From an uncultured Bacteroidales bacterium (GTDB lineage Bacteria > Bacteroidota > Bacteroidia > Bacteroidales > Paludibacteraceae), in NCBI GenBank assembly GCA_902784585.1, contig CACZVM010000009.1, forward strand, positions 1-64,000: a stretch of 64,000 bases of DNA, written 5' to 3'. The position numbers and the translations under genes were made by a program. Positions 1 to 64,000 of this stretch are shown here, one piece after another; the stretch's first letter is position 1, and every line of letters begins with the position of its first letter. The notes beneath the pieces are model-generated. The model did not search any database. It saw nothing but the letters and a program-made list of their open reading frames with translations, and was not told the DNA's origin.

Positions 1-21
1 TTATTGAAAGAGATTACGAAG

Positions 22-240
22 ATGAAACACTTTACATCCAAATCACCCAAAGCACTGCTGCTTAGCATGCTGCTCATGGCACTCGTCTTGGTAGGGACGG
101 CATGTTGCTTTCCAGCCTGCAAGGCGTGGAGAACCGTCACCACTACCGCCACCTGCGTCCAGTCCGCTGATTCAGCCAAGACAAACACAACCATCACGAC
201 CAAAACGGTAGAGGAATACCAAGGCGTGAAGAAAAAGTAA
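22..240 (+). CDS. Small putative lipoprotein (72 aa), unrecognised
   Basis: The protein starts at the ATG at 22; an in-frame TTG at 4 is less likely because the hydrophobic segment begins shortly after the ATG. Residues 8-30 form a leader with KS positive charges, a run LLLSMLLMALVLVG, and a possible lipobox GTAC-C around residue 28. The remaining 40 residues are hydrophilic, rich in Thr (TTTAT, TNTTITTKT) and end in KKK. A membrane-anchored or exported small protein is inferred. I recognise no family. It stands 87 bases upstream of another small gene on the same strand. Its own promoter lies outside the window. Confidence 0.55.
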   Translation: MKHFTSKSPKALLLSMLLMALVLVGTACCFPACKAWRTVTTTATCVQSADSAKTNTTITTKTVEEYQGVKKK

Positions 241-327
241 AGAGGCAAAAAGACCACCTCTCAAAAGAAAGGTCTGCAACGGAATTCATTGTGAATTCTT
301 AACTACTAACCTTAAAGTCTGTTTACT

Positions 328-669
328 ATGGCAAAAGTTACCTATGCTGCCGGTATCGACACCGTTTCCGGTAGCCTCGCAAAACCGAAAAAGAAAGAGG
401 GTCACATGTGTGGCTCTCGTCTGTACATCCGCAAGGGCGACGCGTACAACCGCTCGACTCCAGTTCTGGCCGACGAGTTGGCTAACCGCCAGCGCTTCGC
501 CACCGTCTCTGCAGCCGTAGCTGCCCGTGCGAAAGACGTGAGCAAGATCACGCAGGACCAGATCAACTTCAACGCTCAGAAGAACGAGCCCGGTGGTCTT
601 AAGACCATGAAGGCGTACCTCTGGAGCCTTGAGGCTGCTGTGTACGACCAAGCGCACCCGCAGGGCTAA
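328..669 (+). CDS. Conserved-looking small protein of unknown function (113 aa)
   Basis: The ATG at 328 starts MAKVTYAAGIDTVSGSL; codon use is clean and the frame closes just before a strong terminator, so the gene is real. There is no signal peptide or membrane segment. The N-terminal third is rich in Lys and Gly (AKPKKKEGHMCGSR), followed by RLYIRKGDAYNRSTPV, an Ala/Arg-rich helical stretch (ANRQRFATVSAAVAARAKDV, about residues 50-70) and a C-terminal part with KNEPGGLKTMKAYLWSLEAA. A basic cytoplasmic protein, perhaps nucleic-acid binding, is only inference. I cannot name a family. It shares no clear motif with HU proteins although it is of similar size. Confidence 0.7.
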   Translation: MAKVTYAAGIDTVSGSLAKPKKKEGHMCGSRLYIRKGDAYNRSTPVLADELANRQRFATVSAAVAARAKDVSKITQDQINFNAQKNEPGGLKTMKAYLWSLEAAVYDQAHPQG

Positions 670-690
670 TCGGTCAAAGCCCGTCAAAGG

Positions 691-720
691 AAAAATCGCT
701 CTTCGGGGCGATTTTTCTCT
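691..720 (+). terminator. Rho-independent terminator with UUCG tetraloop
   Basis: Bases 691-699 (AAAAATCGC) pair with 708-716 (GCGATTTTT); the inner pairs close on a C-UUCG-G tetraloop at 701-706. A T-rich run follows. It lies 22 bases after the stop of the 328-669 gene and just before the next promoter, so it ends that unit. Confidence 0.85.
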
Positions 721-725
721 TTTTA

Positions 726-757
726 TTTGCATATATGCAAAAAAAAGTGTATCTTTG
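726..757 (+). promoter_or_regulatory. Bacteroidetes-type promoter of the lipid kinase operon
   Basis: TTTG at 726-729 (-33) and TATCTTTG at 750-757 (-7) are separated by 20 bases. The -33 element is the left end of a perfect 16-base palindrome TTTGCATATATGCAAA at 726-741, found again at 26965 and with one change at 21034. The start codon at 801 follows about 40 bases later. Confidence 0.85.
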
Positions 758-800
758 CAGCCGATTTAGTTTGCAGTATTGTGTGCATACAAGAAAACAT

Positions 801-1694
801 ATGAAGAATATAGCTTTTATCATCAATCCTATTTCGGGCAACAAAGAGACACAACGCGAGAAACGTAAGTTGCCTAAGTTGATCATGCAGACCCTCGATC
901 CGGAACAGTGGTTGCCCAACATCACCTTCACCGAGTATGCAGGGCACGCGACGGAACTGGCACATCAGTACGCCCGTATGGGGTTTGATGCCGTGGTCGC
1001 CGTAGGCGGTGACGGTACGGTGAACGAGGTGGCACGCGGCCTACGCGAGACTGAGACGGCACTGGGTATACTGCCTATGGGTAGCGGCAACGGCTTTGCT
1101 CGTCACCTCTGCATACCCATGCGCACGCAGAAAGCCATAGAGATGCTCAACCGCTCGGAGCCTATCCGCGTGGACTACGGACTGGCCAACGGAAAGATGT
1201 TCGTATGCACCTGCGGCACAGGATTTGACGCCGTAGTGGCAGACAACTTCGCTGCCGGCAACAAACGCGGATTCATGAGCTATATACAGAACACCATCGC
1301 CAAGGCCTTCACCTACCAGCCGCAGACCTACCACCTGATGGGCGACGGACTGGACGTGACGCACAAAGCGTTTCTGATCACCTTCGCCAACGCCAACCAG
1401 TGGGGCAACGACGCGAAGATAGCACCCAAAGCCAGCATACAGGACGGACAGATGGACATCATGCTCATGTCCAGTCATGCCATACTCGGTAGCGCCAGCC
1501 TCGCTCTGCGACTCTTCACCGGCACCATCGACGGTAGCTTCTTCATGGACACCATACGTGCCCGTGAGATCACCGTGGAGCGCGAAGAGGCAGCGCCCTT
1601 CCATATCGACGGCGACCCTGTGGAGATGGACAAAGATATCCATATCAAGATCGTGCCCGACGGACTAAGAGTGCTCGCGGAGAAGAGGTTTTGA
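801..1694 (+). CDS. Diacylglycerol kinase-family lipid kinase
   Basis: A 297-residue cytoplasmic kinase of the DAGK/YegS type, expected to phosphorylate a lipid such as diacylglycerol or a sphingoid base with [18 protein letters not shown] opens the nucleotide-binding fold, GGDGT is at about residues 69-73, and [10 protein letters not shown] at about 94-103 is the usual second glycine-rich motif. Length fits the family. The ATG at 801 is chosen over an upstream in-frame codon at 735 because 735 lies upstream of the -7 element. It is the first gene of a run ending near 8.7 kb, and a second paralogue lies at 62962-63885. The lipid substrate cannot be told; Bacteroidales make sphingolipids, so a sphingoid substrate is possible. 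Confidence 0.9.
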
Positions 1695-1735
1695 TTCACA
1701 ATTCACAATTCAAAATTCACAATTCACAATTAACA
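1694..1735. repeat. Heptad repeat array, six units, filling a stop-to-start gap
   Basis: Six contiguous 7-base units (ATTCACA x2, ATTCAAA, ATTCACA x2, ATTAACA) begin on the last base of the lipid kinase TGA stop (1692-1694) and end at the base before the dut ATG (1736). No other intergenic sequence exists here. Confidence 0.95.
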
Positions 1736-2170
1736 ATGATTTTGAAGATTATCAACAGGAGCAATAATCCGCTGCCGCGGTATGAGAGCGCACAGGCGGC
1801 AGGCATGGATATACGCTGCTCGCTGAACGAGGCAGTGACGCTGCAACCCATGGAGCGGCGACTGATACCCACAGGACTATATATCGAACTGCCCGCCGGC
1901 TACGAAGCGCAGATACGCCCGCGCAGCGGACTGGCACTCAAGCGCGGACTGACTGTACTCAACACCCCTGGTACTATCGATGCCGACTACCGAGGCGAAG
2001 TGGGTGTCATCCTGATCAACCTCAGCGGCGAACCGCAGACCATCGAACCCGGCGAACGTATATGCCAGATGGTCATCGCCCGACATGAGACACCCGAAGT
2101 GGTGGAAGTGACAGAACTGAGCGACACCGAACGCGGCGCCGGAGGATTTGGACACTCGGGTCGAAAATGA
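1736..2170 (+). CDS. dut: dUTP diphosphatase (dUTPase)
   Basis: This 144-residue trimeric dUTPase hydrolyses dUTP to dUMP and diphosphate, keeping uracil out of DNA and supplying dTMP synthesis. All five family motifs are visible: AGMDIRC near residue 22, the RSGLA phosphate-binding loop near 63, [10 protein letters not shown] near 79, the GERICQM segment, and the C-terminal glycine-rich arm [10 protein letters not shown]. Length matches bacterial enzymes. The ATG at 1736 directly abuts a heptad repeat array, so any ribosome-binding site would lie in repeat DNA. A stem-loop covers the stop codon. The order dut, TPR protein, DUF4292 lipoprotein, EnvC-like activator is, from memory, common in Bacteroidales. 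Confidence 0.95.
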
Positions 2171-2180
2171 GTTTTCGACC
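2159..2180 (+). other. Perfect stem-loop over the dut stop codon
   Basis: GGTCGAAAA (2159-2167) pairs with TTTTCGACC (2172-2180) around a 4-base loop that contains part of the TGA stop. No T-run follows, so it is more likely an RNA-stability or attenuation element than a classical terminator. Confidence 0.5.
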
Positions 2181-2228
2181 ATTGGAGATTGGTGATTGGA
2201 GATTCAAAATTTAAAATTAAGATTTGAG
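2180..2228. repeat. Heptad repeat array between dut and the TPR gene
   Basis: Seven units in one 7-base phase drift from GATTGGT-like (CATTGGA, GATTGGT, GATTGGA) to GATTCAA, AATTTAA, AATTAAG, ATTTGAG. The TTG start of the next gene (2224) lies inside the last unit. Confidence 0.85.
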
Positions 2229-3225
2229 AATTGTTCGTTACATAGTAGTCTGTATTCTGTGTTCTGTACTCTGTATTCCTACAGAGGCAAAGAAGCCGCA
2301 GCCGGTGGCAGTGCCGCAGGACACACTGAGCGTGGAGCAGCGGCAGCAGTTCTCCTACTACTGGTACGCTGCCCGTCAGGCCATCGAAGAGGAACGCTAT
2401 GCCGATGCACTGGTGCTGCTCACCTTCTGCGAACAACTCAACCCGCAGGACGGCACGACGCTCGACTATCTGGGTACGATGTACGATGCTCTCAACGAAC
2501 AGGAGACGGCTCTGCAACTCTACCGCCGTGCCAACCAGGCCGACCCGCGTGACCAGTGGTGGCACCTGACACGTATGCTCTTGCAGCGAGACAGTGAGGC
2601 GGATAAGGCTGAGGCACTGCGAGTGATGGAGCGAGCACTCACACTCAACCCGAAGAACGAGGACCTGCTCGAGCAATTGAAGCAGACCTATATGGAACGT
2701 CAGATGTGGAAAGAAGCGCTGCACACGCAAGACCAACTGGACGGCATACGCGGCTATGACGCATGGAGCGCCATCACCCGTTACCGCATCTACGTCATCT
2801 GGAACAAGCCCAAACAGGCACTGGCAGCGATAGACAAATATCTGGAACTCGACCCGGGTGACCTGCGTTTTCTGGTGTTCCGACTCGAACTGATGGAACG
2901 CTTCAACGCCAAGCCTGCCGAACGATTTGAGATGTACGAGAAGATACTGAGTTACGACCCCGGTAACCTGATGATACTCAACAACTACGCCTACCTGCTC
3001 GCCACCACCGGCGGCAACCTGCGCAAGGCGGAACAGATGAGCCAGCAGACCATCCGCGAAGAGGGCGACAACCCCGTCTATCTGGACACCTACGGATGGA
3101 TACTCCATCTGCAGAAACAAGACCAGTTGGCACTCTTCTACCTCCAGAAAGCACTGATGTACAGTACACCGGAGACACGCGGGGAGATAGAGAAGCACCT
3201 CAAAGAGGTGAGAGGTGAAAGATGA
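2224..3225 (+). CDS. Secreted tetratricopeptide-repeat protein
   Basis: A 333-residue protein with an N-terminal signal peptide (RIVRYIVVCILCSVLCIPTEA) followed by TPR-type helical pairs, for example YADALVLLTFCEQLNPQDGT, KAEALRVMERALTLNPKNED and QLALFYLQKALMYSTPETR, over most of residues 45-325. TPR proteins act as protein-binding scaffolds; here an outer-membrane or periplasmic assembly role is inferred from its position between dut and an envelope lipoprotein. The start is TTG at 2224, within repeat DNA; no in-frame ATG lies before the signal peptide. Its stop lies inside the next heptad array. Confidence 0.8.
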   Translation: MRIVRYIVVCILCSVLCIPTEAKKPQPVAVPQDTLSVEQRQQFSYYWYAARQAIEEERYADALVLLTFCEQLNPQDGTTLDYLGTMYDALNEQETALQLYRRANQADPRDQWWHLTRMLLQRDSEADKAEALRVMERALTLNPKNEDLLEQLKQTYMERQMWKEALHTQDQLDGIRGYDAWSAITRYRIYVIWNKPKQALAAIDKYLELDPGDLRFLVFRLELMERFNAKPAERFEMYEKILSYDPGNLMILNNYAYLLATTGGNLRKAEQMSQQTIREEGDNPVYLDTYGWILHLQKQDQLALFYLQKALMYSTPETRGEIEKHLKEVRGER

Positions 3226-3270
3226 AAGTTTAGAGTTTAGTGTTTAGTGTTTAGAGATGAGAGTTAAGAA
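3208..3270. repeat. Heptad repeat array spanning the TPR-gene stop and the next ATG
   Basis: Nine units in constant phase: GTGAGAG, GTGAAAG, ATGAAAG, TTTAGAG, TTTAGTG x2, TTTAGAG, ATGAGAG, TTAAGAA. The first three encode the end of the TPR protein and contain its TGA stop (3223-3225). The ATGAGAG unit supplies the start codon at 3257. Confidence 0.9.
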
Positions 3271-3814
3271 TTTATTCATAGTAGTCCTCTGTCTCGGGCT
3301 GATGGGATGTGCAGCGAAGAAGGGAGCTGTCAGCCATCAGCCGTCAGAAGTCAGTCAAGAGAAGGCTTGGCATACCTGCCTCATGCAAGGCGTACAGATA
3401 GGTGTCAGCACGGACGATGAGAAACTGAGTTCCGGCGCCACGATGCAAGTGGTGCGCGACTCCATGCTCATCATCAGCGTCATGCCGATGCTCAACATCG
3501 AAATGCTGCGTGTCGAGGCAACACCCGATGGCGTGGTAGTGATAGACAAACTGCACGGACGCTATGCCAAGGCCGACTACGCCACCATCAACCGCAAACT
3601 GGTGCCGACGATCAGCTGGCAGGTACTACAAGAGATGTGTTCGGCCGAACTGCCTACGGGCAGCGAGAGAGCACGCATGCGCTATACCTACGACGGACGC
3701 AAGACCATCGACCTGACGATAGTCTATCCCGAGCGACAGACTGACGTGCCCGTACGCATGAACGCACTCAGACTCGACAAGTACAAAGAGATGAACATCG
3801 TCAATCTACTTTGA
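3257..3814 (+). CDS. DUF4292-family lipoprotein
   Basis: A 185-residue lipoprotein: signal sequence NLFIVVLCLGLMGC with lipobox LMGC (Cys about residue 18), then a hydrophilic linker GAVSHQPSEVSQ encoded by heptad repeats (3329-3356), then a beta-rich domain. It resembles DUF4292, a family of LolB-like envelope lipoproteins in Bacteroidetes, but is shorter than the roughly 250 residues I expect. It lies between a TPR protein and an EnvC-like gene. An envelope role is inferred from the lipobox; the biochemical function is unknown. The ATG comes from a repeat unit. Confidence 0.75.
   Translation: MRVKNLFIVVLCLGLMGCAAKKGAVSHQPSEVSQEKAWHTCLMQGVQIGVSTDDEKLSSGATMQVVRDSMLIISVMPMLNIEMLRVEATPDGVVVIDKLHGRYAKADYATINRKLVPTISWQVLQEMCSAELPTGSERARMRYTYDGRKTIDLTIVYPERQTDVPVRMNALRLDKYKEMNIVNLL
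3329..3356. repeat. In-gene heptad array in the DUF4292 linker
   Basis: Four units, GTCAGCC, ATCAGCC, GTCAGAA, GTCAGTC, encode the linker right after the lipidated cysteine. The orientation is stop-free on the coding strand. Confidence 0.85.
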
Positions 3815-3839
3815 TAATTAAAAATTAAGAATTAAAAAT
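3812..3839. repeat. Heptad array between the DUF4292 gene and envC-like gene
   Basis: TGATAAT, TAAAAAT, TAAGAAT, TAAAAAT in phase. The first unit contains the TGA stop of the preceding gene (3812-3814). Confidence 0.85.
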
Positions 3840-3859
3840 TGGTTTTGAAGATCATACAT

Positions 3860-5044
3860 ATGAGCAACAAACTGCTGCCGAGGTTGGTCTGCGTAGCAGT
3901 CTGCATGCTAACCGCCCTAGCGGTGTTGGCAGCGGATAACGTGAAGGACCTGCAGAAGAAACAGAAGAAACTGCAGGCGGAGATAGAGCAGACCAACAAG
4001 ATGCTCAAGCAGACCAAGAAAGATGAGAGTGCGACGATCAATAAGTTGCAACTCATCGGCGAGAACATCAAGACACAGCGCAAGCTGATCACTACGCTCG
4101 ACAACGAGATATCTGCACTCAACTCCGAGATGGAACGGCTAAGCAACACACGTGACTCGCTGCAGCAGGTACTGGAGCGCCACAAGGCCGACTACGCCCG
4201 TATGATCAGGCAGACCCACTACACGCGTCTGCAGCAGTCGCCACTACTCTTCCTCTTCAGCAGCCAGGACTTCCAGCAACTGGTCCGCCGTGCGCGTTAC
4301 CTGCAGGAGGTGGCACGTTTCCGTCAGCAGCAGGTGCGCCGCATTGAGACCACCCAGGCGGAGATAGATACCCAGAACAACCTGCTTCAGGAGAACAAGA
4401 ACGACAAGCAGCAGAGCCTGAACAGCCGCAAGCGCGAGCAGGAGAACCTCAAGCGCGACGAACGCAAACAGCAGACGATGCTCTCCCAACTCAAGAGCAA
4501 AGAGAAAGACCTGAGCAAGAAACTGCAGCAACAGCAGAAACGAGCTGCTGACCTGAACAAGAAGATAGACGACATGATACGCAAGCAGGCGGCTGCCAAA
4601 TCCAACCTGACCAAAGAGCAACAACTCGTGGCCGGCGGATTTGAGGCCAACAAAGGACGTCTGCCCTGGCCTGTGGAGAAGGGTATCATCATCGGCCATT
4701 TCGGCAAACACCCGCACCCCGTCTATCCGCAAGTGATGATAGACAACAAGGGTATCTACCTGCAGACCACCACCGGCAGCAAAGCCCGCGCGGTGTACAA
4801 AGGCGAGGTGACCAGTTGCTTCATGGTAGGCAACACCTACGCCGTCATCATCCAGCACGGTAACTACCGCACCGTCTATTCCAACCTGAGCCGACTCAGC
4901 GTCAAGCAGGGCGACAAAGTGGAGACCAAACAGCTGATCGGTACGATCTATACCGACCCCGAACAAGACCAGAAGACGGAACTATACTTCCAGATATACA
5001 AAGATCGTAACATACTAAATCCTGAATTATGGATAGCAAAATAA
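3860..5044 (+). CDS. EnvC-like murein hydrolase activator (coiled coil plus degenerate LytM)
   Basis: A 394-residue exported protein: signal peptide to about residue 25 (ending LAVLAA), a coiled coil of roughly 220 residues rich in Gln, Lys and Glu, and a C-terminal M23/LytM-like domain (GRLPWPVEKGIIIGHFGKH onwards). In active M23 peptidases the last motif is HxH; here the corresponding strand reads ELYFQI, so the zinc ligand His is absent. That is the EnvC pattern of a non-catalytic domain that activates amidases during cell separation. An activator role is therefore inferred. The ATG at 3860 is preferred to a TTG at 3839 because the signal peptide starts there. Its 3' end overlaps the next gene by 16 bases. 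Confidence 0.85.
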   Translation: MSNKLLPRLVCVAVCMLTALAVLAADNVKDLQKKQKKLQAEIEQTNKMLKQTKKDESATINKLQLIGENIKTQRKLITTLDNEISALNSEMERLSNTRDSLQQVLERHKADYARMIRQTHYTRLQQSPLLFLFSSQDFQQLVRRARYLQEVARFRQQQVRRIETTQAEIDTQNNLLQENKNDKQQSLNSRKREQENLKRDERKQQTMLSQLKSKEKDLSKKLQQQQKRAADLNKKIDDMIRKQAAAKSNLTKEQQLVAGGFEANKGRLPWPVEKGIIIGHFGKHPHPVYPQVMIDNKGIYLQTTTGSKARAVYKGEVTSCFMVGNTYAVIIQHGNYRTVYSNLSRLSVKQGDKVETKQLIGTIYTDPEQDQKTELYFQIYKDRNILNPELWIAK

Positions 5045-5574
5045 AGTTGAAAGTGGAAAGTTTAAAGTGGAAAGGGCTTGCGCTTTGCGCAATGTTAATG
5101 CTCCTTATTCCATCATGCAAACAGAACAACTGGCTCGATTGGAAGACACAGAATGAGCTATGGCTGGCGCAGAACAAAGCCGACCATTCGGACATACGCG
5201 AGACAGCCAGCGGACTGCAATACCGCATCAAGGCCGACCCCACGCCGCAGGATGTTCGTCCGAACACCACCAGCAGCGTCGTCATATGCGACTATACCGT
5301 ACACCTGATCAACGGCTATAAGGTGGCTGGCGGACACGACACGCTGTACTTGCCCAGTTGTATACCCGGCTTTGCGGAGGGTTGTCACCTCATCCACAAC
5401 AACGGTGACATCAACCTCTATATCCCCTATTACCTCGGTTACGACAACTCGCAATACGAGTCAGGCAACAGCTACAACGCCTCAGGTCGCGGTACGGAGG
5501 GAACAAGCAGTTACATCCCGCCCTACTCCACACTCATCTACGACATCCATCTATGCGCCGTCATCGGATATTGA
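5029..5574 (+). CDS. FKBP-type peptidyl-prolyl isomerase-like lipoprotein
   Basis: A 181-residue protein with lipobox LIPSC after a leader rich in Lys, then an FKBP-like domain: SGLQYRI, a strand VVICDYTVHLINGYKV, IPGFAEGCHLIHNNGDINLYIP, YLGYDNSQYE and the closing IPPYSTLIYDIHL. These match the FKBP order (core strand, flap, PGF/W-E-G motif, Y-G, final I-P-P-N-S-x-L strand), although the usual active-site aromatic and DS positions are altered. Cell location would be the periplasmic face of a membrane. The N-terminal KLKVESLKWKG before the hydrophobic core is encoded by a heptad array. It overlaps the envC-like gene at its start and the next gene at its end, so translation is probably coupled. 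Confidence 0.75.
   Translation: MDSKIKLKVESLKWKGLALCAMLMLLIPSCKQNNWLDWKTQNELWLAQNKADHSDIRETASGLQYRIKADPTPQDVRPNTTSSVVICDYTVHLINGYKVAGGHDTLYLPSCIPGFAEGCHLIHNNGDINLYIPYYLGYDNSQYESGNSYNASGRGTEGTSSYIPPYSTLIYDIHLCAVIGY
5043..5077. repeat. Heptad array in the start of the FKBP-like gene
   Basis: AAAGTTG, AAAGTGG, AAAGTTT, AAAGTGG, AAAGGGC in phase. It straddles the envC-like stop and encodes the basic n-region of the FKBP-like signal sequence. Confidence 0.85.
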
Positions 5575-6062
5575 CATATATCGCCCTGGTGCTGACAACG
5601 GCACTGCTGCTCTCGCTGACGGCGTGCGACGGCACGACCTTCGGTAGCAGTGTACCCCGGCTGAGAGTGAACATACGCCTGGATCTCCGTCAGAGCAGTT
5701 TCGTCACCTTCACGCCGGAGAACACCTATGCCTATGTGACGGCTACCCGAAAGGGCTTCTACCTGAACGGAGAGTACGCCGCTCCTGCCCTGGACACCGA
5801 TTATTTCGGTTACGGCGGCGTGGTTATCTACGTGAACATGCTGGGCGGATACGATGCCTACGACATGGCGTGTCCCTACTGCGCCTCACGCGGCTATGCC
5901 CATACCTGCAAGGTCAATTCCATGTCCGCCGTATGCCCCGTATGCGGCGAGGAATACCAGCTATGGTCAGGCACGGGCATCCCCACCAAGGGCATCACCC
6001 GCGAACCGCTGCTGCGACTGCCGCTTACCGTTACCGACAACTACATCATCGTAAGACAATAA
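5553..6062 (+). CDS. Rieske-fold-like lipoprotein with four cysteines
   Basis: A 169-residue lipoprotein with lipobox LTAC near residue 25. The C-terminal half follows the layout of a Rieske domain: YGGVVIYVNMLGGYDAYDMACPYC, then AVCPVCGEEYQLWSGTGIP, then GITREPLLRLPLTVTDNYI. In a true Rieske protein the ligands are CxH and CxxH; here both pairs read CxxC (ACPYCA and VCPVCG). A 2Fe-2S Rieske centre is thus unlikely, and a rubredoxin-like or zinc site with four Cys is inferred. An extra Cys lies between them (AHTCKV). It overlaps the FKBP-like gene by 22 bases and sits two bases before rimM. Its role is unknown. Confidence 0.7.
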   Translation: MRRHRILTYIALVLTTALLLSLTACDGTTFGSSVPRLRVNIRLDLRQSSFVTFTPENTYAYVTATRKGFYLNGEYAAPALDTDYFGYGGVVIYVNMLGGYDAYDMACPYCASRGYAHTCKVNSMSAVCPVCGEEYQLWSGTGIPTKGITREPLLRLPLTVTDNYIIVRQ

Positions 6063-6064
6063 GC

Positions 6065-6469
6065 ATGATCACCCGCGACGAACTACTCTCTCTCGGCACA
6101 CTACGCCGTCCGCAACTCAAGGAGTTGCCCGACTTCGTCTTCGTCCTGCGCGACGGACTGTTTGTTCCGTTTCGCAAGGCCGACGCCACTGACCTGCTGG
6201 GCGAAGAGGTCTTCGTGCGCCGCACCGACGTGCGCGACGAGGACGACGGCCTGCTGACTTGGCAAGACCTGGTGGGATATATGGTGAAAGATGAAGGAGA
6301 AGAAGATGAGTGGCGGGAGATAGGTGTCATAGCCGAGGTGGACGAGAGTACGATAAACACCGTCGCTACGCTGGAAGACGGACGGATGATCCCGCTACAC
6401 GAAGATTTTATTACGGACATAGACGAGGCAGCCCACGTGCTGTATGTGCGCTTACCTTTTGAACTATGA
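6065..6469 (+). CDS. rimM: Ribosome maturation factor RimM, N-terminally shortened
   Basis: RimM binds S19 and aids maturation of the 16S 3' domain. The 134 residues fit the C-terminal PRC-barrel half well: DLLGEEVFVRR, LTWQDLVGYMV, EIGVIAEVDESTINTVATL, GRMIPLHEDFITDID and VLYVRLPFEL. The N-terminal part is reduced: LGTLRRPQLKELPDFVFVL jumps from the usual G-x-hG-K-GE region straight to the strand before DLLG, about 35 residues shorter than relatives of about 170. The start at 6065 is three bases after the preceding stop and no earlier start restores the missing part. Either a minimal RimM or a decaying one. The last codons overlap trmH as ATGA. Confidence 0.8.
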   Translation: MITRDELLSLGTLRRPQLKELPDFVFVLRDGLFVPFRKADATDLLGEEVFVRRTDVRDEDDGLLTWQDLVGYMVKDEGEEDEWREIGVIAEVDESTINTVATLEDGRMIPLHEDFITDIDEAAHVLYVRLPFEL

Positions 6470-7023
6470 GAAAGAAGACGACATCTGAGTTGGACCGCAT
6501 GAATACGGACCAGTACCGCGAGGCAGACAAGCTGCCCCTGGTGGTGGTACTCGACAACGTACGCAGTCAGCACAACGTAGGTGCTGTCTTCCGCACCGCC
6601 GACGCGATGCGCATTTCGCGCGTAGTGCTATGCGGCATATGCTGCTGCCCGCCTAACGCGGAGATACACAAGACCGCCCTGGGTGCAGAAGAGAGTGTAG
6701 ACTGGCAGTACTACAAGGATACCACCGAGGCCGTCAGAGACCTGCAGACGGCCGGATATACCGTCTATGCCGTGGAACAGGCACACAACTCCGTCACGCT
6801 GGAAGAAATCAGCCATCAGCTATCAGCAGTCAGCATTCAGCCGAAAATAGCAGTTATTTTCGGCCATGAGGTCTTCGGCGTGCAACAAGAGGTGGTGGAC
6901 TGCTGCACCCAGTGTATAGAGATTCCTCAATACGGCACCAAGCACTCGATGAACGTCAGCGTGACGGCAGGCATCGTGATGTACCGCCTCGCGGAAGCGA
7001 TGCGTACCAATCCTAAATCTTAA
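6466..7023 (+). CDS. SpoU/TrmH-family RNA 2'-O-methyltransferase
   Basis: A 185-residue knotted (SPOUT) methyltransferase expected to transfer a methyl group from S-adenosylmethionine to a ribose 2'-OH of tRNA or rRNA. Motif 1 is NVGAVFRTADA (about residues 37-47), motif 2 is IAVIFGHEVFGVQQEVVD, and motif 3 is IPQYGTKHSMNVSVTAGIVMY, which forms the knot. Lacks an N-terminal substrate-binding domain, so the target RNA is unknown. Residues about 114-125 (ISHQLSAVSIQ) are encoded by a five-unit heptad array just before motif 2, where homologues should have a short loop. Starts in an ATGA overlap with rimM; its stop lies in another array. Confidence 0.88.
   Translation: MRKKTTSELDRMNTDQYREADKLPLVVVLDNVRSQHNVGAVFRTADAMRISRVVLCGICCCPPNAEIHKTALGAEESVDWQYYKDTTEAVRDLQTAGYTVYAVEQAHNSVTLEEISHQLSAVSIQPKIAVIFGHEVFGVQQEVVDCCTQCIEIPQYGTKHSMNVSVTAGIVMYRLAEAMRTNPKS
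6808..6842. repeat. In-gene heptad array in the TrmH-family gene
   Basis: Five units in phase: ATCAGCC, ATCAGCT, ATCAGCA, GTCAGCA, TTCAGCC. They encode a loop before methyltransferase motif 2. Confidence 0.92.
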
Positions 7024-7049
7024 ATCATAAATCTCAAATCATAAATAAC
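7015..7049. repeat. Heptad array joining the TrmH-family stop to the U32 start
   Basis: AAATCTT, AAATCAT, AAATCTC, AAATCAT, AAATAAC. The array covers the last codons and TAA of the methyltransferase gene and ends one base before the TTG start of the U32 gene. Confidence 0.92.
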
Positions 7050-8543
7050 TTGCTCTCCCTCCTCAGTCCAGCCAAGAACAAAGAAGTGGCCCATGCGGCT
7101 ATCCAAGCCGGCGCGGACGCCATCTATATCGGTGCGCCGGCCTTCGGTGCGCGCGAGAAAGCAGGCAACAGTCTGGAGGATCTGGAGGAGGTGGTGCGCG
7201 AAGCGCATCTATACGGGGTGCAGGTGCTGGTCACCCTCAACACCCTGCTCCGTGACGACGAGTACCCCGAGGCGGTCCGCATGGCGCATGACCTGCACCG
7301 CATCGGCGTAGATGCACTGATCGTTCAGGACCTCCATCTGCTGGACTTCCCCCTGCCACCTATCCGTCTGCATGCCTCGACGCAATGCGACAACCGTACG
7401 CCCGAACAGGTGGCACGGCTGCGTGACCTGGGCTTCAAGCGCGTCGTGCTGGCGCGGGAACTGAGCATCGACGAGATACGTGCCATCCATGAGGCTGTGC
7501 CCGACATTGAGCTGGAGGCCTTCGTCCACGGTGCGCTCTGCGTGAGTTATTCAGGCCGATGCTACATGAGCGAAGTGCTGGCCGGCCGCAGCGCCAACAG
7601 AGGTGCCTGTGCGCAGTTCTGCCGTATGGCCTACGACCTGCTGGACAGCGAAGGACGAGAGGTGATAGACGACGAAGGGCAACCCATCCACCAGCGCCAC
7701 CTGCTCTCGCTGCAAGACCTCGACCGCAGTGCATATCTGCAGGAATTGATAGACGCCGGCGTGACCACCTTTAAGATAGAAGGAAGGCTGAAAGATGCCG
7801 ACTACGTGACCAATATCGTGGCGTACTATCGGGAGAAACTCTCAGCCATCAGCCCTCAGCATTCAGTCATCACGCGCAGTTTTGAACCTAATCCCGAGAA
7901 GACGTTCCACCGCGGGGCGACAGATTATTTCCTGCACGGACGGACACGGCCGATGGCCAACTGGACGACACCCAAGTCCACCGGTGAACATATCGGTGAG
8001 GTAGTGGAGGTACACGGCAATACGCTGCGCGTACGACTGCTACCGGGCGTGACGCTCCACAACGGCGACGGACTGACCATCGGCACCGAGGGCTTCAACG
8101 TGAACGGCGTAGAGGGGAATATCGTGAAGATCAACAAGCAGCCTACCTCCGACAATGTTCTACGGACGGCCACCGGCAGTCCGATCGGGCAAAGCCCTTC
8201 ACCCGTAAAGGGGAGAGAGTTGTATAGAAATCTAGATATAGCGTTTCTCAAGAGTCTGCATAGCGAGCGTAAGATACCTGTGGATATCGAACTGAAGGAG
8301 ACGGCAGACGGGTTTGAACTGAGTTTCCGCTCCGCGTTCAGCACCCAGCATGCCGCATTCCGTTATCCGCACGAGCCGGCTAAGAATGCAGAGAAAGCCA
8401 TGGAGACCATCCGCACACAACTCGCCAAACTGGGTGACACACCGTATGTCGCACGCGAAGTACGGATAGAGAGCGCACCCTATTTTATACCCATCAGCAT
8501 CATCAACGAATGGAGAAGACAAATAATAAATCGTCAATCGTAA
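7050..8543 (+). CDS. Peptidase U32-family protein (RlhA/TrhP-like), C terminus split off
   Basis: A 497-residue TIM-barrel protein of the U32 family; relatives in E. coli (RlhA, TrhP) carry out prephenate-dependent RNA hydroxylation, so an RNA-modification role is more likely than proteolysis. The signature EAFVHGALCVSYSGRC is at about residues 152-167, with further conserved Cys in GACAQFC and the motif FKIEGRLKDADYV. The start is TTG at 7050, giving LLSPAKNKEVAHAAIQAGAD. Residues about 264-273 (LSAISPQHSV) come from a heptad array. The frame stops at 8543 inside another array, and the missing C-terminal Cys-rich tail is encoded by the overlapping frame at 8510-8728. Confidence 0.88.
   Translation: MLSLLSPAKNKEVAHAAIQAGADAIYIGAPAFGAREKAGNSLEDLEEVVREAHLYGVQVLVTLNTLLRDDEYPEAVRMAHDLHRIGVDALIVQDLHLLDFPLPPIRLHASTQCDNRTPEQVARLRDLGFKRVVLARELSIDEIRAIHEAVPDIELEAFVHGALCVSYSGRCYMSEVLAGRSANRGACAQFCRMAYDLLDSEGREVIDDEGQPIHQRHLLSLQDLDRSAYLQELIDAGVTTFKIEGRLKDADYVTNIVAYYREKLSAISPQHSVITRSFEPNPEKTFHRGATDYFLHGRTRPMANWTTPKSTGEHIGEVVEVHGNTLRVRLLPGVTLHNGDGLTIGTEGFNVNGVEGNIVKINKQPTSDNVLRTATGSPIGQSPSPVKGRELYRNLDIAFLKSLHSERKIPVDIELKETADGFELSFRSAFSTQHAAFRYPHEPAKNAEKAMETIRTQLAKLGDTPYVAREVRIESAPYFIPISIINEWRRQIINRQS
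7841..7868. repeat. In-gene heptad array in the U32 gene
   Basis: CTCAGCC, ATCAGCC, CTCAGCA, TTCAGTC in phase, encoding SAISPQHSV; stop-free orientation. Confidence 0.88.
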
Positions 8544-8728
8544 ATCATCCAAACGGACATCCGTTGATGATCTGCCGCTACTGCCTGCTGTTCGAACTCG
8601 GGCATTGCAGAAAAACGGCTCCTTATCCCAAAGACAAGGAACCGCGATATCTGCGTCTGCGCACCGGTCAGATGGTGCGTCTCAGTTTCGATTGTGCCCG
8701 CTGTGAGATGCGGATAGACGAAGTCTAA
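8510..8728 (+). CDS. Detached C-terminal tail of the U32 protein
   Basis: A 72-residue frame beginning ATG at 8510, 34 bases inside the U32 gene in another frame. PLMICRYCLLFELGHC and LSFDCARCEMRI carry CxxC pairs that, from memory, form the C-terminal metal-binding tail of Bacteroidetes U32 proteins, where they are contiguous with the barrel. The first 15 residues (KTNNKSSIVNHP) are encoded by heptad repeats. The simplest reading is that repeat growth at 8519-8546 shifted the frame and split one gene in two; the tail may still be made as a separate peptide through translational coupling. Alternatively it is a dead remnant. It ends four bases into the convergent TonB receptor gene. Confidence 0.7.
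   Translation: MEKTNNKSSIVNHPNGHPLMICRYCLLFELGHCRKTAPYPKDKEPRYLRLRTGQMVRLSFDCARCEMRIDEV
8519..8546. repeat. Heptad array at the U32 split point
   Basis: ACAAATA, ATAAATC, GTCAATC, GTAAATC in phase. It contains the TAA stop (8541-8543) that ends the barrel part of the U32 gene. Confidence 0.85.
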
Positions 8729-11067
8729 TCCAGGTCGTAGCGGAAACCCACATACACTTTCCACCCCGTAGTAGGACCACACACCATAGAGGCATCGAAA
8801 TTGATGTCATAGGGCGCGTCTGCACCAATGATAGGAGAGGACTGACGGAAATTGGTCATGTTCTCCGCTCCCACGTACAGGCTGCACGTACGGAAATACT
8901 TGGTGATCTGCGCCATCAGTTGCGGGTACCACGTGATGGGTCGGGGTGTACCGTAGCCACCCAGAAAATCGCCGTAGGCGGTGAAGCCGTCAGGCATACG
9001 TCCCACGCCGTTGAACTGGGCGGTGACATCGAACTGCCACTTGCGGAGCGGCGTCTGATAGCTGGTGGTGATGACTCCCTTGAAGCGGTTGGTGAGTGCT
9101 TTGCGGCGCAACTCGTAGGCGTTGGCAGCCGCATTGAAAGTGGTCTGGCGCACATCGGTCCAACGGAAGGCAGCCGTCCATGTCCAACCGCGTAGCACCT
9201 CTATCGACGCTTCCACCTGTGCGCTATGTGCAAACGAACGGGCACCCGGCACATCAGTCTGGTTGTGGATATGTACCTGATGTGGGTCACGGTCCATATC
9301 GACAATGAGCGAGTTGAGGAAATGGGTGTAGTAATACTCGAGCGACAACTGCAGCTGACGGCTTCCCATCGGGATATAGAAGGTGGTACTCAGTCCGGTA
9401 TTGACCGCCCGTTCCTGAGTAATTGTATCCGAGAGATGCAACAGTCGGGAAGAAGGCAGGACAAAGGCATTGTCGGCTATCGCGTTAGGCGAACGGTAGC
9501 CCAGTCCCACACTGCCTCGCAGCGTCCACCACTCAAAGGGCGAATAGCGCACGTTGGCACGAGGAGTGAAGAAGATGCCGTAGCGGGTGGAATAGTCCGC
9601 CCGCACACCGGCCACCAGCGACAACTGCTCACCATAGGTATAGGCATATTCGGCAAAGAGGCCGGGCGTTACCTCTGAACGACTGAGGTCGAACTGGCCG
9701 CCACTATTAGACAGGTCGTAGTAGAGGAGAAGATGCTCGGTGTACCGGTCGTAGTTGACGGAGACACCGGCAGAGAGACGATGGTCGTTGTCGGTGAGGC
9801 CGCCGCCCTCCCAGTTGCGTTGCCATAGTCCGTTGACATAGACATTGAGCTGATCGGCCTGCCAATGACGTATACCGTAGGTGTTATCCAGGTTGTGATA
9901 GCTGACGGCCGTGATGAGCGCCACCGACGAACCACTCTCGTCGTCGTAGACATAACCATTCTTCAGAAAGCCCTCCACACGATAGGTATTGAGATTGATC
10001 AGGTAAGGCTGACTGCCTGCGGCTGAATGCTGATGACTCACATTCTGTCCTCCGCGACGGCGGTCGTAGAGTCCGCGTGCGAAGGCGATGAGGGTATAGT
10101 CGCCATGACGATAGAACCAGCGGTTGGCGAGGTTGGCATTTTGCATAAGGGGCATGTCGGCAAAACCGTCATGGTTCTCATCCATCGCCATATAACTGCC
10201 GCCGTAGTGCGCCATCAGTCCGGTATAGAGCGACTCATGATGACAGTGCTCATCATGCTCGTGCTCCTCCTCTGAATGCTGATGGCTGTCGTCTGAATGC
10301 GCCAGAGGTATCTGCCATCCTCCCATGATATTTGCCTCCGCCATCAGTTCGCTGTTGAACATCAGGTTGAGCGAGAAGGGGTTCTGCGACTGCGGTTTGA
10401 GCAGTTCCACATTGATCTGCCCGGAGGTGGCTTCATAGCCGTTGATGACGGACGATGTACCTTTGCTCACCTGAATGCTGCTCATCCAAGGGCCGGGTAT
10501 GTACTCCAGTCCGAAGTTCTGCGCCAGTCCGCGCACGGCAGGTGTGTTCTCCTGCAGCAGTTGCACGTACGTACCGCTCAGGCCCAGCAGACGGATCTGC
10601 TTGGCACCCGTGGCTGCATCGGCATAGGCCACATCCACCGAGGCGTTGGTCTCAAAGGCCTCACTGAGGTTGCAGCACGCCGCCCGGCACAATTCCTCGG
10701 TGCCAATCGTATGGGTGTCGAAAGCCGAGGTGCGACTCTTGAGTACACCCATCTTCCGTTCGGTGATAGTCACCTCGTCCAGCACCGCCTCGTCGATCAG
10801 TACGATCGTCAGCGGCTCACGGTTGAGCACGCGGATGGTATCGTTGTGACACCCAACGAACGAGGCCACCAGTAGGTTGACTCCCTTGGCAGGACGGAGC
10901 GTAAACTGCCCCTCCATATCGGTAGCCACACCGATGCCGGTGCCGGCCCAGAACACATTAGCACCCACCAGCGGTTCACCATGTTCGTCCAGCACGACAC
11001 CCGTGATCTGGGCACGCAAGACAAGCACAGCGAACGCAAGCAATATTGTTAGTATCGATCTTTTCAT
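8725..11067 (-). CDS. TonB-dependent outer-membrane receptor with His-rich loop
   Basis: A 780-residue receptor: signal peptide to about residue 19 (VLVLRA-Q), a carboxypeptidase-regulatory-like domain (ITGVVLDEHGEPLVGANVFW, residues 20-105), a TonB plug (about 120-240, with KQIRLLGLSGTYVQLL and SSVINGYEATSGQINVEL), and a beta-barrel to the end. Residues about 255-285 contain HSDDSHQHSEEEHEHDEH and CHHES, a probable metal-binding loop. Uptake of a transition metal or its chelate is inferred; the substrate is not known and no uptake partner is adjacent. Two short heptad arrays encode parts of loops, including the His-rich one. Transcribed from its own promoter; it meets the U32 tail end to end. 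Confidence 0.88.
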   Translation of the reverse strand: MKRSILTILLAFAVLVLRAQITGVVLDEHGEPLVGANVFWAGTGIGVATDMEGQFTLRPAKGVNLLVASFVGCHNDTIRVLNREPLTIVLIDEAVLDEVTITERKMGVLKSRTSAFDTHTIGTEELCRAACCNLSEAFETNASVDVAYADAATGAKQIRLLGLSGTYVQLLQENTPAVRGLAQNFGLEYIPGPWMSSIQVSKGTSSVINGYEATSGQINVELLKPQSQNPFSLNLMFNSELMAEANIMGGWQIPLAHSDDSHQHSEEEHEHDEHCHHESLYTGLMAHYGGSYMAMDENHDGFADMPLMQNANLANRWFYRHGDYTLIAFARGLYDRRRGGQNVSHQHSAAGSQPYLINLNTYRVEGFLKNGYVYDDESGSSVALITAVSYHNLDNTYGIRHWQADQLNVYVNGLWQRNWEGGGLTDNDHRLSAGVSVNYDRYTEHLLLYYDLSNSGGQFDLSRSEVTPGLFAEYAYTYGEQLSLVAGVRADYSTRYGIFFTPRANVRYSPFEWWTLRGSVGLGYRSPNAIADNAFVLPSSRLLHLSDTITQERAVNTGLSTTFYIPMGSRQLQLSLEYYYTHFLNSLIVDMDRDPHQVHIHNQTDVPGARSFAHSAQVEASIEVLRGWTWTAAFRWTDVRQTTFNAAANAYELRRKALTNRFKGVITTSYQTPLRKWQFDVTAQFNGVGRMPDGFTAYGDFLGGYGTPRPITWYPQLMAQITKYFRTCSLYVGAENMTNFRQSSPIIGADAPYDINFDASMVCGPTTGWKVYVGFRYDLD
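10007..10041. repeat. In-gene heptad array in the TonB receptor
   Basis: On the coding (-) strand the units read GTGAGTC, ATCAGCA, TTCAGCC, GCAGGCA, GTCAGCC, encoding VSHQHSAAGSQP in a barrel loop. Confidence 0.75.
10270..10297. repeat. In-gene heptad array inside the His-rich loop
   Basis: On the coding (-) strand: TTCAGAC, GACAGCC, ATCAGCA, TTCAGAG, encoding HSDDSHQHSE. The His-rich loop is thus partly built of the repeat family. Confidence 0.65.
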
Positions 11068-11092
11068 TTCCTTGTATTTCTAAAATCGGCTG

Positions 11093-11124
11093 CAAAGATA
11101 CTGCTTTTTTTCGATATATGCAAA
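11093..11124 (-). promoter_or_regulatory. Promoter of the TonB receptor gene
   Basis: On the minus strand TTTG (11121-11124) and TATCTTTG (11093-11100) are 20 bases apart, about 25 bases before the ATG. The -33 TTTG is the end of the T-run of the upstream terminator. Confidence 0.82.
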
Positions 11125-11129
11125 AAAAA

Positions 11130-11156
11130 TAGGCTGCGAACACATGTCGCAGCCTA
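11130..11156. terminator. Bidirectional terminator after the giant gene
   Basis: TAGGCTGCGA (11130-11139) pairs perfectly with TCGCAGCCTA (11147-11156) around a 7-base loop. T-runs lie on both sides. On the minus strand it ends the 3193-codon gene 20 bases after its stop. Confidence 0.88.
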
Positions 11157-11175
11157 CTTTTTTTGTCTCCGTTGA

Positions 11176-14100
11176 TTATTGAGCCATCAACTTTCCGGAG
11201 GTGATGAGACGTTTGCCTCCCTCTACGAACGAGTAGAGATAGATCATGCGCGGGATGATATCCACCACAAGACCCTGCGAGAAGTCGGTCACGTCGAGCA
11301 GCACATCCTGATCCCTGAAGTTGATACCATAATCCACATTGTTCGGGTCGGCATCGGGCACACGCTCGAAGAGCAGCTGATGACCGAACTGATCGTAGAG
11401 GACGAAGGTCACATCCTTGCGGATCGTAGCCACGAACAATTGGTTCGTTCCAGGTATGCGGCGTACGAAGACGTCGTTGGCCGTCGGCTTGAGGGCATCG
11501 TTGATGCTCGAGACAGCGAACTGGATATGATATACACGCACGTCACCGTTTTGAGCAGTACAGATGATGTCGAGAGTCTCACCCGGTTGGGGTTGACGGA
11601 ACTCATCTACCTCTACCGTCTCACGGGTCTTGTCGTAGGTCACTACCGGCACGGGCTGACCTTCACGCAGCCTGAAGACATACGTCGTGTCAGCCGTCGG
11701 GTTGAAGTCAGCCAGCTTAACGCCGTCCAGATAGATCATGCTCAGCGTGTTGCAAGTATCCAAGCCCAGCGTCTGGATGATGGTGTACTTGCTATTGGTG
11801 GTCTCGTCGTCAGCGAGCACGTTGATAGTGATCAAGCCGTTCTCATCCACGCTCACCGTGTAGGTAGCCTTGCTGTCGCGCGTCATCGCCTCTACATCAT
11901 CGGCAGTGAAGAACGCAGTGCTGTCCTCGCCGAACGGATGGATATAGGTATAGTCGTATACCAACGTCTGGAAGTCAGCCAGCGGTGTGCCGTCCAGGGT
12001 GATACCACGCAGCAGGGCGTCGTTGTTGCGCTGGAAGACGAAGAGCAGTTCGTACGGTGTACCCTCGTCGCCGTTAGGCGCGATGACGGTAATGGTCAAC
12101 TTGACCGTATGCTCGTCGACGGGCTCTTGTACCGTGATGATCTGCTGCAAGGTGTCAGCACGAATGATGTTGTACTCCGGAATAGTCAGTTCGGTGCGCG
12201 TCGAGTCGTACGGTATAACGATCGTATAGTCGTTCTTATCCGGCTCGAAGAAGAACTGCTCGTACGGCAACTGGTGACCATCCTCGGTAAGGATGATGTT
12301 CTGCAGCAGCGTGTTGTCCGAACGTACGCGATCGAACGTCAGCGTATAGGTAGCATGTACCGTAGTATCTTCGGCCAGCACCTCGATGCGGACTACGTCA
12401 CCTTCTACGTCGATATCATACGTCTGTGCCTCCTCTTTCTTGATGACCGTCACCACAGGGATTTCCACACCCAGACCCAGTTCCACCTTATAGGTGAAAC
12501 GATCGGAGTCGAATCCGGAGAGCGGCTTACCGCCCAGGTTGATCATATTCAGCGTAGCGTCGGCAGAAAGCTCTACCGGGTAGTGGATGGTGTAGATACG
12601 CGTCTTACCACTGGCAGCCGTAACGGTGATGAGGGTCTTGTAGCCCAGCGACTTGCCACTCAGCGAGTCGGGAGCCTGCGAGACAACCACCGACTGGTAC
12701 TCATCACCCGGGATAGCCTCGATAGCAGGCAGCTGACCACCCAGTTCGGCAGCCTCAGCCGCCGTGAGTGTGTAGCGATACTCCTCGCGGTAGGGATCGA
12801 AGCCCGGCAGCGTCAGGTGGTTTTCACCCACCGTGATCAGTTGCAGCGTGTCCACATCCGAATTGAGGATACGATAAGCTATCGTGTAGGTCATGGAGCG
12901 ACCATCCTCAGCCGTTACCGTCGTCTCATGTACCCAAGTATGGTTGACGGTGTCACGTGCTACGGTCACCGAGTCGATATACGGCCAGCGCGTAGCATCG
13001 CGTGCCTCCAGTTCGCCGTAACTGATCGTCGGGAAGGCAGGAGTACCTACCGGCAGTTCACGGGTGTAGTACTTGGTCAGCGGTGCAAAGCCCGGCAGCG
13101 AGTCGCTACCGTTCTCATAGATCATATCCAGCGTACAAATACTGTCTTTCTTGACATCACAAGCGATATAATAGGTCTGCTTGTAGATGCGGTTCTCCGC
13201 ATAGACAGTCAGCGTCAGCGGGTTGGACTCGAAGTCAGCCACTACGACAGCCGAGTCGTGCTGTGTCTCATACTCGATCAGCGGCATCGGTTCGCCTGCC
13301 TGCAGGTTGTAGCGATAGTAATAGGTCTGCGGCGCAAAGCCTGCGAGAGGAACACTATTCACATCCAGACTCTTCAGGTAGCAGTTCTTCGACTTCTCAT
13401 ATTCGAAATAGAGCTTATATACATTCTCAGTGCTGTCCACAGCGAAGACGTGCAGGAAGACAGAGTCCTTGAAGGTCTCCATGCTCACCGTCTGACCGTC
13501 CATCTTCAGACGGGCGCTTACCGACGGAATGGTGTCGGACGACGGTACGGCGATATGATAGTTGTTCTGACCCGGGTCGAAGATGTTTCTTCCTTCGTTC
13601 AGGTCCGGACGATAGAAGGCCATCTCTATGTCATCCAGCAAGATATTAGCCAAGCGGTTATCGTTAGACTGATTCTCGATATAGATCTCAACGAGGTAGT
13701 CGGAGTGGGAACCGTCTTCAGCCGTCACGCGTACCGTATCCACGTACTGGTGGTCCTTCTTCACCTCGTGCTCGATGACGGTCACTTTCTGGAAGCGGTC
13801 ATCGGAGAGATAGTCAATCTCGCGACTATCGGTCCGGAGCGAGACGGAGTAGAAGTGACGACCGGGCTCGAAATGATCGAGTGCCTCGCCATTGACGGTG
13901 ATGCCCGTCAGGTCGGAGCAGTGACTCGGTTCGGCCTGGATAGTCAGTCGGTAGGACATCTGTTCCTGACCGTCCTCACTCGTCACGTCGATCTCGGTAT
14001 CTTCACCTTCGTCGCCGTCGGGCACGAAGAGTTTACCGGGCTTGAGGGTCACGTGCTGACCATGCTGACCGGCCACGTAGGTAACGTTCGGCATCTTCGG

Positions 14101-17100
14101 CTGCTCGGCTTTTGCACCGGCCGGAGCAGGCAGCACCACGGTATAGGTCAGGCTGTCCGGACGGAAGCCGGCGATCAACTCACCGTCAAGCAAGATACCG
14201 TTGAGCGTAGCGATAGACGACTTCGAACGAGCCACATTGACCATGTAGGTCTTCTGGTTGATTCCGTCCGGAGCGGTCACTACGGTGGTATAGCGTACAC
14301 CACCCTCGATGGAATCGAAGGTCGTTGCGAGCGTCTGACCATCCTCTGCAACAACAGGTACCACTACGTTAACTGTATCCGATCCGAATTCATAACTCAA
14401 CTCGTTCGGGTCGAACTCACTGTAGTCAGCGCCGTCCAGCGTGATCGTTGCCAGATCGGCATTAGACGAAGTAGTGCCCGGATAGATCCAGTTGTAGGCG
14501 ATAGCCGTACCCGGAACAGACCAAGTCATACCTGTCTCGCGTTGAACGAAGATGACAGAGTCAGTAGGTTGCTGACGTGTGAAGGCTACGTAGTCGGTAG
14601 GTTCAGCCGCATTCTTCTCATAGGTAGCATCACCAAAGTCGGTGAGGATGTTATTGCCCAGCGTGAACTCGCTGATCACACCTGTCGGCGCTACGGTCGG
14701 GTCATGACGAACGATGGTATACGTACCCGTCGTCACGCCGTCTTCAGCCGTCACAGTGATCACACCTTCGTGCAGTTCTACCTGCTGCAGATCGGATAAC
14801 TTATCAATTGAGATGATCGGCCAGTTGGCAGCAGTGATCTCGTACGAGGTGGTCTCTTCTTCGAAGGTGATGCCCTCGCAGGTGATGTTCTTGAGCGTGG
14901 TCTTGTTGCTATACTGCTTACGGAACTTCACCGTATAGGTCGTTGCAGCCACACCCTGTTTCTCCGGCGTGACGGTGATCGTCATCGTCGAGTCGGCCTC
15001 GTTGAAGCTGGTCTGCACTCGCTGGAGCGACGAACCCGGAACGGGTTGCAGGCTCGGCAGGTGACGGCGACTAGCCGGCAGGGTGATGATATATTCCGTC
15101 TTGGTAGGATTGAAGAGCGCAATCTGCACACTGTCCATCAGCAGGTTAGAGAGCACGTTCACGCTATCCAACGGACGGCGAACGGTCAGGGTATAGTCGC
15201 TGTGGTCCGTACCGTTCTCCGCCCAGTTGCGGATAGTAGCCGTGCGGATCTCGTAGTTGGCATCAAAGGTGGTGTCATTCCAGGTTACATCTTGCGCCTG
15301 GTCAGCCACCTCACCGGTGAAGCTCAGTACAGGCTTCTCTATGCGCTCGGAGTTCGTCAGGTTGTAAGAGAACTTGTTACCGTTCTTCGTTGCCTCGACG
15401 CCATCTACGGTCATCGAGGTTAACTTATGATTGTAGGTGAGGGTGATACGTTGAACCAACATATTGGCACCAGCAGCAACGATAGTTCCATCTATTTGCT
15501 TATACGAGTTAATCAATATGTTCAGAGTTGTAGGTTCACCCGCTACAGCATTCGCCTCGGCCAAACTATACTTGTAGTCTTTGTAACTGCTACTGGTTGC
15601 CGACTCGTTCCATTCCAGTGTTTTGGTTCCATCCGAACCAGTCAAAATATACTGTATCTGGTTATTGGTACTTACCGTCTCTAACTTATAGTTGAAGATA
15701 ATCTCATCCGGGCTATTGTGGAACGGGATACCACCGGAAATACCGAACGAAGACGAACCGGCAACACCCCAGTTTCCGGAGACATCGCCTAACGTGATGA
15801 AGCCCGGAATCATACCTCCGCCCGGTGTACTATACTGGGTTTGAAGTTCTACCACACTTGTGGTCGGATTAGAAACTAGTGTATTGGGCGTAAAGCTGAA
15901 GAATCCACTGTGTTTGCCTAATACATCGGCGATAGTATTCCAATGAGTAGGTTTCTGCGCAGAAGTGTAAGTCGCGCACGTTGTCCAATCATCAAAATCC
16001 GCATTCGGTATTTGCTCATTCTCATAGTAGTACCAAACATGGTAGGTATTGGTACGCGCATTTGCACCCTCGCCATAGGTGACTTCGGCCGACCAGTGCT
16101 TGCTGGTCTGGTCGAGAATATTGATCTCGGCACCCTTGTTGAGCGAATATTTCAGTTTCGGTTTACCCGTTACCTTTACGATATACGAGAATTTCTCAGG
16201 GCTGAAGGCTGCCAGCGACACATCGTTGATCTTGATATCCGTCAGGGTCGCGGGGTCTGCAGTCGGCACGATCGGGTTGATGGTATAAACCTCATCGGCT
16301 ACGGTGTCGTTGTTGGCCTTGACGGTGATGATGGTAGGATACTTCACACCACCGGGCTCAATGAATACCGTCTGCTCGTCGTAGAGCTTCTCGTATTCAA
16401 CAGTCATCGAACGGCTGCCATAGGGCAGTTCTACATTGTAGGTACGCTCCGTCTTCACGTTGCTCAGGGCCTTGTCTGCCTCTACGATAAAGATCGACTG
16501 CAGGGCATTCGCCTTCTTGTACATCGCGCGTTTGAAGAGGATATTGTAGGTGCGTACATCACCGTTCTCGGCAGTGACGATCACCTGGCTGGTCTCGCCT
16601 ATCGGACGCATCACTAGGTCGACGCGCTGCTCCGGTTCACCCTTCTCGATGATGATCTTCGGGCACTCGGTAGCCTCAAACGGCAGCACAACCTCATAGT
16701 CGGTGATGTTAGCCTTGAACTTGATCTCAGCGTCTTCGGAATCCAACTGCATATCCTCCAGCGCATTGTTGCCGGACTTGCGAGTCGGGAAGGCTACATA
16801 ATAGTCGTTCTCTGCACCGCTCTCGGCCACCACGTGGATACGTGTCACGCCGTCCGGACGCGAGAAATACGTAGTGATGGTCTGGTTGGGCAGTGCCGCT
16901 ATCGGGAAGACGTTCGGCACTACAGCCGTACCGCGATCGAGGGTATCCACGTAGTGGGTACTGTCGGCACGGAAGCCCGGGATGCTCTCGCCATCGATGA
17001 GGATGTCGGCCAGTTCCGTCTTGTTGCTTGTCACGCGCGTGTACGTTATAGTATAGGTGTTGTTGTCGCCGCTCTCGGCATAAACAATCACTTTCTGCAG

Positions 17101-20100
17101 CGTCTCGCTCTCGTTGCTCATCACCACCGTCTGGCCTTCGCGGGTGACTACCGTGAGTTGCGGCAGCTCGGCACCGTTGTCCAAAGTAGCGGTATAGTTG
17201 AGCGTAGCGGGATCGAAGGTCTGTTCAAAAGTGACACCTTCTGCCGCCAGATTGATGAGGGTAGCGTCGCTATACTTGTTGATGGTATAAGCCACGGTGT
17301 AAGTGGTGGTGTCTCCATTCTCAGCCTCTACGGTGATGCCCCATTTGCCTTCGCACAGCGGACCGAAGAAGACCACTTGTGTCTCTTCCTTCGCCTTGTA
17401 GCTGATCTCCGGATAGGTAGCGCCGGCACCGAGCGTGTAAGCATATTCGTGCTGGGTAGGAATGAAGTCCGGAAGGATCGTACCGTCAGCATAGATTGCT
17501 TCCAGTGCGTTGTCGCCCGAAGCGGGATGCGTGAACACCACGCTATAGGCAGCCTTGTTGCCTGCCTCGTCTGCCACGTGCAGCCATGCCGTCTCACCCT
17601 TCCAGAGTGCTACTATAGAGTCGCCGTCGGTCTTCACACCTACTACACGCGGCAGTTCCTTCTGATAGGTAGCGGTGTAGTTGAGCTGGGTAGGCTGGAA
17701 GTCCGTCACGCTCTGACCGTTGATCTTGATATCGGCCAGACGCACCGAAGCCACAGCTGCCTGGGTGAACACGATTGTATAGTCTTGCGACTCGTCACCC
17801 TCTTTGCTGGTCACGCGAATGACCGCCGTACCGGCTGCATAAGGCGCCGTAACCGTCACCTTCTGATCGCCGGACTTATATACGAGTATCTGCGGACAGG
17901 TAGCACCGTTGAGCATATACTCATATTCGGTGGAGTCTGCGCGGAAGCCGGGCAGCATCAATGTGTCGAGTCCCTCTACCAGCTTGATGCTATCCAGACG
18001 GGTGCTGGCAGCAGAGGGTACGATAAACTTGATCTTATACGTACGCTTAGCGCCACTCTCGGCATACACCGTCAGACGCACGGTACGACCTTCCCAAACG
18101 GGTTCGTTCACCGTCTGCGAAGCTTCGCTCAGATCCCATGTGATAGCAGGCATCGCTACAGCACCGGTATCGAGCGTGTGGGTATAGCTGATCTTCTCCG
18201 GATCGAAGCCGGGCAGCGGCGTGCCATCCAGATAGATCATCTGGAGTGCCGAGTTGGAAGAGGTCTCAAATACAAAATGGATAGTGTAGGTACGTGCCGA
18301 ACCGTTCTTCGGACGGATCGTCAACTTGTAGTTACCCTTCGCTGAGGAAGGATAGCTGACTACGGTATCCTGGTAGAGTTCGCTCTTGAGCACATAGTGC
18401 ACACGCGGCACTACATTGCTGTCCAGCTTAACCCAATACTCGTTGCGCAGCGAGTCGAACGCTATGGGTTGATAGTTGGCATCCTGCAGGCTGTAGCCCT
18501 CCACCGAGAGATCCTCGATGGTGTTGCAGGTATATTTGAGTACAGAGAAAGTGATATAGTAGTTGGTAGTGGTACCATTACCGGCCGTTACCGTAATACG
18601 TGCCTTACCGTTGACGCCGGAAGGCAGTGCGACTGCAATCGTCTGGAACTCATCATGAGCGATCGGATTGATCTCCGGCAGCGTGGTCGTACCGATGGGC
18701 AACTGATAGGTATAGTTGGTACTATCAGGACGGAAGCCCGGAAGAGGAACACCACCTACCTCGATGCCGTTCAGCGTGGATATCTCCGACTTGGCCGTCT
18801 GGAACACCAGTTTGTATACCGTCTGGTCCGTACCGTTGCCGGCTGTAACCGTCACGCGGGTCGTACCGTCGATACCGGCGGTGTCGATACGTACGGTCTG
18901 ATAGTCGTCGCCGCGGGTATAGAGGATCTCGGGCATATATTTCGTACCCATCACCAGATTGACGAAGTAGGTGGTCTGCTCGGGCATAAAGTCCAGCACA
19001 GTAGGCTGGTCTTGCTTAGCCGGAGTGACGTTCGCCACCTGAGCGCCCTGTACCTGCAGGTCGGCCAGACGCGAATAGGACGAAGCCTCGAGCTTGAAGT
19101 TGAGCTTATAGGTCTTCACGGTGGGGTTGCCCGGAGCCTTCACAGCCACCAGATACGTACCACCGTCAATCACCGACGGAGCCGTCAGCGTGATCTGCTG
19201 TTCGCCATCAGGATAAGCCGACACAGCCTGCACGGTAGGCATGGCCGTCGTACCGATAGGCAACGACACCTTGTAGATTGTCTGCGAGGGCGAGAAGCCC
19301 GGCACCGACTTGCCGTTCACCTTGATATCCTTGAGGGTGTTATCCTTGAGTTGGCCTATGCTAAACTTAACCGTATAGGTCTCTTTGTTCACCTTGTTGG
19401 CTGCCGTCACTTGCAGAGTGGCAGTTCCCGTAGGCGAAGTGGGTTGCGTAGCCGATACTGTCTGCTCGTCCTCAGCCTGCACCCAAACGACCTTCGGCGT
19501 AGCCGTCGTACCGTAGGGCAACTCAATGTTGTAGCTAGTGGAAGCCAAGCTGAAGTTGCTCAGCATCGTGGTGTCGCCGTTGAGCACATAGCCCAGACCT
19601 GCCAACTTCGCGTTTGCGCTGGCAGCGCGCTGGAACTGAATCTTATACGTCGTGGTGCTCGAGCCGTCCTCCGAACGAACGGTGATCAATGTCGGCGTAC
19701 CCTCGAGGTTACCCTGGGTGATCGTAATCTCGCTGCCCGACAACTTACGGCCGGGGAAGATAGCGGTCTTGGTGAACTTCGACACACGGTTGTATGCCGT
19801 TGCCTTGGTGGTCAGCGTACCGGCACCACGGATAGCCTCAATCGTCGGGATAGCCGTTGCCGTCTGGCCCAGCGAATAGATCTGTACGTCGGTGCTATTG
19901 GGATCGAAACCGTTCCACTTCTTACCACCGATCCAGAGCTCTTGAATCTTAGAGCTATAGATCAACTCCACATCATCCACGTAGAGCGAGTTGCCTGCAT
20001 AGAGGCCGCTGTTGGCACGGAAGTTAGGATAGTTGGACGCCGAGAACATCATGTTACACTTGGTCGGCACATTATCGTTCAGATAGTAGATAGGCACCGA

Positions 20101-20757
20101 TATACGTGTCCACTGGTTGTACTGCTTGCGATCGAAGAGCCAACCCTCGGCGATCTGATTCGCCTTCTGGGCCGTACCGCACTCGTTACCATTCAGCGCC
20201 TGACGGACATCCGACTCCTCATCCTCGATGTAATTGGGTGTCTCGGTACAGTTACCACCCTTGGAGAGGAACTTCTTTCCCTTGGCGGTACCCGACCAAG
20301 CATAGAAAAGGATCTGGAAATCCTCGTCGGCGGTGTTGTTACCCGTACGCTTGATCCAAACGACTACAGAGTCAGGACGGTGCGCAAAACTAATACCGCC
20401 GTAACTACCTGCCGTAGCCGAACTGGTGTTCAGACCTTCCAAGTACTGCCAAGCCGTACCCAGCGAGAAATAACCCGGGCTGGTCTCCGTAATACCTGCG
20501 GCACCGACCGACTGGTCCTGAACCATCATACAGTAGCCCGTACGACCTGTCTCGCGGTGAGCAAAGTTGAAATCGAACGACATACCCAGCGCGGACTGGC
20601 TAACGTTGGATGCGTGCCAGTACTTCATCTGGGGTGCGCCATCAAAAACGTCGCCTGACCAGTCCTCAAAATGCGGGTCAGGCAACTGATAGCCGGCTTG
20701 TGCAAAGGCTGTCACAGCCATCAGCACAACCATTAAACAAAGTAAAAACTTCTTCAT
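11176..20757 (-). CDS. Giant secreted protein of about 29 cadherin-like beta-sandwich repeats
   Basis: A 3193-residue exported protein. Signal peptide MKKFLLCLMVVLMAVTAFA; residues about 25-270 form a first jelly-roll-like domain (DPHFEDWSGDVF...) and about 1580-1780 a second (IPNADFDDWTTC...), both reminiscent of the PCMD domain of Bacteroidetes surface proteins. Between and after them run about 15 and 14 imperfect repeats of 80-90 residues with the pattern L-x-x-I-x-hDG, LPGF-xPD, xYxhxLP, hP-x-h, Q-x-V, VTAENG, xYxhxF, matching the cadherin-like beta-sandwich family. The last 100 residues (VFVRRIPGTNQL... KRLITSGKLMAQ) resemble a type A T9SS sorting domain. A cell-surface adhesin or glycan-binding stalk is inferred. 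No catalytic domain seen. It is a single-gene unit with its own promoter and terminator. Confidence 0.9.
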   Translation of the reverse strand: MKKFLLCLMVVLMAVTAFAQAGYQLPDPHFEDWSGDVFDGAPQMKYWHASNVSQSALGMSFDFNFAHRETGRTGYCMMVQDQSVGAAGITETSPGYFSLGTAWQYLEGLNTSSATAGSYGGISFAHRPDSVVVWIKRTGNNTADEDFQILFYAWSGTAKGKKFLSKGGNCTETPNYIEDEESDVRQALNGNECGTAQKANQIAEGWLFDRKQYNQWTRISVPIYYLNDNVPTKCNMMFSASNYPNFRANSGLYAGNSLYVDDVELIYSSKIQELWIGGKKWNGFDPNSTDVQIYSLGQTATAIPTIEAIRGAGTLTTKATAYNRVSKFTKTAIFPGRKLSGSEITITQGNLEGTPTLITVRSEDGSSTTTYKIQFQRAASANAKLAGLGYVLNGDTTMLSNFSLASTSYNIELPYGTTATPKVVWVQAEDEQTVSATQPTSPTGTATLQVTAANKVNKETYTVKFSIGQLKDNTLKDIKVNGKSVPGFSPSQTIYKVSLPIGTTAMPTVQAVSAYPDGEQQITLTAPSVIDGGTYLVAVKAPGNPTVKTYKLNFKLEASSYSRLADLQVQGAQVANVTPAKQDQPTVLDFMPEQTTYFVNLVMGTKYMPEILYTRGDDYQTVRIDTAGIDGTTRVTVTAGNGTDQTVYKLVFQTAKSEISTLNGIEVGGVPLPGFRPDSTNYTYQLPIGTTTLPEINPIAHDEFQTIAVALPSGVNGKARITVTAGNGTTTNYYITFSVLKYTCNTIEDLSVEGYSLQDANYQPIAFDSLRNEYWVKLDSNVVPRVHYVLKSELYQDTVVSYPSSAKGNYKLTIRPKNGSARTYTIHFVFETSSNSALQMIYLDGTPLPGFDPEKISYTHTLDTGAVAMPAITWDLSEASQTVNEPVWEGRTVRLTVYAESGAKRTYKIKFIVPSAASTRLDSIKLVEGLDTLMLPGFRADSTEYEYMLNGATCPQILVYKSGDQKVTVTAPYAAGTAVIRVTSKEGDESQDYTIVFTQAAVASVRLADIKINGQSVTDFQPTQLNYTATYQKELPRVVGVKTDGDSIVALWKGETAWLHVADEAGNKAAYSVVFTHPASGDNALEAIYADGTILPDFIPTQHEYAYTLGAGATYPEISYKAKEETQVVFFGPLCEGKWGITVEAENGDTTTYTVAYTINKYSDATLINLAAEGVTFEQTFDPATLNYTATLDNGAELPQLTVVTREGQTVVMSNESETLQKVIVYAESGDNNTYTITYTRVTSNKTELADILIDGESIPGFRADSTHYVDTLDRGTAVVPNVFPIAALPNQTITTYFSRPDGVTRIHVVAESGAENDYYVAFPTRKSGNNALEDMQLDSEDAEIKFKANITDYEVVLPFEATECPKIIIEKGEPEQRVDLVMRPIGETSQVIVTAENGDVRTYNILFKRAMYKKANALQSIFIVEADKALSNVKTERTYNVELPYGSRSMTVEYEKLYDEQTVFIEPGGVKYPTIITVKANNDTVADEVYTINPIVPTADPATLTDIKINDVSLAAFSPEKFSYIVKVTGKPKLKYSLNKGAEINILDQTSKHWSAEVTYGEGANARTNTYHVWYYYENEQIPNADFDDWTTCATYTSAQKPTHWNTIADVLGKHSGFFSFTPNTLVSNPTTSVVELQTQYSTPGGGMIPGFITLGDVSGNWGVAGSSSFGISGGIPFHNSPDEIIFNYKLETVSTNNQIQYILTGSDGTKTLEWNESATSSSYKDYKYSLAEANAVAGEPTTLNILINSYKQIDGTIVAAGANMLVQRITLTYNHKLTSMTVDGVEATKNGNKFSYNLTNSERIEKPVLSFTGEVADQAQDVTWNDTTFDANYEIRTATIRNWAENGTDHSDYTLTVRRPLDSVNVLSNLLMDSVQIALFNPTKTEYIITLPASRRHLPSLQPVPGSSLQRVQTSFNEADSTMTITVTPEKQGVAATTYTVKFRKQYSNKTTLKNITCEGITFEEETTSYEITAANWPIISIDKLSDLQQVELHEGVITVTAEDGVTTGTYTIVRHDPTVAPTGVISEFTLGNNILTDFGDATYEKNAAEPTDYVAFTRQQPTDSVIFVQRETGMTWSVPGTAIAYNWIYPGTTSSNADLATITLDGADYSEFDPNELSYEFGSDTVNVVVPVVAEDGQTLATTFDSIEGGVRYTTVVTAPDGINQKTYMVNVARSKSSIATLNGILLDGELIAGFRPDSLTYTVVLPAPAGAKAEQPKMPNVTYVAGQHGQHVTLKPGKLFVPDGDEGEDTEIDVTSEDGQEQMSYRLTIQAEPSHCSDLTGITVNGEALDHFEPGRHFYSVSLRTDSREIDYLSDDRFQKVTVIEHEVKKDHQYVDTVRVTAEDGSHSDYLVEIYIENQSNDNRLANILLDDIEMAFYRPDLNEGRNIFDPGQNNYHIAVPSSDTIPSVSARLKMDGQTVSMETFKDSVFLHVFAVDSTENVYKLYFEYEKSKNCYLKSLDVNSVPLAGFAPQTYYYRYNLQAGEPMPLIEYETQHDSAVVVADFESNPLTLTVYAENRIYKQTYYIACDVKKDSICTLDMIYENGSDSLPGFAPLTKYYTRELPVGTPAFPTISYGELEARDATRWPYIDSVTVARDTVNHTWVHETTVTAEDGRSMTYTIAYRILNSDVDTLQLITVGENHLTLPGFDPYREEYRYTLTAAEAAELGGQLPAIEAIPGDEYQSVVVSQAPDSLSGKSLGYKTLITVTAASGKTRIYTIHYPVELSADATLNMINLGGKPLSGFDSDRFTYKVELGLGVEIPVVTVIKKEEAQTYDIDVEGDVVRIEVLAEDTTVHATYTLTFDRVRSDNTLLQNIILTEDGHQLPYEQFFFEPDKNDYTIVIPYDSTRTELTIPEYNIIRADTLQQIITVQEPVDEHTVKLTITVIAPNGDEGTPYELLFVFQRNNDALLRGITLDGTPLADFQTLVYDYTYIHPFGEDSTAFFTADDVEAMTRDSKATYTVSVDENGLITINVLADDETTNSKYTIIQTLGLDTCNTLSMIYLDGVKLADFNPTADTTYVFRLREGQPVPVVTYDKTRETVEVDEFRQPQPGETLDIICTAQNGDVRVYHIQFAVSSINDALKPTANDVFVRRIPGTNQLFVATIRKDVTFVLYDQFGHQLLFERVPDADPNNVDYGINFRDQDVLLDVTDFSQGLVVDIIPRMIYLYSFVEGGKRLITSGKLMAQ

Positions 20758-20852
20758 TGCTTATAATTTTGATTAAAAATTTACTATTGTTAATATTTCT
20801 ATTAAAATTCTTACGTTTTTACGCTTCCAAATAGCGCATTTTTTATCGACTG

Positions 20853-20883
20853 CAAAATTACAGCTTTTTTGTCAACCCCACAA
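20853..20883 (-). promoter_or_regulatory. Promoter of the giant surface-protein gene
   Basis: Minus-strand TAATTTTG (20853-20860) with TTG (20881-20883) 20 bases upstream. The -33 lacks the first T of TTTG. The leader to the ATG at 20757 is about 90 bases and AT-rich; the region 20758-21083 otherwise holds only the divergent bamD promoter. Confidence 0.6.
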
Positions 20884-21033
20884 TACCCTATATTATGAAA
20901 AAATGTTCTTTTTTTAATACTAAAAAAAAGTGTAAACTCTACTTTGCAACAAAAAAGTAGCGATTTTTATGATTGACCGATGCAATTAGAGGGTGTCCGG
21001 AAGAGTGTGAAAACAAAAAAATTTGCACTTTTA

Positions 21034-21065
21034 TTTGCATATATGCGAATTTTGTTGTAATTTTG
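21034..21065 (+). promoter_or_regulatory. Promoter of bamD
   Basis: TTTG (21034-21037), 20 bases, TAATTTTG (21058-21065). The -33 again begins a near-perfect copy of the palindrome (TTTGCATATATGCGAA). The ATG at 21084 follows 19 bases later. Confidence 0.82.
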
Positions 21066-21083
21066 CAGCCGTTTTTGACTAGA

Positions 21084-21887
21084 ATGCAGAAAAAGGGACT
21101 TTTTATATTGCTTTTGGTACTGGTGCTGAGCAGTTGCGGTGACTATCAGCGTTTGCTCAAGTCGCGCGACCCTGAGGAGAAATACCAGGCGGCGTTACTC
21201 TACTTCAACGACCATCAGTACGTGAAGGCGCAGACCCTGCTGGATGATGTGTCGGCCTACTACAAAGGTACAGAGCGATCGGAGGATGTGCTGGCCTATC
21301 TGGCGCGCTGCTATATGGGTCAGAAGAGCTACGCATCGGCGGCTGAATACTACCAAGCATATGTACGCAATTACCCAAAGGGTAAGTATGCCATAGAAGC
21401 CTACTTTCAGATAGGTCACTGCTTTTATCTGGATTCGCCGGACGCACGTCTGGACCAAGCCATCACCCAGCAGTCGATAGACGCCTTCACCGTCTTCGTA
21501 GAACTCTTCCCCGAGAGTCCCTATGCCGAACAGGCCTACAAGGAGATGAACGAGATGTACGACAAGCTGGCGTACAAGGAATATCTATCCGCCCGACTCT
21601 ACTATAATCTGGGCACCTATCTGGGCAACAACTACCTGAGTTGCGAGATCGTATCGAAGAATGCGCTGAAGAACTATCCGAGCAACAAATATCAGGAGGA
21701 ATTCAACTGGTTGATCTTCCAGTCGAAATACAAGCAAGCCGTTCATTCGCTGGAAGAACTGAAGCAGGAACGTGCCCGCGCGGCGATTGATGAATACTAT
21801 AACTTCATCACCGAATATCCCAGCTCGAAGCACCGCAAAGAGGCAGATAAGATGTCGGCTCAGATCCGCAAAATAACGAACGAATAA
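21084..21887 (+). CDS. bamD: Outer-membrane assembly lipoprotein BamD
   Basis: A 267-residue lipoprotein of the beta-barrel assembly machine. The leader MQKKGLFILLLVLVLSSC has lipobox LSSC; the rest is helical TPR repeats such as EKYQAALLYFNDHQYVKAQTLLDDV, SYASAAEYYQAYVRNYPKGKYAIEAYFQIG and AIDAF-type SIDAFTVFVELFPESPYAEQAY. BamD helps BamA fold outer-membrane proteins and is the essential lipoprotein partner. Length matches Bacteroidetes BamD. The ATG at 21084 is chosen because it follows the promoter; an upstream in-frame codon at 20973 would lie before it. rpoZ follows 16 bases later in the same unit, the usual Bacteroidetes neighbour. Confidence 0.92.
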   Translation: MQKKGLFILLLVLVLSSCGDYQRLLKSRDPEEKYQAALLYFNDHQYVKAQTLLDDVSAYYKGTERSEDVLAYLARCYMGQKSYASAAEYYQAYVRNYPKGKYAIEAYFQIGHCFYLDSPDARLDQAITQQSIDAFTVFVELFPESPYAEQAYKEMNEMYDKLAYKEYLSARLYYNLGTYLGNNYLSCEIVSKNALKNYPSNKYQEEFNWLIFQSKYKQAVHSLEELKQERARAAIDEYYNFITEYPSSKHRKEADKMSAQIRKITNE

Positions 21888-21903
21888 AATCAACAATCAT
21901 CAT

Positions 21904-22236
21904 ATGGATTACAAGAATTCTAAAGCTCCCAAGAACACGGTGACACGTGACATCAACCAGTTGATCGAACCGGTTGGCAACGTGTATGAGACCGTAGCAA
22001 TCATCGCTAAACGTGCTAATCAGATCAGCACCGGCATCAAGCGCGAACTGGATGCAAAACTGCAGGATTTCTCTATTCCGCAGGACAACCTGGACGAGAC
22101 TTTTGAGAACAAAGAGCAGATCGAGATCAGCCGCCAATACGAGCGCCTGCCGAAACCGACTCTGATGGCCACTCAGGAGTTCATCGATGGTGAGCTGGTT
22201 TATCGCACAGGAAACCGCGACGATGCGCTGAAATAA
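21904..22236 (+). CDS. rpoZ: RNA polymerase omega subunit, Bacteroidetes type
   Basis: A 110-residue omega-like protein. MDYKNSKAPKNTVTRDIN, GNVYETVAIIAKRANQIS and KEQIEISRQYERLPKPTLMA match what I recall of the Bacteroidetes omega family; VAIIAKRANQIS corresponds to the omega helix that clasps the beta-prime subunit. It stabilises RNA polymerase. It is co-transcribed with bamD and followed by a stem-loop and coaBC; this order is typical of the group. Confidence 0.9.
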   Translation: MDYKNSKAPKNTVTRDINQLIEPVGNVYETVAIIAKRANQISTGIKRELDAKLQDFSIPQDNLDETFENKEQIEISRQYERLPKPTLMATQEFIDGELVYRTGNRDDALK

Positions 22237-22242
22237 GCATTA

Positions 22243-22284
22243 GCTTTGGCGTTGGCTCTTTTTGCCAACGGCCAACGCCAAAGC
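22243..22284 (+). other. 14-bp inverted repeat in the rpoZ-coaBC gap
   Basis: GCTTTGGCGTTGGC (22243-22256) is the exact reverse complement of 22271-22284. The right half is also part of a 7-base repeat run, GCCAACG, GCCAACG, CCAAAGC, CAGAGCC (22264-22291), that ends one base before the coaBC ATG. It may attenuate or terminate, or hide the coaBC start; a CTTTTT run lies in the loop rather than after the stem. Confidence 0.65.
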
Positions 22285-22291
22285 CAGAGCC

Positions 22292-23500
22292 ATGTCCTTA
22301 CAAGGCAAGCACATATTAGTAGGCATCAGCGGCGGCATAGCCGCCTATAAGATTCCGGAGTTGATTCGCAGTCTCCGTAAAGCCGGAGCTGAAGTACGCG
22401 TGACGACCTCTCGTCACGCGTTGGAGTTTATTACTCCACTGACGCTGCAGACGCTCTCCGGCGCTCCGGTCTATAGCGATGTCTTCGCAGCTATCAACGA
22501 GCATGCCACGGAGCATATCTCCCTACCCGACTGGTGCGACATGATGCTGGTGGCTCCGGCCACGGCGAATGTGCTGGGAAAGATGTCGTCCGGCATAGCC
22601 GATGACGCCCTCACCACCACCCTCGCCTCGTGTGCCGCACGCAAACCTATCGTCCTCGCGCCGGCGATGAACGACAAGATGTGGGAGAACCCAGCCACCC
22701 AACAGGCCGTAGCTATGCTACGCACATGGCCGAACATCACAGTATTGGAACCCACCGAAGGCGAACTGGCCTGCGGCGTGACAGGCAAAGGAAGGATGCC
22801 CGAGATAGATATTCTGCAAGAGGCCATAGAGTGCGCCCTCTCGCCCAAAGACCTCAGCGGTCGGCATGTGCTGATCACCGCCGGAGGTACAGAGGAGGCG
22901 ATCGACCCCGTACGATGCATCTCAAACCACTCCACCGGTAAGATGGGTTTTGCCCTGGCGCACGAGTGTGCCCGTCGCGGTGCGACGGTGACGCTCATCG
23001 CCGGACCTGTCGCACTGGCGGTACACAACCCCGCGCAGATACATCGTATCGATGTTGTTTCGGCAGCGGAGATGCATGAAGTGTGCAAGCAGGAATGGCC
23101 GAAAGCCGACCTAGCTATCCTCTGTGCCGCCGTAGCTGATTTTGCGCCGGAGGCAGCAGCTACGAAGATAAAAAAACAGCCCGGTCAGACCGAACTGTCG
23201 CTATCGCTACACCTCACACCGGATATCGCCCGTTCGCTGGGCGAGACCAAACAAGCGCATCAACGCCTGATAGGTTTTGCGCTGGAGACCGATCATGAGA
23301 CGGAGAACGCGCTGCGTAAGATGGAGCAGAAGCATCTGGATGCCATCGTCCTCAATTCACTACGCGACGCCGGAGCCGGTTTTGGCGTGGACACCAACCG
23401 CGTCACGATCCTCACCGCGCAGGGCGAGCAGCACTCGCTGCCGCTGCAGAGCAAGGCGGATATAGCAAAGGGCATCCTGGATGCCCTCACTAATCATTAA
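22292..23500 (+). CDS. coaBC: Bifunctional CoaBC: phosphopantothenoylcysteine synthetase/decarboxylase
   Basis: A 402-residue enzyme for two steps of coenzyme A synthesis: CTP-dependent ligation of phosphopantothenate to cysteine and flavin-dependent decarboxylation. The N-terminal CoaC half shows ILVGISGGIAAYK, the catalytic-His segment HISLPDW, PAMNDKMWENPATQ and the clamp GKGRMPE. The C-terminal CoaB half begins LSGRHVLITAGGTEEAIDP with SNHSTGKMGFALA and the KIKK motif for nucleotide binding. Length is normal. The ATG at 22292 is chosen because MSLQGKHILVGISGG matches family starts; it directly abuts the repeat run. It ends just before a heptad remnant at 23501. Confidence 0.94.
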   Translation: MSLQGKHILVGISGGIAAYKIPELIRSLRKAGAEVRVTTSRHALEFITPLTLQTLSGAPVYSDVFAAINEHATEHISLPDWCDMMLVAPATANVLGKMSSGIADDALTTTLASCAARKPIVLAPAMNDKMWENPATQQAVAMLRTWPNITVLEPTEGELACGVTGKGRMPEIDILQEAIECALSPKDLSGRHVLITAGGTEEAIDPVRCISNHSTGKMGFALAHECARRGATVTLIAGPVALAVHNPAQIHRIDVVSAAEMHEVCKQEWPKADLAILCAAVADFAPEAAATKIKKQPGQTELSLSLHLTPDIARSLGETKQAHQRLIGFALETDHETENALRKMEQKHLDAIVLNSLRDAGAGFGVDTNRVTILTAQGEQHSLPLQSKADIAKGILDALTNH

Positions 23501-23522
23501 GCCGTCAGCAATCAGCTGCCAG
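23501..23522. repeat. Short heptad run after coaBC
   Basis: GCCGTCAGCAATCAGCTGCC contains GTCAGCA, ATCAGCT, GCCAGTA-like units in phase, starting right after the coaBC TAA. Confidence 0.65.
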
Positions 23523-23552
23523 TAAAAAGTCTGAAAGCTGACTACAGAATGC

Positions 23553-23933
23553 TTACTTAAACAGGCCGAAGAGGCCTTTCTTTTTATTCTCTTCTTTGGC
23601 TTCGTCGCCCTCAGGCTGCTCTTCGCGCTCTTCGGGTTTCCACTCCTGACGCTCCTCGAAGTCGCCCAGCTGATCCTTCACGTAGCCAATCACATCGGTC
23701 AGTCCCTCGGTGAACTTGGCAAAATCCTCTTTGTAGAGGAACAGTTTGTGTTTCTCAAACTGCGGTGCCTCTTCTTCACCAGCCTGGCGTTTCTTGCTCT
23801 CCGTAATGCAGAGATACAAGTCCTCGTTGCGTGCCTTGCGCACGTCGAGATAGTAGATGCGCTTGCCCGCCTTGACCGAACGGCTATACACGATTTCGGT
23901 CTCGCGCTTGTCTTCAAACTTCTGATTTTCCAT
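23553..23933 (-). CDS. DUF3276-family PUR-like nucleic acid-binding protein
   Basis: A 126-residue cytoplasmic protein. EIVYSRSVKAGKRIYYLDVRKARNEDLYLCITESKKR, in pieces, and FEKHKLFLYKEDFAKFTEGL follow the beta-beta-beta-beta-alpha PUR repeat seen in DUF3276 and Borrelia BpuR, which bind single-stranded DNA or RNA. The C-terminal 40 residues are very acidic and basic in turn (EEREEQPEGDEAKEENKKK) and end GLFGLFK. A role in RNA or DNA binding is inferred from family. Start chosen at the ATG at 23933 (MENQKFEDKRE); it follows its promoter by about 45 bases. Divergent from the DUF2147 gene. Confidence 0.85.
   Translation of the reverse strand: MENQKFEDKRETEIVYSRSVKAGKRIYYLDVRKARNEDLYLCITESKKRQAGEEEAPQFEKHKLFLYKEDFAKFTEGLTDVIGYVKDQLGDFEERQEWKPEEREEQPEGDEAKEENKKKGLFGLFK
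23563..23588 (+). terminator. Possible terminator of coaBC within the DUF3276 gene end
   Basis: AGGCC (23563-23567) and GGCCT (23573-23577) form a short stem with loop GAAGA, followed by TTCTTTTTATT on the plus strand. It lies in the 3' end of the convergent DUF3276 gene. Confidence 0.45.
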
Positions 23934-23978
23934 CTCTCTCAATATATTTGGTTTTGCAATTATTGACGAATATCGCGG

Positions 23979-24010
23979 CAAAGGTACGACATTTTTTTGA
24001 ATTACGCAAA
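23979..24010 (-). promoter_or_regulatory. Promoter of the DUF3276 gene
   Basis: Minus-strand TTTG (24007-24010), 20 bases, TACCTTTG (23979-23986). Five bases separate its -33 from that of the divergent DUF2147 promoter. Confidence 0.8.
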
Positions 24011-24015
24011 AAAAA

Positions 24016-24047
24016 TTTGCATGTTTGCGAATTTTATTGTAATTTTG
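24016..24047 (+). promoter_or_regulatory. Promoter of the DUF2147 gene
   Basis: TTTG (24016-24019), 20 bases, TAATTTTG (24040-24047), 29 bases before the ATG at 24077. It is back to back with the DUF3276 promoter, so one regulator could act on both. Confidence 0.8.
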
Positions 24048-24076
24048 CAGGCGGAATAGAATATAACATTATTTAC

Positions 24077-24502
24077 ATGAGAAATTTTCTTTTTGTTTGT
24101 GCATTAATGGTGGCGATGACTGCCAGTGCACAGAAGGATCTATTGGGCGAATGGCACACGGTGGATGACAAGACAGGCGAACAACGCTCTATCGTCACGC
24201 TCTATCGTGGTGCGGACGGCCTGTATTACGGCAAGATCAAACAACTGCTGGTAGGTAAACGCGACGCGAAGTGCATAGAGTGCACCGGGGAGGATCATAA
24301 CGCACCGGTAGAAGGCATGGTGATCATCCGCGGCATGTCGTACAATGCGAAGGACAATCAGTTGGAAGGCGGCCGCGTGCTTGACCCTGAGTCCGGCAAG
24401 TTCTACTACGGCAAAATATACACGAAGAACGGCCATCTGGTGCTGCGCGGTTCGCTCGACAAACGCGGCTTCATCGGCAGAAACCAGACGTGGGTAAGGT
24501 GA
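24077..24502 (+). CDS. Secreted DUF2147-family protein
   Basis: A 141-residue exported protein with signal peptide MRNFLFVCALMVAMTASA-Q. The mature part, DLLGEWHTVDDKTGEQRSIV, GLYYGKIKQLL, a pair of Cys in KCIECTGEDH, and GKFYYGKIYTKNGHLVLRGSL, follows the DUF2147 pattern, a small beta-barrel family of unknown role often found in the periplasm. The W-x-T/D start and repeated Y-G-K-I strands support it. Start chosen at 24077, after the promoter. It is probably a single-gene unit: 114 bases follow before the next gene, with only a weak AAAGGT...ACCTTT stem-loop at 24513-24532. Confidence 0.85.
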   Translation: MRNFLFVCALMVAMTASAQKDLLGEWHTVDDKTGEQRSIVTLYRGADGLYYGKIKQLLVGKRDAKCIECTGEDHNAPVEGMVIIRGMSYNAKDNQLEGGRVLDPESGKFYYGKIYTKNGHLVLRGSLDKRGFIGRNQTWVR

Positions 24503-24616
24503 GAGAGTCGCAAAGGTTTTTAATCACCTTTCCGCTGGCCTTAACAGCGTAAAAAAGGATGGACATGATAGAGCTCAGGGGGTTTGTATATAAAAAATTT
24601 GAAAATCAATACAACC

Positions 24617-26614
24617 ATGAAAAAACTCTTTCCATTATTAATGGCTGTGCAAATTAGTGCATTTGCTTTAGCATCAAGGGAAGTTGTCCCTTCGAATGCT
24701 ATTCTCGCAAATTATTACAATCAGGGTGAAGTATGCATGTGTTTCTTCGTTCCTGATGAGCTGAACTGTGGCACCATTGTTGTGACTGGTTCGTTCAACT
24801 CATGGGATGAAAACGTCTCTAACTGCGCAACGGTTGAGCCCGTTGATGGATACGACGGTTGGTATGTATCATCTTTCGTTCCTGAAGCACAACCGAGTGA
24901 GTGGGGAGGAATACAGGCAAAACCAATGATGCTGGACGCAAGCGGTAACTTCAACTGGGAATACCAAGTCGGTGCAGTTACTATTATTCGCGGCGGTGTA
25001 CAGGTTACAACAGGTGGCGTTTCCGGTGAGATTTCCCTCGTCAATTATGGTACGGATGCTCCGAACGTATTTGTGGTGGATGGATGGAAACAGAATCCGT
25101 GTACCGCTATCTATCACAATTACAAGATAACTGTCATCAGCGATGGTTGCAACAATTACGCTGTGCCGTTTATCGTGGGAGTTATGACTAATTGGGACTT
25201 CGAGCAAATGACGTTGGATAACAATAAGACGCAGGCTAATCAGGCTCCAACCTACACCTACAGTTTTAGTGCAGCAGAAGGTCTCTCATACCAGATTGTC
25301 AGCGGACTGTGGGATCCGATAGCCGGTGGGATGGACCCGGATGCAATGCCGTCATGGGAAGACATTGCTTACATGCAGAAACTCGTTAACGGCGAATGGG
25401 TGCGCATTCCGGGTGATGAAGGCGAGAACCTGTTGACAAAAAGTAATGCCAAAATTGTCTATGACCTCCGCACAGATACGCTTCGCTGGGCTCGTTGCGC
25501 ATCCGATACTATAGATTCCGCAAGCGATTTACATGTGGAAGTCGGCGGCTTGTATTACAATCTTGATCCAACCACCCACACGGCTGAGGTAACATCGCAG
25601 ATTGGCGGTAAACCATATTGGATAACCGACATTAAAACAGCCAATATCCCGTCAACAGTGACCTATAATAATGTAACATATAGCGTCACACGCATTGGAA
25701 ATAATGCTTTCCATTATCGCGACAGTCTGACATCGGTGACCATCCCCAACAGCGTCACAAGTATTGGATATGAAGCGTTCTATAGATGTATCGCTCTGAC
25801 ATCTATCACTATTCCTAATAGCGTCACAAGCATTGAAGAGAAAGCTTTCTGGTGTTGCTCAGGTCTGACATCAATAACTATTCCAAGCAGCATCACAAGC
25901 ATTGCTAACTCTGCATTCCGTTCTTGCAGCAATCTGACATCGATGACTATTCCGAATAGTGTCAAAAGCATTGGAGATTTCGCCTTTGAGAATTGCACCA
26001 AATTGACATCTGTGACTATCACTAATAGTGTCACGAGCATTGGAGAATCCGCCTTCAGCTGGTGCTCCAAATTGACTTCTATTACCTGCAAGGCGGTCAA
26101 TCCTCCGTCTTTGGGTGCTAATGTCTTTGAGTATGTAAAAAAAACATGTCTTTTGACTGTCCCGGCAGAGAGCGTAAACGCCTACCGAGCCGCTGATCAA
26201 TGGAATGAGTTTACAAATATTCAAGGCGCCAATTTTGATCCGGACCCCAATCCTGATCCTAATCCGGATCCCAATCCGGATCCCAATCCGAATCCCAATC
26301 CAGACCCAGTAGTAAACGATTACAATGTCATATACCAAATATCTGATGGTTTTCAGTTGTATGCCGAAACAGTCACATTACATCTGCCCGTTGCGCCGCA
26401 AATAACAGGCTTCTCGTTCCTTAAATGGCAAGTAGTAGGCGGAGATTTGGAGAACGGAATAAAGATACAGGCTGTTTATGTTGCAACGACTGAAAATACG
26501 CCGGAAGTAGTGATAAATCCCGCCAACCGAGCGCAGAAACTTATCCGTAATGGTCAGGTGTATATCCTCAAAGGTGGCAAGACCTATACGATAACAGGAC
26601 AAAAAATAAAATAA
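24617..26614 (+). CDS. BspA-like leucine-rich-repeat surface protein
   Basis: A 665-residue exported protein: signal peptide MKKLFPLLMAVQISAFALA; residues about 25-300 a domain with GTIVVTGSFNSWDENVSN that looks like a carbohydrate-binding beta-sandwich; residues about 358-495 six BspA-type LRR of 23 residues (LTSITIPNSVTSI, xxAFxxC); residues about 540-564 a Asp-Pro-Asn-Pro linker; then a C-terminal part ending KLIRNGQVYILKGGKTYTI, a tail common in Bacteroidales secreted proteins and likely a secretion or anchoring signal. Adhesion to host or matrix proteins is the usual role of BspA repeats. The DNA is more AT-rich and uses different codons from its neighbours, suggesting transfer or recent expansion. 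No clear promoter was found. Confidence 0.85.
   Translation: MKKLFPLLMAVQISAFALASREVVPSNAILANYYNQGEVCMCFFVPDELNCGTIVVTGSFNSWDENVSNCATVEPVDGYDGWYVSSFVPEAQPSEWGGIQAKPMMLDASGNFNWEYQVGAVTIIRGGVQVTTGGVSGEISLVNYGTDAPNVFVVDGWKQNPCTAIYHNYKITVISDGCNNYAVPFIVGVMTNWDFEQMTLDNNKTQANQAPTYTYSFSAAEGLSYQIVSGLWDPIAGGMDPDAMPSWEDIAYMQKLVNGEWVRIPGDEGENLLTKSNAKIVYDLRTDTLRWARCASDTIDSASDLHVEVGGLYYNLDPTTHTAEVTSQIGGKPYWITDIKTANIPSTVTYNNVTYSVTRIGNNAFHYRDSLTSVTIPNSVTSIGYEAFYRCIALTSITIPNSVTSIEEKAFWCCSGLTSITIPSSITSIANSAFRSCSNLTSMTIPNSVKSIGDFAFENCTKLTSVTITNSVTSIGESAFSWCSKLTSITCKAVNPPSLGANVFEYVKKTCLLTVPAESVNAYRAADQWNEFTNIQGANFDPDPNPDPNPDPNPDPNPNPNPDPVVNDYNVIYQISDGFQLYAETVTLHLPVAPQITGFSFLKWQVVGGDLENGIKIQAVYVATTENTPEVVINPANRAQKLIRNGQVYILKGGKTYTITGQKIK
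25690..26088. repeat. 69-bp tandem repeats encoding LRR units
   Basis: Successive units share CTGACATC, a short variable stretch, then a region like AATAGCGTCACAAGCATTGG, at 69-base spacing from about 25726 on. DNA-level similarity between units suggests recent duplication or gene conversion. Confidence 0.8.
26237..26308. repeat. Asp-Pro/Asn-Pro hexamer repeat
   Basis: About twelve 6-base units (GATCCN, AATCCN) encode the DPNP linker of the BspA-like protein. This kind of repeat is prone to slip without changing frame. Confidence 0.85.
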
Positions 26615-26657
26615 GACGAGCGGGCAATCAGATTGCCATCGTATTTATTGTTGTACT

Positions 26658-26749
26658 GGTATCGCATAGGTATCGCTCAGGTGTCAGGCTCGATAATTAC
26701 GCACTTATCACGTACTTATCTCCCACTTATCACGCACTTATCACGCACT
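26658..26749. repeat. Two 11-base repeat runs in the 408-base gap after the BspA-like gene
   Basis: 26658-26690 holds GGTATCGCATA, GGTATCGCTCA, GGTGTCAGGCT. After 8 bases, 26699-26749 holds ACGCACTTATC, ACGTACTTATC, TCCCACTTATC, ACGCACTTATC and a partial fifth unit. Period 11 differs from the 7-base family. The rest of 26615-27022 holds an AT palindrome near 26824-26845, a degenerate heptad run and the nusB promoter; no gene is seen. Confidence 0.85.
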
Positions 26750-26863
26750 AAATTTGTGCAAAATTTCTACAATTTTTCGGTTTTTGCAAGGAAAATTGAT
26801 GGATTTTTCGTGTATGTTAGACTATATATATACACAGTATATATATACAATTAAGAATAAAAA

Positions 26864-26919
26864 AATTACGAATTAGGAATGAGGTGTGAGGGTAGAAAGG
26901 ATGAAGGGGTGAATGGTGA
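26864..26919. repeat. Degenerate heptad run upstream of the nusB promoter
   Basis: AATTACG, AATTAGG, AATGAGG, TGTGAGG, GTAGAAA, GGATGAA, GGGGTGA, ATGGTGA keep a 7-base phase but drift in sequence. Confidence 0.65.
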
Positions 26920-26964
26920 AAGAAGATTTTTTTGAACAAAAAAACGACAAAAAACGCTTGTGTG

Positions 26965-26996
26965 TTTGCATATATGCAAAAAAAGTAGTATCTTTG
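26965..26996 (+). promoter_or_regulatory. Promoter of the nusB operon with perfect palindrome
   Basis: TTTG (26965-26968), 20 bases, TATCTTTG (26989-26996). TTTGCATATATGCAAA at 26965-26980 is identical to 726-741. The ATG is 26 bases after the -7 element. Confidence 0.85.
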
Positions 26997-27022
26997 CGCC
27001 CGAATTTGCGTAAACATTCTAT

Positions 27023-27976
27023 ATGATCAACAGAACGATGGTGCGGACACGCGTGGTACAGACGCTGTTCGCCTACTACAAGAACCCCGGTAACACCACC
27101 CTGACAGCCCGCAAAGAGCTACTGAAGAGTTTTGCCGACACGTATGATCTCTACTGCACGCTGCTGGATTTTGCGAACGTGCTGACGGCCTATGCGCAGC
27201 AGCAGATAGAGGAGAAAGCCGCGCGTGCGCGTGCCACGCACTCGGACTGGAAGCCTAACCGCCGGTTCGTGGAGAACCGTCTGGCGCAGCAGCTGTTTGA
27301 CAACAGCGCCCTGCGTCGTCGCGTAGAGGAGCAACATCTGGCATGGGACAGCGGCATGTCGGCCGTCATCGCCATCTACCGCCAACTGGAGGAGAGCGAT
27401 TTCTACCGCGAATATATGGAGGCCGAGGAGTGGAGTTATGAACAAGACCGCACCCTGTGGCGTCGTATATACCAACACCTGCTGACGAACAGCGAGGAGC
27501 TGCGCGACGCGTTGGACGAGATGGAGATAGTGCTCGACAAAGCCAATTGGGCGAACGATGCGGATGTGGTGGTGAGCTATGTGATCAAGACCATCAAACG
27601 CTTCACGAAAGACAGCACGTCCGATCAGGAGTTGCTGCCGATGTTCGACTCGGAAGATGAGCTGCGTTTTGCCACCGAGTTGCTGGCAGCCGCACTGAAG
27701 GGTCATGAGCGCTACGAGCAGCTGATCAACACCCACCTGAAGGGTTTTGATGCCGACCGAATCGCGTATATGGACCGCATCATCATCGAGACCGCTCTGG
27801 CGGAGATAGAAGCCTTTGAGGACATCGCCCTGACCGTCTCGCTGAACGAGTATATCGAGTTGGCCAAGGAGTATTCGGGCGACAAGAGCTATCTGTTCGT
27901 CAACGGAATACTGAACCAGATACTACGTGAGCTGCAGACCGACGGCCAGCTGTTCAAAGCCGCGGCGCTGAAATAA
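27023..27976 (+). CDS. nusB: Transcription antitermination factor NusB, long form
   Basis: NusB binds boxA RNA with S10 in rRNA antitermination complexes. The N terminus MINRTMVRTRVVQTLFAYY and the C-terminal half ILNQILREL, RIAYMDRIIIETALAEIEAFED and VSLNEYIELAKEYSGDKSYLFVNGIL match NusB; the 317-residue length with a long central insertion is the Bacteroidetes form. It heads a unit with yajC and a YbbR-domain gene, an arrangement common in the phylum. Expression is driven by the promoter at 26965. Confidence 0.9.
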   Translation: MINRTMVRTRVVQTLFAYYKNPGNTTLTARKELLKSFADTYDLYCTLLDFANVLTAYAQQQIEEKAARARATHSDWKPNRRFVENRLAQQLFDNSALRRRVEEQHLAWDSGMSAVIAIYRQLEESDFYREYMEAEEWSYEQDRTLWRRIYQHLLTNSEELRDALDEMEIVLDKANWANDADVVVSYVIKTIKRFTKDSTSDQELLPMFDSEDELRFATELLAAALKGHERYEQLINTHLKGFDADRIAYMDRIIIETALAEIEAFEDIALTVSLNEYIELAKEYSGDKSYLFVNGILNQILRELQTDGQLFKAAALK

Positions 27977-28034
27977 CAGGCCGACCGCAGACAAACAAAA
28001 AGAAATCAATTAATAAACAAAAAAACATACAATT

Positions 28035-28361
28035 ATGCTGAATCTGATTTTATTGCAAGTAGCCGCCGACGGCGCACAACAAGGTAGTCAATGGAGTTTC
28101 TGGATCATGATGATTCTGATCTTCGTCGTATTCTATTTCTTCATGATCCGTCCGCAGACCAAGAAGCAGAAAGAGCTTCAGAAACAACGCGAGGCGATGA
28201 AGAAAGGCGACAAGGTAGTGACCGCCGGTGGTATCTACGGCGAGATCAAAGAGGTGCAAGAGAACGCCTTCATCATCACTGTGGCCAAAGACGTGACCAT
28301 CAAGGTGAACAAAGAGAGCGTCTATGCCGACGCCAGCGACGCCAGCGACGCAGAAAAGTAA
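28035..28361 (+). CDS. yajC: Preprotein translocase subunit YajC
   Basis: A 108-residue inner-membrane protein. One hydrophobic helix (WSFWIMMILIFVVFYFFMI, about residues 21-39) precedes the hallmark RPQTKKQKELQKQREAMKKG and a small soluble domain GDKVVTAGGIYGEIKEV. YajC associates with SecDF and supports protein export. A short acidic tail (DASDASDAEK) follows. The gene is 58 bases after nusB and 19 before the next gene. Confidence 0.93.
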   Translation: MLNLILLQVAADGAQQGSQWSFWIMMILIFVVFYFFMIRPQTKKQKELQKQREAMKKGDKVVTAGGIYGEIKEVQENAFIITVAKDVTIKVNKESVYADASDASDAEK

Positions 28362-28380
28362 AAAAAATAAAAGGTAAGAG

Positions 28381-29295
28381 GTGAAACGGGATTTTCTGAC
28401 ATTCCTGCTTTTTCTGGGTCTGGCCGCCGCCTTGTGGTTGGGTCATGCGTTGCAATCGGTGCGTAACACGCGCGTGCCGGTGCTGGTCAGTTACACGGGT
28501 CTGCCGGGCACGATAGGTCTGGAGGATCAGGGTCTGCCCGACACGGTGATGATAGAGGTGCGCGACGCGGGCAAGCGGCTCAACCAGTATATGCACGAAC
28601 CGCTGCGTCTGACGATTGACCTGCGGAGTTATATCCACGGCGAGAAGGGTACGATCCACATCCCGTCGGATGCGCTGCGCCGCAGCATCAGCAACCTGCT
28701 GCAGGGTACGAGCAGCCTAATAGAAGCCCATCCGGACGAACTGGTATGCGGTTATTTCACCGAGCAGGAGAAGACCGTAGCCATCGTTTGGGCAGGGAAG
28801 GCAGAGCCGGCGGAGGAATACCAACTGGTGGGTCAGCCGTCGTTGAGCCTCAGCCAGATACATCTCTACGGCAAAGCCGCGATGCTGGACAAGATACAAG
28901 CTATCGAGACCGAAGCGGCCGAACTGACGCGCCTGACAGACACCACCGCCACGCGTGTGGCGCTGCGTCTGCCTGCAGGTATCCGTGCCGAGAAAGACAG
29001 CGTCACCGTGACGGTCATCGCTGAACGGTATACTGAGAAGAAGATGATAGTGCCCCTGCACGTCACCGGCGTGCCTGAGGGTTATCATATCCGTCTCTTC
29101 CCGCGCGAAGTGGAGGTGAGCGTGCGTACGGGCTTGCATCATTTCGAAAAAGTGGAGCCTGCGGACGTACGTGCCGTGTGCGTCTATACGCCCGAACGGG
29201 CAGACAAACTGGATGTGGAACTCCATTACACCAAACCTTATATCACCTCGGCCTGGGCTTATCCGGCAACCGTGGAATTCGTACTAGAACAATAA
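28381..29295 (+). CDS. YbbR-domain exported or membrane-anchored protein
   Basis: A 304-residue protein starting at GTG 28381 with one N-terminal helix (DFLTFLLFLGLAAALWLGHAL) and an otherwise extracytoplasmic part. The beta-rich repeats (VRNTRVPVLVSYTGLPGTIGLEDQGLPDTVMIEVRDAG, in parts, and EVEVSVRTGLHHFEKVEPADVRA) fit YbbR domains, which in Firmicutes regulate the cyclase CdaA; here the function is unknown. In Bacteroidetes this gene usually stands between yajC and coaE. In this window coaE is absent and a DegT aminotransferase follows six bases later. Confidence 0.75.
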   Translation: MKRDFLTFLLFLGLAAALWLGHALQSVRNTRVPVLVSYTGLPGTIGLEDQGLPDTVMIEVRDAGKRLNQYMHEPLRLTIDLRSYIHGEKGTIHIPSDALRRSISNLLQGTSSLIEAHPDELVCGYFTEQEKTVAIVWAGKAEPAEEYQLVGQPSLSLSQIHLYGKAAMLDKIQAIETEAAELTRLTDTTATRVALRLPAGIRAEKDSVTVTVIAERYTEKKMIVPLHVTGVPEGYHIRLFPREVEVSVRTGLHHFEKVEPADVRAVCVYTPERADKLDVELHYTKPYITSAWAYPATVEFVLEQ

Positions 29296-29300
29296 CAAGA

Positions 29301-30425
29301 ATGAAAAAGATACAAATGGTGGACCTGCAGACGCAATACCAGCGTATCAAGCAGGACATAGATACCGGCATACAGGAAGTGATCGAGTCGGCGGCTTTCA
29401 TCAAGGGACCGAAGGTGGCCGCCTTCCAGGAACATCTGGAACAGTACACCGGTGCCAAGCACGTCATCCCCGTAGGTAACGGTACGGATGCGCTGCAGAT
29501 CGCGCTGATGGGTCTCGGACTGAAGCCCGGCGACGAAGTGATCACCCCCACCTTCACCTTCATCGCCACCGCCGAGGTGGTGGCCCTGCTGGGACTGACG
29601 CCCGTAGTGGTGGACGTTGACTGGGAGACGATGAACATGGACATAGAGGCCGTACGCCGTGCTATCACACCGCATACGAAAGCCATCGTACCGGTACATC
29701 TGTTCGGTCAGTGTGCAGAGATGGAAGCGCTGATGGCGCTGGCCAAGGAACACGGGCTCTACGTAGTAGAAGATGCGTGTCAGGCCATTGGTGCCAAGTA
29801 CACGTTCAGCAACGGCGAGACGCGTCAGGCAGGTACGATCGGTCATATCGGCTGCACCAGTTTCTTTCCCTCGAAGAACCTGGGCTGCTACGGCGACGGC
29901 GGTGCCATCTTCACCAACGACGACGAGCTGGCCGCACGGATGCGCGCCATCGCCAACCACGGAATGGTGGTGCGCTACCATCATGACTCGGTGGGCGTGA
30001 ACAGCCGTCTGGACAGCATTCAAGCCGCAGTGCTGGATGCCAAGTTGCCCCACCTGGACGAATATATCGCTGCGCGCCAACGCGCTGCCGCCTATTATGA
30101 CGCTGCCTTCGCCGGCAACGACAAGCTGCTGGTGCCCGGCCGTCAGAGCCGCTCGACCCATGTATTCCACCAGTACACGCTGCGCGTCGTAGGTGCAGAC
30201 CGCGACAAGCTGCGCGAAGGGCTGGCGGAGAAAGGTATACCAGCGATGATATACTACCCCATCCCGCTACATCAACAGAAAGCCTACCTCGATCCGCGAT
30301 ACAAAGACGGTGACTTCCCCGTAGCCGAAAGGCTGGCCGAATGTGTGCTGTCGCTGCCGATGCATACGGAACTGGACGAGGAACAACTGCATTATATCAC
30401 CTCCAATGTGCTGGCGCTGATATAA
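29301..30425 (+). CDS. DegT/DnrJ/EryC1/StrS-family sugar aminotransferase
   Basis: A 374-residue PLP enzyme of the sugar-aminotransferase family, expected to aminate a nucleotide-linked keto-sugar for surface glycans. FIKGPKVAAFQEHL, PVGNGTDALQIALMGLG, GDEVITPTFTFIATAE, the cofactor region VVEDACQAIGA, and the PLP lysine in TSFFPSKNLGCYGDGGA are all present, as is YYPIPLHQQKAY near the C terminus. Length is typical. The particular sugar cannot be told because no linked synthesis genes are adjacent. The ATG at 29301 follows the YbbR stop. Confidence 0.92.
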   Translation: MKKIQMVDLQTQYQRIKQDIDTGIQEVIESAAFIKGPKVAAFQEHLEQYTGAKHVIPVGNGTDALQIALMGLGLKPGDEVITPTFTFIATAEVVALLGLTPVVVDVDWETMNMDIEAVRRAITPHTKAIVPVHLFGQCAEMEALMALAKEHGLYVVEDACQAIGAKYTFSNGETRQAGTIGHIGCTSFFPSKNLGCYGDGGAIFTNDDELAARMRAIANHGMVVRYHHDSVGVNSRLDSIQAAVLDAKLPHLDEYIAARQRAAAYYDAAFAGNDKLLVPGRQSRSTHVFHQYTLRVVGADRDKLREGLAEKGIPAMIYYPIPLHQQKAYLDPRYKDGDFPVAERLAECVLSLPMHTELDEEQLHYITSNVLALI

Positions 30426-30432
30426 CTATCGG

Positions 30433-30460
30433 AGATTTGAGAACCAAGATTTGATATTCA
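30433..30460. repeat. Heptad run between the aminotransferase and rpoN
   Basis: AGATTTG, AGAACCA, AGATTTG, ATATTCA in phase, ending one base before the rpoN ATG region (start codon at 30462). Confidence 0.6.
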
Positions 30461-30461
30461 T

Positions 30462-31961
30462 ATGTCCTCCATCGGCCTACAACAAAATCTGACACAAACG
30501 ACCAAGTTGTCGCCCACCCAGATCCAGATGATCCGGATGCTGGAACTGCCGTCCATCGAACTCAACAAACGTATCACCGAAGAGCTGCAGGAGAACCCCG
30601 CACTGGAGGAAGGACGTGAGGAAGCGTTAGAGGACGGGCTGAAAGGACTGGAGGAGGATGAGTTCGATGACGGCTATATGCCCGACGACGGGTATGAAGA
30701 AGGCCGGCAACGAGACCCGCTGCAGAACGAGGATTTCAACTACGAGCAGTACATCTCCGACGATGAGACCCCCAGCTATATGCTTCACCAGCAGTATAGT
30801 CCGGCCGATGAGGACCGACGCGAAGTGCCCATCATCGGCGGCAGCAGTCTGCTGGAGGAACTGAAGGCGCAGATATACCTGACGAACATGACCAAGCCGC
30901 AGCGCCACATTGCCAAATGGGTGCTGGGAAACATCGACGATGACGGTTATCTAAGGCGCACAACGGAACAACTAGTGGACGACCTGATGTTCCAGGAACA
31001 ACTGGAGGTAAGCGACGAAGAGATGGCATCTATCGTGGCGCAGATCAAGCAGTTTGACCCGCCCGGCATCGCCAGTGCGGACCTGCAGGAGTGTCTGCTC
31101 ACCCAACTGCACCGCAAACCGCAGACGGAGAGTGTACAACTGGCCGAGACCATCCTCAACAAACATTTCGAAGCCTTCTCCAAACATCATTTCGACCGAA
31201 TCAAACAGCGGCTGAACTGCTCGGACGAAGAGTTCCAGCAAGCGGTGCAGGAGATCGTCCATCTAAACCAGAAACCTGCGAACGCCTTCACAGGCTCGGT
31301 ATATGAGTCACAACGCGAGACCATCATCCCGGATTTCACCATCGAAGAGCGCGACGACGAACTATTCGTAATACTCAACACGGGTGATATACCCGAACTG
31401 CACGTGAGTCGCGACTACAGCGACATGCTGGCTAACTACGAACGGATGCCCAAGACCCAGGAGACGCGTGAGGCCACCACCTTCATCCGCAACAAACTCA
31501 ATGCGGCACGCTGGTTCATCGACGCCATCCGTCAGCGCAACGAGACGCTGATGAAGACCATGACGGCTATCCTGCGCTTCCAATACGAGTTCTTCCTGGA
31601 CGGCGAAGAGACAAGTCTGCGGCCGATGGTGCTGCAGGACATCGCCGACCGCACGGGCTACGACGTATCCACCATCTCGCGCGTGAGCAACAGCAAGTAC
31701 GTGGAGACCCGCTACGGCATCTATCCGCTCAAGTATTTCTTCTCTGAGGCGATGACGAACGCCGAAGGTGATGAGGTGTCGACCCGCGAGATCAAGAAGA
31801 TACTGGGTGAACTCATCGCTCAAGAAGACAAGCGCCAACCGCTCACCGACGAACAACTCGTCACACTACTCACGACGGAGGGTTATCCTATCGCCCGCCG
31901 CACTGTAGCCAAATATCGCGACCAACTGAATATACCCGTTGCACGCATGCGCAAGCAATAG
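30462..31961 (+). CDS. rpoN: RNA polymerase sigma-54 factor
   Basis: A 499-residue sigma-54. Region I is Gln- and Leu-rich (GLQQNLTQTTKLSPTQIQMIRMLELP), followed by an acidic region II (EDGLKGLEEDEFDDGYMPDD), a core-binding region and the DNA-binding part; the RpoN box reads ARRTVAKYRDQ near the C terminus. Sigma-54 recognises -24/-12 promoters and needs an activator ATPase. No bacterial enhancer-binding protein is in this window. Size and domain order are normal. Confidence 0.95.
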   Translation: MSSIGLQQNLTQTTKLSPTQIQMIRMLELPSIELNKRITEELQENPALEEGREEALEDGLKGLEEDEFDDGYMPDDGYEEGRQRDPLQNEDFNYEQYISDDETPSYMLHQQYSPADEDRREVPIIGGSSLLEELKAQIYLTNMTKPQRHIAKWVLGNIDDDGYLRRTTEQLVDDLMFQEQLEVSDEEMASIVAQIKQFDPPGIASADLQECLLTQLHRKPQTESVQLAETILNKHFEAFSKHHFDRIKQRLNCSDEEFQQAVQEIVHLNQKPANAFTGSVYESQRETIIPDFTIEERDDELFVILNTGDIPELHVSRDYSDMLANYERMPKTQETREATTFIRNKLNAARWFIDAIRQRNETLMKTMTAILRFQYEFFLDGEETSLRPMVLQDIADRTGYDVSTISRVSNSKYVETRYGIYPLKYFFSEAMTNAEGDEVSTREIKKILGELIAQEDKRQPLTDEQLVTLLTTEGYPIARRTVAKYRDQLNIPVARMRKQ

Positions 31962-31974
31962 AGCCAACAGACAT

Positions 31975-32613
31975 ATGCACCGCACCCTGCACATATTAGC
32001 ACAGACGCTGAGTATCCTCTGCTACCCACTCTGGATACCCACCTACGGCATCGCACTCTTCTGCGTGGCCTATTCGCGTCATGTACTGCCGCTGCCGCCG
32101 GTCTGGCAGGGAGTGGCTATCGGCGGGACGCTGCTGCTCACCAGCGTCATTCCCCTGACGGCTATCCTACTGCTGATCCGCCGCGGTGTGGTGAGTGACC
32201 TGCAGATGAACCGACCAGAGGAACGGCATATACCCTACCTGTACACCACGATCAGTTACGGCTTCTGGTGCTACCTGCTCATCGCCATGCTGCATGCACC
32301 GACCTTCATCAACATAGTGGCCGTAGGGGCTACCGTGGCACTGGCACTGATCAGCCTGATCAACCGATGGTGGAAGATCAGTGCCCACCTGACGGGTCTG
32401 GGCGGACTGTTCGGAGGAATGCTCAGTTACTGCCTCGGCATAGGAGCACTGCCCACGACTGGTACGTGGGTGCTCTGGCTCGGCATGATCCTGGCTCTCT
32501 CTTACGCGCGCCTGTATCTGAATGCCCACACGCCCGCACAGGTGGTAAGCGGACTGCTGACGGGACTAACCTGTACCCTACTGCCAAATATCATTGCCTG
32601 GTATGCTGCATAG
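31975..32613 (+). CDS. PAP2-like integral membrane protein
   Basis: A 212-residue membrane protein with about six hydrophobic segments. RWWKISAHLTGLGGLFG and ARLYLNAHTPAQVVSGLLTG resemble the second and third phosphatase motifs of PAP2 enzymes, with a conserved His in each, but the first K-x6-RP motif is not evident. A lipid phosphate phosphatase or a catalytically reduced relative is inferred. The ATG at 31975 (CATATG, 13 bases after rpoN) is chosen over an earlier in-frame codon at 31939 inside rpoN. Confidence 0.7.
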   Translation: MHRTLHILAQTLSILCYPLWIPTYGIALFCVAYSRHVLPLPPVWQGVAIGGTLLLTSVIPLTAILLLIRRGVVSDLQMNRPEERHIPYLYTTISYGFWCYLLIAMLHAPTFINIVAVGATVALALISLINRWWKISAHLTGLGGLFGGMLSYCLGIGALPTTGTWVLWLGMILALSYARLYLNAHTPAQVVSGLLTGLTCTLLPNIIAWYAA

Positions 32614-32626
32614 TCTTCGCCTACAT

Positions 32627-33595
32627 ATGATCTGCCTATTGCTCTGCGGCCTCAGCCTACTGCAGGCACAGGCGCTGAGCGAGCGCGCACGCGTGTCACT
32701 ACTCACCTGCACACCGGGCCAGGAATTGTATGCGCGCTACGGCCACACGGCCATCCGCGTGTGCGACCCCGAGAACGACTTGGACCTGGTGTTCAACTAC
32801 GGCATCTTCGATTTTGAGACCGACCATTTCTATTGGAAGTTTGTACGCGGAGAAACATGGTATGAACTAGGAGCCACCCGCATGCCGTGGTTCATGAGCG
32901 AATATGTGATGGAACAACGACCGGTGTACGAACAGGTGTTGCGGCTCGACTCCGTGCAGCGCGAGGCTATATGGCAGGCACTGCTGCAGAACTACCAACC
33001 GGCCAACCGCCACTATCTCTATAACTTCGTCTTCGACAACTGCGCCACGCGGCCATATGAACTGATCCGTCAGTCGCTGGGAGGCACGATCCGTTCGGAG
33101 TACGAGGGGTATAAAGGGCAGACCTATCGACGCTTCCTGCGTCACTACACGGGTGCACACACCTGGGCGAATGCCGGCATCAACCTGCTGTTCGGCAGGC
33201 GCGCCGACCAACCGATGAACGACCGGCAAAGGCTGTTCCTGCCCGAAGAGCTGATGCACTATATGGACCAAGCCACGCTGGCCGACGGCAGTCCGCTACT
33301 CGACAGCAGTAACAGTGCACCCTTTGCGACAGTACGCACTCCCTGGTACGCCACGTGGGAGTTGGGACTTGCCATGTACTTCCTGCTGGTGCTATGCGTC
33401 ACGCTCTATGATCGCCGTCGCGGACGTTTCTGCCCGGCTATCGACATCATCGCAGCAGTGCCCTACACGCTGCTCCTATTACTTGTCGCCTTCCTCACTT
33501 TCTTCTCCTGCCACCCGCTGGTGGGCTTCGGATGGCGACTACTCATCATCCCTATCACACATCTATGCGCAAGAATCGTTTATATAGTACGCTGA
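32627..33595 (+). CDS. DUF4105 protein, Lnb-like lipoprotein N-acyltransferase candidate
   Basis: A 322-residue protein: signal sequence MICLLLCGLSLLQAQA, a soluble domain, and about four hydrophobic helices near the C terminus. The DUF4105 landmarks are present: YARYGHTAIRV (His), LDLVFNYGIFDF, and FDNCATRPYEL (Cys), a His-Cys pair as in NlpC/P60-like thiol enzymes. This family has been proposed as the lipoprotein N-acyltransferase (Lnb) of Bacteroides, which lacks classical Lnt; that identity is from memory. The ATG at 32627 gives a clean signal peptide; an ATG at 32603 overlaps the preceding gene. It overlaps the next gene by 31 bases. Confidence 0.8.
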   Translation: MICLLLCGLSLLQAQALSERARVSLLTCTPGQELYARYGHTAIRVCDPENDLDLVFNYGIFDFETDHFYWKFVRGETWYELGATRMPWFMSEYVMEQRPVYEQVLRLDSVQREAIWQALLQNYQPANRHYLYNFVFDNCATRPYELIRQSLGGTIRSEYEGYKGQTYRRFLRHYTGAHTWANAGINLLFGRRADQPMNDRQRLFLPEELMHYMDQATLADGSPLLDSSNSAPFATVRTPWYATWELGLAMYFLLVLCVTLYDRRRGRFCPAIDIIAAVPYTLLLLLVAFLTFFSCHPLVGFGWRLLIIPITHLCARIVYIVR

Positions 33596-35025
33596 TCGGG
33601 TGCCTGCTGGCAAGTACCCTATTCGCGGCCTCCCGCCTGACGGTGGTGGCCGTAGTGGACGGTCTGACGGCCGACAACCTGAACGCACTGCGTCTGTACT
33701 GGCAGCAGGGCGGCCTGCGCACACTAAGCGAAGAGGCTTATCAGACCACCCTCGCTTTTCCTCATCTGGTCTATGGCGGCAACGAGACGACGGCGACGCT
33801 GATGACCGGTACAACGCCATCGGAACACGGTTATACAATGGACCGCTACTTCCTGCGTCGCGACCGTAAGTTGCACTCGATGCTGGAGGACGAACAGGCC
33901 AAGGGTATAGGTACCGAACAGCGCGTGTCGGCACGTGCATTGCTCAGTCCGACCATCGCCGACCGGATGCGTCTGCAATATCCCTACGCCAAGATATACG
34001 CGGTGGGACTGGACGCAGAGACCTCAGTGCTGCTAGCCGGACATGCAGCCAATGCCTGTTGCTGGCTGGACGCAGACAAACAGGCGTGGGTGGCCACCGC
34101 AGCCTACAGCGAAGGACTACCGTCGTCAGCATACGAGATGAACCAGAACGGCCGTATCGCCCAGCTGGCCGCCCATCAGTGGATACCACGTATGGACATC
34201 CCCGCCTATACCAACCCCACCGACCAGGAACGCAAACGCGGTTTCTCGTACGAGGTGAGCAAGACCCTGCGTCGTGCGCCCGAGGCGAACACACTGGTGA
34301 TCGAGTTGGCACTGGCCCTGCAGAAAAGCGAGAAAATGGGTACGGACGGAACACCCGACCTGCTCCTGCTGCAACTCAACAGTCTGAGTCCGCAAGCCGA
34401 GTGCGATCGTATCCGTTCGGCCGAACATGAAGACATGTATCTATGGCTGAACCAAGACCTGGGTTACCTGATGGACCAGCTGAACCGTCGCATCGGTCGC
34501 GAACACTACCAGCTGCTCGTTGTCGGTCGTCCCGCACTGGGTACGGCCCTGCAGACCATGACGGACATCCATATGCCCGTGCGTCCCTTCAATGTTGATC
34601 GTGCAGCGGCGCTGATCGGCACCTACCTGATGGCCATATACGGTCATGAGCGCTGGGTGGACGGCGGCTACGGACAGTCGATATACCTGAACCGCACCCT
34701 GATCGAACAGAAACGACTCAACCTGGGTGACATACAAAGACAGGTGGCTACTTTCTTGCTGGAATTTGAGGGCATCCAGTCGGCCATGCCGGCTCACGAG
34801 GCTATCCTAGTACCCCAACTGAACCGTTCGCTATGCAAGCGACACACGGGCGATGTGGTCTTCACCCTGCAACCCGGTTGGCAACTGATGCAAGACGACC
34901 GACACACTATCGATCACGTCATCGACGATCGTCCGCAATCACCCCTACTCTTCTGGTCTGGCACATTGCGCCCCATGCCCGAAGGAAAACTCACTGCAAC
35001 CGACGTTGCAGATCTGATATTTTAG
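33565..35025 (+). CDS. PafA-like alkaline phosphatase-fold protein, probably inactive
   Basis: A 486-residue exported protein (signal peptide to about FAASR). The N-terminal half resembles PafA-type phosphatases: LTVVAVVDGLTADNL, LVYGGNETTATLMTGTTPSEHGY. In active enzymes the later parts carry D-x3-H and D-H zinc ligands; here the corresponding strands read LLLLQLNSLSPQAECD and LLVVGRPALGTA, with the Asp/His lost. A catalytically dead binding or structural protein is inferred. From memory, such genes often lie near gldA-like or rpoN regions in Bacteroidetes. Start at 33565 (MRKNRLYSTLIGCLLAS). Confidence 0.75.
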   Translation: MRKNRLYSTLIGCLLASTLFAASRLTVVAVVDGLTADNLNALRLYWQQGGLRTLSEEAYQTTLAFPHLVYGGNETTATLMTGTTPSEHGYTMDRYFLRRDRKLHSMLEDEQAKGIGTEQRVSARALLSPTIADRMRLQYPYAKIYAVGLDAETSVLLAGHAANACCWLDADKQAWVATAAYSEGLPSSAYEMNQNGRIAQLAAHQWIPRMDIPAYTNPTDQERKRGFSYEVSKTLRRAPEANTLVIELALALQKSEKMGTDGTPDLLLLQLNSLSPQAECDRIRSAEHEDMYLWLNQDLGYLMDQLNRRIGREHYQLLVVGRPALGTALQTMTDIHMPVRPFNVDRAAALIGTYLMAIYGHERWVDGGYGQSIYLNRTLIEQKRLNLGDIQRQVATFLLEFEGIQSAMPAHEAILVPQLNRSLCKRHTGDVVFTLQPGWQLMQDDRHTIDHVIDDRPQSPLLFWSGTLRPMPEGKLTATDVADLIF

Positions 35026-35047
35026 GACAAATATAATTCAGGATTTT

Positions 35048-35464
35048 ATGATATATCACGAGATTAAAGTCAGTTATGAGCGCCAAACGGGTGAAGACAA
35101 CCCGGGCAAAGTAAAAGAGATTTACCTGATTGACGGCGCAGTCAGTTTTGCGGATGCAGAGAACTGCCTGATGGAGGAGATCAAGCCCTTCATCTTCGGC
35201 GACTGCGAAGTGCAGAGCTGCAAACGTTCGCAGTTCTTTGAAGTCTTCCCGAACGAAGGCGGCGAGTACTGGTACAAAGCACGCGTGGAGATGATCACCA
35301 TTGATGGAGAGAAAGAGACCCGCAAGTCGGTGCCCGTACTGGTACAGGCCAACCTGCTGGACGATGCCATTTATGCATTGCGCCAGGCGATGAAGTCGTA
35401 TGACTGCGAACTGCTCTCCATTGCCAAGACCCCCATTATGGATATCCTGCACGCCGTTCATTGA
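35048..35464 (+). CDS. DUF4494-family protein
   Basis: A 138-residue cytoplasmic protein without signal or membrane segments. MIYHEIKVSYERQ, GKVKEIYLIDGAVSFADAE, YWYKARVEMITIDGEKE and SYDCELLSIAKTPIMDIL agree with DUF4494 as I know it, a conserved Bacteroidetes family of unknown role. It overlaps the next gene as TGATG (stop 35462-35464, start 35464), so it is translationally coupled to the glycine-lipid pair; a link to lipid synthesis is only suggested by position. Confidence 0.8.
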   Translation: MIYHEIKVSYERQTGEDNPGKVKEIYLIDGAVSFADAENCLMEEIKPFIFGDCEVQSCKRSQFFEVFPNEGGEYWYKARVEMITIDGEKETRKSVPVLVQANLLDDAIYALRQAMKSYDCELLSIAKTPIMDILHAVH

Positions 35465-36303
35465 TGCCTCTGCAATTCGACATACGTGCCATCATCAAGA
35501 GCAAAGCGCCTAATGCCAAGGTGCCAGATTTCCTGATCCGTTATCTGGAACGTATCACGCATGTGAAGGAGATGAACGCCTTCTTGCGCAAGTACCCTGA
35601 CCTATGCGGATATGAATTCATGGACCGTGTCATCCATGAGGAACTGGGTTGCTCAGCCTCAATAGAAGGCACAGAGCATATCCCTACCGACGGACGGCCC
35701 GTCATCTTTGTGAGCAACCACCCGTTGGGTGGACTGGACGGCATGATCATCGCCGAGATGATCCACGAGAGCCGTCAGCAATCAGCGGTCAGCCGTCAGT
35801 TGAAAGTCATCGTCAACGAACTGCTGATGTTTATGGAACCGATAGCCGACCTTTGGGCACCGGTGAACAAAGTAGGACAACTGAGCAAGGAACAGGCCGT
35901 TGCGCAGCAACGCATGTGGGAGTCAGGCACAGACGTACTGACATTCCCAGCTGGTGCGTGCAGCCGATTGCAGCGTATTGACGGCCGATGGCAGATACAG
36001 GATCTGGAATGGAAGAAGAATTTCGTCCAGCGTGCCCGCGAGTACCAACGCGACATCGTGCCCATTTATTTCGAAGGCCGTAACAGCCGTTTCTTTTACG
36101 CCCTAGCCTGGTTGCGCAAGCTGCTCCACATCAAGCTTAATATCGAGATGCTTTACCTTGTGGACGAGATGTACGGCGCACACGGCAAGCATTTCCGCGT
36201 ACACGTGATGCCGCCTATACCGTACACCACTCTGGACAACTCGCGTACGCCGCTACAGTGGGCACAACACATTAAACAGCAAATATACCATCATCGCCTA
36301 TGA
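35464..36303 (+). CDS. glsA: PlsC-type O-acyltransferase, probable glycine-lipid gene
   Basis: A 279-residue acyltransferase. The HX4D motif is SNHPLGGLDG (about residues 79-88) and the second motif is FPAGACSR (about 161-168). In Bacteroides thetaiotaomicron a PlsC-like O-acyltransferase (GlsA) and a GNAT-like N-acyltransferase (GlsB) make glycine and N-acyl amino acid lipids; the same pairing follows here, with glsB in ATGA overlap. The gene symbol rests on this arrangement. Residues about 103-112 (RQQSAVSRQL) are encoded by a heptad array between the two catalytic motifs. ATG 35464 is chosen over TTG 35461. Confidence 0.78.
   Translation: MPLQFDIRAIIKSKAPNAKVPDFLIRYLERITHVKEMNAFLRKYPDLCGYEFMDRVIHEELGCSASIEGTEHIPTDGRPVIFVSNHPLGGLDGMIIAEMIHESRQQSAVSRQLKVIVNELLMFMEPIADLWAPVNKVGQLSKEQAVAQQRMWESGTDVLTFPAGACSRLQRIDGRWQIQDLEWKKNFVQRAREYQRDIVPIYFEGRNSRFFYALAWLRKLLHIKLNIEMLYLVDEMYGAHGKHFRVHVMPPIPYTTLDNSRTPLQWAQHIKQQIYHHRL
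35774..35801. repeat. In-gene heptad array in the PlsC-type gene
   Basis: GTCAGCA, ATCAGCG, GTCAGCC, GTCAGTT in phase; stop-free orientation. Confidence 0.88.
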
Positions 36304-37268
36304 AAGAAATTATACCCCCTGTTGACACCGAACTGCTGCTGAGCGAACTGGAAGGTCACCTACTCCGTCCCAGCAACAAAGCGGGCAACCTCATCTACGA
36401 CATCACTGCGCACGAATGTCCTAACGTGATGCGCGAGATCGCACGCCTGCGCGAGATCAGTTATCGTGCCGGCGGCGGTGCCACGGGCAACGAGATGGAT
36501 ATCGACGACATGGATACCATGGCTCGTCCCTACCATCAGTTGCTTGTCTGGGACCCCGAGAACCGCCAGATCATCGGCGGTTACCGCTACCTGTTGGGCA
36601 GCGAGGCAGAGATACGTGACGGTCAACCCTACATTACCTCGGCACATCTCTTCCGCTATTCGGACACCTTCATCCGCGACTATCTGCCGCAGACAATCGA
36701 GTTCGGCCGCGCCTTCGTACAACCGATGTACCAGCAACGCGAGATGGGTGTGAAGGCCCTCTTTGCGTTAGACAACATCTGGGACGGTATCGGTGCGGTG
36801 ATGGCCGACCATCCAGAACTCAGATGGATGATCGGCAAAGTAACCATCTATCCGGACTACAACCATATGGCACGCGAGCTGATCTACGCTTATCTGGAGC
36901 GCTACCACCGTGGTCCGCAAGGCTTGTTCGAGCCCTATCATCCATTCCACGCCTCCTTGACAGGTGACGAGGCCGGCCAACTGCTTGATCTCATCCGTTC
37001 GACCTTCGAGGGCGAGGACGCACAGACCAACTACCATGCACTGCAGCGGGGTGTACGCGAACAGGGTACGGTGATTCCGCCTATGTTCTCCGCCTATCTG
37101 AACCTGACGAACGACCTGCTCTTCTTCGGTAACGCTGTCAATGACGAACTGGCAGATGTATATGAGACCGGTATCATGGTGGATTTCCAGACGGTCTATG
37201 CCGAAAAGAAAGAGCGCTATCTAACGCCCTACATCCAGTGGCGCAATGAGCAAGAGCATCGCGAATAA
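36300..37268 (+). CDS. glsB: GNAT-fold N-acyltransferase, probable glycine-lipid gene
   Basis: A 322-residue protein of the hemolysin/OlsB-like GNAT family: IARLREISYRAGGGATGNEMDIDD, PYHQLLVWDPENRQIIGGYRYLLG and TIEFGRAFVQPMYQ are family landmarks. The reaction expected is N-acylation of glycine using acyl-ACP, the first step of glycine-lipid synthesis; glsA would add the second acyl chain. Length matches GlsB. The start lies in an ATGA overlap with glsA; its end overlaps the next gene by 23 bases. Confidence 0.78.
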   Translation: MKEIIPPVDTELLLSELEGHLLRPSNKAGNLIYDITAHECPNVMREIARLREISYRAGGGATGNEMDIDDMDTMARPYHQLLVWDPENRQIIGGYRYLLGSEAEIRDGQPYITSAHLFRYSDTFIRDYLPQTIEFGRAFVQPMYQQREMGVKALFALDNIWDGIGAVMADHPELRWMIGKVTIYPDYNHMARELIYAYLERYHRGPQGLFEPYHPFHASLTGDEAGQLLDLIRSTFEGEDAQTNYHALQRGVREQGTVIPPMFSAYLNLTNDLLFFGNAVNDELADVYETGIMVDFQTVYAEKKERYLTPYIQWRNEQEHRE

Positions 37269-38604
37269 CATAAGGAATGTACGTGCGCATCTCCCCGCGT
37301 GCGTGACGCTCGTATGCGTGAGCAAGTTCCAGTCCGAAGAGGCCATCCGCGAGGCGTACGAAGCCGGCGAGCGCCATTTCGGAGAAAGCCGCGTGCAGGA
37401 ACTACAACGCAAAGTGCCAGTGCTGCCCGATGATATCCGATGGCATTTCATCGGTCATCTGCAGACGAATAAGGTGCGTGACCTGCTGCGTCTGAGGCCG
37501 TGCCTGATAGAAAGCGTCGATTCCGAACGTCTGCTCCACACCATCAATGACGAAGCAGGAAAAATGGACATTGTACAGGATGTACTGCTGGAGGTGCATG
37601 TGGCCCGAGAGGAGAGCAAGACAGGTTTCACGCCGGAAGAACTAAGCGCCATCAGCCATCAACTATCGGCTTTGGTTCATGTCCGCGTATGCGGATTGAT
37701 GTGTATGGCAACAAACACGGAGGATGAAGAGGAAATAAGGCGGTGCTTTAGTCAGGCTGCCCACATCGCGCACGATCTGGCACGACAATCTATCTTCAGT
37801 CAGGCTGTGCCGATCCTGTCTATGGGTATGAGCGACGACTATCCGCTTGCTATCGGCTGCGGTAGCACCAGTGTCCGCATCGGTTCCGCCATCTTCGGAG
37901 AGAGAGAACATCACCCATCCCCGCTCACCGATCACCAATGTCAAAAAATACGTGCGGTATTTTTTGACCAGGACGGTGTGTTGTTCAACTCCATGCCTTT
38001 TCATGCACAATCATGGGAACTGGCGATGAACGAGCACGGCCTTCCCTTCACGGCAGAACAGACTTATCGCAATGAGGGGCGCACGGGTGCATCGGTTATC
38101 GCCGAGGCCTATCGACTGGTGCACGGCACGGATGTGCCGGAAGGACTTTGCGAGCAGGTCTATGCTGCAAAGTCTTGTCATTTCAACCGCCTGACGGGTG
38201 GACGCTTGCCGGAACTTATTCCCGGCATACAGGACGTCCTGCATTGGTTACATGCACAAGGCGTGCAATGCTGGGTGGTGACGGGCAGCGGGCAGCGCTC
38301 ACTGCTTGACAATCTGGAGAACACTTTTCCGGGCATCTTCACCGGATTCATCACCGCTTTTGACGTCACGCGCGGTAAACCCGACCCGGAGCCGTACCTG
38401 AAAGCATGGGAGCGGAGCGGGTTCAGGAAAGATGAGTGCATGGTGGTGGAGAACGCTCCTCTGGGTGTACGATCCGGCAAAGCGGCAGGGCTCTTCGTTG
38501 CCGCTGTCAACACAGGTCCGCTCCCCGATAGCGATCTTGCCGCGGAAGGAGCCGACCGGATATTCCCCGACATGCAAGCACTGTTACAGTGGTTGAAGCA
38601 CTAA
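37246..38604 (+). CDS. Fusion of a YggS/PLPBP-type protein and a HAD phosphatase
   Basis: A 452-residue protein. Residues 1-220 are a YggS/PLPBP protein (PLP homeostasis): VCVSKFQSEE with the PLP lysine at about 27, HFGESRVQEL, WHFIGHLQTNKV, LSMGMSDDY and GSTSVRIGSAIFGER. Residues about 235-452 are a HAD hydrolase of the beta-phosphoglucomutase type: FFDQDGVLFNSMPFHAQSW, VTGSGQRSLL, RGKPDPEPYL, VVENAPLGV. The two are normally separate proteins. The joint HHPSPLTDHQ is encoded by a heptad array (37910-37944); another array (37651-37671) encodes ISHQLSA inside the YggS half. Fusion by repeat-driven frame joining is inferred. A terminator follows. Confidence 0.85.
   Translation: MSKSIANNIRNVRAHLPACVTLVCVSKFQSEEAIREAYEAGERHFGESRVQELQRKVPVLPDDIRWHFIGHLQTNKVRDLLRLRPCLIESVDSERLLHTINDEAGKMDIVQDVLLEVHVAREESKTGFTPEELSAISHQLSALVHVRVCGLMCMATNTEDEEEIRRCFSQAAHIAHDLARQSIFSQAVPILSMGMSDDYPLAIGCGSTSVRIGSAIFGEREHHPSPLTDHQCQKIRAVFFDQDGVLFNSMPFHAQSWELAMNEHGLPFTAEQTYRNEGRTGASVIAEAYRLVHGTDVPEGLCEQVYAAKSCHFNRLTGGRLPELIPGIQDVLHWLHAQGVQCWVVTGSGQRSLLDNLENTFPGIFTGFITAFDVTRGKPDPEPYLKAWERSGFRKDECMVVENAPLGVRSGKAAGLFVAAVNTGPLPDSDLAAEGADRIFPDMQALLQWLKH
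37651..37671. repeat. In-gene heptad run in the YggS half
   Basis: ATCAGCC, ATCAACT, ATCGGCT in phase. The encoded SAISHQLSA nearly repeats peptides in the TrmH-family and U32 proteins. Confidence 0.75.
37910..37944. repeat. Heptad array at the YggS-HAD joint
   Basis: ATCACCC, ATCCCCG, CTCACCG, ATCACCA, ATGTCAA in phase. An ATG at 37938 lies out of frame with the fused protein and runs only nine codons, perhaps a relic of a former start. Confidence 0.85.
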
Positions 38605-38609
38605 GAAAG

Positions 38610-38633
38610 ACTGCCATTTTGGCAGTTTTTTTG
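38610..38633 (+). terminator. Rho-independent terminator after the YggS-HAD gene
   Basis: ACTGCCA (38610-38616) pairs with TGGCAGT (38620-38626), followed by TTTTTTG. It lies six bases after the stop. No convincing promoter was seen between it and clpB. Confidence 0.8.
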
Positions 38634-38697
38634 TATCTGGAACATCGTTTGTAGTAGTATGGTTGAAAACGAATATTAACCAAAACACCATACAACT

Positions 38698-40764
38698 ATG
38701 AATGCAACGAATCAAAACAATCAAAACGAGAACTTGCAGAAGTTCGCTATCAACCTTTGCGAGCGGGCAAAAGAGGGCAAACTGGATCCCGTCATCGGAC
38801 GTGACGACGAGATCCGACGTGTGCTGCAGATTCTCTCGCGGCGTACGAAAAACAATCCTATCCTGATTGGTGAACCGGGTGTCGGCAAGACCGCTATCGC
38901 GGAGGGTCTGGCCCACCGTATCGTGCGCGGCGACGTGCCGGAGAACCTGAAGCAGAAACAGATCTACTCGCTCGATATGGGTGCGCTGATTGCCGGCGCG
39001 AAGTATCAGGGTGAGTTCGAAGAGCGACTCAAGGGCGTCGTCAACGAAGTGGTGGCTGCCGCGGGGGAGATCATCCTCTTTATCGACGAGATCCACACGC
39101 TGGTAGGTGCCGGTAAGTCGAGCGGAGCCATGGACGCGGCTAACATACTCAAACCCGCCTTGGCACGTGGCGACCTGCGGGCAATAGGTGCTACCACCCT
39201 CGACGAGTATCAAAAGTATTTCGAGACTGACAAGGCCCTGGAACGTCGGTTCCAGAAGGTCATGGTCGACGAGCCTGATGAGGCTGCCACTATCTCGATA
39301 CTGCGTGGACTGAAAGAGCGCTACGAGACCCATCACAAGGTGCGTATCAAGGACGATGCGATCATCTCGGCCGTCACCCTCTCCGCACGTTATATCACCG
39401 ATCGTTACCTGCCCGACAAGGCCATCGACCTCATCGACGAAGCCGCAGCCAAACTGCGTCTGGAGGTGGACTCCAAGCCCGAAGAGATCGACTCGCTCGA
39501 CCGTCAGATCAAGCAGCTGGAGATAGAGCGCGAAGCCATCAAACGCGATAAGAACGAAACCAAGCTAAACGAGATAGAGAAACAACTCAAGGAGCTGAAA
39601 GCCAAGAGCGAAGAACTCAATGCACGCTGGAACAAGGAGAAAGGCTACGTAGCCACTATCCAAAACGAGAAAGCACGTATTGAGACTCTCAAGCACCAGG
39701 CCGAAGTGGCCGAACGCGAAGGCGACTACGGCAAGGTAGCCGAGATACGCTATAGTCAGATACCCGCCGCCGAAGCCAATATCAAGGCGGCACAGGACAC
39801 CCTCCACCAGTTGGGCACCGACAGCCTCATCAAGGAGGAGGTCGACGAAGACGATATCGCCGAGGTAGTAGCCCGCTGGACGGGTATTCCCGTGGCAAAA
39901 ATGATGCAGTCGGAGCGCGACAAACTGCTCCACCTCGAGGAGGAGCTCCACAAGCGTATCATCGGTCAGGACCAGGCTATCGAGGCCGTCAGCGACGCTA
40001 TCCGTCGTAGCCGTGCCGGCCTGCAGGATCCCAAACGTCCTATCGGCTCCTTCATCTTCCTCGGCACCACCGGTGTCGGTAAGACCGAGCTGGCCAAGGC
40101 GCTCGCCGACTACCTTTTCGACGACGAGAACATGATCACCCGTATCGACATGAGCGAGTACCAGGAGAAGTTCTCGGCCACCCGACTCATAGGCGCGCCT
40201 CCGGGATACGTGGGTTATGAAGAGGGCGGTCAGTTGACGGAAGCCATCCGCCGCAAGCCCTACTCGGTTGTGCTGTTTGACGAAATAGAGAAAGCGCATC
40301 CGGATGTCTTCAACGTGCTGCTGCAAGTGCTGGACGATGGCCGACTGACCGACAATAAAGGACGTGTCGTCAACTTCAAGAACACCCTGATCATTATGAC
40401 GTCCAACCTCACGGAGGAGCAGCTGCGTGCTTCGGTACGCCCCGAGTTCATCAACCGTATCGACGAGATTATCCACTTCAGCGAACTCAGCGAAGCCGAC
40501 ATCAAGGCCGTCGTCGGACTCCAGGTAAGCCGCATCCACAAGATGCTGGAGGGCCAAGGTCTCGACCTGCGCGTGACGGATGACGCTATCGACTATATCG
40601 CCCGCGAGGGCTACGACCCGCAGTTCGGTGCGCGGCCTGTCAAGCGAGCGCTGCAACGTCTCGTCCTCAACGAGTTGAGTAAGTCCATCATCGGCGGCAA
40701 GGTAGATGCCAAACGGCCTGTCGTCGTCGAGTTGCGCGACGGAGAGCTCAAGTTCCGCAACTAA
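38698..40764 (+). CDS. clpB: ClpB-type disaggregase lacking the N-terminal domain
   Basis: A 688-residue AAA+ protein with two ATPase rings and the middle coiled coil of ClpB, which rescues aggregated proteins with DnaK. Walker A motifs GEPGVGKT (about residue 60) and GTTGVGKT (about 458), Walker [11 protein letters not shown] and [12 protein letters not shown], and the coiled coil [18 protein letters not shown] are all present. The Clp_N domain of about 150 residues is missing: a short Asn/Gln-rich lead ([15 protein letters not shown]) runs straight into [21 protein letters not shown] loop in the second ring between MTSNL and [11 protein letters not shown] is also about 30 residues shorter than usual. 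The start at 38698 has no upstream in-frame extension; an N-less form is known as an alternative product elsewhere. Confidence 0.9.
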
Positions 40765-40794
40765 TCGTTCGCCCCGCCGGGCAACGAGCATAAC

Positions 40795-40825
40795 AAAAGA
40801 GTCCGCTTCATCGGCGGACTCTTTT
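40795..40825. terminator. Bidirectional terminator between clpB and pnp
   Basis: AAAAGAGTCCGC (40795-40806) pairs with GCGGACTCTTTT (40814-40825) with a 7-base loop; it has A-run and T-run on opposite sides and serves both convergent genes. Confidence 0.9.
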
Positions 40826-40841
40826 CTGTGTCAGTATCGTC

Positions 40842-43112
40842 TTAGTGTTTCTCCGGACGGGGACCGCGACGCTCAGGACGCGGGCCACGCTCCAGGCGTG
40901 CACCGTCAGGACGGTTGTTGCGGTCTCCACGCGGTGCGCGAGCGGGACGCTCCGGTTCCTGATAGCCTTCGGGTTTCTCCTTGAGTGCCTTGGCCGAAAG
41001 ACGGAACTTACCGGTCTTAGGATCGATCTCCAGCAGTTTGATGCGGATATGATCGCCCTCCTTGATTCCGGTCTCTTCCATCGTCTCGTAGCGCTTCCAG
41101 TCGATCTCGCTGATGTGCAGCAGACCTTCCTTACCCGGCATGAACTCTACGAAGCAACCGTACGGCATCAGGCTCTTAACGACGGAGTCGTACTCTTCGC
41201 CTACCTCAGGCAGGGCCACGATAGCCTTGATCTTAGCAATAGCGGCAGCCATCTGCTCGCCGTTGTTGCTGGCTACCTCTACCTTGCCGCCCTTCTCGTC
41301 TTCGTCGATTGAGATGACAGCACCGGTCTCAGCCTGGATGCCCTGGATGATCTTACCGCCCGGGCCTATCACGGCACCGATCATATCCTTCGGGATATAG
41401 AAGCTGGTGATACGCGGAGCGTGCGGTTTGAGGTCAGCACGCGGAGCAGGCATACACTCGAGGATCTTGCCGAGGATGTACATACGTGCCTCGTGCGCTT
41501 GTGCGAGTGCGTTCTCCAGAATCTCGTAACTCAGGCCGTCCACCTTGATATCCATCTGGCAAGCGGTCAGACCGTCCTTCGTACCGGTGGTCTTGAAGTC
41601 CATGTCACCCAGGTGATCTTCGTCGCCGAGGATGTCGCTAAGTATTGCGTAGTTCTTACCTTGGTTCTCCGAGATAAGTCCCATAGCAATACCGCTGACG
41701 GGTTTCTTCATCGGTACACCGGCGTCCATGAGGGCGAGTGTTCCAGCGCAGACAGTAGCCATCGAACTCGAACCGTTCGACTCGAGGATATCGGAAACAA
41801 CGCGTACGGTGTAGGGGAAGTCCTCGGGGATCATATTCTTTAGCGCACGGCAAGCGAGATTGCCATGACCTATCTCGCGACGACCTACGCCGCGTTGTGC
41901 CTTGGCCTCACCTGTAGAGAACGGCGGGAAGTTATAATGGAGCAGGAATTTGTCCGTACCCTGGATGAGTGCTTCGTCGATGATCTTCTCATCGCGGCTG
42001 GTACCGAGTGTGACGGTAGAGAGCGACTGTGTCTCACCGCGGGTGAAGATAGAGGAGCCGTGAGGTCCGGGCAGCGGACTCACTTCGCACCAGATAGGAC
42101 GGATCTCCGTCGTCTTACGACCGTCGAGTCGCTTGCCCTCATCGAGCACAGCGCGACGCATGGCCTCTTTCTCTACATCGTGATAGTAACGATCTACGAG
42201 GGCTGCTATCTCATCGATATCCACTCCAATCGCCTCTGCGCGAGCAGCCATATAGTCGGCTTTCTCGGTCTTGAAGTCCTCGCGTATCTGCGAGAACATC
42301 TCCTCACGGTGGTGCTTGTCGGTATCAGCGCTGGTAGCCTGAGCATAAGCACGAGCGTAACTGTAGTCGTGTACAGCCTGCTTCAACTCGTCATCATTCA
42401 CCTCGTGGCAGTACTCACGTTTGGTCTCCTTGCCATAGGCCTTCATCATCTCGTTGATAGCGAGGCACTGGGGTTTGATGGCTTCGTGTGCGGCCTTGAT
42501 AGCCTCGAGCATCACACTCTCGGGCACCTCTTTCATCTCACCCTCAACCATCATGATGTTGTCGTAGGTAGCAGCCACCATGAGTTCGAGGTCAGCATGT
42601 TCGCATTGCTCGAAGGTCGGGTTGATCACCATCTTGCCGTCCACGCGTGCAACGCGTACTTCGCTCACCGGACCCTCAAACGGGATATCGGAGCAAGCCA
42701 ACGCGGCACCGGCAGCCAGACCGGCAATCGACTCCGGCATATCAATGCCGTCGGCCGAATACATCGTCACGTTGACGAAGGTCTCTGCGTGATAGTTGGA
42801 AGGGAAGAGGGGACGAAGGGCGCGGTCGATGAGACGTGCAATCAGGATTTCATAATCCGATGCCTTGCCTTCGCGGCGGGTGAAGCCACCCGGGAAGCGT
42901 CCAGCGGACGCAAATTTCTCTTTGTACTCTACGGTCAGCGGCATGAAGTCTGTGCCGGGAACCGCATCTTTGGCGGAGCAGACAGTGGCGAGGATCATCG
43001 TGTTGCCGAGTGTTGCCATCACGGCGCCATCGGCTTGTTTTGCCAACTTGCCTGTCTCCAGTTTGATCACTCGTCCGTCAGGCAGAGCAATCTCTTTGGT
43101 TACAATATTCAT
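40842..43112 (-). CDS. pnp: Polynucleotide phosphorylase
   Basis: A 756-residue 3'-5' exoribonuclease that degrades RNA with phosphate. Two RNase PH domains ([21 protein letters not shown]; and ILGEDHLGDM-type [19 protein letters not shown] with the metal-binding Asp), a KH domain ([22 protein letters not shown]) and an S1 domain ([20 protein letters not shown]). The C-terminal tail is rich in Arg, Pro and Gly ([18 protein letters not shown]), an addition common in this phylum. The ATG at 43112 is preferred over one at 43136. It is transcribed from its own promoter with a leader of about 75 bases. Confidence 0.96.
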
Positions 43113-43188
43113 CTGTTTTTCGTCAATTACGGGCACCGTTTGTGCCCTTGTTATATATGTTGTTTGTCTTTGGACTCAAAAATTCGTG

Positions 43189-43220
43189 CAAAATTACTGC
43201 TTTTTTTTCATATACGCAAG
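43189..43220 (-). promoter_or_regulatory. Promoter of pnp
   Basis: Minus-strand CTTG (43217-43220), 20 bases, TAATTTTG (43189-43196). Confidence 0.75.
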
Positions 43221-43247
43221 TAAAAACGAATAAATTATTATGTAGCG

Positions 43248-43892
43248 CTACGAAAAACGTTCAATTTCGTCGATAGAGGGTAAGGTGTGCCACCCTACCG
43301 TTTGTTCTGCAGCGCGTCGGTTGGCCTCGATGTCGTCGATGAAGATGATGCGTTCGGGCCGTATAGTCCCCTCGCGGGTGACTGCCTGATGGACGGCGCG
43401 GAAGATAGCCGGATCGGGTTTGGCCATATGCATCTCCTGAGAGAGGAAGAGTTGATCGAAATGGCGGTCGAGACCATATGTACGATTGATAAAATCGAAA
43501 TGCAACTCATTTCCGTTGGAGAGCAGATAGACGGGGTGACCGTCTGCGCGGAGCCGGTCGATGACATCCAGTCGCCGTTGTGGCAGATCGTCGAGCATGG
43601 CCATCCATGCGTCCACGACCTGCTGCTCAGTGGTGCCGGGTCGGCAGTAACGCAACACCTCGCGGATGAAGGTAACGGGCGAGATGTGTCCGCGTTCGAA
43701 GTCGGCCATCAGTTGGCGGGAGGCCACACTGACGGACAGCACTCCTTCGCCGTGCTTGTCGATGCCGAGGACAGCCTGCATGTTCGCTTCGCCCATGAGT
43801 TCCTCAAAGGCATGCATACAACGGGGCACATTGAGCCGGATGAGCACTCCTCCCAGATCGAAGATATATATGATTGGTTTCGCTTGCGGCAT
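43248..43892 (-). CDS. HAD-superfamily hydrolase (subfamily IA)
   Basis: A 214-residue HAD phosphatase. Motif I is YIFDLGGVLI (nucleophile Asp at about residue 12), motif II VYLLSNGNELH, motif III Lys in MAKPDPAIF, motif IV IIFIDDIEANRRAA. A cap follows motif I. Substrates are usually small phosphorylated metabolites; which one is unknown. Just upstream a -7-like TAATTTTG (43932-43939, minus strand) overlaps the end of gltS, but its -33 partner is weak. Confidence 0.88.
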   Translation of the reverse strand: MPQAKPIIYIFDLGGVLIRLNVPRCMHAFEELMGEANMQAVLGIDKHGEGVLSVSVASRQLMADFERGHISPVTFIREVLRYCRPGTTEQQVVDAWMAMLDDLPQRRLDVIDRLRADGHPVYLLSNGNELHFDFINRTYGLDRHFDQLFLSQEMHMAKPDPAIFRAVHQAVTREGTIRPERIIFIDDIEANRRAAEQTVGWHTLPSIDEIERFS

Positions 43893-43942
43893 ATAAGGCG
43901 ATTCGTCATTCTTATTTCTCTATTTTGTCCACAAAATTACAG

Positions 43943-45211
43943 CTATATCAGCCTCAAGAAGAATGAGATGATGCCGGTGTTGATGATATCGGTGAACATA
44001 GATCCGATGATAGGTACGATGAGGAAGGGAGTGGGTGAATAATGGTACTTATAGCAGACGGCACTCATGTTAGCCATCGCGTTGGGTGTGGCACCTAATC
44101 CGAAGCCGCACAGGCCGGCACAAAGCACAGCTGCATCGTAGGTGCGGCCTAACATAGGGAAGGCGATGAAATAGACGAAGATCACCATCATCACCACTTG
44201 TGCACCGAGGATGACGATCAGGGGCACGGCGAGGCTCTGCAGTTCCCACAGCCGGAGGGATATCATCGCCATCCCGAGGAACATAGACAGACATATATTG
44301 CCCACGCTGGTTATACGCTCCATATCCAGCAGTTTGTCGGCCTTGATCCACTTTCCGTTTTCCTTATAGGGGACGAATCCAATGGTATTGCGCAGGATGG
44401 CAGCCAATATCAGTGCTCCAAAATAAGCAGGGAAAGTGATGCCCGTCCGTGCGAGTGCCCAACTGAGCAAGGTGCCCCCACCCATAGCCATGAGTATCCA
44501 ATAGGTGGCTTTGGCATACTGCTGGAACTCTAGTTCGTTGGTACTCATACGCTCGGCGCGTCCTGCAGGCGAAGCCTCGTCGCTCTCGATACCGGCCATG
44601 GCAGGGTCGATAGTCACATCCTGCGGCTGGATCTGTTCGTTGGTGAGTTTGGTACGGATGATCTGATTGGCCAAAGGTCCGCCCACCATAGAACCGGCTA
44701 TGAGTCCGAAGGTAGCAGCAGCCATGCCGATGGTAGCCGCTCCATGGAGTCCCATCTGTTCGAGGATAGCAGCAAAGCCACCGGCCGTACCGTGTCCACC
44801 TGTCATAGAAACACTGCCGGCAGCTATGCCCAGCAGCGGGTCAACACGCATGAGCCGCGTAATGCCCATCGGCATCAGGTTCTGCAGCGTAATCAAGAGC
44901 ACCAACAAGACCAGCATGAGCACCAAGGGTTTGCCTCCCTGTCTGAGCACTCGCAGGTCGCACTGGAAGCCCACGCAGGTAAAGAAAGCCACCATGAAGA
45001 TCTTCTGCAGCGTATCATCGAACGACACCTCTACATCAAACCATGCATACATCGTCAGGCTGAGCAACGAGAAGATGAGGCCGCCGCTGACAGGCGATGG
45101 CACGCACACTTTCTGCAAGAAGGCCACTTTTCGCGTTAATACCATACCGATCATGAGGGCCAAAGCGCCTATACCGGCCGTCTGAATCATATCCAATTCC
45201 AAACTTATCAT
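43943..45211 (-). CDS. gltS: Sodium/glutamate symporter, GltS family
   Basis: A 422-residue inner-membrane transporter with ten or more hydrophobic segments, predicted to import glutamate with sodium. GSVSMTGGHGTAGGFA near residue 155 and ATFGLIAGSMVGGPLANQII near 185 are the first family signature; CAGLCGFGLGATPNAMANM near 385 is the second inverted-repeat counterpart. Between them a hydrophilic cytoplasmic loop (QIQPQDVTIDPAMAGIESDEASPAG) is as expected. The region upstream (45212-45303) contains no clear promoter and lies downstream of the barrel gene, so readthrough is possible. Confidence 0.93.
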   Translation of the reverse strand: MISLELDMIQTAGIGALALMIGMVLTRKVAFLQKVCVPSPVSGGLIFSLLSLTMYAWFDVEVSFDDTLQKIFMVAFFTCVGFQCDLRVLRQGGKPLVLMLVLLVLLITLQNLMPMGITRLMRVDPLLGIAAGSVSMTGGHGTAGGFAAILEQMGLHGAATIGMAAATFGLIAGSMVGGPLANQIIRTKLTNEQIQPQDVTIDPAMAGIESDEASPAGRAERMSTNELEFQQYAKATYWILMAMGGGTLLSWALARTGITFPAYFGALILAAILRNTIGFVPYKENGKWIKADKLLDMERITSVGNICLSMFLGMAMISLRLWELQSLAVPLIVILGAQVVMMVIFVYFIAFPMLGRTYDAAVLCAGLCGFGLGATPNAMANMSAVCYKYHYSPTPFLIVPIIGSMFTDIINTGIISFFLRLI

Positions 45212-45303
45212 ACGCTTAAAACAGGTTTATTGCGGCAGAGCCGCGTTTATGAGGTGTACTGCTGCTACGCAGCGTTTATATGCTGCAGGCTATTAAACCC
45301 TTA

Positions 45304-46917
45304 TCAAAATCTATATTGTACCGTAATATTGGCGGCTTGTCTGTTGACATTGGCCGCGCGGCAGAAGGTATCAAACATATCATGCCAGTCGACCCCAAAG
45401 TTCCAACTCCGTCCGATCTGCTTGTTGACGGACAGACAGCCATAGACCGGTGTACCAAAGAGTTCGCGTACGGGTGCTTGAGGGGTATAATATACGAGCT
45501 TCAATCCGATCTGCCATTGGCGAGGAAGATAGGCAGTAGGCGCCACTCGCAGGGAAGCATACACTTTGCTTCTGGCAATATAGAGATTCGCACCACCCGT
45601 CAGCGTCACCCACTTCGTTTTCCAATAAGCCGATGCATCCACTCTGGCAACGTTCTCATCGCCATCAATGAAATAATAACCGGTCTCCGTCTGGACGCTG
45701 AGTGACCTGCGGGTGTAGGCATACGACAGTTTGATCTGATTGATCACCCTTTCTTGCAGTTGTTCTTTCGTCGTCACCCACATCGCTTCGTTCGTCGGAT
45801 CCGCCTCCATCAGTAGAGCCGAGTGAGCCGGATTGAAGAACTTGCGATAATAGCCCAATTGTATCTGATGCTGTTCTTGGGGGAGATATATAACACTCAC
45901 GTCCGTGTTGTTGCGGATGTCCATGTGCCTCTGCGTGGTGCCGGAATCGGTTATCCGGTAGTTGTAGAACATCACACGATGCCCCGCTGCGAAGCGCCAC
46001 TTTGGCAGAGAGTAGCCGAACTGCAGATAGATGTCATGGTTGAAGACATCCCAACTCCTGGACGTATCTTTCTGCCAGGTCATCTGGTAATCGCCTTCCA
46101 CACCCACCATCATCGTCAGTCCTTTCACCGGCAAAGGTGTATTCAGTTCCAGCACAAACATAGGCAAACGGTTGGTGACGGTCGGATTGACGTCATATTG
46201 ATAGCCGCCCAAGACGAGCAGTTCCGTTCCTGCGTCATTGAAATTGTGGAAATACCGCGCCCTACCCATGATCTTCTGCGTAGTGGCATCCGGCATTTTG
46301 AGGTATTGCTGTGTGAAATAGGTCAACAGCCTGTTGCGTTCGTCAAAGCGGTTGGTCATGTGCAGCGACAGATACTCCTTGTGCTCATCCTGATAGCGAT
46401 AGGTCGCATTGGCATAGAGGTCGGTATGGGAGCTGCCGAACAGCACATTCACCGTACCGTTACCCTCCAACTGTTTGCCGAAACCGCCCTGCCCTTCCAC
46501 AAAACCTTTCGCCGAATTAGGCATTGCCATGGTAATATCCAGCACCTTGCCCGTCCCTATAGTACCCTTAGCCACACCTGTATTGTCGCACACCTGTATC
46601 TTGGCTATGTCCTTGGCTTTCATCTGGCTTATAATCAATCTCGTGTCACCGTTCAAGGGGCAGTTGTCCACGCGCAGGTTGTAACCATCAATGACATCTT
46701 CATAGCCGCGTATCATCAGGTCCGGCATCATCTGCAGCACATCCATCAGCGACTCTTCCCCGGTCAGTTCCATGCGCTGGGGATAGATCACCGTCCTGTC
46801 TGCCTTCACCTCTATAACAGGCTTGACCTCTATGACGGGCACACTATCGTCCGCATACAAAGAGGACGAGAAAAAGCACAAAGCAAGCACAATGATAAAA
46901 GTCGTAGATTGTCGCAT
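45304..46917 (-). CDS. TonB-receptor-like outer-membrane barrel protein, short
   Basis: A 537-residue outer-membrane protein. Signal peptide to about SSSLYA-D; a plug-like part with ELTGEESLMDVLQMMPDLMIRGYEDVIDGYNLRV and IDAIKVQ-like KDIAKIQVCDN; then alternating beta-strands ending in VQYRF, the usual terminal aromatic of barrels. No carboxypeptidase-like N-domain and no clear TonB box are visible. It is shorter than usual TonB-dependent receptors (650-1000). A small receptor or channel is inferred; substrate unknown. Own promoter; runs toward gltS. Confidence 0.75.
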   Translation of the reverse strand: MRQSTTFIIVLALCFFSSSLYADDSVPVIEVKPVIEVKADRTVIYPQRMELTGEESLMDVLQMMPDLMIRGYEDVIDGYNLRVDNCPLNGDTRLIISQMKAKDIAKIQVCDNTGVAKGTIGTGKVLDITMAMPNSAKGFVEGQGGFGKQLEGNGTVNVLFGSSHTDLYANATYRYQDEHKEYLSLHMTNRFDERNRLLTYFTQQYLKMPDATTQKIMGRARYFHNFNDAGTELLVLGGYQYDVNPTVTNRLPMFVLELNTPLPVKGLTMMVGVEGDYQMTWQKDTSRSWDVFNHDIYLQFGYSLPKWRFAAGHRVMFYNYRITDSGTTQRHMDIRNNTDVSVIYLPQEQHQIQLGYYRKFFNPAHSALLMEADPTNEAMWVTTKEQLQERVINQIKLSYAYTRRSLSVQTETGYYFIDGDENVARVDASAYWKTKWVTLTGGANLYIARSKVYASLRVAPTAYLPRQWQIGLKLVYYTPQAPVRELFGTPVYGCLSVNKQIGRSWNFGVDWHDMFDTFCRAANVNRQAANITVQYRF

Positions 46918-46959
46918 CGTTTCAAACAGTCAGTTGTTCTGCTTCAGCAATTTCGCTCG

Positions 46960-46991
46960 CAAAAGTACTACAAATTTTACAAATTTGCAAG
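46960..46991 (-). promoter_or_regulatory. Promoter of the barrel gene
   Basis: Minus-strand CTTG (46988-46991), 20 bases, TACTTTTG (46960-46967), about 40 bases from the ATG at 46917. Confidence 0.75.
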
Positions 46992-47047
46992 ATTTAGTTA
47001 GAAAACAACAAATCATACAAGCATATTTGTTTTTTTAGACCAAAATC

Positions 47048-47079
47048 CTTGTATATTCCAAATATTTGTTGTAATTTTG
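47048..47079 (+). promoter_or_regulatory. Promoter of the porQ-cmk-ispH unit
   Basis: CTTG (47048-47051), 20 bases, TAATTTTG (47072-47079), about 50 bases before the GTG start at 47132. Confidence 0.75.
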
Positions 47080-47131
47080 CAGCCGATATTAGTATGCGGA
47101 AGTACGGACTAAGAAAGGAATACGGACGAAA

Positions 47132-48253
47132 GTGAAAGTAAGAAGGAGCATATTACTTTGTTTGCTTTGCGCGGCAATGAGCATGCCGTGCACGGCACAG
47201 GTATCGACTGCCGGTCGTTCAGTGTTCTCCTTCATGGGACTGCCTGTGTCGGCGCGTGTACACGCGTTGGGAGGCAGCAACGTAAGTCTGAGTAACGGCG
47301 ACGTGTCGATGGGTATGTGCAACCCTGCCCTGCTCCACAACGAGACACACATGGTGCTCCAGATGAACTTCTGCTACTACCTGCCAGGTACGATGTTCGC
47401 CAGCGCATTGTACGGGCATAACTTCGGCGAAGCGAAAGGATTAAGGAAGGACGACAGCGAGGGGATGAAGGAGGAAGGAGGAAAGCCGGAGAAGCCCAAT
47501 TATTTCGCTGTCGGATTCCATTACCTGGACCATGGCAACATGCCTTACGCTGATGAGCAGGGCAACCTGACAGGAGGCTCGTTCGGTGCACGCGACATAC
47601 TGATTGACGTGATGTATGCGCGTCAACTGCACCCGAGCTGGAAAGTGGGAGTGTCGCTTAAACCCGTCTATAGCATCTATGAGCACTACACCAGTTTTGC
47701 CATCGGTGCGGACATCGGAGCTCATTTCCAGACCAAGGACTCGACTTTCCAGATGGGTCTGGTACTGCAGAACATCGGTTGGCAACTAAAGCGTTTCTAC
47801 GAAGACGGAGGTCGTCCGACGGAAATGCTTCCGCTGAACCTGCAACTAGGTCTGACCTATCGCGTGAAACACGCCCCGCTGCGCTTCCACCTGCAGATAC
47901 ATAACATACAAACATGGCACCTCAACTATGAGTGGACGAGTCTGGACAAGAGTGCGACCACAGGCGACATCGTGTCCCACAACGTCAAATGGTACGACAT
48001 GCTGTTCCGCCATACGATATGGTGCATCGAGGTGGTGCCCAAGAGTGAGAAGTTCTACATCGCCTTCAGCTACAACCACCGCCGCCGGGCCGAACTGAAC
48101 CTGAGTGACCAGAAGTCGCTGGCGGGATTTGCACTGGGCGCAGGCGTGAAGATCAAACAGGCCCGTCTGAACCTGGCAGTCAGTCAGTTGACCAAATCGA
48201 ATTTCTCGGTGCAAGGCGGATTGACGCTGGATATCAACTCGCTACTAAAGTAG
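47132..48253 (+). CDS. porQ: Type IX secretion system protein PorQ
   Basis: A 373-residue outer-membrane beta-barrel. Signal peptide KVRRSILLCLLCAAMSMPCTA-Q; VFSFMGLPVSARVHALGGSNVSLSNGDVSMGMCNPALL, in pieces, is the family's N-terminal hallmark, and the following strands (YFAVGFHYLDHGNMPYADE, KVGVSLKPVYSIYE) fit. PorQ works with PorU, PorV and PorZ at the cell surface in processing and attaching T9SS cargo. The giant protein at 11-20.8 kb could be such cargo. Starts at GTG 47132. Residues about 101-119 (GLRKDDSEGMKEEGGKPEK) are encoded by purine-rich heptads, a probable extra loop. porQ followed by cmk and ispH is a familiar arrangement. Confidence 0.85.
   Translation: MKVRRSILLCLLCAAMSMPCTAQVSTAGRSVFSFMGLPVSARVHALGGSNVSLSNGDVSMGMCNPALLHNETHMVLQMNFCYYLPGTMFASALYGHNFGEAKGLRKDDSEGMKEEGGKPEKPNYFAVGFHYLDHGNMPYADEQGNLTGGSFGARDILIDVMYARQLHPSWKVGVSLKPVYSIYEHYTSFAIGADIGAHFQTKDSTFQMGLVLQNIGWQLKRFYEDGGRPTEMLPLNLQLGLTYRVKHAPLRFHLQIHNIQTWHLNYEWTSLDKSATTGDIVSHNVKWYDMLFRHTIWCIEVVPKSEKFYIAFSYNHRRRAELNLSDQKSLAGFALGAGVKIKQARLNLAVSQLTKSNFSVQGGLTLDINSLLK
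47434..47489. repeat. Purine-rich heptad array in porQ
   Basis: GAAAGGA, TTAAGGA, AGGACGA, CAGCGAG, GGGATGA, AGGAGGA x2, AAGCCGG keep a 7-base phase. All bases near AGGA are purines, so no stop codon can arise easily. Confidence 0.7.
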
Positions 48254-48256
48254 CTC

Positions 48257-48290
48257 GATTGGTAATTGATAATTGGTAATTGGTAATTTT
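48257..48290. repeat. Heptad array filling the porQ-cmk gap
   Basis: GATTGGT, AATTGAT, AATTGGT x2, AATTTT, from three bases after the porQ stop to the base before the cmk ATG. Confidence 0.92.
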
Positions 48291-48956
48291 ATGAATAAGA
48301 TCATCGTAGCTATAGACGGTTATTCGTCGTGCGGCAAATCAACGATAGCCAAGGCGCTGGCCAAGTATGCCGGCTATACATATGTAGACACGGGTGCAAT
48401 GTATCGTGCCATCGGACTCTACACCCTGCGTCACGGACTGACCACAGAGGCCGCCATCCTGGCCGCATTGCCTAAGATACAAATAGGTTTTATCTTGGCG
48501 GACGGAGCACAACACGTCACGCTCAACGGTGAGGACGTAGAAGCACATATACGCACGCTGGAGGTAGGCAACCGCGCCAGCGAGATATCGCAGATCAAAG
48601 AGGTACGTGCTTTTCTGGTGGCGCAACAGCAACAGATGGGACTGCAGAAAGGCATCGTGATGGACGGACGCGACATAGGTACAGTAGTCTTTCCGCAGGC
48701 AGAACTAAAGCTATTCCTGACCGCCAGTCCGGAAGTGCGTGCACAACGCCGTTTCGACGAGCTGAAGGAGAAAGGCGGACAACCGGTATATGAAGAGGTA
48801 CTCAAGGATGTGAACGACCGCGATTATCGCGACACACACCGCGCCGAGAGCCCGCTGCGTCAGGCCGACGACGCCATCGTGGTAGACAACAGTCACCTCA
48901 CCCGTGAAGAACAAATGGAGGTTATTTACAAGCATTTCGAGAATGCGTGCAAATAA
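48291..48956 (+). CDS. cmk: Cytidylate kinase
   Basis: A 221-residue kinase making CDP and dCDP from CMP and dCMP with ATP. P-loop GYSSCGKSTIAKAL at residues about 10-23, TGAMYRAIGLY for substrate binding, DGRDIGTVVFPQAELKLFLTA for the NMP-binding and lid regions, and RDYRDTHRAESPLRQADDAI at the C-terminal part. The ATG at 48291 is chosen because MNKIIVAIDGYSS is the family start; an upstream codon lies in repeat DNA. Stop lies at the edge of the next array. Confidence 0.95.
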   Translation: MNKIIVAIDGYSSCGKSTIAKALAKYAGYTYVDTGAMYRAIGLYTLRHGLTTEAAILAALPKIQIGFILADGAQHVTLNGEDVEAHIRTLEVGNRASEISQIKEVRAFLVAQQQQMGLQKGIVMDGRDIGTVVFPQAELKLFLTASPEVRAQRRFDELKEKGGQPVYEEVLKDVNDRDYRDTHRAESPLRQADDAIVVDNSHLTREEQMEVIYKHFENACK

Positions 48957-48975
48957 TTAGTAATTGGCAATTTGA
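48955..48975. repeat. Heptad array joining cmk stop to ispH start
   Basis: AATTAGT, AATTGGC, AATTTGA in phase. The array includes two bases of the cmk TAA and supplies the TTG start of ispH (48972). Confidence 0.85.
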
Positions 48976-49907
48976 ACATTTCGATTGACGAACATAGCGG
49001 TTTTTGTTTCGGAGTGACGCGAGCCATCGAGACAGCAGAGAGCGAACTGAAGAACGGTTCGCTTTGTTGCTTGGGCGACATCGTGCACAACGGACGAGAG
49101 GTGGCGCGCCTGGAGCAAATGGGTCTGCAGACGATTGACTACGATGACCTGCGTACGCTACCCTCGGATGCGCGAGTGCTGCTACGTGCGCACGGAGAAC
49201 CGCCCAGCACCTATTGGATAGCCCGTCAACGCGGCCTGAGCATCATCGACGCTACCTGTCCGGTGGTGAAGAAACTGCAAGAACGCATCCACGCGTGCTA
49301 CGAGCAGCATAAGAACGACGAGGCGCTACCGCCACAGATCGTCATCTACGGTCAACCCGGCCATGCCGAAGTGATCGGACTACAGGGACAGACCAACAAC
49401 ACAGCCATCGTCATCGAGCATGCCGACCAACTCGACCGCATTGATTTCACCAGGCCTATATACCTCTTCTCGCAAACCACCAAATCGGTCGAGGGTTTTC
49501 ACGCACTGGAGGAGGCCATCCGATCACAAATCACCAATCACCGATCACCCATTACGCTGGAAGCGCACGATACTATCTGCCGCAATGTAGCCAACCGCGT
49601 GAAGGAGCTGCAGGCTTTTGCGCAGGCGAACGATCTGGTGTTCTTTGTAGGTGGAAGCAAATCGAGCAACGCGAAGGTGCTCTTCCAGAAATGCGCGGAG
49701 GTCAATCCCAACACCTTGTTTGCCTCATCGCCGGACGAGGCCGAAGAGAAGTTCTCGGCATTCCGCATTCAGCATTCAGGAACAACAAATCCCGACTTTC
49801 GTGTCGGGATCTGCGGAGCGACGAGTACGCCGCTATGGTTAATGGAGCAGGTACGCGATCGTATCATGCTTCTTGCTTCTCATATTCCTGCAGGAACAGG
49901 AAATTAG
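48972..49907 (+). CDS. ispH: 4-hydroxy-3-methylbut-2-enyl diphosphate reductase
   Basis: A 311-residue iron-sulfur enzyme for the last step of the MEP isoprenoid pathway (HMBPP to IPP and DMAPP). The three cluster cysteines are visible in SGFCFGVTRA (about residue 12), IDATCPVV (about 96) and VGICGATSTP (about 278); LGDIVHNGREV, RAHGEPP and GQPGHAEVIG are further landmarks. Starts at TTG 48972, formed by repeat DNA. Two heptad arrays lie inside: one encodes ITNHRSPIT at about 184-193 and another IQHS at about 262-269, both apparently in loops. The 3' end overlaps the convergent membrane-protein gene by 44 bases. Confidence 0.93.
   Translation: MNISIDEHSGFCFGVTRAIETAESELKNGSLCCLGDIVHNGREVARLEQMGLQTIDYDDLRTLPSDARVLLRAHGEPPSTYWIARQRGLSIIDATCPVVKKLQERIHACYEQHKNDEALPPQIVIYGQPGHAEVIGLQGQTNNTAIVIEHADQLDRIDFTRPIYLFSQTTKSVEGFHALEEAIRSQITNHRSPITLEAHDTICRNVANRVKELQAFAQANDLVFFVGGSKSSNAKVLFQKCAEVNPNTLFASSPDEAEEKFSAFRIQHSGTTNPDFRVGICGATSTPLWLMEQVRDRIMLLASHIPAGTGN
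49523..49550. repeat. In-gene heptad array in ispH
   Basis: ATCACAA, ATCACCA, ATCACCG, ATCACCC in phase, encoding SQITNHRSPI. Confidence 0.92.
49759..49779. repeat. Second in-gene heptad run in ispH
   Basis: CATTCCG, CATTCAG, CATTCAG in phase, encoding AFRIQHSG, close to the third cluster cysteine. Confidence 0.8.
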
Positions 49908-51249
49908 CAATCATGTTTTGTTCGAAGGCATAGGCATACGCCCTGCCGTTATAATCGACGAACGTCAGTTTGGCGTCGTCCAGTCGTGTGTCGTGATAAT
50001 CCATCTCCGGCACTATTGCCCGACGCGGATGCCCCGCCCATACCGTCTGCATGCGCACCGTTGTCCAATCGGCTATATGGATACGATCCATCTCATCAAT
50101 CGAGAACTGAGGGAAGCCGAGACGATAAGCGGATGTCTCGCGCTTGCGTGTCTCCCGTTTCTGCTTCTCCTTCTCATCCCACTCGGCGCGTCCCTGCAGA
50201 TACGCTTCCGGGTCAGCATCCACATAGACGGCGTAGAAAAGGGTTGGTTTGCCGCCCTCGTAGATGTCGCGGCTAAGGCCCAGAAAATCCACTCGCGCAG
50301 GGTGAGCCTTCAACCAGTCAGTGGTTACCCACATTGCTCCAGCCACATTATCCTCCACATACACATGCTCCATATAATCTGCCGTCATCCGGTCGGCATA
50401 CTCGTTGGCAAAATAATGTTTCTCCATCTTGAGTCGCGTAGCCATACTCGCCGTCACGCTGTTCTTAGCCACCGTGGCATCGTTGCGGCGGTGAGGCATG
50501 AGCAGCCAACCGTCCTCTTTCTCCCCATTGCGCAGGAAGATAAGGGCATTCACACCGAAATGGTTGGAGAGCATCGAGCGTCGGAGTGGACGAAGCTTCG
50601 CATCGTTCTCATACAGTTTGCGGATCGAAAGACTGCCTTCGATGAGGTAGTCGAGTGCACGGTTGGTGAGCAGGTGTGCCATATACGAACTACGCATGCA
50701 GTGGATAGTGGCCGTCTGACCATTCGCTTCTGTGGCCGGTTCGAAATCCGCCAGACGGACAGTCACGCTGTCCAGCGTCTTGCTCGAGGAATGTGCTTCC
50801 AGCAACGTACCGCAATGCGACTTGATGAACGAATCCAACTGGAAGAAAGCCGTCGGGTCATCCTCCACACGTATGTGCTTGGAATGATACTTGTTCATCT
50901 GGAGCAGGGGGTCGAAATAGACCACTGCCTGACTGTCATGCAGATCGATTATATGACGATACTCCTTCACGTAATGGTTCCACATGTCCTGATTGCGATA
51001 ACTGACCTTTATCTGGTCTTCCTTCTTATGCAGTCGCCAAGTGACCAGCAGGGCGGAGACGAACAAGAACGCGAAGCCGATGAAGGATGCGAAGATATCG
51101 CTCAACAGGCTTGTTTTATCGTCCGTGATCAGCACGACTACAGCCACAAAGCCCAAGGACGCCAACACGATGGCTGCCATCACCAGTACATATTTGACCT
51201 TACTCTGCTGCTTGAGAGTTTGAAAATATCTGCTAATGGTTTCTTCCAT
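49864..51249 (-). CDS. Two-helix membrane protein of unknown function (461 aa)
   Basis: Two N-terminal hydrophobic helices (YVLVMAAIVLASLGFVAVVVL and DIFASFIGFAFLFVSALLVTW, about residues 20-70) are followed by about 390 soluble residues, probably cytoplasmic. A coiled segment HKKEDQIKVSYRNQD follows the second helix. The middle part, FGVNALIFLRNGEKEDGWLLMPHRR, reminds one of the first strands of a Nudix fold, but no Nudix box is seen. Two transmembrane helices plus a Nudix-like sensor is a layout known from some nucleotide-signalling defence proteins (SMODS-associated Nudix); no cyclase gene is adjacent, so this is speculative. Ends overlapping ispH. Confidence 0.7.
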   Translation of the reverse strand: MEETISRYFQTLKQQSKVKYVLVMAAIVLASLGFVAVVVLITDDKTSLLSDIFASFIGFAFLFVSALLVTWRLHKKEDQIKVSYRNQDMWNHYVKEYRHIIDLHDSQAVVYFDPLLQMNKYHSKHIRVEDDPTAFFQLDSFIKSHCGTLLEAHSSSKTLDSVTVRLADFEPATEANGQTATIHCMRSSYMAHLLTNRALDYLIEGSLSIRKLYENDAKLRPLRRSMLSNHFGVNALIFLRNGEKEDGWLLMPHRRNDATVAKNSVTASMATRLKMEKHYFANEYADRMTADYMEHVYVEDNVAGAMWVTTDWLKAHPARVDFLGLSRDIYEGGKPTLFYAVYVDADPEAYLQGRAEWDEKEKQKRETRKRETSAYRLGFPQFSIDEMDRIHIADWTTVRMQTVWAGHPRRAIVPEMDYHDTRLDDAKLTFVDYNGRAYAYAFEQNMIANFLFLQEYEKQEA

Positions 51250-51255
51250 ACTTGT

Positions 51256-52140
51256 CTATTGATGATAAATGATCTGATACATCTGTTCTAGTTCTTCGGG
51301 CGCAGGTACACCCTCGGGATAGAGACGGTAGAAATTGCTGTACTGCCGTAGCAGTCGTTCCTGCCGGTCGAAGGCAAAGAGTCGTTCGCCGTCGCACCAC
51401 ACGGCCTGGTCGGAATGGTGAAGCACATAGTGGTGGCCGTCCGCCTCAATAAAGGTCTGTTTGCTATTGCGTCCTGTCTCCCAGTGCACTGCTATCTCCA
51501 CCTCCGTCTCGCCTGCACGAGCCGTCAGTCGGCTGCTATAGGGCAACCCGCATTGCGGATCCGTACGGTGGTCGAGACGTATGTCGGATAGACTGCTGAG
51601 CGGCAGCAGCTGCATCAGCGGCGCCAGCGCATTGGGTGCACTGTCCATCCAGCTTCCTCCCAGACCATACCGAGCAGGGTCGATTCGTCCATCGGGGGTA
51701 GCATACGGGTCTTCCAGCACCATGCGCACCGACTCGATATGCCGTAGCGGACAGTGAGCAGCGAACCATAGCATCTCCTCGCCGTAGGCGGTATGATGCA
51801 TCGGTACATACCGTCCCCGCAAGTCGGGCGCGAAGAAACGGAGTCCCTCTTCGGCCGTCTCGGCCAGTGGCTTCTCCACCATTGGCAGCACCCCGCGCTT
51901 GAGACAGCTCTCTACGACATCCAGATGGGTAGCAGGAGGCGTAGCGATGACGGCAGCGTCGGGATGCAAGGCATCGAGCAGCGCCGTATAGTCGGTGAAG
52001 AAAGGCAGGTCGGGATAGGCATCGGCCAGCGGCGTCCGATGCAGGTCGCAGAGACCGCATAAGCAATATAGCGGCGTTGCTGTCAACGCCGCTATATGAT
52101 AGCGGGCTATACGGCCCAAACCAATCAGAACGATAGTCAT
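51256..52140 (-). CDS. Gfo/Idh/MocA-family oxidoreductase
   Basis: A 294-residue NAD(P)-dependent dehydrogenase. The Rossmann start TIVLIGLGRIARYHIAAL, the loop DAAVIATPPATHLDVVESCLKRG and the EKPLAETAEE motif with the catalytic-site Lys are clear; YVPMHHTAYGEEM and GLGGSWMDSAPNAL follow in the second domain. It is a little shorter than the usual 330-380. Substrates are often sugars or cyclitols; unknown here. It ends six bases before the two-helix membrane gene and begins 21 bases after malQ, so the three may form one unit. Confidence 0.9.
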   Translation of the reverse strand: MTIVLIGLGRIARYHIAALTATPLYCLCGLCDLHRTPLADAYPDLPFFTDYTALLDALHPDAAVIATPPATHLDVVESCLKRGVLPMVEKPLAETAEEGLRFFAPDLRGRYVPMHHTAYGEEMLWFAAHCPLRHIESVRMVLEDPYATPDGRIDPARYGLGGSWMDSAPNALAPLMQLLPLSSLSDIRLDHRTDPQCGLPYSSRLTARAGETEVEIAVHWETGRNSKQTFIEADGHHYVLHHSDQAVWCDGERLFAFDRQERLLRQYSNFYRLYPEGVPAPEELEQMYQIIYHQ

Positions 52141-52161
52141 ATGCCTGCGTCCGCGAGTGGC

Positions 52162-54765
52162 TTAACGCACACTCGTCAGTTTACGCACTCTGGCATTGAA
52201 CGCATCCTGCTTGAGCAGGTTCTCCAGCGTCAGGTGCATACGGTAGTTCCAGAAATGACGCGGGTTAGCCGGCACGTTGATACGATCGGCGAACTGGTTG
52301 GGCAGACGCAGTTGTCCGTCGATAGCCAACCAGTCTTGCAGCGGCAGGATTACCCACATAGCGGGACTGTACATATGCTGATTGATGATGAACTCGGCGA
52401 TCTCCGGACTCATCTGCTGCGGTGCGTCGCCCCACCAGCCCATCTGCTCGTTGTAGAACTGCTGCGTCACAGCGCGGTCCTCCTCCCACCAAGCGCGGAG
52501 CGGGTTCATATCATGCGTACCGGTAGTGCAAACACTCTGGTATGGTGCATCTGCCGGATGGGCGAACTTAACCGTCGGATCCTTCGGCATACGCTGGATC
52601 TCCAAGCTCAAGATCTGCAACTCATGCATCACGTCGGGCACACAAGCGGGCACCATACCCAGGTCTTCACCACAACAGAGCATCTTGGTAGCACCGATCA
52701 GAGTCGGCAACTTACGCATCGCCGAGTCACGCCAGAACTGGGTGTGACGACGGAAGAAATACTCGTTGTAGATACGCATCAGCACCTCTTTCTGATCGCT
52801 ATATAGTTCGTTGAACGAATGACTCTGGTAGATAGAGATACGCGGATGAAGCCAACCCGGACGACGCTGATCTTCTACGAAGAGTACCTCGCAATGGAGA
52901 TAGATCAGGCCGTTGCAGATATTCTTCACCGCTGCCTCACTCAGGCCGCTGGCTGCCAACTGCTTCTCGTCCTCCAACAGACGATCGGCCCATGCCTGCA
53001 CCTTCGCCTGAGTGTCGAACTCCTCACGGAACCAATAGATATAGTTGTCGCGCGTGTAGAGGGCATGCTGCTTTGCCCATTCGGTGTCGTAACCCAGCAC
53101 GTCGCCCAAGAAATTAGAGCGTATATACGGTTTCGTCATACGATCCCAATCCAGGCACACACCCTGCGCACACAGGTCGTCGTAGCTGTAAGGCAGTGCG
53201 GGTACGAAATGGCCGCACAGGCCCCATACGTCCGACTTACGCATCTGCCATATACGGAAGAAGCCAAGGATATGATCTATGCGATAAGCATCGAAATAAT
53301 CCTGCATCTTGCGGAAGCGCTTCTGCCACCAGCCGAAGTTATCCTCCGCCATCTTATCCCAGTTGTAGGTCGGGAAGCCCCAGTTCTGTCCACTGATAGA
53401 GAAGTCATCGGGCGGAGCACCAGCACTGGCGTCCAGGTTGAACAACTCCGGATAGACGGCAGCGTCCACCGAGTCGGGACTGATGCCGATAGGTATATCC
53501 CCCTTCATCGCCACGCCAATGCCGTGGGCATAAGCCACTGCATCTGCCAACTGCTTGTCGGCGTGGAACTGCAGGAACTTATAGTAGTCTGCCGGCTGCT
53601 TGTCACGCTTGTGGAGGAACTCGGCATACGGATCGAGCCACTCACTGTTCTTCTCCGCAAAAGCCTTGTACTCCTCACTGCTGAAGAGCGCCTCTTTGTC
53701 CTGTTTGTACAGCGCCTTGAAGAATACGGTCTTGGCGTCGTACACGGCCTGGTAGTCAGCATAATCCTTGGCGTTGAATTCCGCCTTCTCAGCCTCATAT
53801 TTCTTCTTTTGTGCCGGCGTCAGGCGACCCATCTTCTCGATGTTGATATAGATCGGATGGAGTGCGAACACACTCACGGCGTTATAAGGATAACTATCCA
53901 GATTGTTATGACGCAGTGTGGTATCGTTGATAGGCAGGGTTTGAATCATCTTCTGTCCCGTAGCGGCAGCCCAATCGGCCATCTTCTTCAGGTCTTGGAA
54001 CTCACCGATGCCGAAGCCCTCTTCGGTGCGCAGCGAGAAGACCGGCACGGCTACACCGGCACCCTTCCAACGCGGTTGGGTACGACGGAAGCCGCGATCG
54101 TTCTGCATGATCACCAGGTCCTTGCTCACACCCCAAATCTGGCGGTTCTCACCCCACTCCATATCGACGGTGGCACCACTCTTGAGGTCGTACACCAGGT
54201 ATTTGTATTCCACGATGTCTTGACCCTTCACTTCCATCTCAGCACGCCAAACGGGGAAGTCCGCATCGCTCATGATCAGCTTGCCTGCCTCGTCCCAATT
54301 ACCTAACTCGTCGCAGTTACCTACGATAGCCACACCCTGGCCCGGAAGAATCTGCGGCAGGTCAATGGAGAAATGTACATTATTCTTAGCCTTCGTCTTC
54401 AACGCATGTGGTTGCTGACGACGGAAGAGCGACTTGAGGAAGGCGGTGGTATAAAACGAGTCCTCGTAGGTGCTGGCCTGCCATGCGTCACGCACCACGA
54501 TACGCTTCTTGCCACCCAAGGTCAGCATACGCGGCTCGCCGGCCTCGTAGATATATTGTCCCTCTCCTACGCGAATGGCATACTTGTACTTTATGCTACC
54601 CGCGAAATCACTCACCGGCACGTTGGCTTGCCAGAAATCCGTGCCCTGGCAATTGAGCACCAGCGGCGACTTCTCGGTCCAGCCCAAAATAGACTCTTGC
54701 GTCTCGATCACGCATAAACTCTGGCCGTACTCGGCACGATAATGAATTTGAAAACTAATGTTCAT
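52162..54765 (-). CDS. malQ: 4-alpha-glucanotransferase with two N-terminal CBM20-like domains
   Basis: An 867-residue GH77 enzyme that transfers glucan segments between maltodextrins. Residues about 1-115 and 125-245 are starch-binding CBM20-like domains (SILGWTEKSPLVL; VAIVGNCDELGNWDEAGKLIM). The catalytic part begins near GAGVAVPVFSLRTEEGFGIGEFQDLKKM; the nucleophile Asp is in DAYRIDHILGFFRIW, the acid/base Glu in CGEDLGMVPACVPD, and HDMNPLRAWWEED follows. This two-CBM form resembles plant DPE2 and is common in Bacteroidetes glycogen use. It has its own promoter, divergent from the polyprenyl synthase. Confidence 0.94.
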   Translation of the reverse strand: MNISFQIHYRAEYGQSLCVIETQESILGWTEKSPLVLNCQGTDFWQANVPVSDFAGSIKYKYAIRVGEGQYIYEAGEPRMLTLGGKKRIVVRDAWQASTYEDSFYTTAFLKSLFRRQQPHALKTKAKNNVHFSIDLPQILPGQGVAIVGNCDELGNWDEAGKLIMSDADFPVWRAEMEVKGQDIVEYKYLVYDLKSGATVDMEWGENRQIWGVSKDLVIMQNDRGFRRTQPRWKGAGVAVPVFSLRTEEGFGIGEFQDLKKMADWAAATGQKMIQTLPINDTTLRHNNLDSYPYNAVSVFALHPIYINIEKMGRLTPAQKKKYEAEKAEFNAKDYADYQAVYDAKTVFFKALYKQDKEALFSSEEYKAFAEKNSEWLDPYAEFLHKRDKQPADYYKFLQFHADKQLADAVAYAHGIGVAMKGDIPIGISPDSVDAAVYPELFNLDASAGAPPDDFSISGQNWGFPTYNWDKMAEDNFGWWQKRFRKMQDYFDAYRIDHILGFFRIWQMRKSDVWGLCGHFVPALPYSYDDLCAQGVCLDWDRMTKPYIRSNFLGDVLGYDTEWAKQHALYTRDNYIYWFREEFDTQAKVQAWADRLLEDEKQLAASGLSEAAVKNICNGLIYLHCEVLFVEDQRRPGWLHPRISIYQSHSFNELYSDQKEVLMRIYNEYFFRRHTQFWRDSAMRKLPTLIGATKMLCCGEDLGMVPACVPDVMHELQILSLEIQRMPKDPTVKFAHPADAPYQSVCTTGTHDMNPLRAWWEEDRAVTQQFYNEQMGWWGDAPQQMSPEIAEFIINQHMYSPAMWVILPLQDWLAIDGQLRLPNQFADRINVPANPRHFWNYRMHLTLENLLKQDAFNARVRKLTSVR

Positions 54766-54802
54766 GGTAGTATTTAGTTGTATGAAATATCAAAATTCCG
54801 TG

Positions 54803-54834
54803 CAAATTTACACTTTTTTTCTGAATTACGCAAA
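54803..54834 (-). promoter_or_regulatory. Promoter of malQ
   Basis: Minus-strand TTTG (54831-54834), 20 bases, TAAATTTG (54803-54810), about 38 bases from the ATG. Confidence 0.8.
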
Positions 54835-54861
54835 TAGTACATCGTTTTTTTCGTTTTTTTT

Positions 54862-54893
54862 CTTGCATATCCCATGAAAAAGTAGTACCTTTG
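54862..54893 (+). promoter_or_regulatory. Promoter of the polyprenyl synthase gene
   Basis: CTTG (54862-54865), 20 bases, TACCTTTG (54886-54893), 22 bases before the ATG at 54916. Confidence 0.8.
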
Positions 54894-54915
54894 CAGCGTT
54901 TTTTGGCGATCACAT

Positions 54916-55890
54916 ATGGCTACTGTCCAGGAAATACGTCAACCGGTTGAGGCCGAGTGGAAGCTCTTCGAGCGCTTCCAGCACGACTGTCTGCAGTCGG
55001 ACAACCCGCTGCAGCAGGAGGTGCTCCACTATATCGCGCAGCGCAACGGCAAGCAGCTGCGTCCGCTGCTCGTATTGCTGGCGGCCAAACTATGCAACCC
55101 CGTGACGGACAAAACCTATCGCACCGCCGTCGCACTGGAGATGCTCCACAACGCCAGTCTCGTGCACGACGATGTAGTCGATTCGTCTGACCTGCGGCGG
55201 GGTGCTCCGGCCGTACATGTACGTTGGAACAACAAGGTGGCGGTGCTGGCCGGCGACTATATGCTGGCGAAGGTGATCGGACTGGTGGCCGAAGTGCGCA
55301 ACACGCAGATCCTGGACATCATCTCTTCGCTCGGCCGCAGCCTCAGCAGCGGCGAACTGGCACAACTGCATGTGGGCAGCTCGATGTGGATAGACGAGGC
55401 GCAGTACAACCGCGTCATCGACCTGAAGACGGCACGTCTCTTCCAGGCCTGCGCCGAGGCCGGTGCAGAGAGCGCGGGATGCACCCAACGCCAACGCACG
55501 GCGCTACGCGAATACGGCCGACTGCTCGGGCTGTGCTTCCAGATCAAAGATGATATCTTCGACTATAGCGACCTGGAGGAGCTGGGCAAACCAACGATGA
55601 GCGACCTGCGTGACGGCAAGGTGACGCTACCCCTTATCATCGCCCTGCAGCGTGCCCCGGAAGCCGAAGCGGAGGCAGTGCGGCGGATGGGCGAACACCT
55701 CGACGACGATCCCCGTTCGCTCGAGCAGATCAAGTCGTTCGTGCTTCGTTTTCATGGCGACGAGTATGCCGTACAGCAGATGCTGGCATATAAAAAACAA
55801 GCCACAGAAGCACTTGCTGTCTTCCGTGACTCACCTGTGCGTGAGGCCTTGATTCGCCTACTCGACTACGCCATCAATCGTGTGCAATAG
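54916..55890 (+). CDS. All-trans polyprenyl diphosphate synthase
   Basis: A 324-residue prenyltransferase that lengthens isoprenoid chains from IPP, probably for the menaquinone side chain. The first Asp-rich motif is HDDVVDSSDLRRG (about residues 84-96), the second is FQIKDDIFDYSD (about 213), with GKQLRPLLVLL near 45 and the KT motif in DLKTARLF. The chain length cannot be read with certainty. It ends with a 33-base overlap with the convergent sufD gene and no terminator is visible. Confidence 0.92.
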   Translation: MATVQEIRQPVEAEWKLFERFQHDCLQSDNPLQQEVLHYIAQRNGKQLRPLLVLLAAKLCNPVTDKTYRTAVALEMLHNASLVHDDVVDSSDLRRGAPAVHVRWNNKVAVLAGDYMLAKVIGLVAEVRNTQILDIISSLGRSLSSGELAQLHVGSSMWIDEAQYNRVIDLKTARLFQACAEAGAESAGCTQRQRTALREYGRLLGLCFQIKDDIFDYSDLEELGKPTMSDLRDGKVTLPLIIALQRAPEAEAEAVRRMGEHLDDDPRSLEQIKSFVLRFHGDEYAVQQMLAYKKQATEALAVFRDSPVREALIRLLDYAINRVQ

Positions 55891-56514
55891 TTGCTCTCTG
55901 ACGGCTGAATGCTGATCACCGATAGCTTCTATCACCTCTCTCATAAACGCGCCTACCAGCAGTTGGCGCGCTTTTTCTTTGCTGATGCCGCGCTGCTGCA
56001 TGTAGAAGAGGGCGGACTCGTCCAACTGACCGGTACTGGCACCGTGAGTGGCCTTGACATCATCAGCGTATATCTCCAGCTGCGGTTGGGTACGCATCTG
56101 CGCCCCTTCGCTCAGCAGGATGTTTCTGTTGGTCTGATGAGCCTCCACCTGCTGCGCATCGGGTGCTATCTTGAGGTCGCCCACAAAACGCCCCTGCGCC
56201 TGATCGTCCAGCACGAACTTGATGAGCTGCTCCGAACGGCCGCTGCCCACCTGATGATGCACATGCGTCTCCGTCGTCACTCTCTCGTCGCCACGCAGAT
56301 ATGCTAGACCGTATATCTCCGTCACGCATCCTTCTCCCGCCTGCTCAATGGTGATGCGGTTGGCTATCTCGAGATCTCGAGGTCTCGAAGTCTCGAAGTC
56401 CACCACGACGATCTTCACCCGCGAACCGGCCTCCTGCACAATGTGCAAGTCCACGGGTTCGTTCAGGAACACGCGCTCAAAAGACTCATTACTATGTAAA
56501 AGTATCGTTTCCAC
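55858..56514 (-). CDS. sufD: SufD-like protein, C-terminal half only
   Basis: A 218-residue protein matching the C-terminal beta-helix core and tail of SufD: RVTTETHVHHQVGSGRSEQLIKFVLDDQAQGRFVGDLKIAPDAQQV in parts, AHQTNRNILLSEGAQMRTQPQLEIYADDVKATHGASTG, then ESALFYMQQRGISKEKARQLLVGAFMREVI. Full-length SufD is about 430-450 residues, so the N-terminal half is missing. SufD works with SufB and SufC in Fe-S assembly. The start is GTG at 56514, created at the edge of an 8-base repeat array. Residues about 197-206 (IGDQHSAVRE) come from a heptad array. No sufB or sufS is nearby. Shortened or minimal SufD is inferred. Confidence 0.82.
   Translation of the reverse strand: METILLHSNESFERVFLNEPVDLHIVQEAGSRVKIVVVDFETSRPRDLEIANRITIEQAGEGCVTEIYGLAYLRGDERVTTETHVHHQVGSGRSEQLIKFVLDDQAQGRFVGDLKIAPDAQQVEAHQTNRNILLSEGAQMRTQPQLEIYADDVKATHGASTGQLDESALFYMQQRGISKEKARQLLVGAFMREVIEAIGDQHSAVREQLLHTIDGVVE
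55896..55923. repeat. In-gene heptad run in sufD
   Basis: On the coding (-) strand: ATCGGTG, ATCAGCA, TTCAGCC, GTCAGAG in phase; stop-free orientation. Confidence 0.8.
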
Positions 56515-56569
56515 TAACCCTCTAACCCTCTAATCCACTAATCCTCTAACCCTCTAACCCTCTAATCCT
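56514..56569. repeat. Octamer repeat array spanning the sufC stop and sufD start
   Basis: Seven contiguous 8-base units on the plus strand: CTAACCCT x2, CTAATCCA, CTAATCCT, CTAACCCT x2, CTAATCCT. It encodes the last residues of SufC (GLEG), contains its TAG stop (56554-56556) and gives the G of the sufD GTG start. Confidence 0.95.
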
Positions 56570-57303
56570 TCATACCCATGTTCTTCGAGTTCCAATGCCA
56601 GCGTCTTGTCTCCGGTCTTCACTATTTTGCCGTCGGCAAGCACGTGCACGAAGTCGGGCACGATATAATCGAGCAGACGCTGATAATGGGTGATGACGAT
56701 GGATGCGTTATGCGGGTTCTTCAGTCGGTTCACTCCCTCCGCCACGATGCGCAGGGCATCGATATCGAGTCCGCTGTCGGTCTCGTCCAGAATAGCCAGG
56801 CACGGCTCGAGCATCGCCATCTGAAAGATCTCGTTCTTCTTCTTCTCGCCACCGGAGAAGCCCTCGTTCACGGAACGGTTGTTGAGTTTGTCGGGCAACT
56901 CCAGCAGTTGTTTCTTCTCGCGCATCAAGCGCAGAAAATCTTTCGCGCTCAACGGTTCCTTGCCCTCGTATGCCCGTTTCTCGTTGAGGGCCGTACGCAT
57001 AAAATTGGTCATGCTCACACCGGGTATCTCTACGGGATACTGAAAACTAAGGAACACACCCGCACGCGCACGCACCTCGGGCTCCATGGCGAGCAGGTTT
57101 TCTCCGCGCAGCAGCACTTCCCCACCCGTCACCTCATACGCAGGATGACCCGTCAGCACCGCACTGAGCGTACTCTTGCCCGCACCGTTAGGGCCCATGA
57201 TAGCATGCACCTCCCCCTCGTTGATCACGAGGTCGATGCCCTTTAGTATCTCCTTGCCGCCTATCGAGGCATGCAGATTTCGAATTTCCAGCAATTTGTT
57301 CAT
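56554..57303 (-). CDS. sufC: Fe-S assembly ATPase SufC
   Basis: A 249-residue ABC-type ATPase that energises the SufBCD scaffold. Walker A GPNGAGKSTLSAVL (about residues 37-50), Q-loop SFQYPVEIPGVSMTNFMR, signature FSGGEKKKNEI (about 149-159), Walker B CLAILDETDSGLDIDAL, and the H-loop IVITHYQRLL. Complete and normal length. The ATG lies only eight bases after the -7 element, so its mRNA has almost no leader. The gene runs into sufD through an octamer array; sufB, usually first in the operon, is not present here. Confidence 0.94.
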   Translation of the reverse strand: MNKLLEIRNLHASIGGKEILKGIDLVINEGEVHAIMGPNGAGKSTLSAVLTGHPAYEVTGGEVLLRGENLLAMEPEVRARAGVFLSFQYPVEIPGVSMTNFMRTALNEKRAYEGKEPLSAKDFLRLMREKKQLLELPDKLNNRSVNEGFSGGEKKKNEIFQMAMLEPCLAILDETDSGLDIDALRIVAEGVNRLKNPHNASIVITHYQRLLDYIVPDFVHVLADGKIVKTGDKTLALELEEHGYEGLEG

Positions 57304-57311
57304 AGCGACTG

Positions 57312-57343
57312 CAAAATTACTGCTTTTTTTTTATATACGCAAA
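57312..57343 (-). promoter_or_regulatory. Promoter of sufC, near-leaderless
   Basis: Minus-strand TTTG (57340-57343), 20 bases, TAATTTTG (57312-57319). The sufC ATG begins at 57303, only eight bases after the -7 element. Confidence 0.82.
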
Positions 57344-57360
57344 CAAAAATGAAGGAAATC

Positions 57361-57392
57361 CTTGCATATGTTAATTTTTTGTTGTAAATTTG
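57361..57392 (+). promoter_or_regulatory. Promoter of ssb
   Basis: CTTG (57361-57364), 20 bases, TAAATTTG (57385-57392), about 57 bases before the ATG. It is divergent from the sufC promoter. Confidence 0.78.
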
Positions 57393-57448
57393 CAGCCGCA
57401 AATTGATTACAAATCCATAAAACACATCAACAAAACCATTTTTCTATT

Positions 57449-57883
57449 ATGTCAAGCGTTAACAAAGTTATTCTTATCGGCAACGTCGGCAATGACCCGG
57501 AAGTGCGTTACCTCGACCGAGGCGTTGCTATTGCTACCTTCAACCTCGCTACCACCGAACGTGGTTATATCATGCAAAACGGTACGCAAGTGCCTGATGT
57601 CACCGAATGGCATTCCATCGTCCTCTGGCGCAACCTGGCCGAGTGGGCACAACAGTACATCCGCAAGAGTATGAAGATCTATGTGGAGGGCAAACTCAAG
57701 ACCCGCACATGGGAGAAAGACGGCCAGATACGCCGCAAGACGGAGATCATCGCCGAGAACGTACAGATACTCTACAAACCCGAACAGTATCGCAATCAGC
57801 CTGCTGCCGGCAACAGTCAGCCCACAGAGATGGACGAGGCACCGGTGGCTGAAGAGAATACCACCTTCAACGACATCTTCTGA
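57449..57883 (+). CDS. ssb: Single-stranded DNA-binding protein
   Basis: A 144-residue SSB. The OB fold is clear: MSSVNKVILIGNVGNDPEVRYL, IATFNLATTERGY, VTEWHSIVLWRNLAEWAQQYI, KSMKIYVEGKLKTRTWEKDG, KTEIIAENVQIL. SSB coats single-stranded DNA in replication and repair. The short C-terminal tail ends TTFNDIF; it keeps the final Phe but lacks the dense acidic DDDIPF tip used to bind partners. The stop overlaps the next start as TGATG. Confidence 0.95.
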   Translation: MSSVNKVILIGNVGNDPEVRYLDRGVAIATFNLATTERGYIMQNGTQVPDVTEWHSIVLWRNLAEWAQQYIRKSMKIYVEGKLKTRTWEKDGQIRRKTEIIAENVQILYKPEQYRNQPAAGNSQPTEMDEAPVAEENTTFNDIF

Positions 57884-58842
57884 TGACCAACAAAGAACGC
57901 TATATAGAGTGGGTAGCCCAACAGGACTACATGCCCGTTTTTCTGCACCCCTGGTGGCTCGATGCCGTCTGTGCGGGTAAGGAATGGGACGTGCTGCTGG
58001 CCGAAGATGCCGAGGGTAATATCCTCGGAGCGATGCCTTATCTGCTGCGCAAGCGGCTCGGCTTCCGCTATGTCCTCATGCCCCCCATGACCCAGATAGG
58101 CGGCATATGGGTGAATGCCGCCACGACGGCTGACCGATGGATTACGGCCGAGGTGTGCCGCCAGTTGGCGGAGCAGTTGGACCGGATGGGTCTGGCCTAC
58201 TACTACCAACAGTACTTGCCCGGCAGTCTCTGCGTGGATGCGATGCGCGGGCTGGGCTTCAAGACCCGCGAACGCGTCACCTATCGCGTGGAAGACCTGA
58301 GTGATCTGGACCGACTGATCGACTCGTTCAGCAAGAACAAGAAGCGCCAACTGCAGAAAGCCCTCTCGCTACACGCGGAACATACGATGTCGATAGAGGA
58401 TTTCTATCGTTTCCACACCCGCTGTCTGGCAGAGCGCAAACGGCATATCAGTTACACACGCGAGTTCCTGCTGGTGCTGGAGCGCAAGGCGCGTCGACTG
58501 GGGCAATGCCGGGTGCTGAGCATCTGCAATGCCGACGGCCAACCCTACGCCGCCGCCTTCCTCGTATGGGACAAACATTATCTCTACTATCTGATCCCTT
58601 CGCTCGACTGGGCGTTCAACGAGTCCGGAGCGGGCGCGTTGCTGGTGCTGGAGGCGATGAAGCTGGCACGCGATCTGCACGTACACTTCGATTTCGAGGG
58701 GTCGATGATCCACTCGGTGGCGAAGCACTACAAGCAGTTTGGCAGCACGCCCGTCACCTACTACAGCGTAGAGAAATATTATAAACCCATCTTCCGTCTT
58801 GCCCTCTGGTTTCAGAAGTTCCGCGAGTGGATACACAGGTGA
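57883..58842 (+). CDS. FemAB-like GNAT-fold transferase
   Basis: A 319-residue protein with two tandem GNAT-like halves as in FemAB proteins, which add amino acids from aminoacyl-tRNA to cell-wall precursors; related Bacteroidetes proteins are uncharacterised. PVFLHPWWLDAVCAGKEWDVLLAED opens the first domain, MPYLLRKRLGFRYVLMPPMTQIGG and the link FSKNKKRQLQKAL follow, and the C-terminal half has PYAAAFLVWDKHYLYYLIPS and HFDFEGSMIHSVAKHYKQFG, the pattern usual in this family. No signal peptide. Coupled to ssb and followed three bases later by a glycosyltransferase, hinting at envelope or surface-glycan work. Confidence 0.8.
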   Translation: MTNKERYIEWVAQQDYMPVFLHPWWLDAVCAGKEWDVLLAEDAEGNILGAMPYLLRKRLGFRYVLMPPMTQIGGIWVNAATTADRWITAEVCRQLAEQLDRMGLAYYYQQYLPGSLCVDAMRGLGFKTRERVTYRVEDLSDLDRLIDSFSKNKKRQLQKALSLHAEHTMSIEDFYRFHTRCLAERKRHISYTREFLLVLERKARRLGQCRVLSICNADGQPYAAAFLVWDKHYLYYLIPSLDWAFNESGAGALLVLEAMKLARDLHVHFDFEGSMIHSVAKHYKQFGSTPVTYYSVEKYYKPIFRLALWFQKFREWIHR

Positions 58843-58845
58843 CCA

Positions 58846-59883
58846 ATGAAAGTCCTATTCCTCACTCCCTGGTATCCGTCCGCTGAGGACGCTATGTCCG
58901 GCCTCTTCGTGCAGAAGCACGTGGAGGCTGTGCGGGCTCAGGGTGTGGAGGTACGTGTCATCCATGCGCAAACATGGCGCGACACGCTGCAGCAGTGGCG
59001 TACGCTCCGGCGCGAGGGCTGGATGCCCGATCTGGTGCAACTCAACGTCATTCAGAAGCAGGGACTCCTGGCACTTTGGCTGAAGAAGCGTTATCATATC
59101 CCGTACGTGATCATCGAGCACTGGAGCGGCTATCTGCCGGAGAATGCCACGGTGAAAGCACACGGACTGCGTCTGAGGTTCATGCAGCGCGTCTGCAGCG
59201 AGGCGGAAGTGGTCATGCCCGTCAGCCATCCCCTGCAACAGTGCATGCAGGCGCTGGGCTTCCAAGCCAAGAGATGGCAGCAGATCCATAACGTGGTGGA
59301 TGATTTCTTCTTCAAGAATCCGAAATCTGAAATCATAAATCATAAATCCAAAACCCTCCTGCATGTCAGCTGTTTCGACGAGCGAGCGAAGAATGTGAAG
59401 GGGCTGCTGCGGGCGGCTAAGATGCTCTCGCTCAAGCGTCAGGACTGGCAACTGGTACTCGTCGGTACCGGCATCGACTACGCCGACGTACGCTCCTATG
59501 CGGAGCAGCTGCAGATGCCCGAAGGACTACTCTGCTGGACGGGCGAACTGACTCCGCGCGAGGTGGCGGAACAGATGCGCCGCGCCGATGCACTCGTGCT
59601 CAGCAGCCGCTATGAGACCTACGGCGTCGTGCTGGCCGAAGCCTCAGCCGCCGGACTGCCTATCCTCTCCACTCCCGTCGGCATTGCCGAAGAGGTGGCC
59701 GACCTGATCGTACCGCAAGAGGTGGCACAACACAAGCCCGGCCGCTTTGCGGACTTCATCGAGACGATCTTATGGTCACCAATCACCAATCAGCAATCAC
59801 CAATCACCAATCAGTTTACTGCCGACGCCATCGGCTGTCAACTGCTCTCCGTCTATGATAGCTGTCTGCGTCACGACATATAA
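58846..59883 (+). CDS. Family 4 glycosyltransferase
   Basis: A 345-residue GT-B enzyme. MKVLFLTPWYPSAEDAMSG, FVQKHVEAVRAQGVEVRVI, the donor-domain segment LLHVSCFDERAKNVKGLLRA, LVGTGIDY, and the E-x7-E region SSRYETYGVVLAEASAAGLPIL are family landmarks. It transfers a sugar to a surface glycan; the sugar is unknown. Two heptad arrays lie in it, one encoding SEIINHKSK (about 159-168) between the two domains, and a six-unit one encoding SPITNQQSPITNQ (about 310-323) near the C terminus. Overlaps the next gene by 29 bases. Confidence 0.9.
   Translation: MKVLFLTPWYPSAEDAMSGLFVQKHVEAVRAQGVEVRVIHAQTWRDTLQQWRTLRREGWMPDLVQLNVIQKQGLLALWLKKRYHIPYVIIEHWSGYLPENATVKAHGLRLRFMQRVCSEAEVVMPVSHPLQQCMQALGFQAKRWQQIHNVVDDFFFKNPKSEIINHKSKTLLHVSCFDERAKNVKGLLRAAKMLSLKRQDWQLVLVGTGIDYADVRSYAEQLQMPEGLLCWTGELTPREVAEQMRRADALVLSSRYETYGVVLAEASAAGLPILSTPVGIAEEVADLIVPQEVAQHKPGRFADFIETILWSPITNQQSPITNQFTADAIGCQLLSVYDSCLRHDI
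59323..59350. repeat. In-gene heptad array between the two GT4 domains
   Basis: AAATCTG, AAATCAT x2, AAATCCA in phase. This unit family contains a stop codon in its reading cycle, and the array is just short enough to avoid it. Confidence 0.9.
59775..59816. repeat. In-gene heptad array near the GT4 C terminus
   Basis: GTCACCA, ATCACCA, ATCAGCA, ATCACCA x2, ATCAGTT: six units, giving a 7-residue periodic peptide SPITNQQ/SPITNQF. Confidence 0.95.
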
Positions 59884-60775
59884 CCATGCGCCCTACATCG
59901 CCCAAGCGATAGAGAGTGTGCTCGCGCAGCAATGCGACGAGCCGCTACGCCTCTATATCGGCGACGACGCTTCTACGGACGGCACCGCTGCCGTCTGCCG
60001 ACGCTATGCCGGGAAGGATGAACGTATCGTCTATCTGCGGCGCGAGAAGAATATGGGGACGGCGAGCAACACCATCGATCTCTACCGACATATACTCGCC
60101 GACGGATGCACCTATATAGCGATGCTCGACGGCGATGACTACTGGACCGATCCGCATAAGCTGCAACGCCAGGCCGACTATCTGCGTGCGCACCCGGAAT
60201 GTGGGTTCGTACACACCAACGGCGCCACCCTCTCCGGCCGCTCCACATGGATCTTCGGACAACGGGACGGCGTGTACGGCATCGACTCGGTAGGGTTCGC
60301 CAACTGCACAGTGCTCTTCCGTGCCGACCTCCTCTCTGCGGAACTGCTGGATGCCATCGAGGCGCAACATTTCCTCTGGCTCGACTATCCGCTCTACGGC
60401 GTCTTCTACCAGCAGACGCGATGGGCCTACCTACCCGAACCGACAGCCGTCTGGCGCGATCATACCTCCGTCTCGCAACCCCGGACGGCACAAGCCATAT
60501 GGCGCTTGCGCGAAGAGCGATGCCGGATGTGGCAATGGCTGGACACGCGTTTTCCCGGACGTGTGGGTTACTCGGAGCAAGCCGTCCGCCACTACCTGAA
60601 CGAACAGCGGTTGAACCTCATCTATCAGTTTCGCGACCCGTCGTTCGTCACCACACAACTGCTCACCGAGTACCGACCCGATACTTGGCGCCAACGCATC
60701 AAACTATTCGTATTGAGACTTCTTCTCGCGCGTCAGACCAGCGACGCAGCAAAACGCTCTGCCTCGGAGAGCTGA
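59855..60775 (+). CDS. Family 2 glycosyltransferase
   Basis: A 306-residue GT-A enzyme. MIAVCVTTYNHAPYIAQAIESVL starts the nucleotide-sugar fold, GDDASTDGTAAVCRRYA follows, and the metal-binding motif is AMLDGDDYWTDPHKL (about residues 85-99). VFYQQTRWAYLPEPTAVWR fits the acceptor part. The start at 59855 is chosen because it gives a standard N terminus; an upstream in-frame codon would add a repeat-encoded stretch. Forms a unit with the preceding GT4 and FemAB-like genes. Its 3' end overlaps the convergent murU-like gene by 43 bases. Confidence 0.9.
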   Translation: MIAVCVTTYNHAPYIAQAIESVLAQQCDEPLRLYIGDDASTDGTAAVCRRYAGKDERIVYLRREKNMGTASNTIDLYRHILADGCTYIAMLDGDDYWTDPHKLQRQADYLRAHPECGFVHTNGATLSGRSTWIFGQRDGVYGIDSVGFANCTVLFRADLLSAELLDAIEAQHFLWLDYPLYGVFYQQTRWAYLPEPTAVWRDHTSVSQPRTAQAIWRLREERCRMWQWLDTRFPGRVGYSEQAVRHYLNEQRLNLIYQFRDPSFVTTQLLTEYRPDTWRQRIKLFVLRLLLARQTSDAAKRSASES

Positions 60776-61488
60776 TCTATCTTACCTACATCCATCATGC
60801 GGTAGTCGGCCGGCACATAGGCCATGAGGGATGATTGGTCATTGGTGATTGGTGATTGGTGATTTTGTGCGCAGAGATGCACGTAGAAATCGATCAGGGA
60901 GAATTTCTCTTCCTCCATCTCATCCAATCGCTCCAGCACCTCTTCGCTCAGCAGCTGCATGCCGCTGAAGGCCAGTCTTCGGCCATCCCGGCCTTTCAGT
61001 TCACCCGTGGCGATATTCGTCCATCCGCAGAGGTGATTGCGCTCGTCGAAACAGAGGTAACGCTGCGTCTGCCGTTCGCTGACGACGAGTTGGCTGACGC
61101 CTGTCTGCGCATAGGCATGAATGAGTGCCTGAAGATTGATATTACTCAGGATATCCACATTGCAGGCGAGTATAGGCTCGCCCGTCTCCCGTAACCCGTA
61201 ACCCATAACCGCTTTTCTCAGTCCTCCTCCCGTGTCGAGCAGCCGGTCGCGTTCGTCAGAGACGTTGATGCGGCATCCCCATCCGTCGTGGCGGCGGATG
61301 GTCTCGATGATCATATCGGGGAAGTGATGCACATTGACGATGATGTCGGATATACCAGCGTCACGCAGCCGCTCCACCTGCCACTGCAGCAGCGTCTTGC
61401 CTGCCAGCGGCAGCAGAGCCTTGGGCATCGTATCGGTCAGCGGGCGGAGACGTGTACCCAGGCCCGCACAGAAAATCATCGCTTTCAC
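60733..61488 (-). CDS. MurU-like sugar-1-phosphate nucleotidyltransferase
   Basis: A 251-residue nucleotidyltransferase: MKAMIFCAGLGTRLRPLTDTMPKALLPLAGKTLL (in parts) shows the GxGTRLxPxT signature; ILACNVDILSNINL supplies the metal-binding Asp and IDFYVHLC the later motif. Sequence and neighbours point to MurU, which converts MurNAc-1-phosphate to UDP-MurNAc in cell-wall recycling; a NDP-mannose or glucose enzyme is the alternative. The start is GTG at 61488, whose complement is the first bases of a heptad array. Residues about 209-218 (QNHQSPITND) are also repeat-encoded. Confidence 0.82.
   Translation of the reverse strand: MKAMIFCAGLGTRLRPLTDTMPKALLPLAGKTLLQWQVERLRDAGISDIIVNVHHFPDMIIETIRRHDGWGCRINVSDERDRLLDTGGGLRKAVMGYGLRETGEPILACNVDILSNINLQALIHAYAQTGVSQLVVSERQTQRYLCFDERNHLCGWTNIATGELKGRDGRRLAFSGMQLLSEEVLERLDEMEEEKFSLIDFYVHLCAQNHQSPITNDQSSLMAYVPADYRMMDVGKIDQLSEAERFAASLV
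60833..60860. repeat. In-gene heptad array in the MurU-like gene
   Basis: Plus-strand GATTGGT, CATTGGT, GATTGGT x2; the coding minus strand reads the stop-free ATCACCA orientation. Confidence 0.93.
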
Positions 61489-61534
61489 AATTCAAAATTC
61501 ACAATTCAAAATTCACAATTACAAATTACCAATT
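61486..61534. repeat. Heptad array at the MurU-like start codon
   Basis: Plus-strand CACAATT, CAAAATT, CACAATT, CAAAATT, CACAATT, ACAAATT, ACCAATT: seven units. The GTG start is the complement of the first CAC. A short palindrome (TCCCCGTT-A-AACGGGGA, 61546-61562) lies between this array and the next. Confidence 0.95.
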
Positions 61535-61580
61535 ACCTGACGGTGTCCCCGTTAAACGGGGAAACCCTAGACGGAAGGGG

Positions 61581-61629
61581 CACCAATCACCAATTACCAA
61601 TCACCAATCCCCAATCCCCAATCACCAAT
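61581..61629. repeat. Heptad array at the end of the RapZ-domain gene
   Basis: CACCAAT x2, TACCAAT, CACCAAT, CCCCAAT x2, CACCAAT: seven units, spanning the stop side of the RapZ-domain gene (stop at 61622). Confidence 0.95.
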
Positions 61630-62020
61630 CCCTTTCTATCCCGCGTTCGCGGTGAATAAGATGAATCTGCACGTCGTATTTCTCCCTCAGGTGATGCGCG
61701 AGCTGTTCGGCGCAATAGACGGAGCGGTGCTGTCCGCCGGTACAACCGAAGGCCACCTGCAGATGGCTGAACCCACGCTCTATGAATCGCTCCACATGAT
61801 GATCCACGAGCGGATAGACCGAGTGGAGGAACGTGATAATCTCGCCGTCTTGCTCGAGGAAATCGATGACGGGTTGGTCGAGTCCGGTCAACTGCATGTA
61901 CTGCGGGTATTTGCCGGGGTTGTGCGTGCTACGGCAGTCGAAGACATAACCGCCTCCGTTGCCGCTCTCGTCGGCCGGGATGCCGCGTTTATACGAGAAG
62001 GAGTAGATCGTTACTAACAT
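61622..62020 (-). CDS. RapZ C-terminal domain protein
   Basis: A 132-residue protein equal to the C-terminal domain of RapZ, the part that binds glucosamine-6-phosphate and small RNA in E. coli. TIYSFSYKRGIPADESGNGG, YVFDCRSTHNPGKY, LTGLDQPVIDFLEQ and VAFGCTGGQHRSVYCAEQLAHHL are all strongly conserved. In Bacteroides, as I remember it, this domain is fused to the C terminus of the AmgK-like kinase. Here the kinase frame ends at 61989 and this frame starts at 62020 in another frame, overlapping by 32 bases, so the fusion is split. It may be a true separate gene through coupled translation, or the result of a frameshift. Confidence 0.85.
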   Translation of the reverse strand: MLVTIYSFSYKRGIPADESGNGGGYVFDCRSTHNPGKYPQYMQLTGLDQPVIDFLEQDGEIITFLHSVYPLVDHHVERFIERGFSHLQVAFGCTGGQHRSVYCAEQLAHHLREKYDVQIHLIHRERGIERDW

Positions 62021-62924
62021 GATAGATATAGGGATAATGGTCTTTCAGTTCGGAATGGGTGGCAAATAGTTCGTTCAGGTTGCGCAGCGCCATAGGTATC
62101 GACTCGAGGAAATGCTGCTTGCGCTCGAAATAGCCGCGGTAGCCGTACGCACCGAGTACCTGCAAGGTGCGCAGCAGCACGAAATGCGGGAGAGCCGAGA
62201 GCCACTCTGTTCTATTGGTGATTGGTGATTGGTGATTGGTGATTTCCACTTGCTCCAACTCTTCCAAATAGGCTTCCACCATCTGCATTCGGAACTCGGG
62301 CGAGAAATTGGCCTTGGCCTGCCAGAGGAAAGAAGCGACGTCGTACTGGGTAGGGCCGCGTCTACCGCCCTGAAAATCGATGAAGTACGGTTGTTCGTCG
62401 CGTATCATCACGTTGCGGCTCTGGAAGTCGCGGTAGAGGAAAGTGGAGAGTGGAGAGTGGAAAGTGGAAAGAAGATTCTCCACTATCTTATCGAAGTCAT
62501 CCTCCAGCAGGGGTTCGCTGAACTCCAGCCGGGTGCCCTTCAGGAAGCAGTACTTGAAGTAGTTGAGGTCCCAACGGACAGCCCGTTCGTCCATCGCGGG
62601 AACGGGGAAGCATTTCGACCAGTCGAAGTCGCGTGCTCCGGTCACCTGTATATGCGCGAGCGCACGGATAGCGCGTTCCACCAGCATGGGTTCGAGCCGA
62701 TCGAAGAGGAGCGTGTCGCCCAGGTCCTCCTGGGTATAACTCATCTCGTCTTCACTCACATGGTACACCTCGGGCACAGGTAGCCCCAGCGCATGAAAAT
62801 GGCGCGCCATATAGATGAACGCACGGTTCTCGTCGCGGTTGGTACCCACCACGCGAATGACCGTCTTGCCCTCCGCGTCCGTCTCCCGCGTGTATATCCT
62901 ATTAGATCCTTGCTGCTTTATCAT
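61989..62924 (-). CDS. AmgK-like aminoglycoside phosphotransferase-fold sugar kinase
   Basis: A 311-residue APH-fold kinase. GSNRIYTRETDAEGKTVIRVV, NRAFIYMARHFHALGLPVPEV, YTQEDLGDTLLF, the catalytic loop FLYRDFQSRNVMI and the metal motif YFIDFQGGRRGPTQYDVASFLW are present. AmgK phosphorylates MurNAc or GlcNAc at C1; with a MurU-like gene downstream, peptidoglycan sugar salvage is the best inference. The N terminus is about 20 residues shorter than relatives I recall. Two heptad arrays are inside: LSTFHSPLSTF right before the catalytic loop, and ITNHQSPITN at about 226-237. An upstream in-frame stop prevents an earlier start. Confidence 0.83.
   Translation of the reverse strand: MIKQQGSNRIYTRETDAEGKTVIRVVGTNRDENRAFIYMARHFHALGLPVPEVYHVSEDEMSYTQEDLGDTLLFDRLEPMLVERAIRALAHIQVTGARDFDWSKCFPVPAMDERAVRWDLNYFKYCFLKGTRLEFSEPLLEDDFDKIVENLLSTFHSPLSTFLYRDFQSRNVMIRDEQPYFIDFQGGRRGPTQYDVASFLWQAKANFSPEFRMQMVEAYLEELEQVEITNHQSPITNRTEWLSALPHFVLLRTLQVLGAYGYRGYFERKQHFLESIPMALRNLNELFATHSELKDHYPYIYHVSNDLLLLV
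62213..62247. repeat. In-gene heptad array in the AmgK-like gene
   Basis: Plus-strand TATTGGT, GATTGGT x3, GATTTCC; on the coding strand stop-free, encoding EITNHQSPITNR. Confidence 0.93.
62441..62468. repeat. In-gene heptad array before the kinase catalytic loop
   Basis: Plus-strand AAGTGGA, GAGTGGA x2, AAGTGGA; coding strand encodes LSTFHSPLSTF, seven residues before the catalytic Asp. Confidence 0.9.
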
Positions 62925-62961
62925 GTCAGATGAAAGGAATACTTAGTTCATTATGTATCGT

Positions 62962-63885
62962 TCAACACTTAAACCGGAGCGCATGGTGCATACAGCTTAC
63001 CTTGCAGGGGCCGATGATGTTCTCCAGGATGCCATCGGCTTCGAAGAGTATATGCTTGCGGTAGTTGATCTCTATCTCGCGTCCCGTGATGGGATAGACG
63101 AATGGCAGTTCGGTCAGTCGTCCGTCGAAGAGGTGCGGCAGTGCGCGGAGCACCTGGGCGAAGGTAGGACGGCGGACGAACATAGCGTGCAACACGCCGT
63201 CTGTCGGGTCGGCCTGCGGGTTCTGGCGTATGCCTCCGCCGGAGAAAGGCCCGTTGCCTATGTTCATCGTGAAGAGCCAGTCGTCCACAGCCTGCCGTCC
63301 GTCCACCGTCAGCACCATATGTTGCGACTTATGCTGCGCCACGGCGGCGATGAGGCCGAAGAGGTAGTTCACGTGGTGCGAACCTATATAGTGCTTGAGT
63401 GCCTCGGCCTTCTTGCAGCAGAGCGGATCGACGCCGAAGCCGACGGAGTTGATGAAATAGCGATGATGCTCGATGCCGTTGCGCCAGTAGGTGAGGCAGC
63501 CTATGTCGATAGGATGTGGCGTCCCCTCGAAGAAACGGCGGAGCGAGTCCTTATGCTGCTTGGTGAGTCCCCAGTAGCGTCCCCAGTCGTTGCCTGTACC
63601 GCGTGGCATGAGTCCCACTTGTATCTTGGCCCGTTGGTCGGCTGGGATCGAAGATCGCATGATGCCGTTGACGGCCTCGCTGAGTGTGCCGTCACCGCCG
63701 AGTATCAGCAGCTCGTCGTAGCCGCGTTCCACCAGTTCGCGTGCCAGCTCTGTGGCATGTCCGGCATATTTGGTCACGCGGTAGGCGAAAGGCTGATGAC
63801 GCCGTCTGAGCAAGTGCCAGAGGTAGATGCGCTGCCGGCGAAAAGCCCGCTTGCCTGATTTCGGATTGATGATTATTCCCAGCAT
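62962..63885 (-). CDS. Second diacylglycerol kinase-family lipid kinase
   Basis: A 307-residue paralogue of the kinase at 801-1694. [42 protein letters not shown] with GGDGT at about residue 68, and GLMPRGTGNDWGRYWG are the family motifs. Unlike the first copy, its second motif is GTGND, closer to typical DAGK/YegS/BmrU proteins, so the two paralogues may differ in substrate. The ATG at 63885 lies 18 bases after its promoter. It is followed, 37 bases on, by the AmgK-like gene and is probably the first gene of that unit. Confidence 0.92.
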   Translation of the reverse strand: MLGIIINPKSGKRAFRRQRIYLWHLLRRRHQPFAYRVTKYAGHATELARELVERGYDELLILGGDGTLSEAVNGIMRSSIPADQRAKIQVGLMPRGTGNDWGRYWGLTKQHKDSLRRFFEGTPHPIDIGCLTYWRNGIEHHRYFINSVGFGVDPLCCKKAEALKHYIGSHHVNYLFGLIAAVAQHKSQHMVLTVDGRQAVDDWLFTMNIGNGPFSGGGIRQNPQADPTDGVLHAMFVRRPTFAQVLRALPHLFDGRLTELPFVYPITGREIEINYRKHILFEADGILENIIGPCKVSCMHHALRFKC

Positions 63886-63902
63886 GGTGTACAAATAGGT
63901 CG

Positions 63903-63934
63903 CAAAGGTACAACAAATATTGCACATACACAAG
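63903..63934 (-). promoter_or_regulatory. Promoter of the second lipid kinase unit
   Basis: Minus-strand CTTG (63931-63934), 20 bases, TACCTTTG (63903-63910), 18 bases from the ATG. The last 66 bases of the window show no further feature. Confidence 0.78.
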
Positions 63935-64000
63935 CATTCGGGCATTTTTTTGCCAAAAAGAATAAGATTCTTTCTGTTTCGCGCGGGTAAATAGCGGCTA

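What the first reader, a model, noticed from the sequence alone, without database searches (positions are those of the whole stretch)
1694..62468. More than 30 arrays of degenerate 7-base repeats scattered through genes and junctions
The sequence shows arrays of 3-9 imperfect heptamers at about 30 loci: junctions (1694, 2180, 3208, 3812, 7015, 48257, 48955, 61486, 61581) and inside genes (3329, 5043, 6808, 7841, 8519, 10007, 10270, 35774, 37651, 37910, 47434, 49523, 49759, 55896, 59323, 59775, 60833, 62213, 62441). Units fall into families: ATTCACA, GATTGGT/ATCACCA, ATCAGCC, AAATCAT, TTTAGTG, AAAGTGG. Within an array the phase is strict but the bases vary. Heptameric STRR sequences are established in heterocystous cyanobacteria; I know of none described as a genome-wide family in Bacteroidales. 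This could be an undescribed repeat-generating process or element.
Basis: partly seen in the sequence, partly recalled or inferred. Interest (0 to 1): 0.88.

Follow-up and report, generated by a model that had tools for sequence, protein, structure and literature searches.

The report
Heptamer tracts at recurrent gene sites
Rumen bacteria of this group carry many short stretches of seven-letter DNA repeats, often inside conserved genes, and related species gain, lose and often differ in these repeats at the same spots, so they seem to be inserted as well as simply stuttered longer.

Summary
The period-7 excess is real: 28 Tandem Repeats Finder (TRF) rows in the window against a mean of 1.25 in shuffles, and 107 arrays in 464 kb of the window's genome. 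The excess belongs to the window's genus, a ruminant-gut Paludibacteraceae/Bacteroidales lineage, and is weak in other genera of the order.

The arrays are not fixed. At orthologous sites another genome also has an array in 360 of 1287 comparisons, against 47 of 7939 at control sites. Units match fully in 45 of 360 and poorly (at most 4 of 7 bases) in 184, though with close flanks (>=90%) 18 of 28 match. Tract length peaks at 31-33 bp whatever the unit. Arrays abut perfect palindromes at about 17 sites, 0.7 expected. Units are shared within genomes beyond chance.

I read them as short patches inserted by template switching at stalled ends, then altered by slippage (0.35); the mechanism is inferred. 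Heptamer repeats are known elsewhere, including a few Bacteroidetes. The in-gene recurrent sites, length peak and hairpin abutment look new.

The parts
1694..1737 (+). ATTCACA array, 6.3 units, at a gene junction
   Evidence: TRF score 74
2159..2204 (-). 9-bp-stem palindrome (2159-2180) directly abutting an ATTGGAG/ATTGGTG array (2181-2204)
2245..2278 (+). GTATTCT array
   Evidence: TRF score 47
3204..3274 (+). AGAGGTG then AGTTTAG/AGTGTTT array at a gene junction
   Evidence: TRF rows 3204-3218 and 3227-3274
3816..3840 (+). AATTAAA array at a gene junction
   Evidence: TRF score 43
5043..5074 (+). AAAGTTG/AAAGTGG array
   Evidence: TRF scores 43 and 57
6807..6864 (+). AATCAGC array (6807-6841) in a SpoU methylase gene, meeting a coding palindrome (6840-6864) whose arms differ between species but stay matched
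7009..7046 (+). AATCATA array between the SpoU and U32 peptidase genes
   Evidence: TRF scores 48 and 62
7842..7872 (+). TCAGCCA array inside the U32 peptidase gene, at a site with different fillers in relatives
   Evidence: TRF score 34
8138..8219 (+). Copy of a dispersed element (consensus peptide KPTPDNVLRTATGSPIEQSSSPVKGRE) in frame inside the U32 peptidase gene; a separate repeat family
8527..8546 (+). TAAATCG array, end of the U32 peptidase gene (weak)
   Evidence: TRF score 33
35770..35799 (+). AGCCGTC array in an acyltransferase gene
   Evidence: TRF score 39; Pfam
37910..37968 (+). ATCACCG array (37910-37936, weak) followed 3 bp on by a 12-bp-stem palindrome (37940-37968), in an alanine-racemase/HAD fusion gene
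47463..47483 (+). GGAGGAA array (weak)
   Evidence: TRF score 35
48258..48288 (+). ATTGGTA array just before the cytidylate kinase gene
   Evidence: TRF score 55; Pfam
49523..49549 (+). ATCACCA array inside ispH (LytB), recurrent insertion site 1
49758..49810 (+). GCATTCA array (49758-49779) inside ispH, recurrent insertion site 2, with an 8-bp-stem palindrome at 49789-49810
59317..59353 (+). AATCATA/AATCCGA array in the interdomain linker of a group 1 glycosyltransferase (weak)
   Evidence: TRF score 32
59776..59813 (+). TCACCAA array near the C-terminus of the same glycosyltransferase
   Evidence: TRF score 69
60832..60864 (-). ATTGGTG array inside a nucleotidyltransferase gene (CACCAAT in the gene's sense)
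   Evidence: TRF score 59; Pfam
61188..61210 (+). CCCGTAA array
   Evidence: TRF score 39
61484..61537 (+). TTCACAA/TTCAAAA array
   Evidence: TRF scores 54-75
61538..61580 (+). Palindromic core A lying between the flanking arrays; 12 copies in the own genome
61581..61630 (+). CACCAAT array on the other side of core A
   Evidence: TRF score 79
62214..62244 (-). ATTGGTG array, 31 bp, perfect, inside a phosphotransferase gene (CACCAAT in the gene's sense)
   Evidence: TRF score 62; Pfam
62438..62471 (-). GGAAAGT array in the same gene
   Evidence: TRF score 54

Best explanation
Shown: heptamer tracts, most often about 32 bp long, recur at the same loops, gene junctions and hairpin bases across species of this genus, are gained and lost there, and at moderate divergence often have different units. 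Inferred: many arise as short patches. A replication or repair end that stalls (sometimes at a hairpin base) copies a short stretch from elsewhere, usually another heptamer tract of the same genome, and then rejoins. Selection keeps in-frame, stop-free copies inside genes. The same template switching on the nascent strand makes and maintains the adjacent perfect palindromes. Slippage and point mutation inside a tract then change it. No function is needed; the tracts would be tolerated scars in a genus where this process is unusually active.
For: Recurrence: an array at the orthologous site in 360 of 1287 comparisons against 47 of 7939 controls; net shortening by 10 bp or more without an array in 527 of 1287 against 74 of 7939. 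Unit differences: consensus units agree at 4 of 7 bases or fewer in 184 of the 360. Individual replacements or clean gains between close species: L083/L134 in a glycosyltransferase linker, L090/L098, L114/L130, L126/L127, and a 24-bp ATTGGTG gain in L092 against L090 (13 pairs examined). Length peak at 31-33 bp in own and other genomes, coding and non-coding; two geometric models and a uniform model did not give it. Abutment to palindromes of stem >=8 within 2 bp: 25 of 379 arrays against about 1.0 expected, 19 site clusters (three of them one ThiF-like site, so about 17) against 0.7, maximum 3 of 300. SpoU gene: seven genomes with array plus palindrome have arms of different sequence that stay perfectly matched. 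Units shared inside genomes: 57 of 637 pairs against 11.1 expected, maximum 28 of 1000, own genome left out. Net size differences are multiples of 7 in 9 of 81 array records. Template switching that creates and maintains hairpins is a published mechanism (PMC8794818, abstract and opening of the introduction seen).
Against: With flanks >=90% identical, the unit is the same in 18 of 28 array pairs, and orthologous arrays are more alike than random pairs (identical in 12.5% against 0.7%), so descent with drift is substantial. Some close-pair changes are whole 7-bp steps (L090/L092 42 bp, L114/L130 7 bp, L126/L127 21 bp). Whole-tract copying is not seen: the order of unit variants matches another array no better than shuffled orders (20.8 against 20.7 bp), though only 464 kb of the genome was compared. 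Only 25 of 379 arrays abut a strong palindrome, and some of these look like terminators, which the random-position null does not allow for. The length peak has no explanation in this model. Core A among arrays at many loci looks more like a mobile composite. No within-species polymorphism was available.
Confidence: 0.35

Rival explanations
1. Ordinary strand-slippage repeats, like the STRR of cyanobacteria: local seeds expand in 7-bp steps, favoured because the polymerase grips about 7 bp, and drift apart in each species.
For: Heptamers are reported over-represented in many bacteria, with the polymerase-grip idea (PMC4692102, passages). Close-pair changes in whole units and a concerted unit change (L097/L102 AATTGAA to AATTGAT in several copies) are seen. 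Units are mostly kept between the closest flanks (18 of 28) and orthologous units are more alike than random ones.
Against: Length peak at 31-33 bp rather than a monotone decline. Units agreeing at 4 of 7 bases or fewer at the same site in 184 of 360 comparisons. Units shared between loci of one genome beyond chance. Net differences multiple of 7 in only 9 of 81 records.
Confidence: 0.27
2. Array-bearing mobile elements: small non-autonomous palindromic elements (core A, core B and the U32-type element) carry or seed heptamer tracts and spread them, as Rickettsia palindromic elements spread through genes.
For: Core A: 12 copies in the own genome, 11 of them exact over the 19-bp query, 0 in the reversed control; 11 of 12 follow an ATTGGT array and 10 of 12 have at least one more ATTGGT unit on the other side (my count). 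Dispersed U32-type element in 12 of 61 genomes, all in this genus. A preferred tract length.
Against: Most arrays have no recurring neighbour (by eye). Core A occurs in several congeners without evident heptamers. Heptamer tracts share no ends that I saw. No Y1_Tnp match in the own genome or in G034, which is 97% complete.
Confidence: 0.2
3. A dedicated writer adds heptamers to DNA ends from a short template, in the manner of telomerase, with a genome-specific template; the tracts are end-repair scars.
For: Strict 7-nt phase, preferred ~32-nt length, units shared across a genome, and strand asymmetry at hairpin bases (15 clusters on the 3' side of the A/C-rich strand against 4), an orientation that is uncertain for units of mixed composition.
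Against: No RVT_1 match in the own genome or in G034 and G035 (97% complete) although they hold many arrays. Several unit families coexist in one genome. No candidate template was sought.
Confidence: 0.07
4. The arrays are selected regulatory or structural sites (protein binding, translation control), not by-products.
For: Many lie at ORF edges: 43 of 107 by a crude ORF call. A translational role was proposed for TAACTGA sets (PMC4679880, abstract passage).
Against: Unit sequence is poorly kept at orthologous sites outside the closest pairs, many lie in loops of enzymes, and there is no orientation bias at edges (23 against 20).
Confidence: 0.07

Closest known systems
STRR / heptameric repeats of heterocystous cyanobacteria (Calothrix, Nostoc)
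   Same: 7-bp units, several families, genome-wide, imperfect copies.
   Different: Reported mainly between genes; here many lie in-frame inside conserved enzymes, at recurrent sites, with a peak length of 31-33 bp. Cyanobacterial details come from PMC4692102 and PMC4679880 passages and recall.
GGGAATC heptamer repeats of Xanthomonas (PMC4692102, passages)
   Same: 186 and 183 sets in two genomes, most of about four units, with extensive length and sequence variation between close species at the same intergenic sites.
   Different: One G-rich family with G-quadruplex potential; here many A/C- or A/T-rich families and in-gene sites.
TAACTGA direct repeats of marine Beggiatoaceae (PMC4679880, passages)
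   Same: Genome-wide heptamer sets, also present in five Bacteroidetes including Paludibacter.
   Different: One exact heptamer, mainly close to start codons; in two Cyanothece strains the differences are mostly 7-nt steps. Here units vary and many net differences are not multiples of 7.
Rickettsia palindromic elements (recalled; papers seen only in a search listing)
   Same: Small repeats inserted in-frame in conserved genes, like the U32-type element and the recurrent loops here.
   Different: Heptamer tracts have no conserved sequence or ends; RPE families do.
Quasipalindrome / template-switch mutations
   Same: Perfect palindromes with co-changing arms beside some arrays.
   Different: Known events copy short local stretches (recalled and PMC8794818 abstract); here the inserted tract is a tandem heptamer with units common in that genome.

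Membership tests
STRR-type heptameric tandem repeats | Tandem 7-bp units in excess over chance, genome-wide | tested here: met
   28 against 1.25 in the window; 107 arrays in 464 kb of the own genome
STRR-type heptameric tandem repeats | Variation between relatives in whole 7-bp steps | tested here: inconclusive
   Net differences multiple of 7 in 9 of 81 array records, but several of the closest pairs do differ by whole units. The feature comes from PMC4679880 for two Cyanothece strains and may not define all STRR.
STRR-type heptameric tandem repeats | Mainly intergenic | tested here: not met
   45 of 107 arrays inside ORFs, 43 at ORF edges, 19 intergenic, by a crude ORF caller
TAACTGA repeats | Unit TAACTGA | tested here: not met
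   Not among the 39 unit classes of the own-genome sample
RPE-like intragenic palindromic elements | One conserved element sequence at many loci | tested here: not met
   Not for heptamer tracts; met by core A and by the U32-type element
RPE-like intragenic palindromic elements | In-frame insertion in conserved genes | tested here: met
   Glycosyltransferase, ispH, SpoU and U32 alignments
REP elements mobilised by a RAYT (Y1) transposase | A Y1_Tnp gene in the genome | tested here: not met
   No PF01797 match in G000 (79% complete) or G034 (97% complete); some other congeners have matches, mostly weak
Telomerase-like or retro-element writing | Reverse transcriptase in the genome | tested here: not met
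   No PF00078 match in G000, G034 or G035; other RT families not tested
Template-switch mutation | Perfect palindromes with co-changing arms at event sites | tested here: met
   SpoU site in seven array-bearing genomes; abutment test, for a minority of arrays only
Template-switch mutation | Observed single-step events in a lineage | not testable with these tools
   One genome per species; no strain series

The most novel reading that the evidence does not exclude
These genomes run a discrete DNA-writing process that inserts heptamer tracts of about 32 bp (4-5 units), with a genome-specific unit repertoire, at hairpin bases and permissive loops, including inside conserved and probably essential genes, and from time to time overwrites them with new units. 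It would be a mutational process distinct from slippage and from known transposition.
Probability: 0.25. Interest if true: 0.85.

Novelty: new variant of a known kind. Interest (0 to 1): 0.58.

Why it matters
It gives a bacterial genus in which conserved enzymes repeatedly gain, lose and sometimes swap short repeat inserts at fixed positions, so the origin of heptamer repeats becomes testable by comparing close species. The length peak, the unit differences at shared sites and the hairpin abutment are constraints that a slippage model must meet. It also warns that loops in these proteins, and alignments built on them, carry repeat-derived sequence.

Tried and rejected
Chance: rejected by shuffles. 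Conserved coding sequence common to all relatives: rejected. Assembly artefact of one metagenome: unlikely, because arrays are found in many separately assembled genomes with different units. Local spread of units between neighbouring arrays: not significant in the one test run (similar units in 0.29 of 75 pairs under 1.5 kb against 0.21 expected, inside the null range); identical units were about 0.17 in those pairs against 0.05-0.09 in same-contig pairs farther apart, which I did not test. Link to replication strand through GC skew: none evident. Copying of whole variant-ordered arrays: none seen. Loss of mismatch repair: a mutS1 match in 60 of 61 genomes, 57 over the cut-off, own genome included. 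SbcD: above cut-off in only 5 of 37 genomes of the genus and not in the own genome, but also missing from array-poor members, so inconclusive. RAYT and RT. The reversed-pattern control is no control, because AAAGTTG read backwards is the same repeat; only between-genome comparison was used there. In one search the reversed pattern also matched 15 times at up to 2 mismatches (my sum of its rows), so single core-A matches in congeners were judged by their flanks. Perfect-run lengths peak at 17-20 bp because neighbouring identical units are cut by variant units; they were not used as tract lengths.

re-measured it (45 identical, 51 at 6 of 7, 264 at 5 or fewer; 18 of 28 identical with flanks >=90%). 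This weakens 'nearly always replaced', and I lowered the best explanation from 0.40 to 0.35 and the novel case from 0.30 to 0.25, and raised slippage from 0.20 to 0.27. The U32-type element is in 12 of 61 genomes, not 13.

Literature searches made: (five of ten). None listed a paper whose title or abstract start describes heptamer tracts inside genes of Bacteroidales; most subscription papers are not held. Papers opened: PMC4692102 and PMC4679880 (passages only), PMC8794818 (abstract and opening of the introduction). Others were seen in search listings only.
Full report
The observation. TRF (score >=30) finds 28 period-7 rows in the 64-kb window; forty block-wise dinucleotide shuffles give 1.25 on average and 6 at most, and at score >=40 the count is 16 against none. 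The window lies in a 1.63-Mb, 79%-complete genome in 21 contigs. In the window plus 400 kb of other stretches (464 kb) there are 107 arrays of period 7 at score >=40, in 39 unit classes led by AATCACC (26) and AATTACC (11). A crude ORF call puts 45 inside ORFs, 43 at ORF edges and 19 between genes; 37 of the 45 inside are read in the A/C-rich sense. The opposite strand of the main family, (ATTGGTG)n, contains TGA in every frame, so coding arrays are limited to stop-free readings (seen directly in the sequence).

Who has it. The nearest named records are 'Paludibacteraceae bacterium' and uncultured Bacteroidales MAGs, where the source is named mostly from ruminant gut. (ATTGGTG)3 with up to 3 mismatches is found in 28 of 36 congeners (up to 116 matches) and in 6 of 24 other genera of the order (1-3 matches each); the reversed pattern usually matches few times, at most 11 in a congener and 19 in another genus, G045. 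In generic counts, 77 arrays occur in 388 kb of the genus (20 stretches; five stretches, from four genomes, have none) against 3 in 236 kb of other genera, some of which are short or without G and C. The genus stretches were mostly taken at loci already in view, so their density may be high. Different genomes favour different units: AAAGTTG-type matches are highest in G015, G018 and G030, while the own genome is low for them and highest for ATTGGTG. Outside the own genome, same-unit pairs within a genome number 57 of 637 against 11.1 expected (maximum 28 of 1000 shuffles). Similar units are not significantly commoner between neighbours than between distant arrays.

Not fixed. In 70 glycosyltransferase sequences (the window's and 69 homologues) two loops, one of them the interdomain linker, carry a heptamer array in some species, another filler in others, and little or nothing in the rest. 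IspH has two such loops, SpoU one, and the U32 peptidase two or more. Of 13 close pairs aligned, three have no array in either member and one aligned badly; among the rest there are kept arrays, clean gains or losses (24 bp in L092 against L090; about 50 bp in L090 against L098) and sites with different content (L083/L134, L090/L098, L114/L130, L126/L127). A systematic count with one genome per comparison gave, for 288 arrays, 152 with an orthologous site and 1287 comparisons: an array in 360, shorter by 10 bp or more without an array in 527, other content in 400. At 1200 random control sites (737 with an ortholog, 7939 comparisons) the figures were 47, 74 and 7818. The sites are therefore recurrent targets. 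Selection for tolerant loops can explain much of the recurrence.

Unit differences. In one search I first counted 327 of the 360 as having another unit, which overstates it. Comparing phase consensus units directly (213 distinct pairs behind the 360 comparisons), 45 are identical, 51 agree at 6 of 7 bases, 80 at 5, and 184 at 4 or fewer. Random pairs of arrays from different genomes give 0.7% identical and 83% at 4 or fewer, so orthologous arrays keep some likeness. With flanks >=90% identical, 18 of 28 are identical. Units thus persist among the closest species and become unlike at greater distance, by drift, by replacement or both; individual replacements are seen.

Tract length. Arrays detected at TRF score >=24 are near chance numbers up to 18 bp and peak at 31-33 bp: 29 of 112 coding and 14 of 90 other arrays in the own genome; 45 of 310 and 39 of 193 in the other loci, where 19-24 bp has 65 and 25-30 bp has 87 in bins twice as wide. 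Shuffles there were of single bases in 500-bp blocks. The peak appears with quite different units. In simulation, two geometric length distributions and a uniform one gave no such peak at 3, 8 and 13% mutation, and a length centred on 32 bp did. Net size differences to shorter orthologs, in 81 array records that include some repeated loci, are multiples of 3 in 59, as expected in genes, and multiples of 7 in 9.

Hairpins. Perfect palindromes (stem >=8, loop 3-9) lie within 2 bp of an array end for 25 of 379 arrays, about 1.0 expected. These form 19 site clusters, of which three are one ThiF-like site (named by eye) that my clustering did not merge, so about 17; random placement of one array per cluster gave 0.7 on average and at most 3 in 300 trials. 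Some of them look like terminators, and the null did not hold gene ends constant. Most (15 clusters against 4) are on the 3' side of the A/C-rich strand; this orientation is uncertain for units such as CTTTCAA. At the SpoU site, 27 of 30 loci could be read: seven have an array plus a palindrome of stem >=10, one has the palindrome without an array, six have an array without it, and thirteen have neither (my count). The arms of the seven differ in sequence but remain complementary, as template switching would produce (PMC8794818, abstract). Because the palindrome codes for a conserved motif, selection on the RNA or on codons is an alternative.

Other repeat families are entangled with the arrays. 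Core A, a 43-bp palindromic sequence at 61538-61580, has 12 copies in the own genome; 11 follow an ATTGGT array and 10 have at least one further ATTGGT unit on the other side, often only one or two (my count). It also occurs, mostly once per genome and mostly without evident heptamers, in several congeners; G003's copy has two related units beside it. A separate element of about 85 bp, present once in the window's U32 gene (8138-8219), recurs in congeners: all 20 stretches fetched around such hits contain it, several in frame inside unrelated genes, others at gene ends or after a stop. Its core matches in 12 of 61 genomes, all in this genus, with no match for the reversed pattern.

Mechanism. 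I favour short-patch template switching at stalled ends, with hairpins among the stall sites and a genome-wide pool of heptamer tracts as templates, followed by local slippage and drift. Shown: recurrence, gain and loss, unit differences at moderate divergence, length peak, abutment for a minority, shared units. Inferred: the switching, the pool as source, and the direction of synthesis. Against it: units mostly kept in the closest pairs, some whole-unit steps, variant order not shared between arrays, an unexplained length peak, and no strong palindrome at most arrays. Slippage alone is the strongest rival. A mobile composite is plausible for core A but not for most arrays. A telomerase-like writer lacks a candidate RT.

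Comparison with the literature. Heptamer repeats are a known kind. PMC4692102 (passages) describes 186 and 183 GGGAATC sets in two Xanthomonas genomes, similar repeats in Nostoc, and the idea that polymerase contact favours 7-bp slippage. PMC4679880 (passages) describes 169 TAACTGA sets in a Beggiatoaceae genome and some in five Bacteroidetes, including Paludibacter; in two Cyanothece strains differences were mostly 7-nt steps. What differs here is the in-gene recurrent sites, the 31-33 bp peak and the hairpin abutment. Five literature searches did not list a description of this in Bacteroidales; that is a limited library. Verdict: real, a new variant of a known kind, with mechanism open.

Noticed in passing
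window 8138-8219; L230-L249: Dispersed element of about 85 bp (peptide KPTPDNVLRTATGSPIEQSSSPVKGRE), in frame in the U32 peptidase and, in congeners, in genes that look like an ABC ATPase, lysS, dnaE and ribD (names by eye, not by a family search); other copies lie at gene ends or after a stop. Resembles Rickettsia palindromic elements; seems worth its own study.
   Followed up: partly
window 61538-61580; L158-L169: Palindromic core A beside or between ATTGGT arrays, 12 copies in the own genome (11 exact over the 19-bp query); single copies, mostly without heptamers, in several congeners.
   Followed up: partly
L155:17456-17530 and 19643-19771, L152:5841-5986, L138:1223-1293, L114/L130 near 5000: A second palindromic core (TTAGCCC..GGGCACGATTATTTGAC) embedded in AATTCAC/AATTGTG arrays, doubled in places and present in several genomes.
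   Followed up: no
L025 and L028/L207 ispH; L049 and L053 SpoU: Another filler family at the same sites, built on a GGTCTTACAG motif and read as RSYSxSGLTGEAGPT in ispH.
   Followed up: no
L139:2878-2920, L147:611-655, L150:6844-6890: Period-11 arrays (ACCTACTAATA/C) at three loci of the own genome; periods 8 and 11 are also commoner in the genus stretches than in the other genera.
   Followed up: no
window 11176-20757, minus strand: A single ORF of 3193 aa in a stretch with no period-7 rows; not examined.
   Followed up: no
genus-wide: SbcD above the family cut-off in only 5 of 37 genomes of the genus and not in the own genome; possible link to tolerated palindromes, inconclusive.
   Followed up: partly
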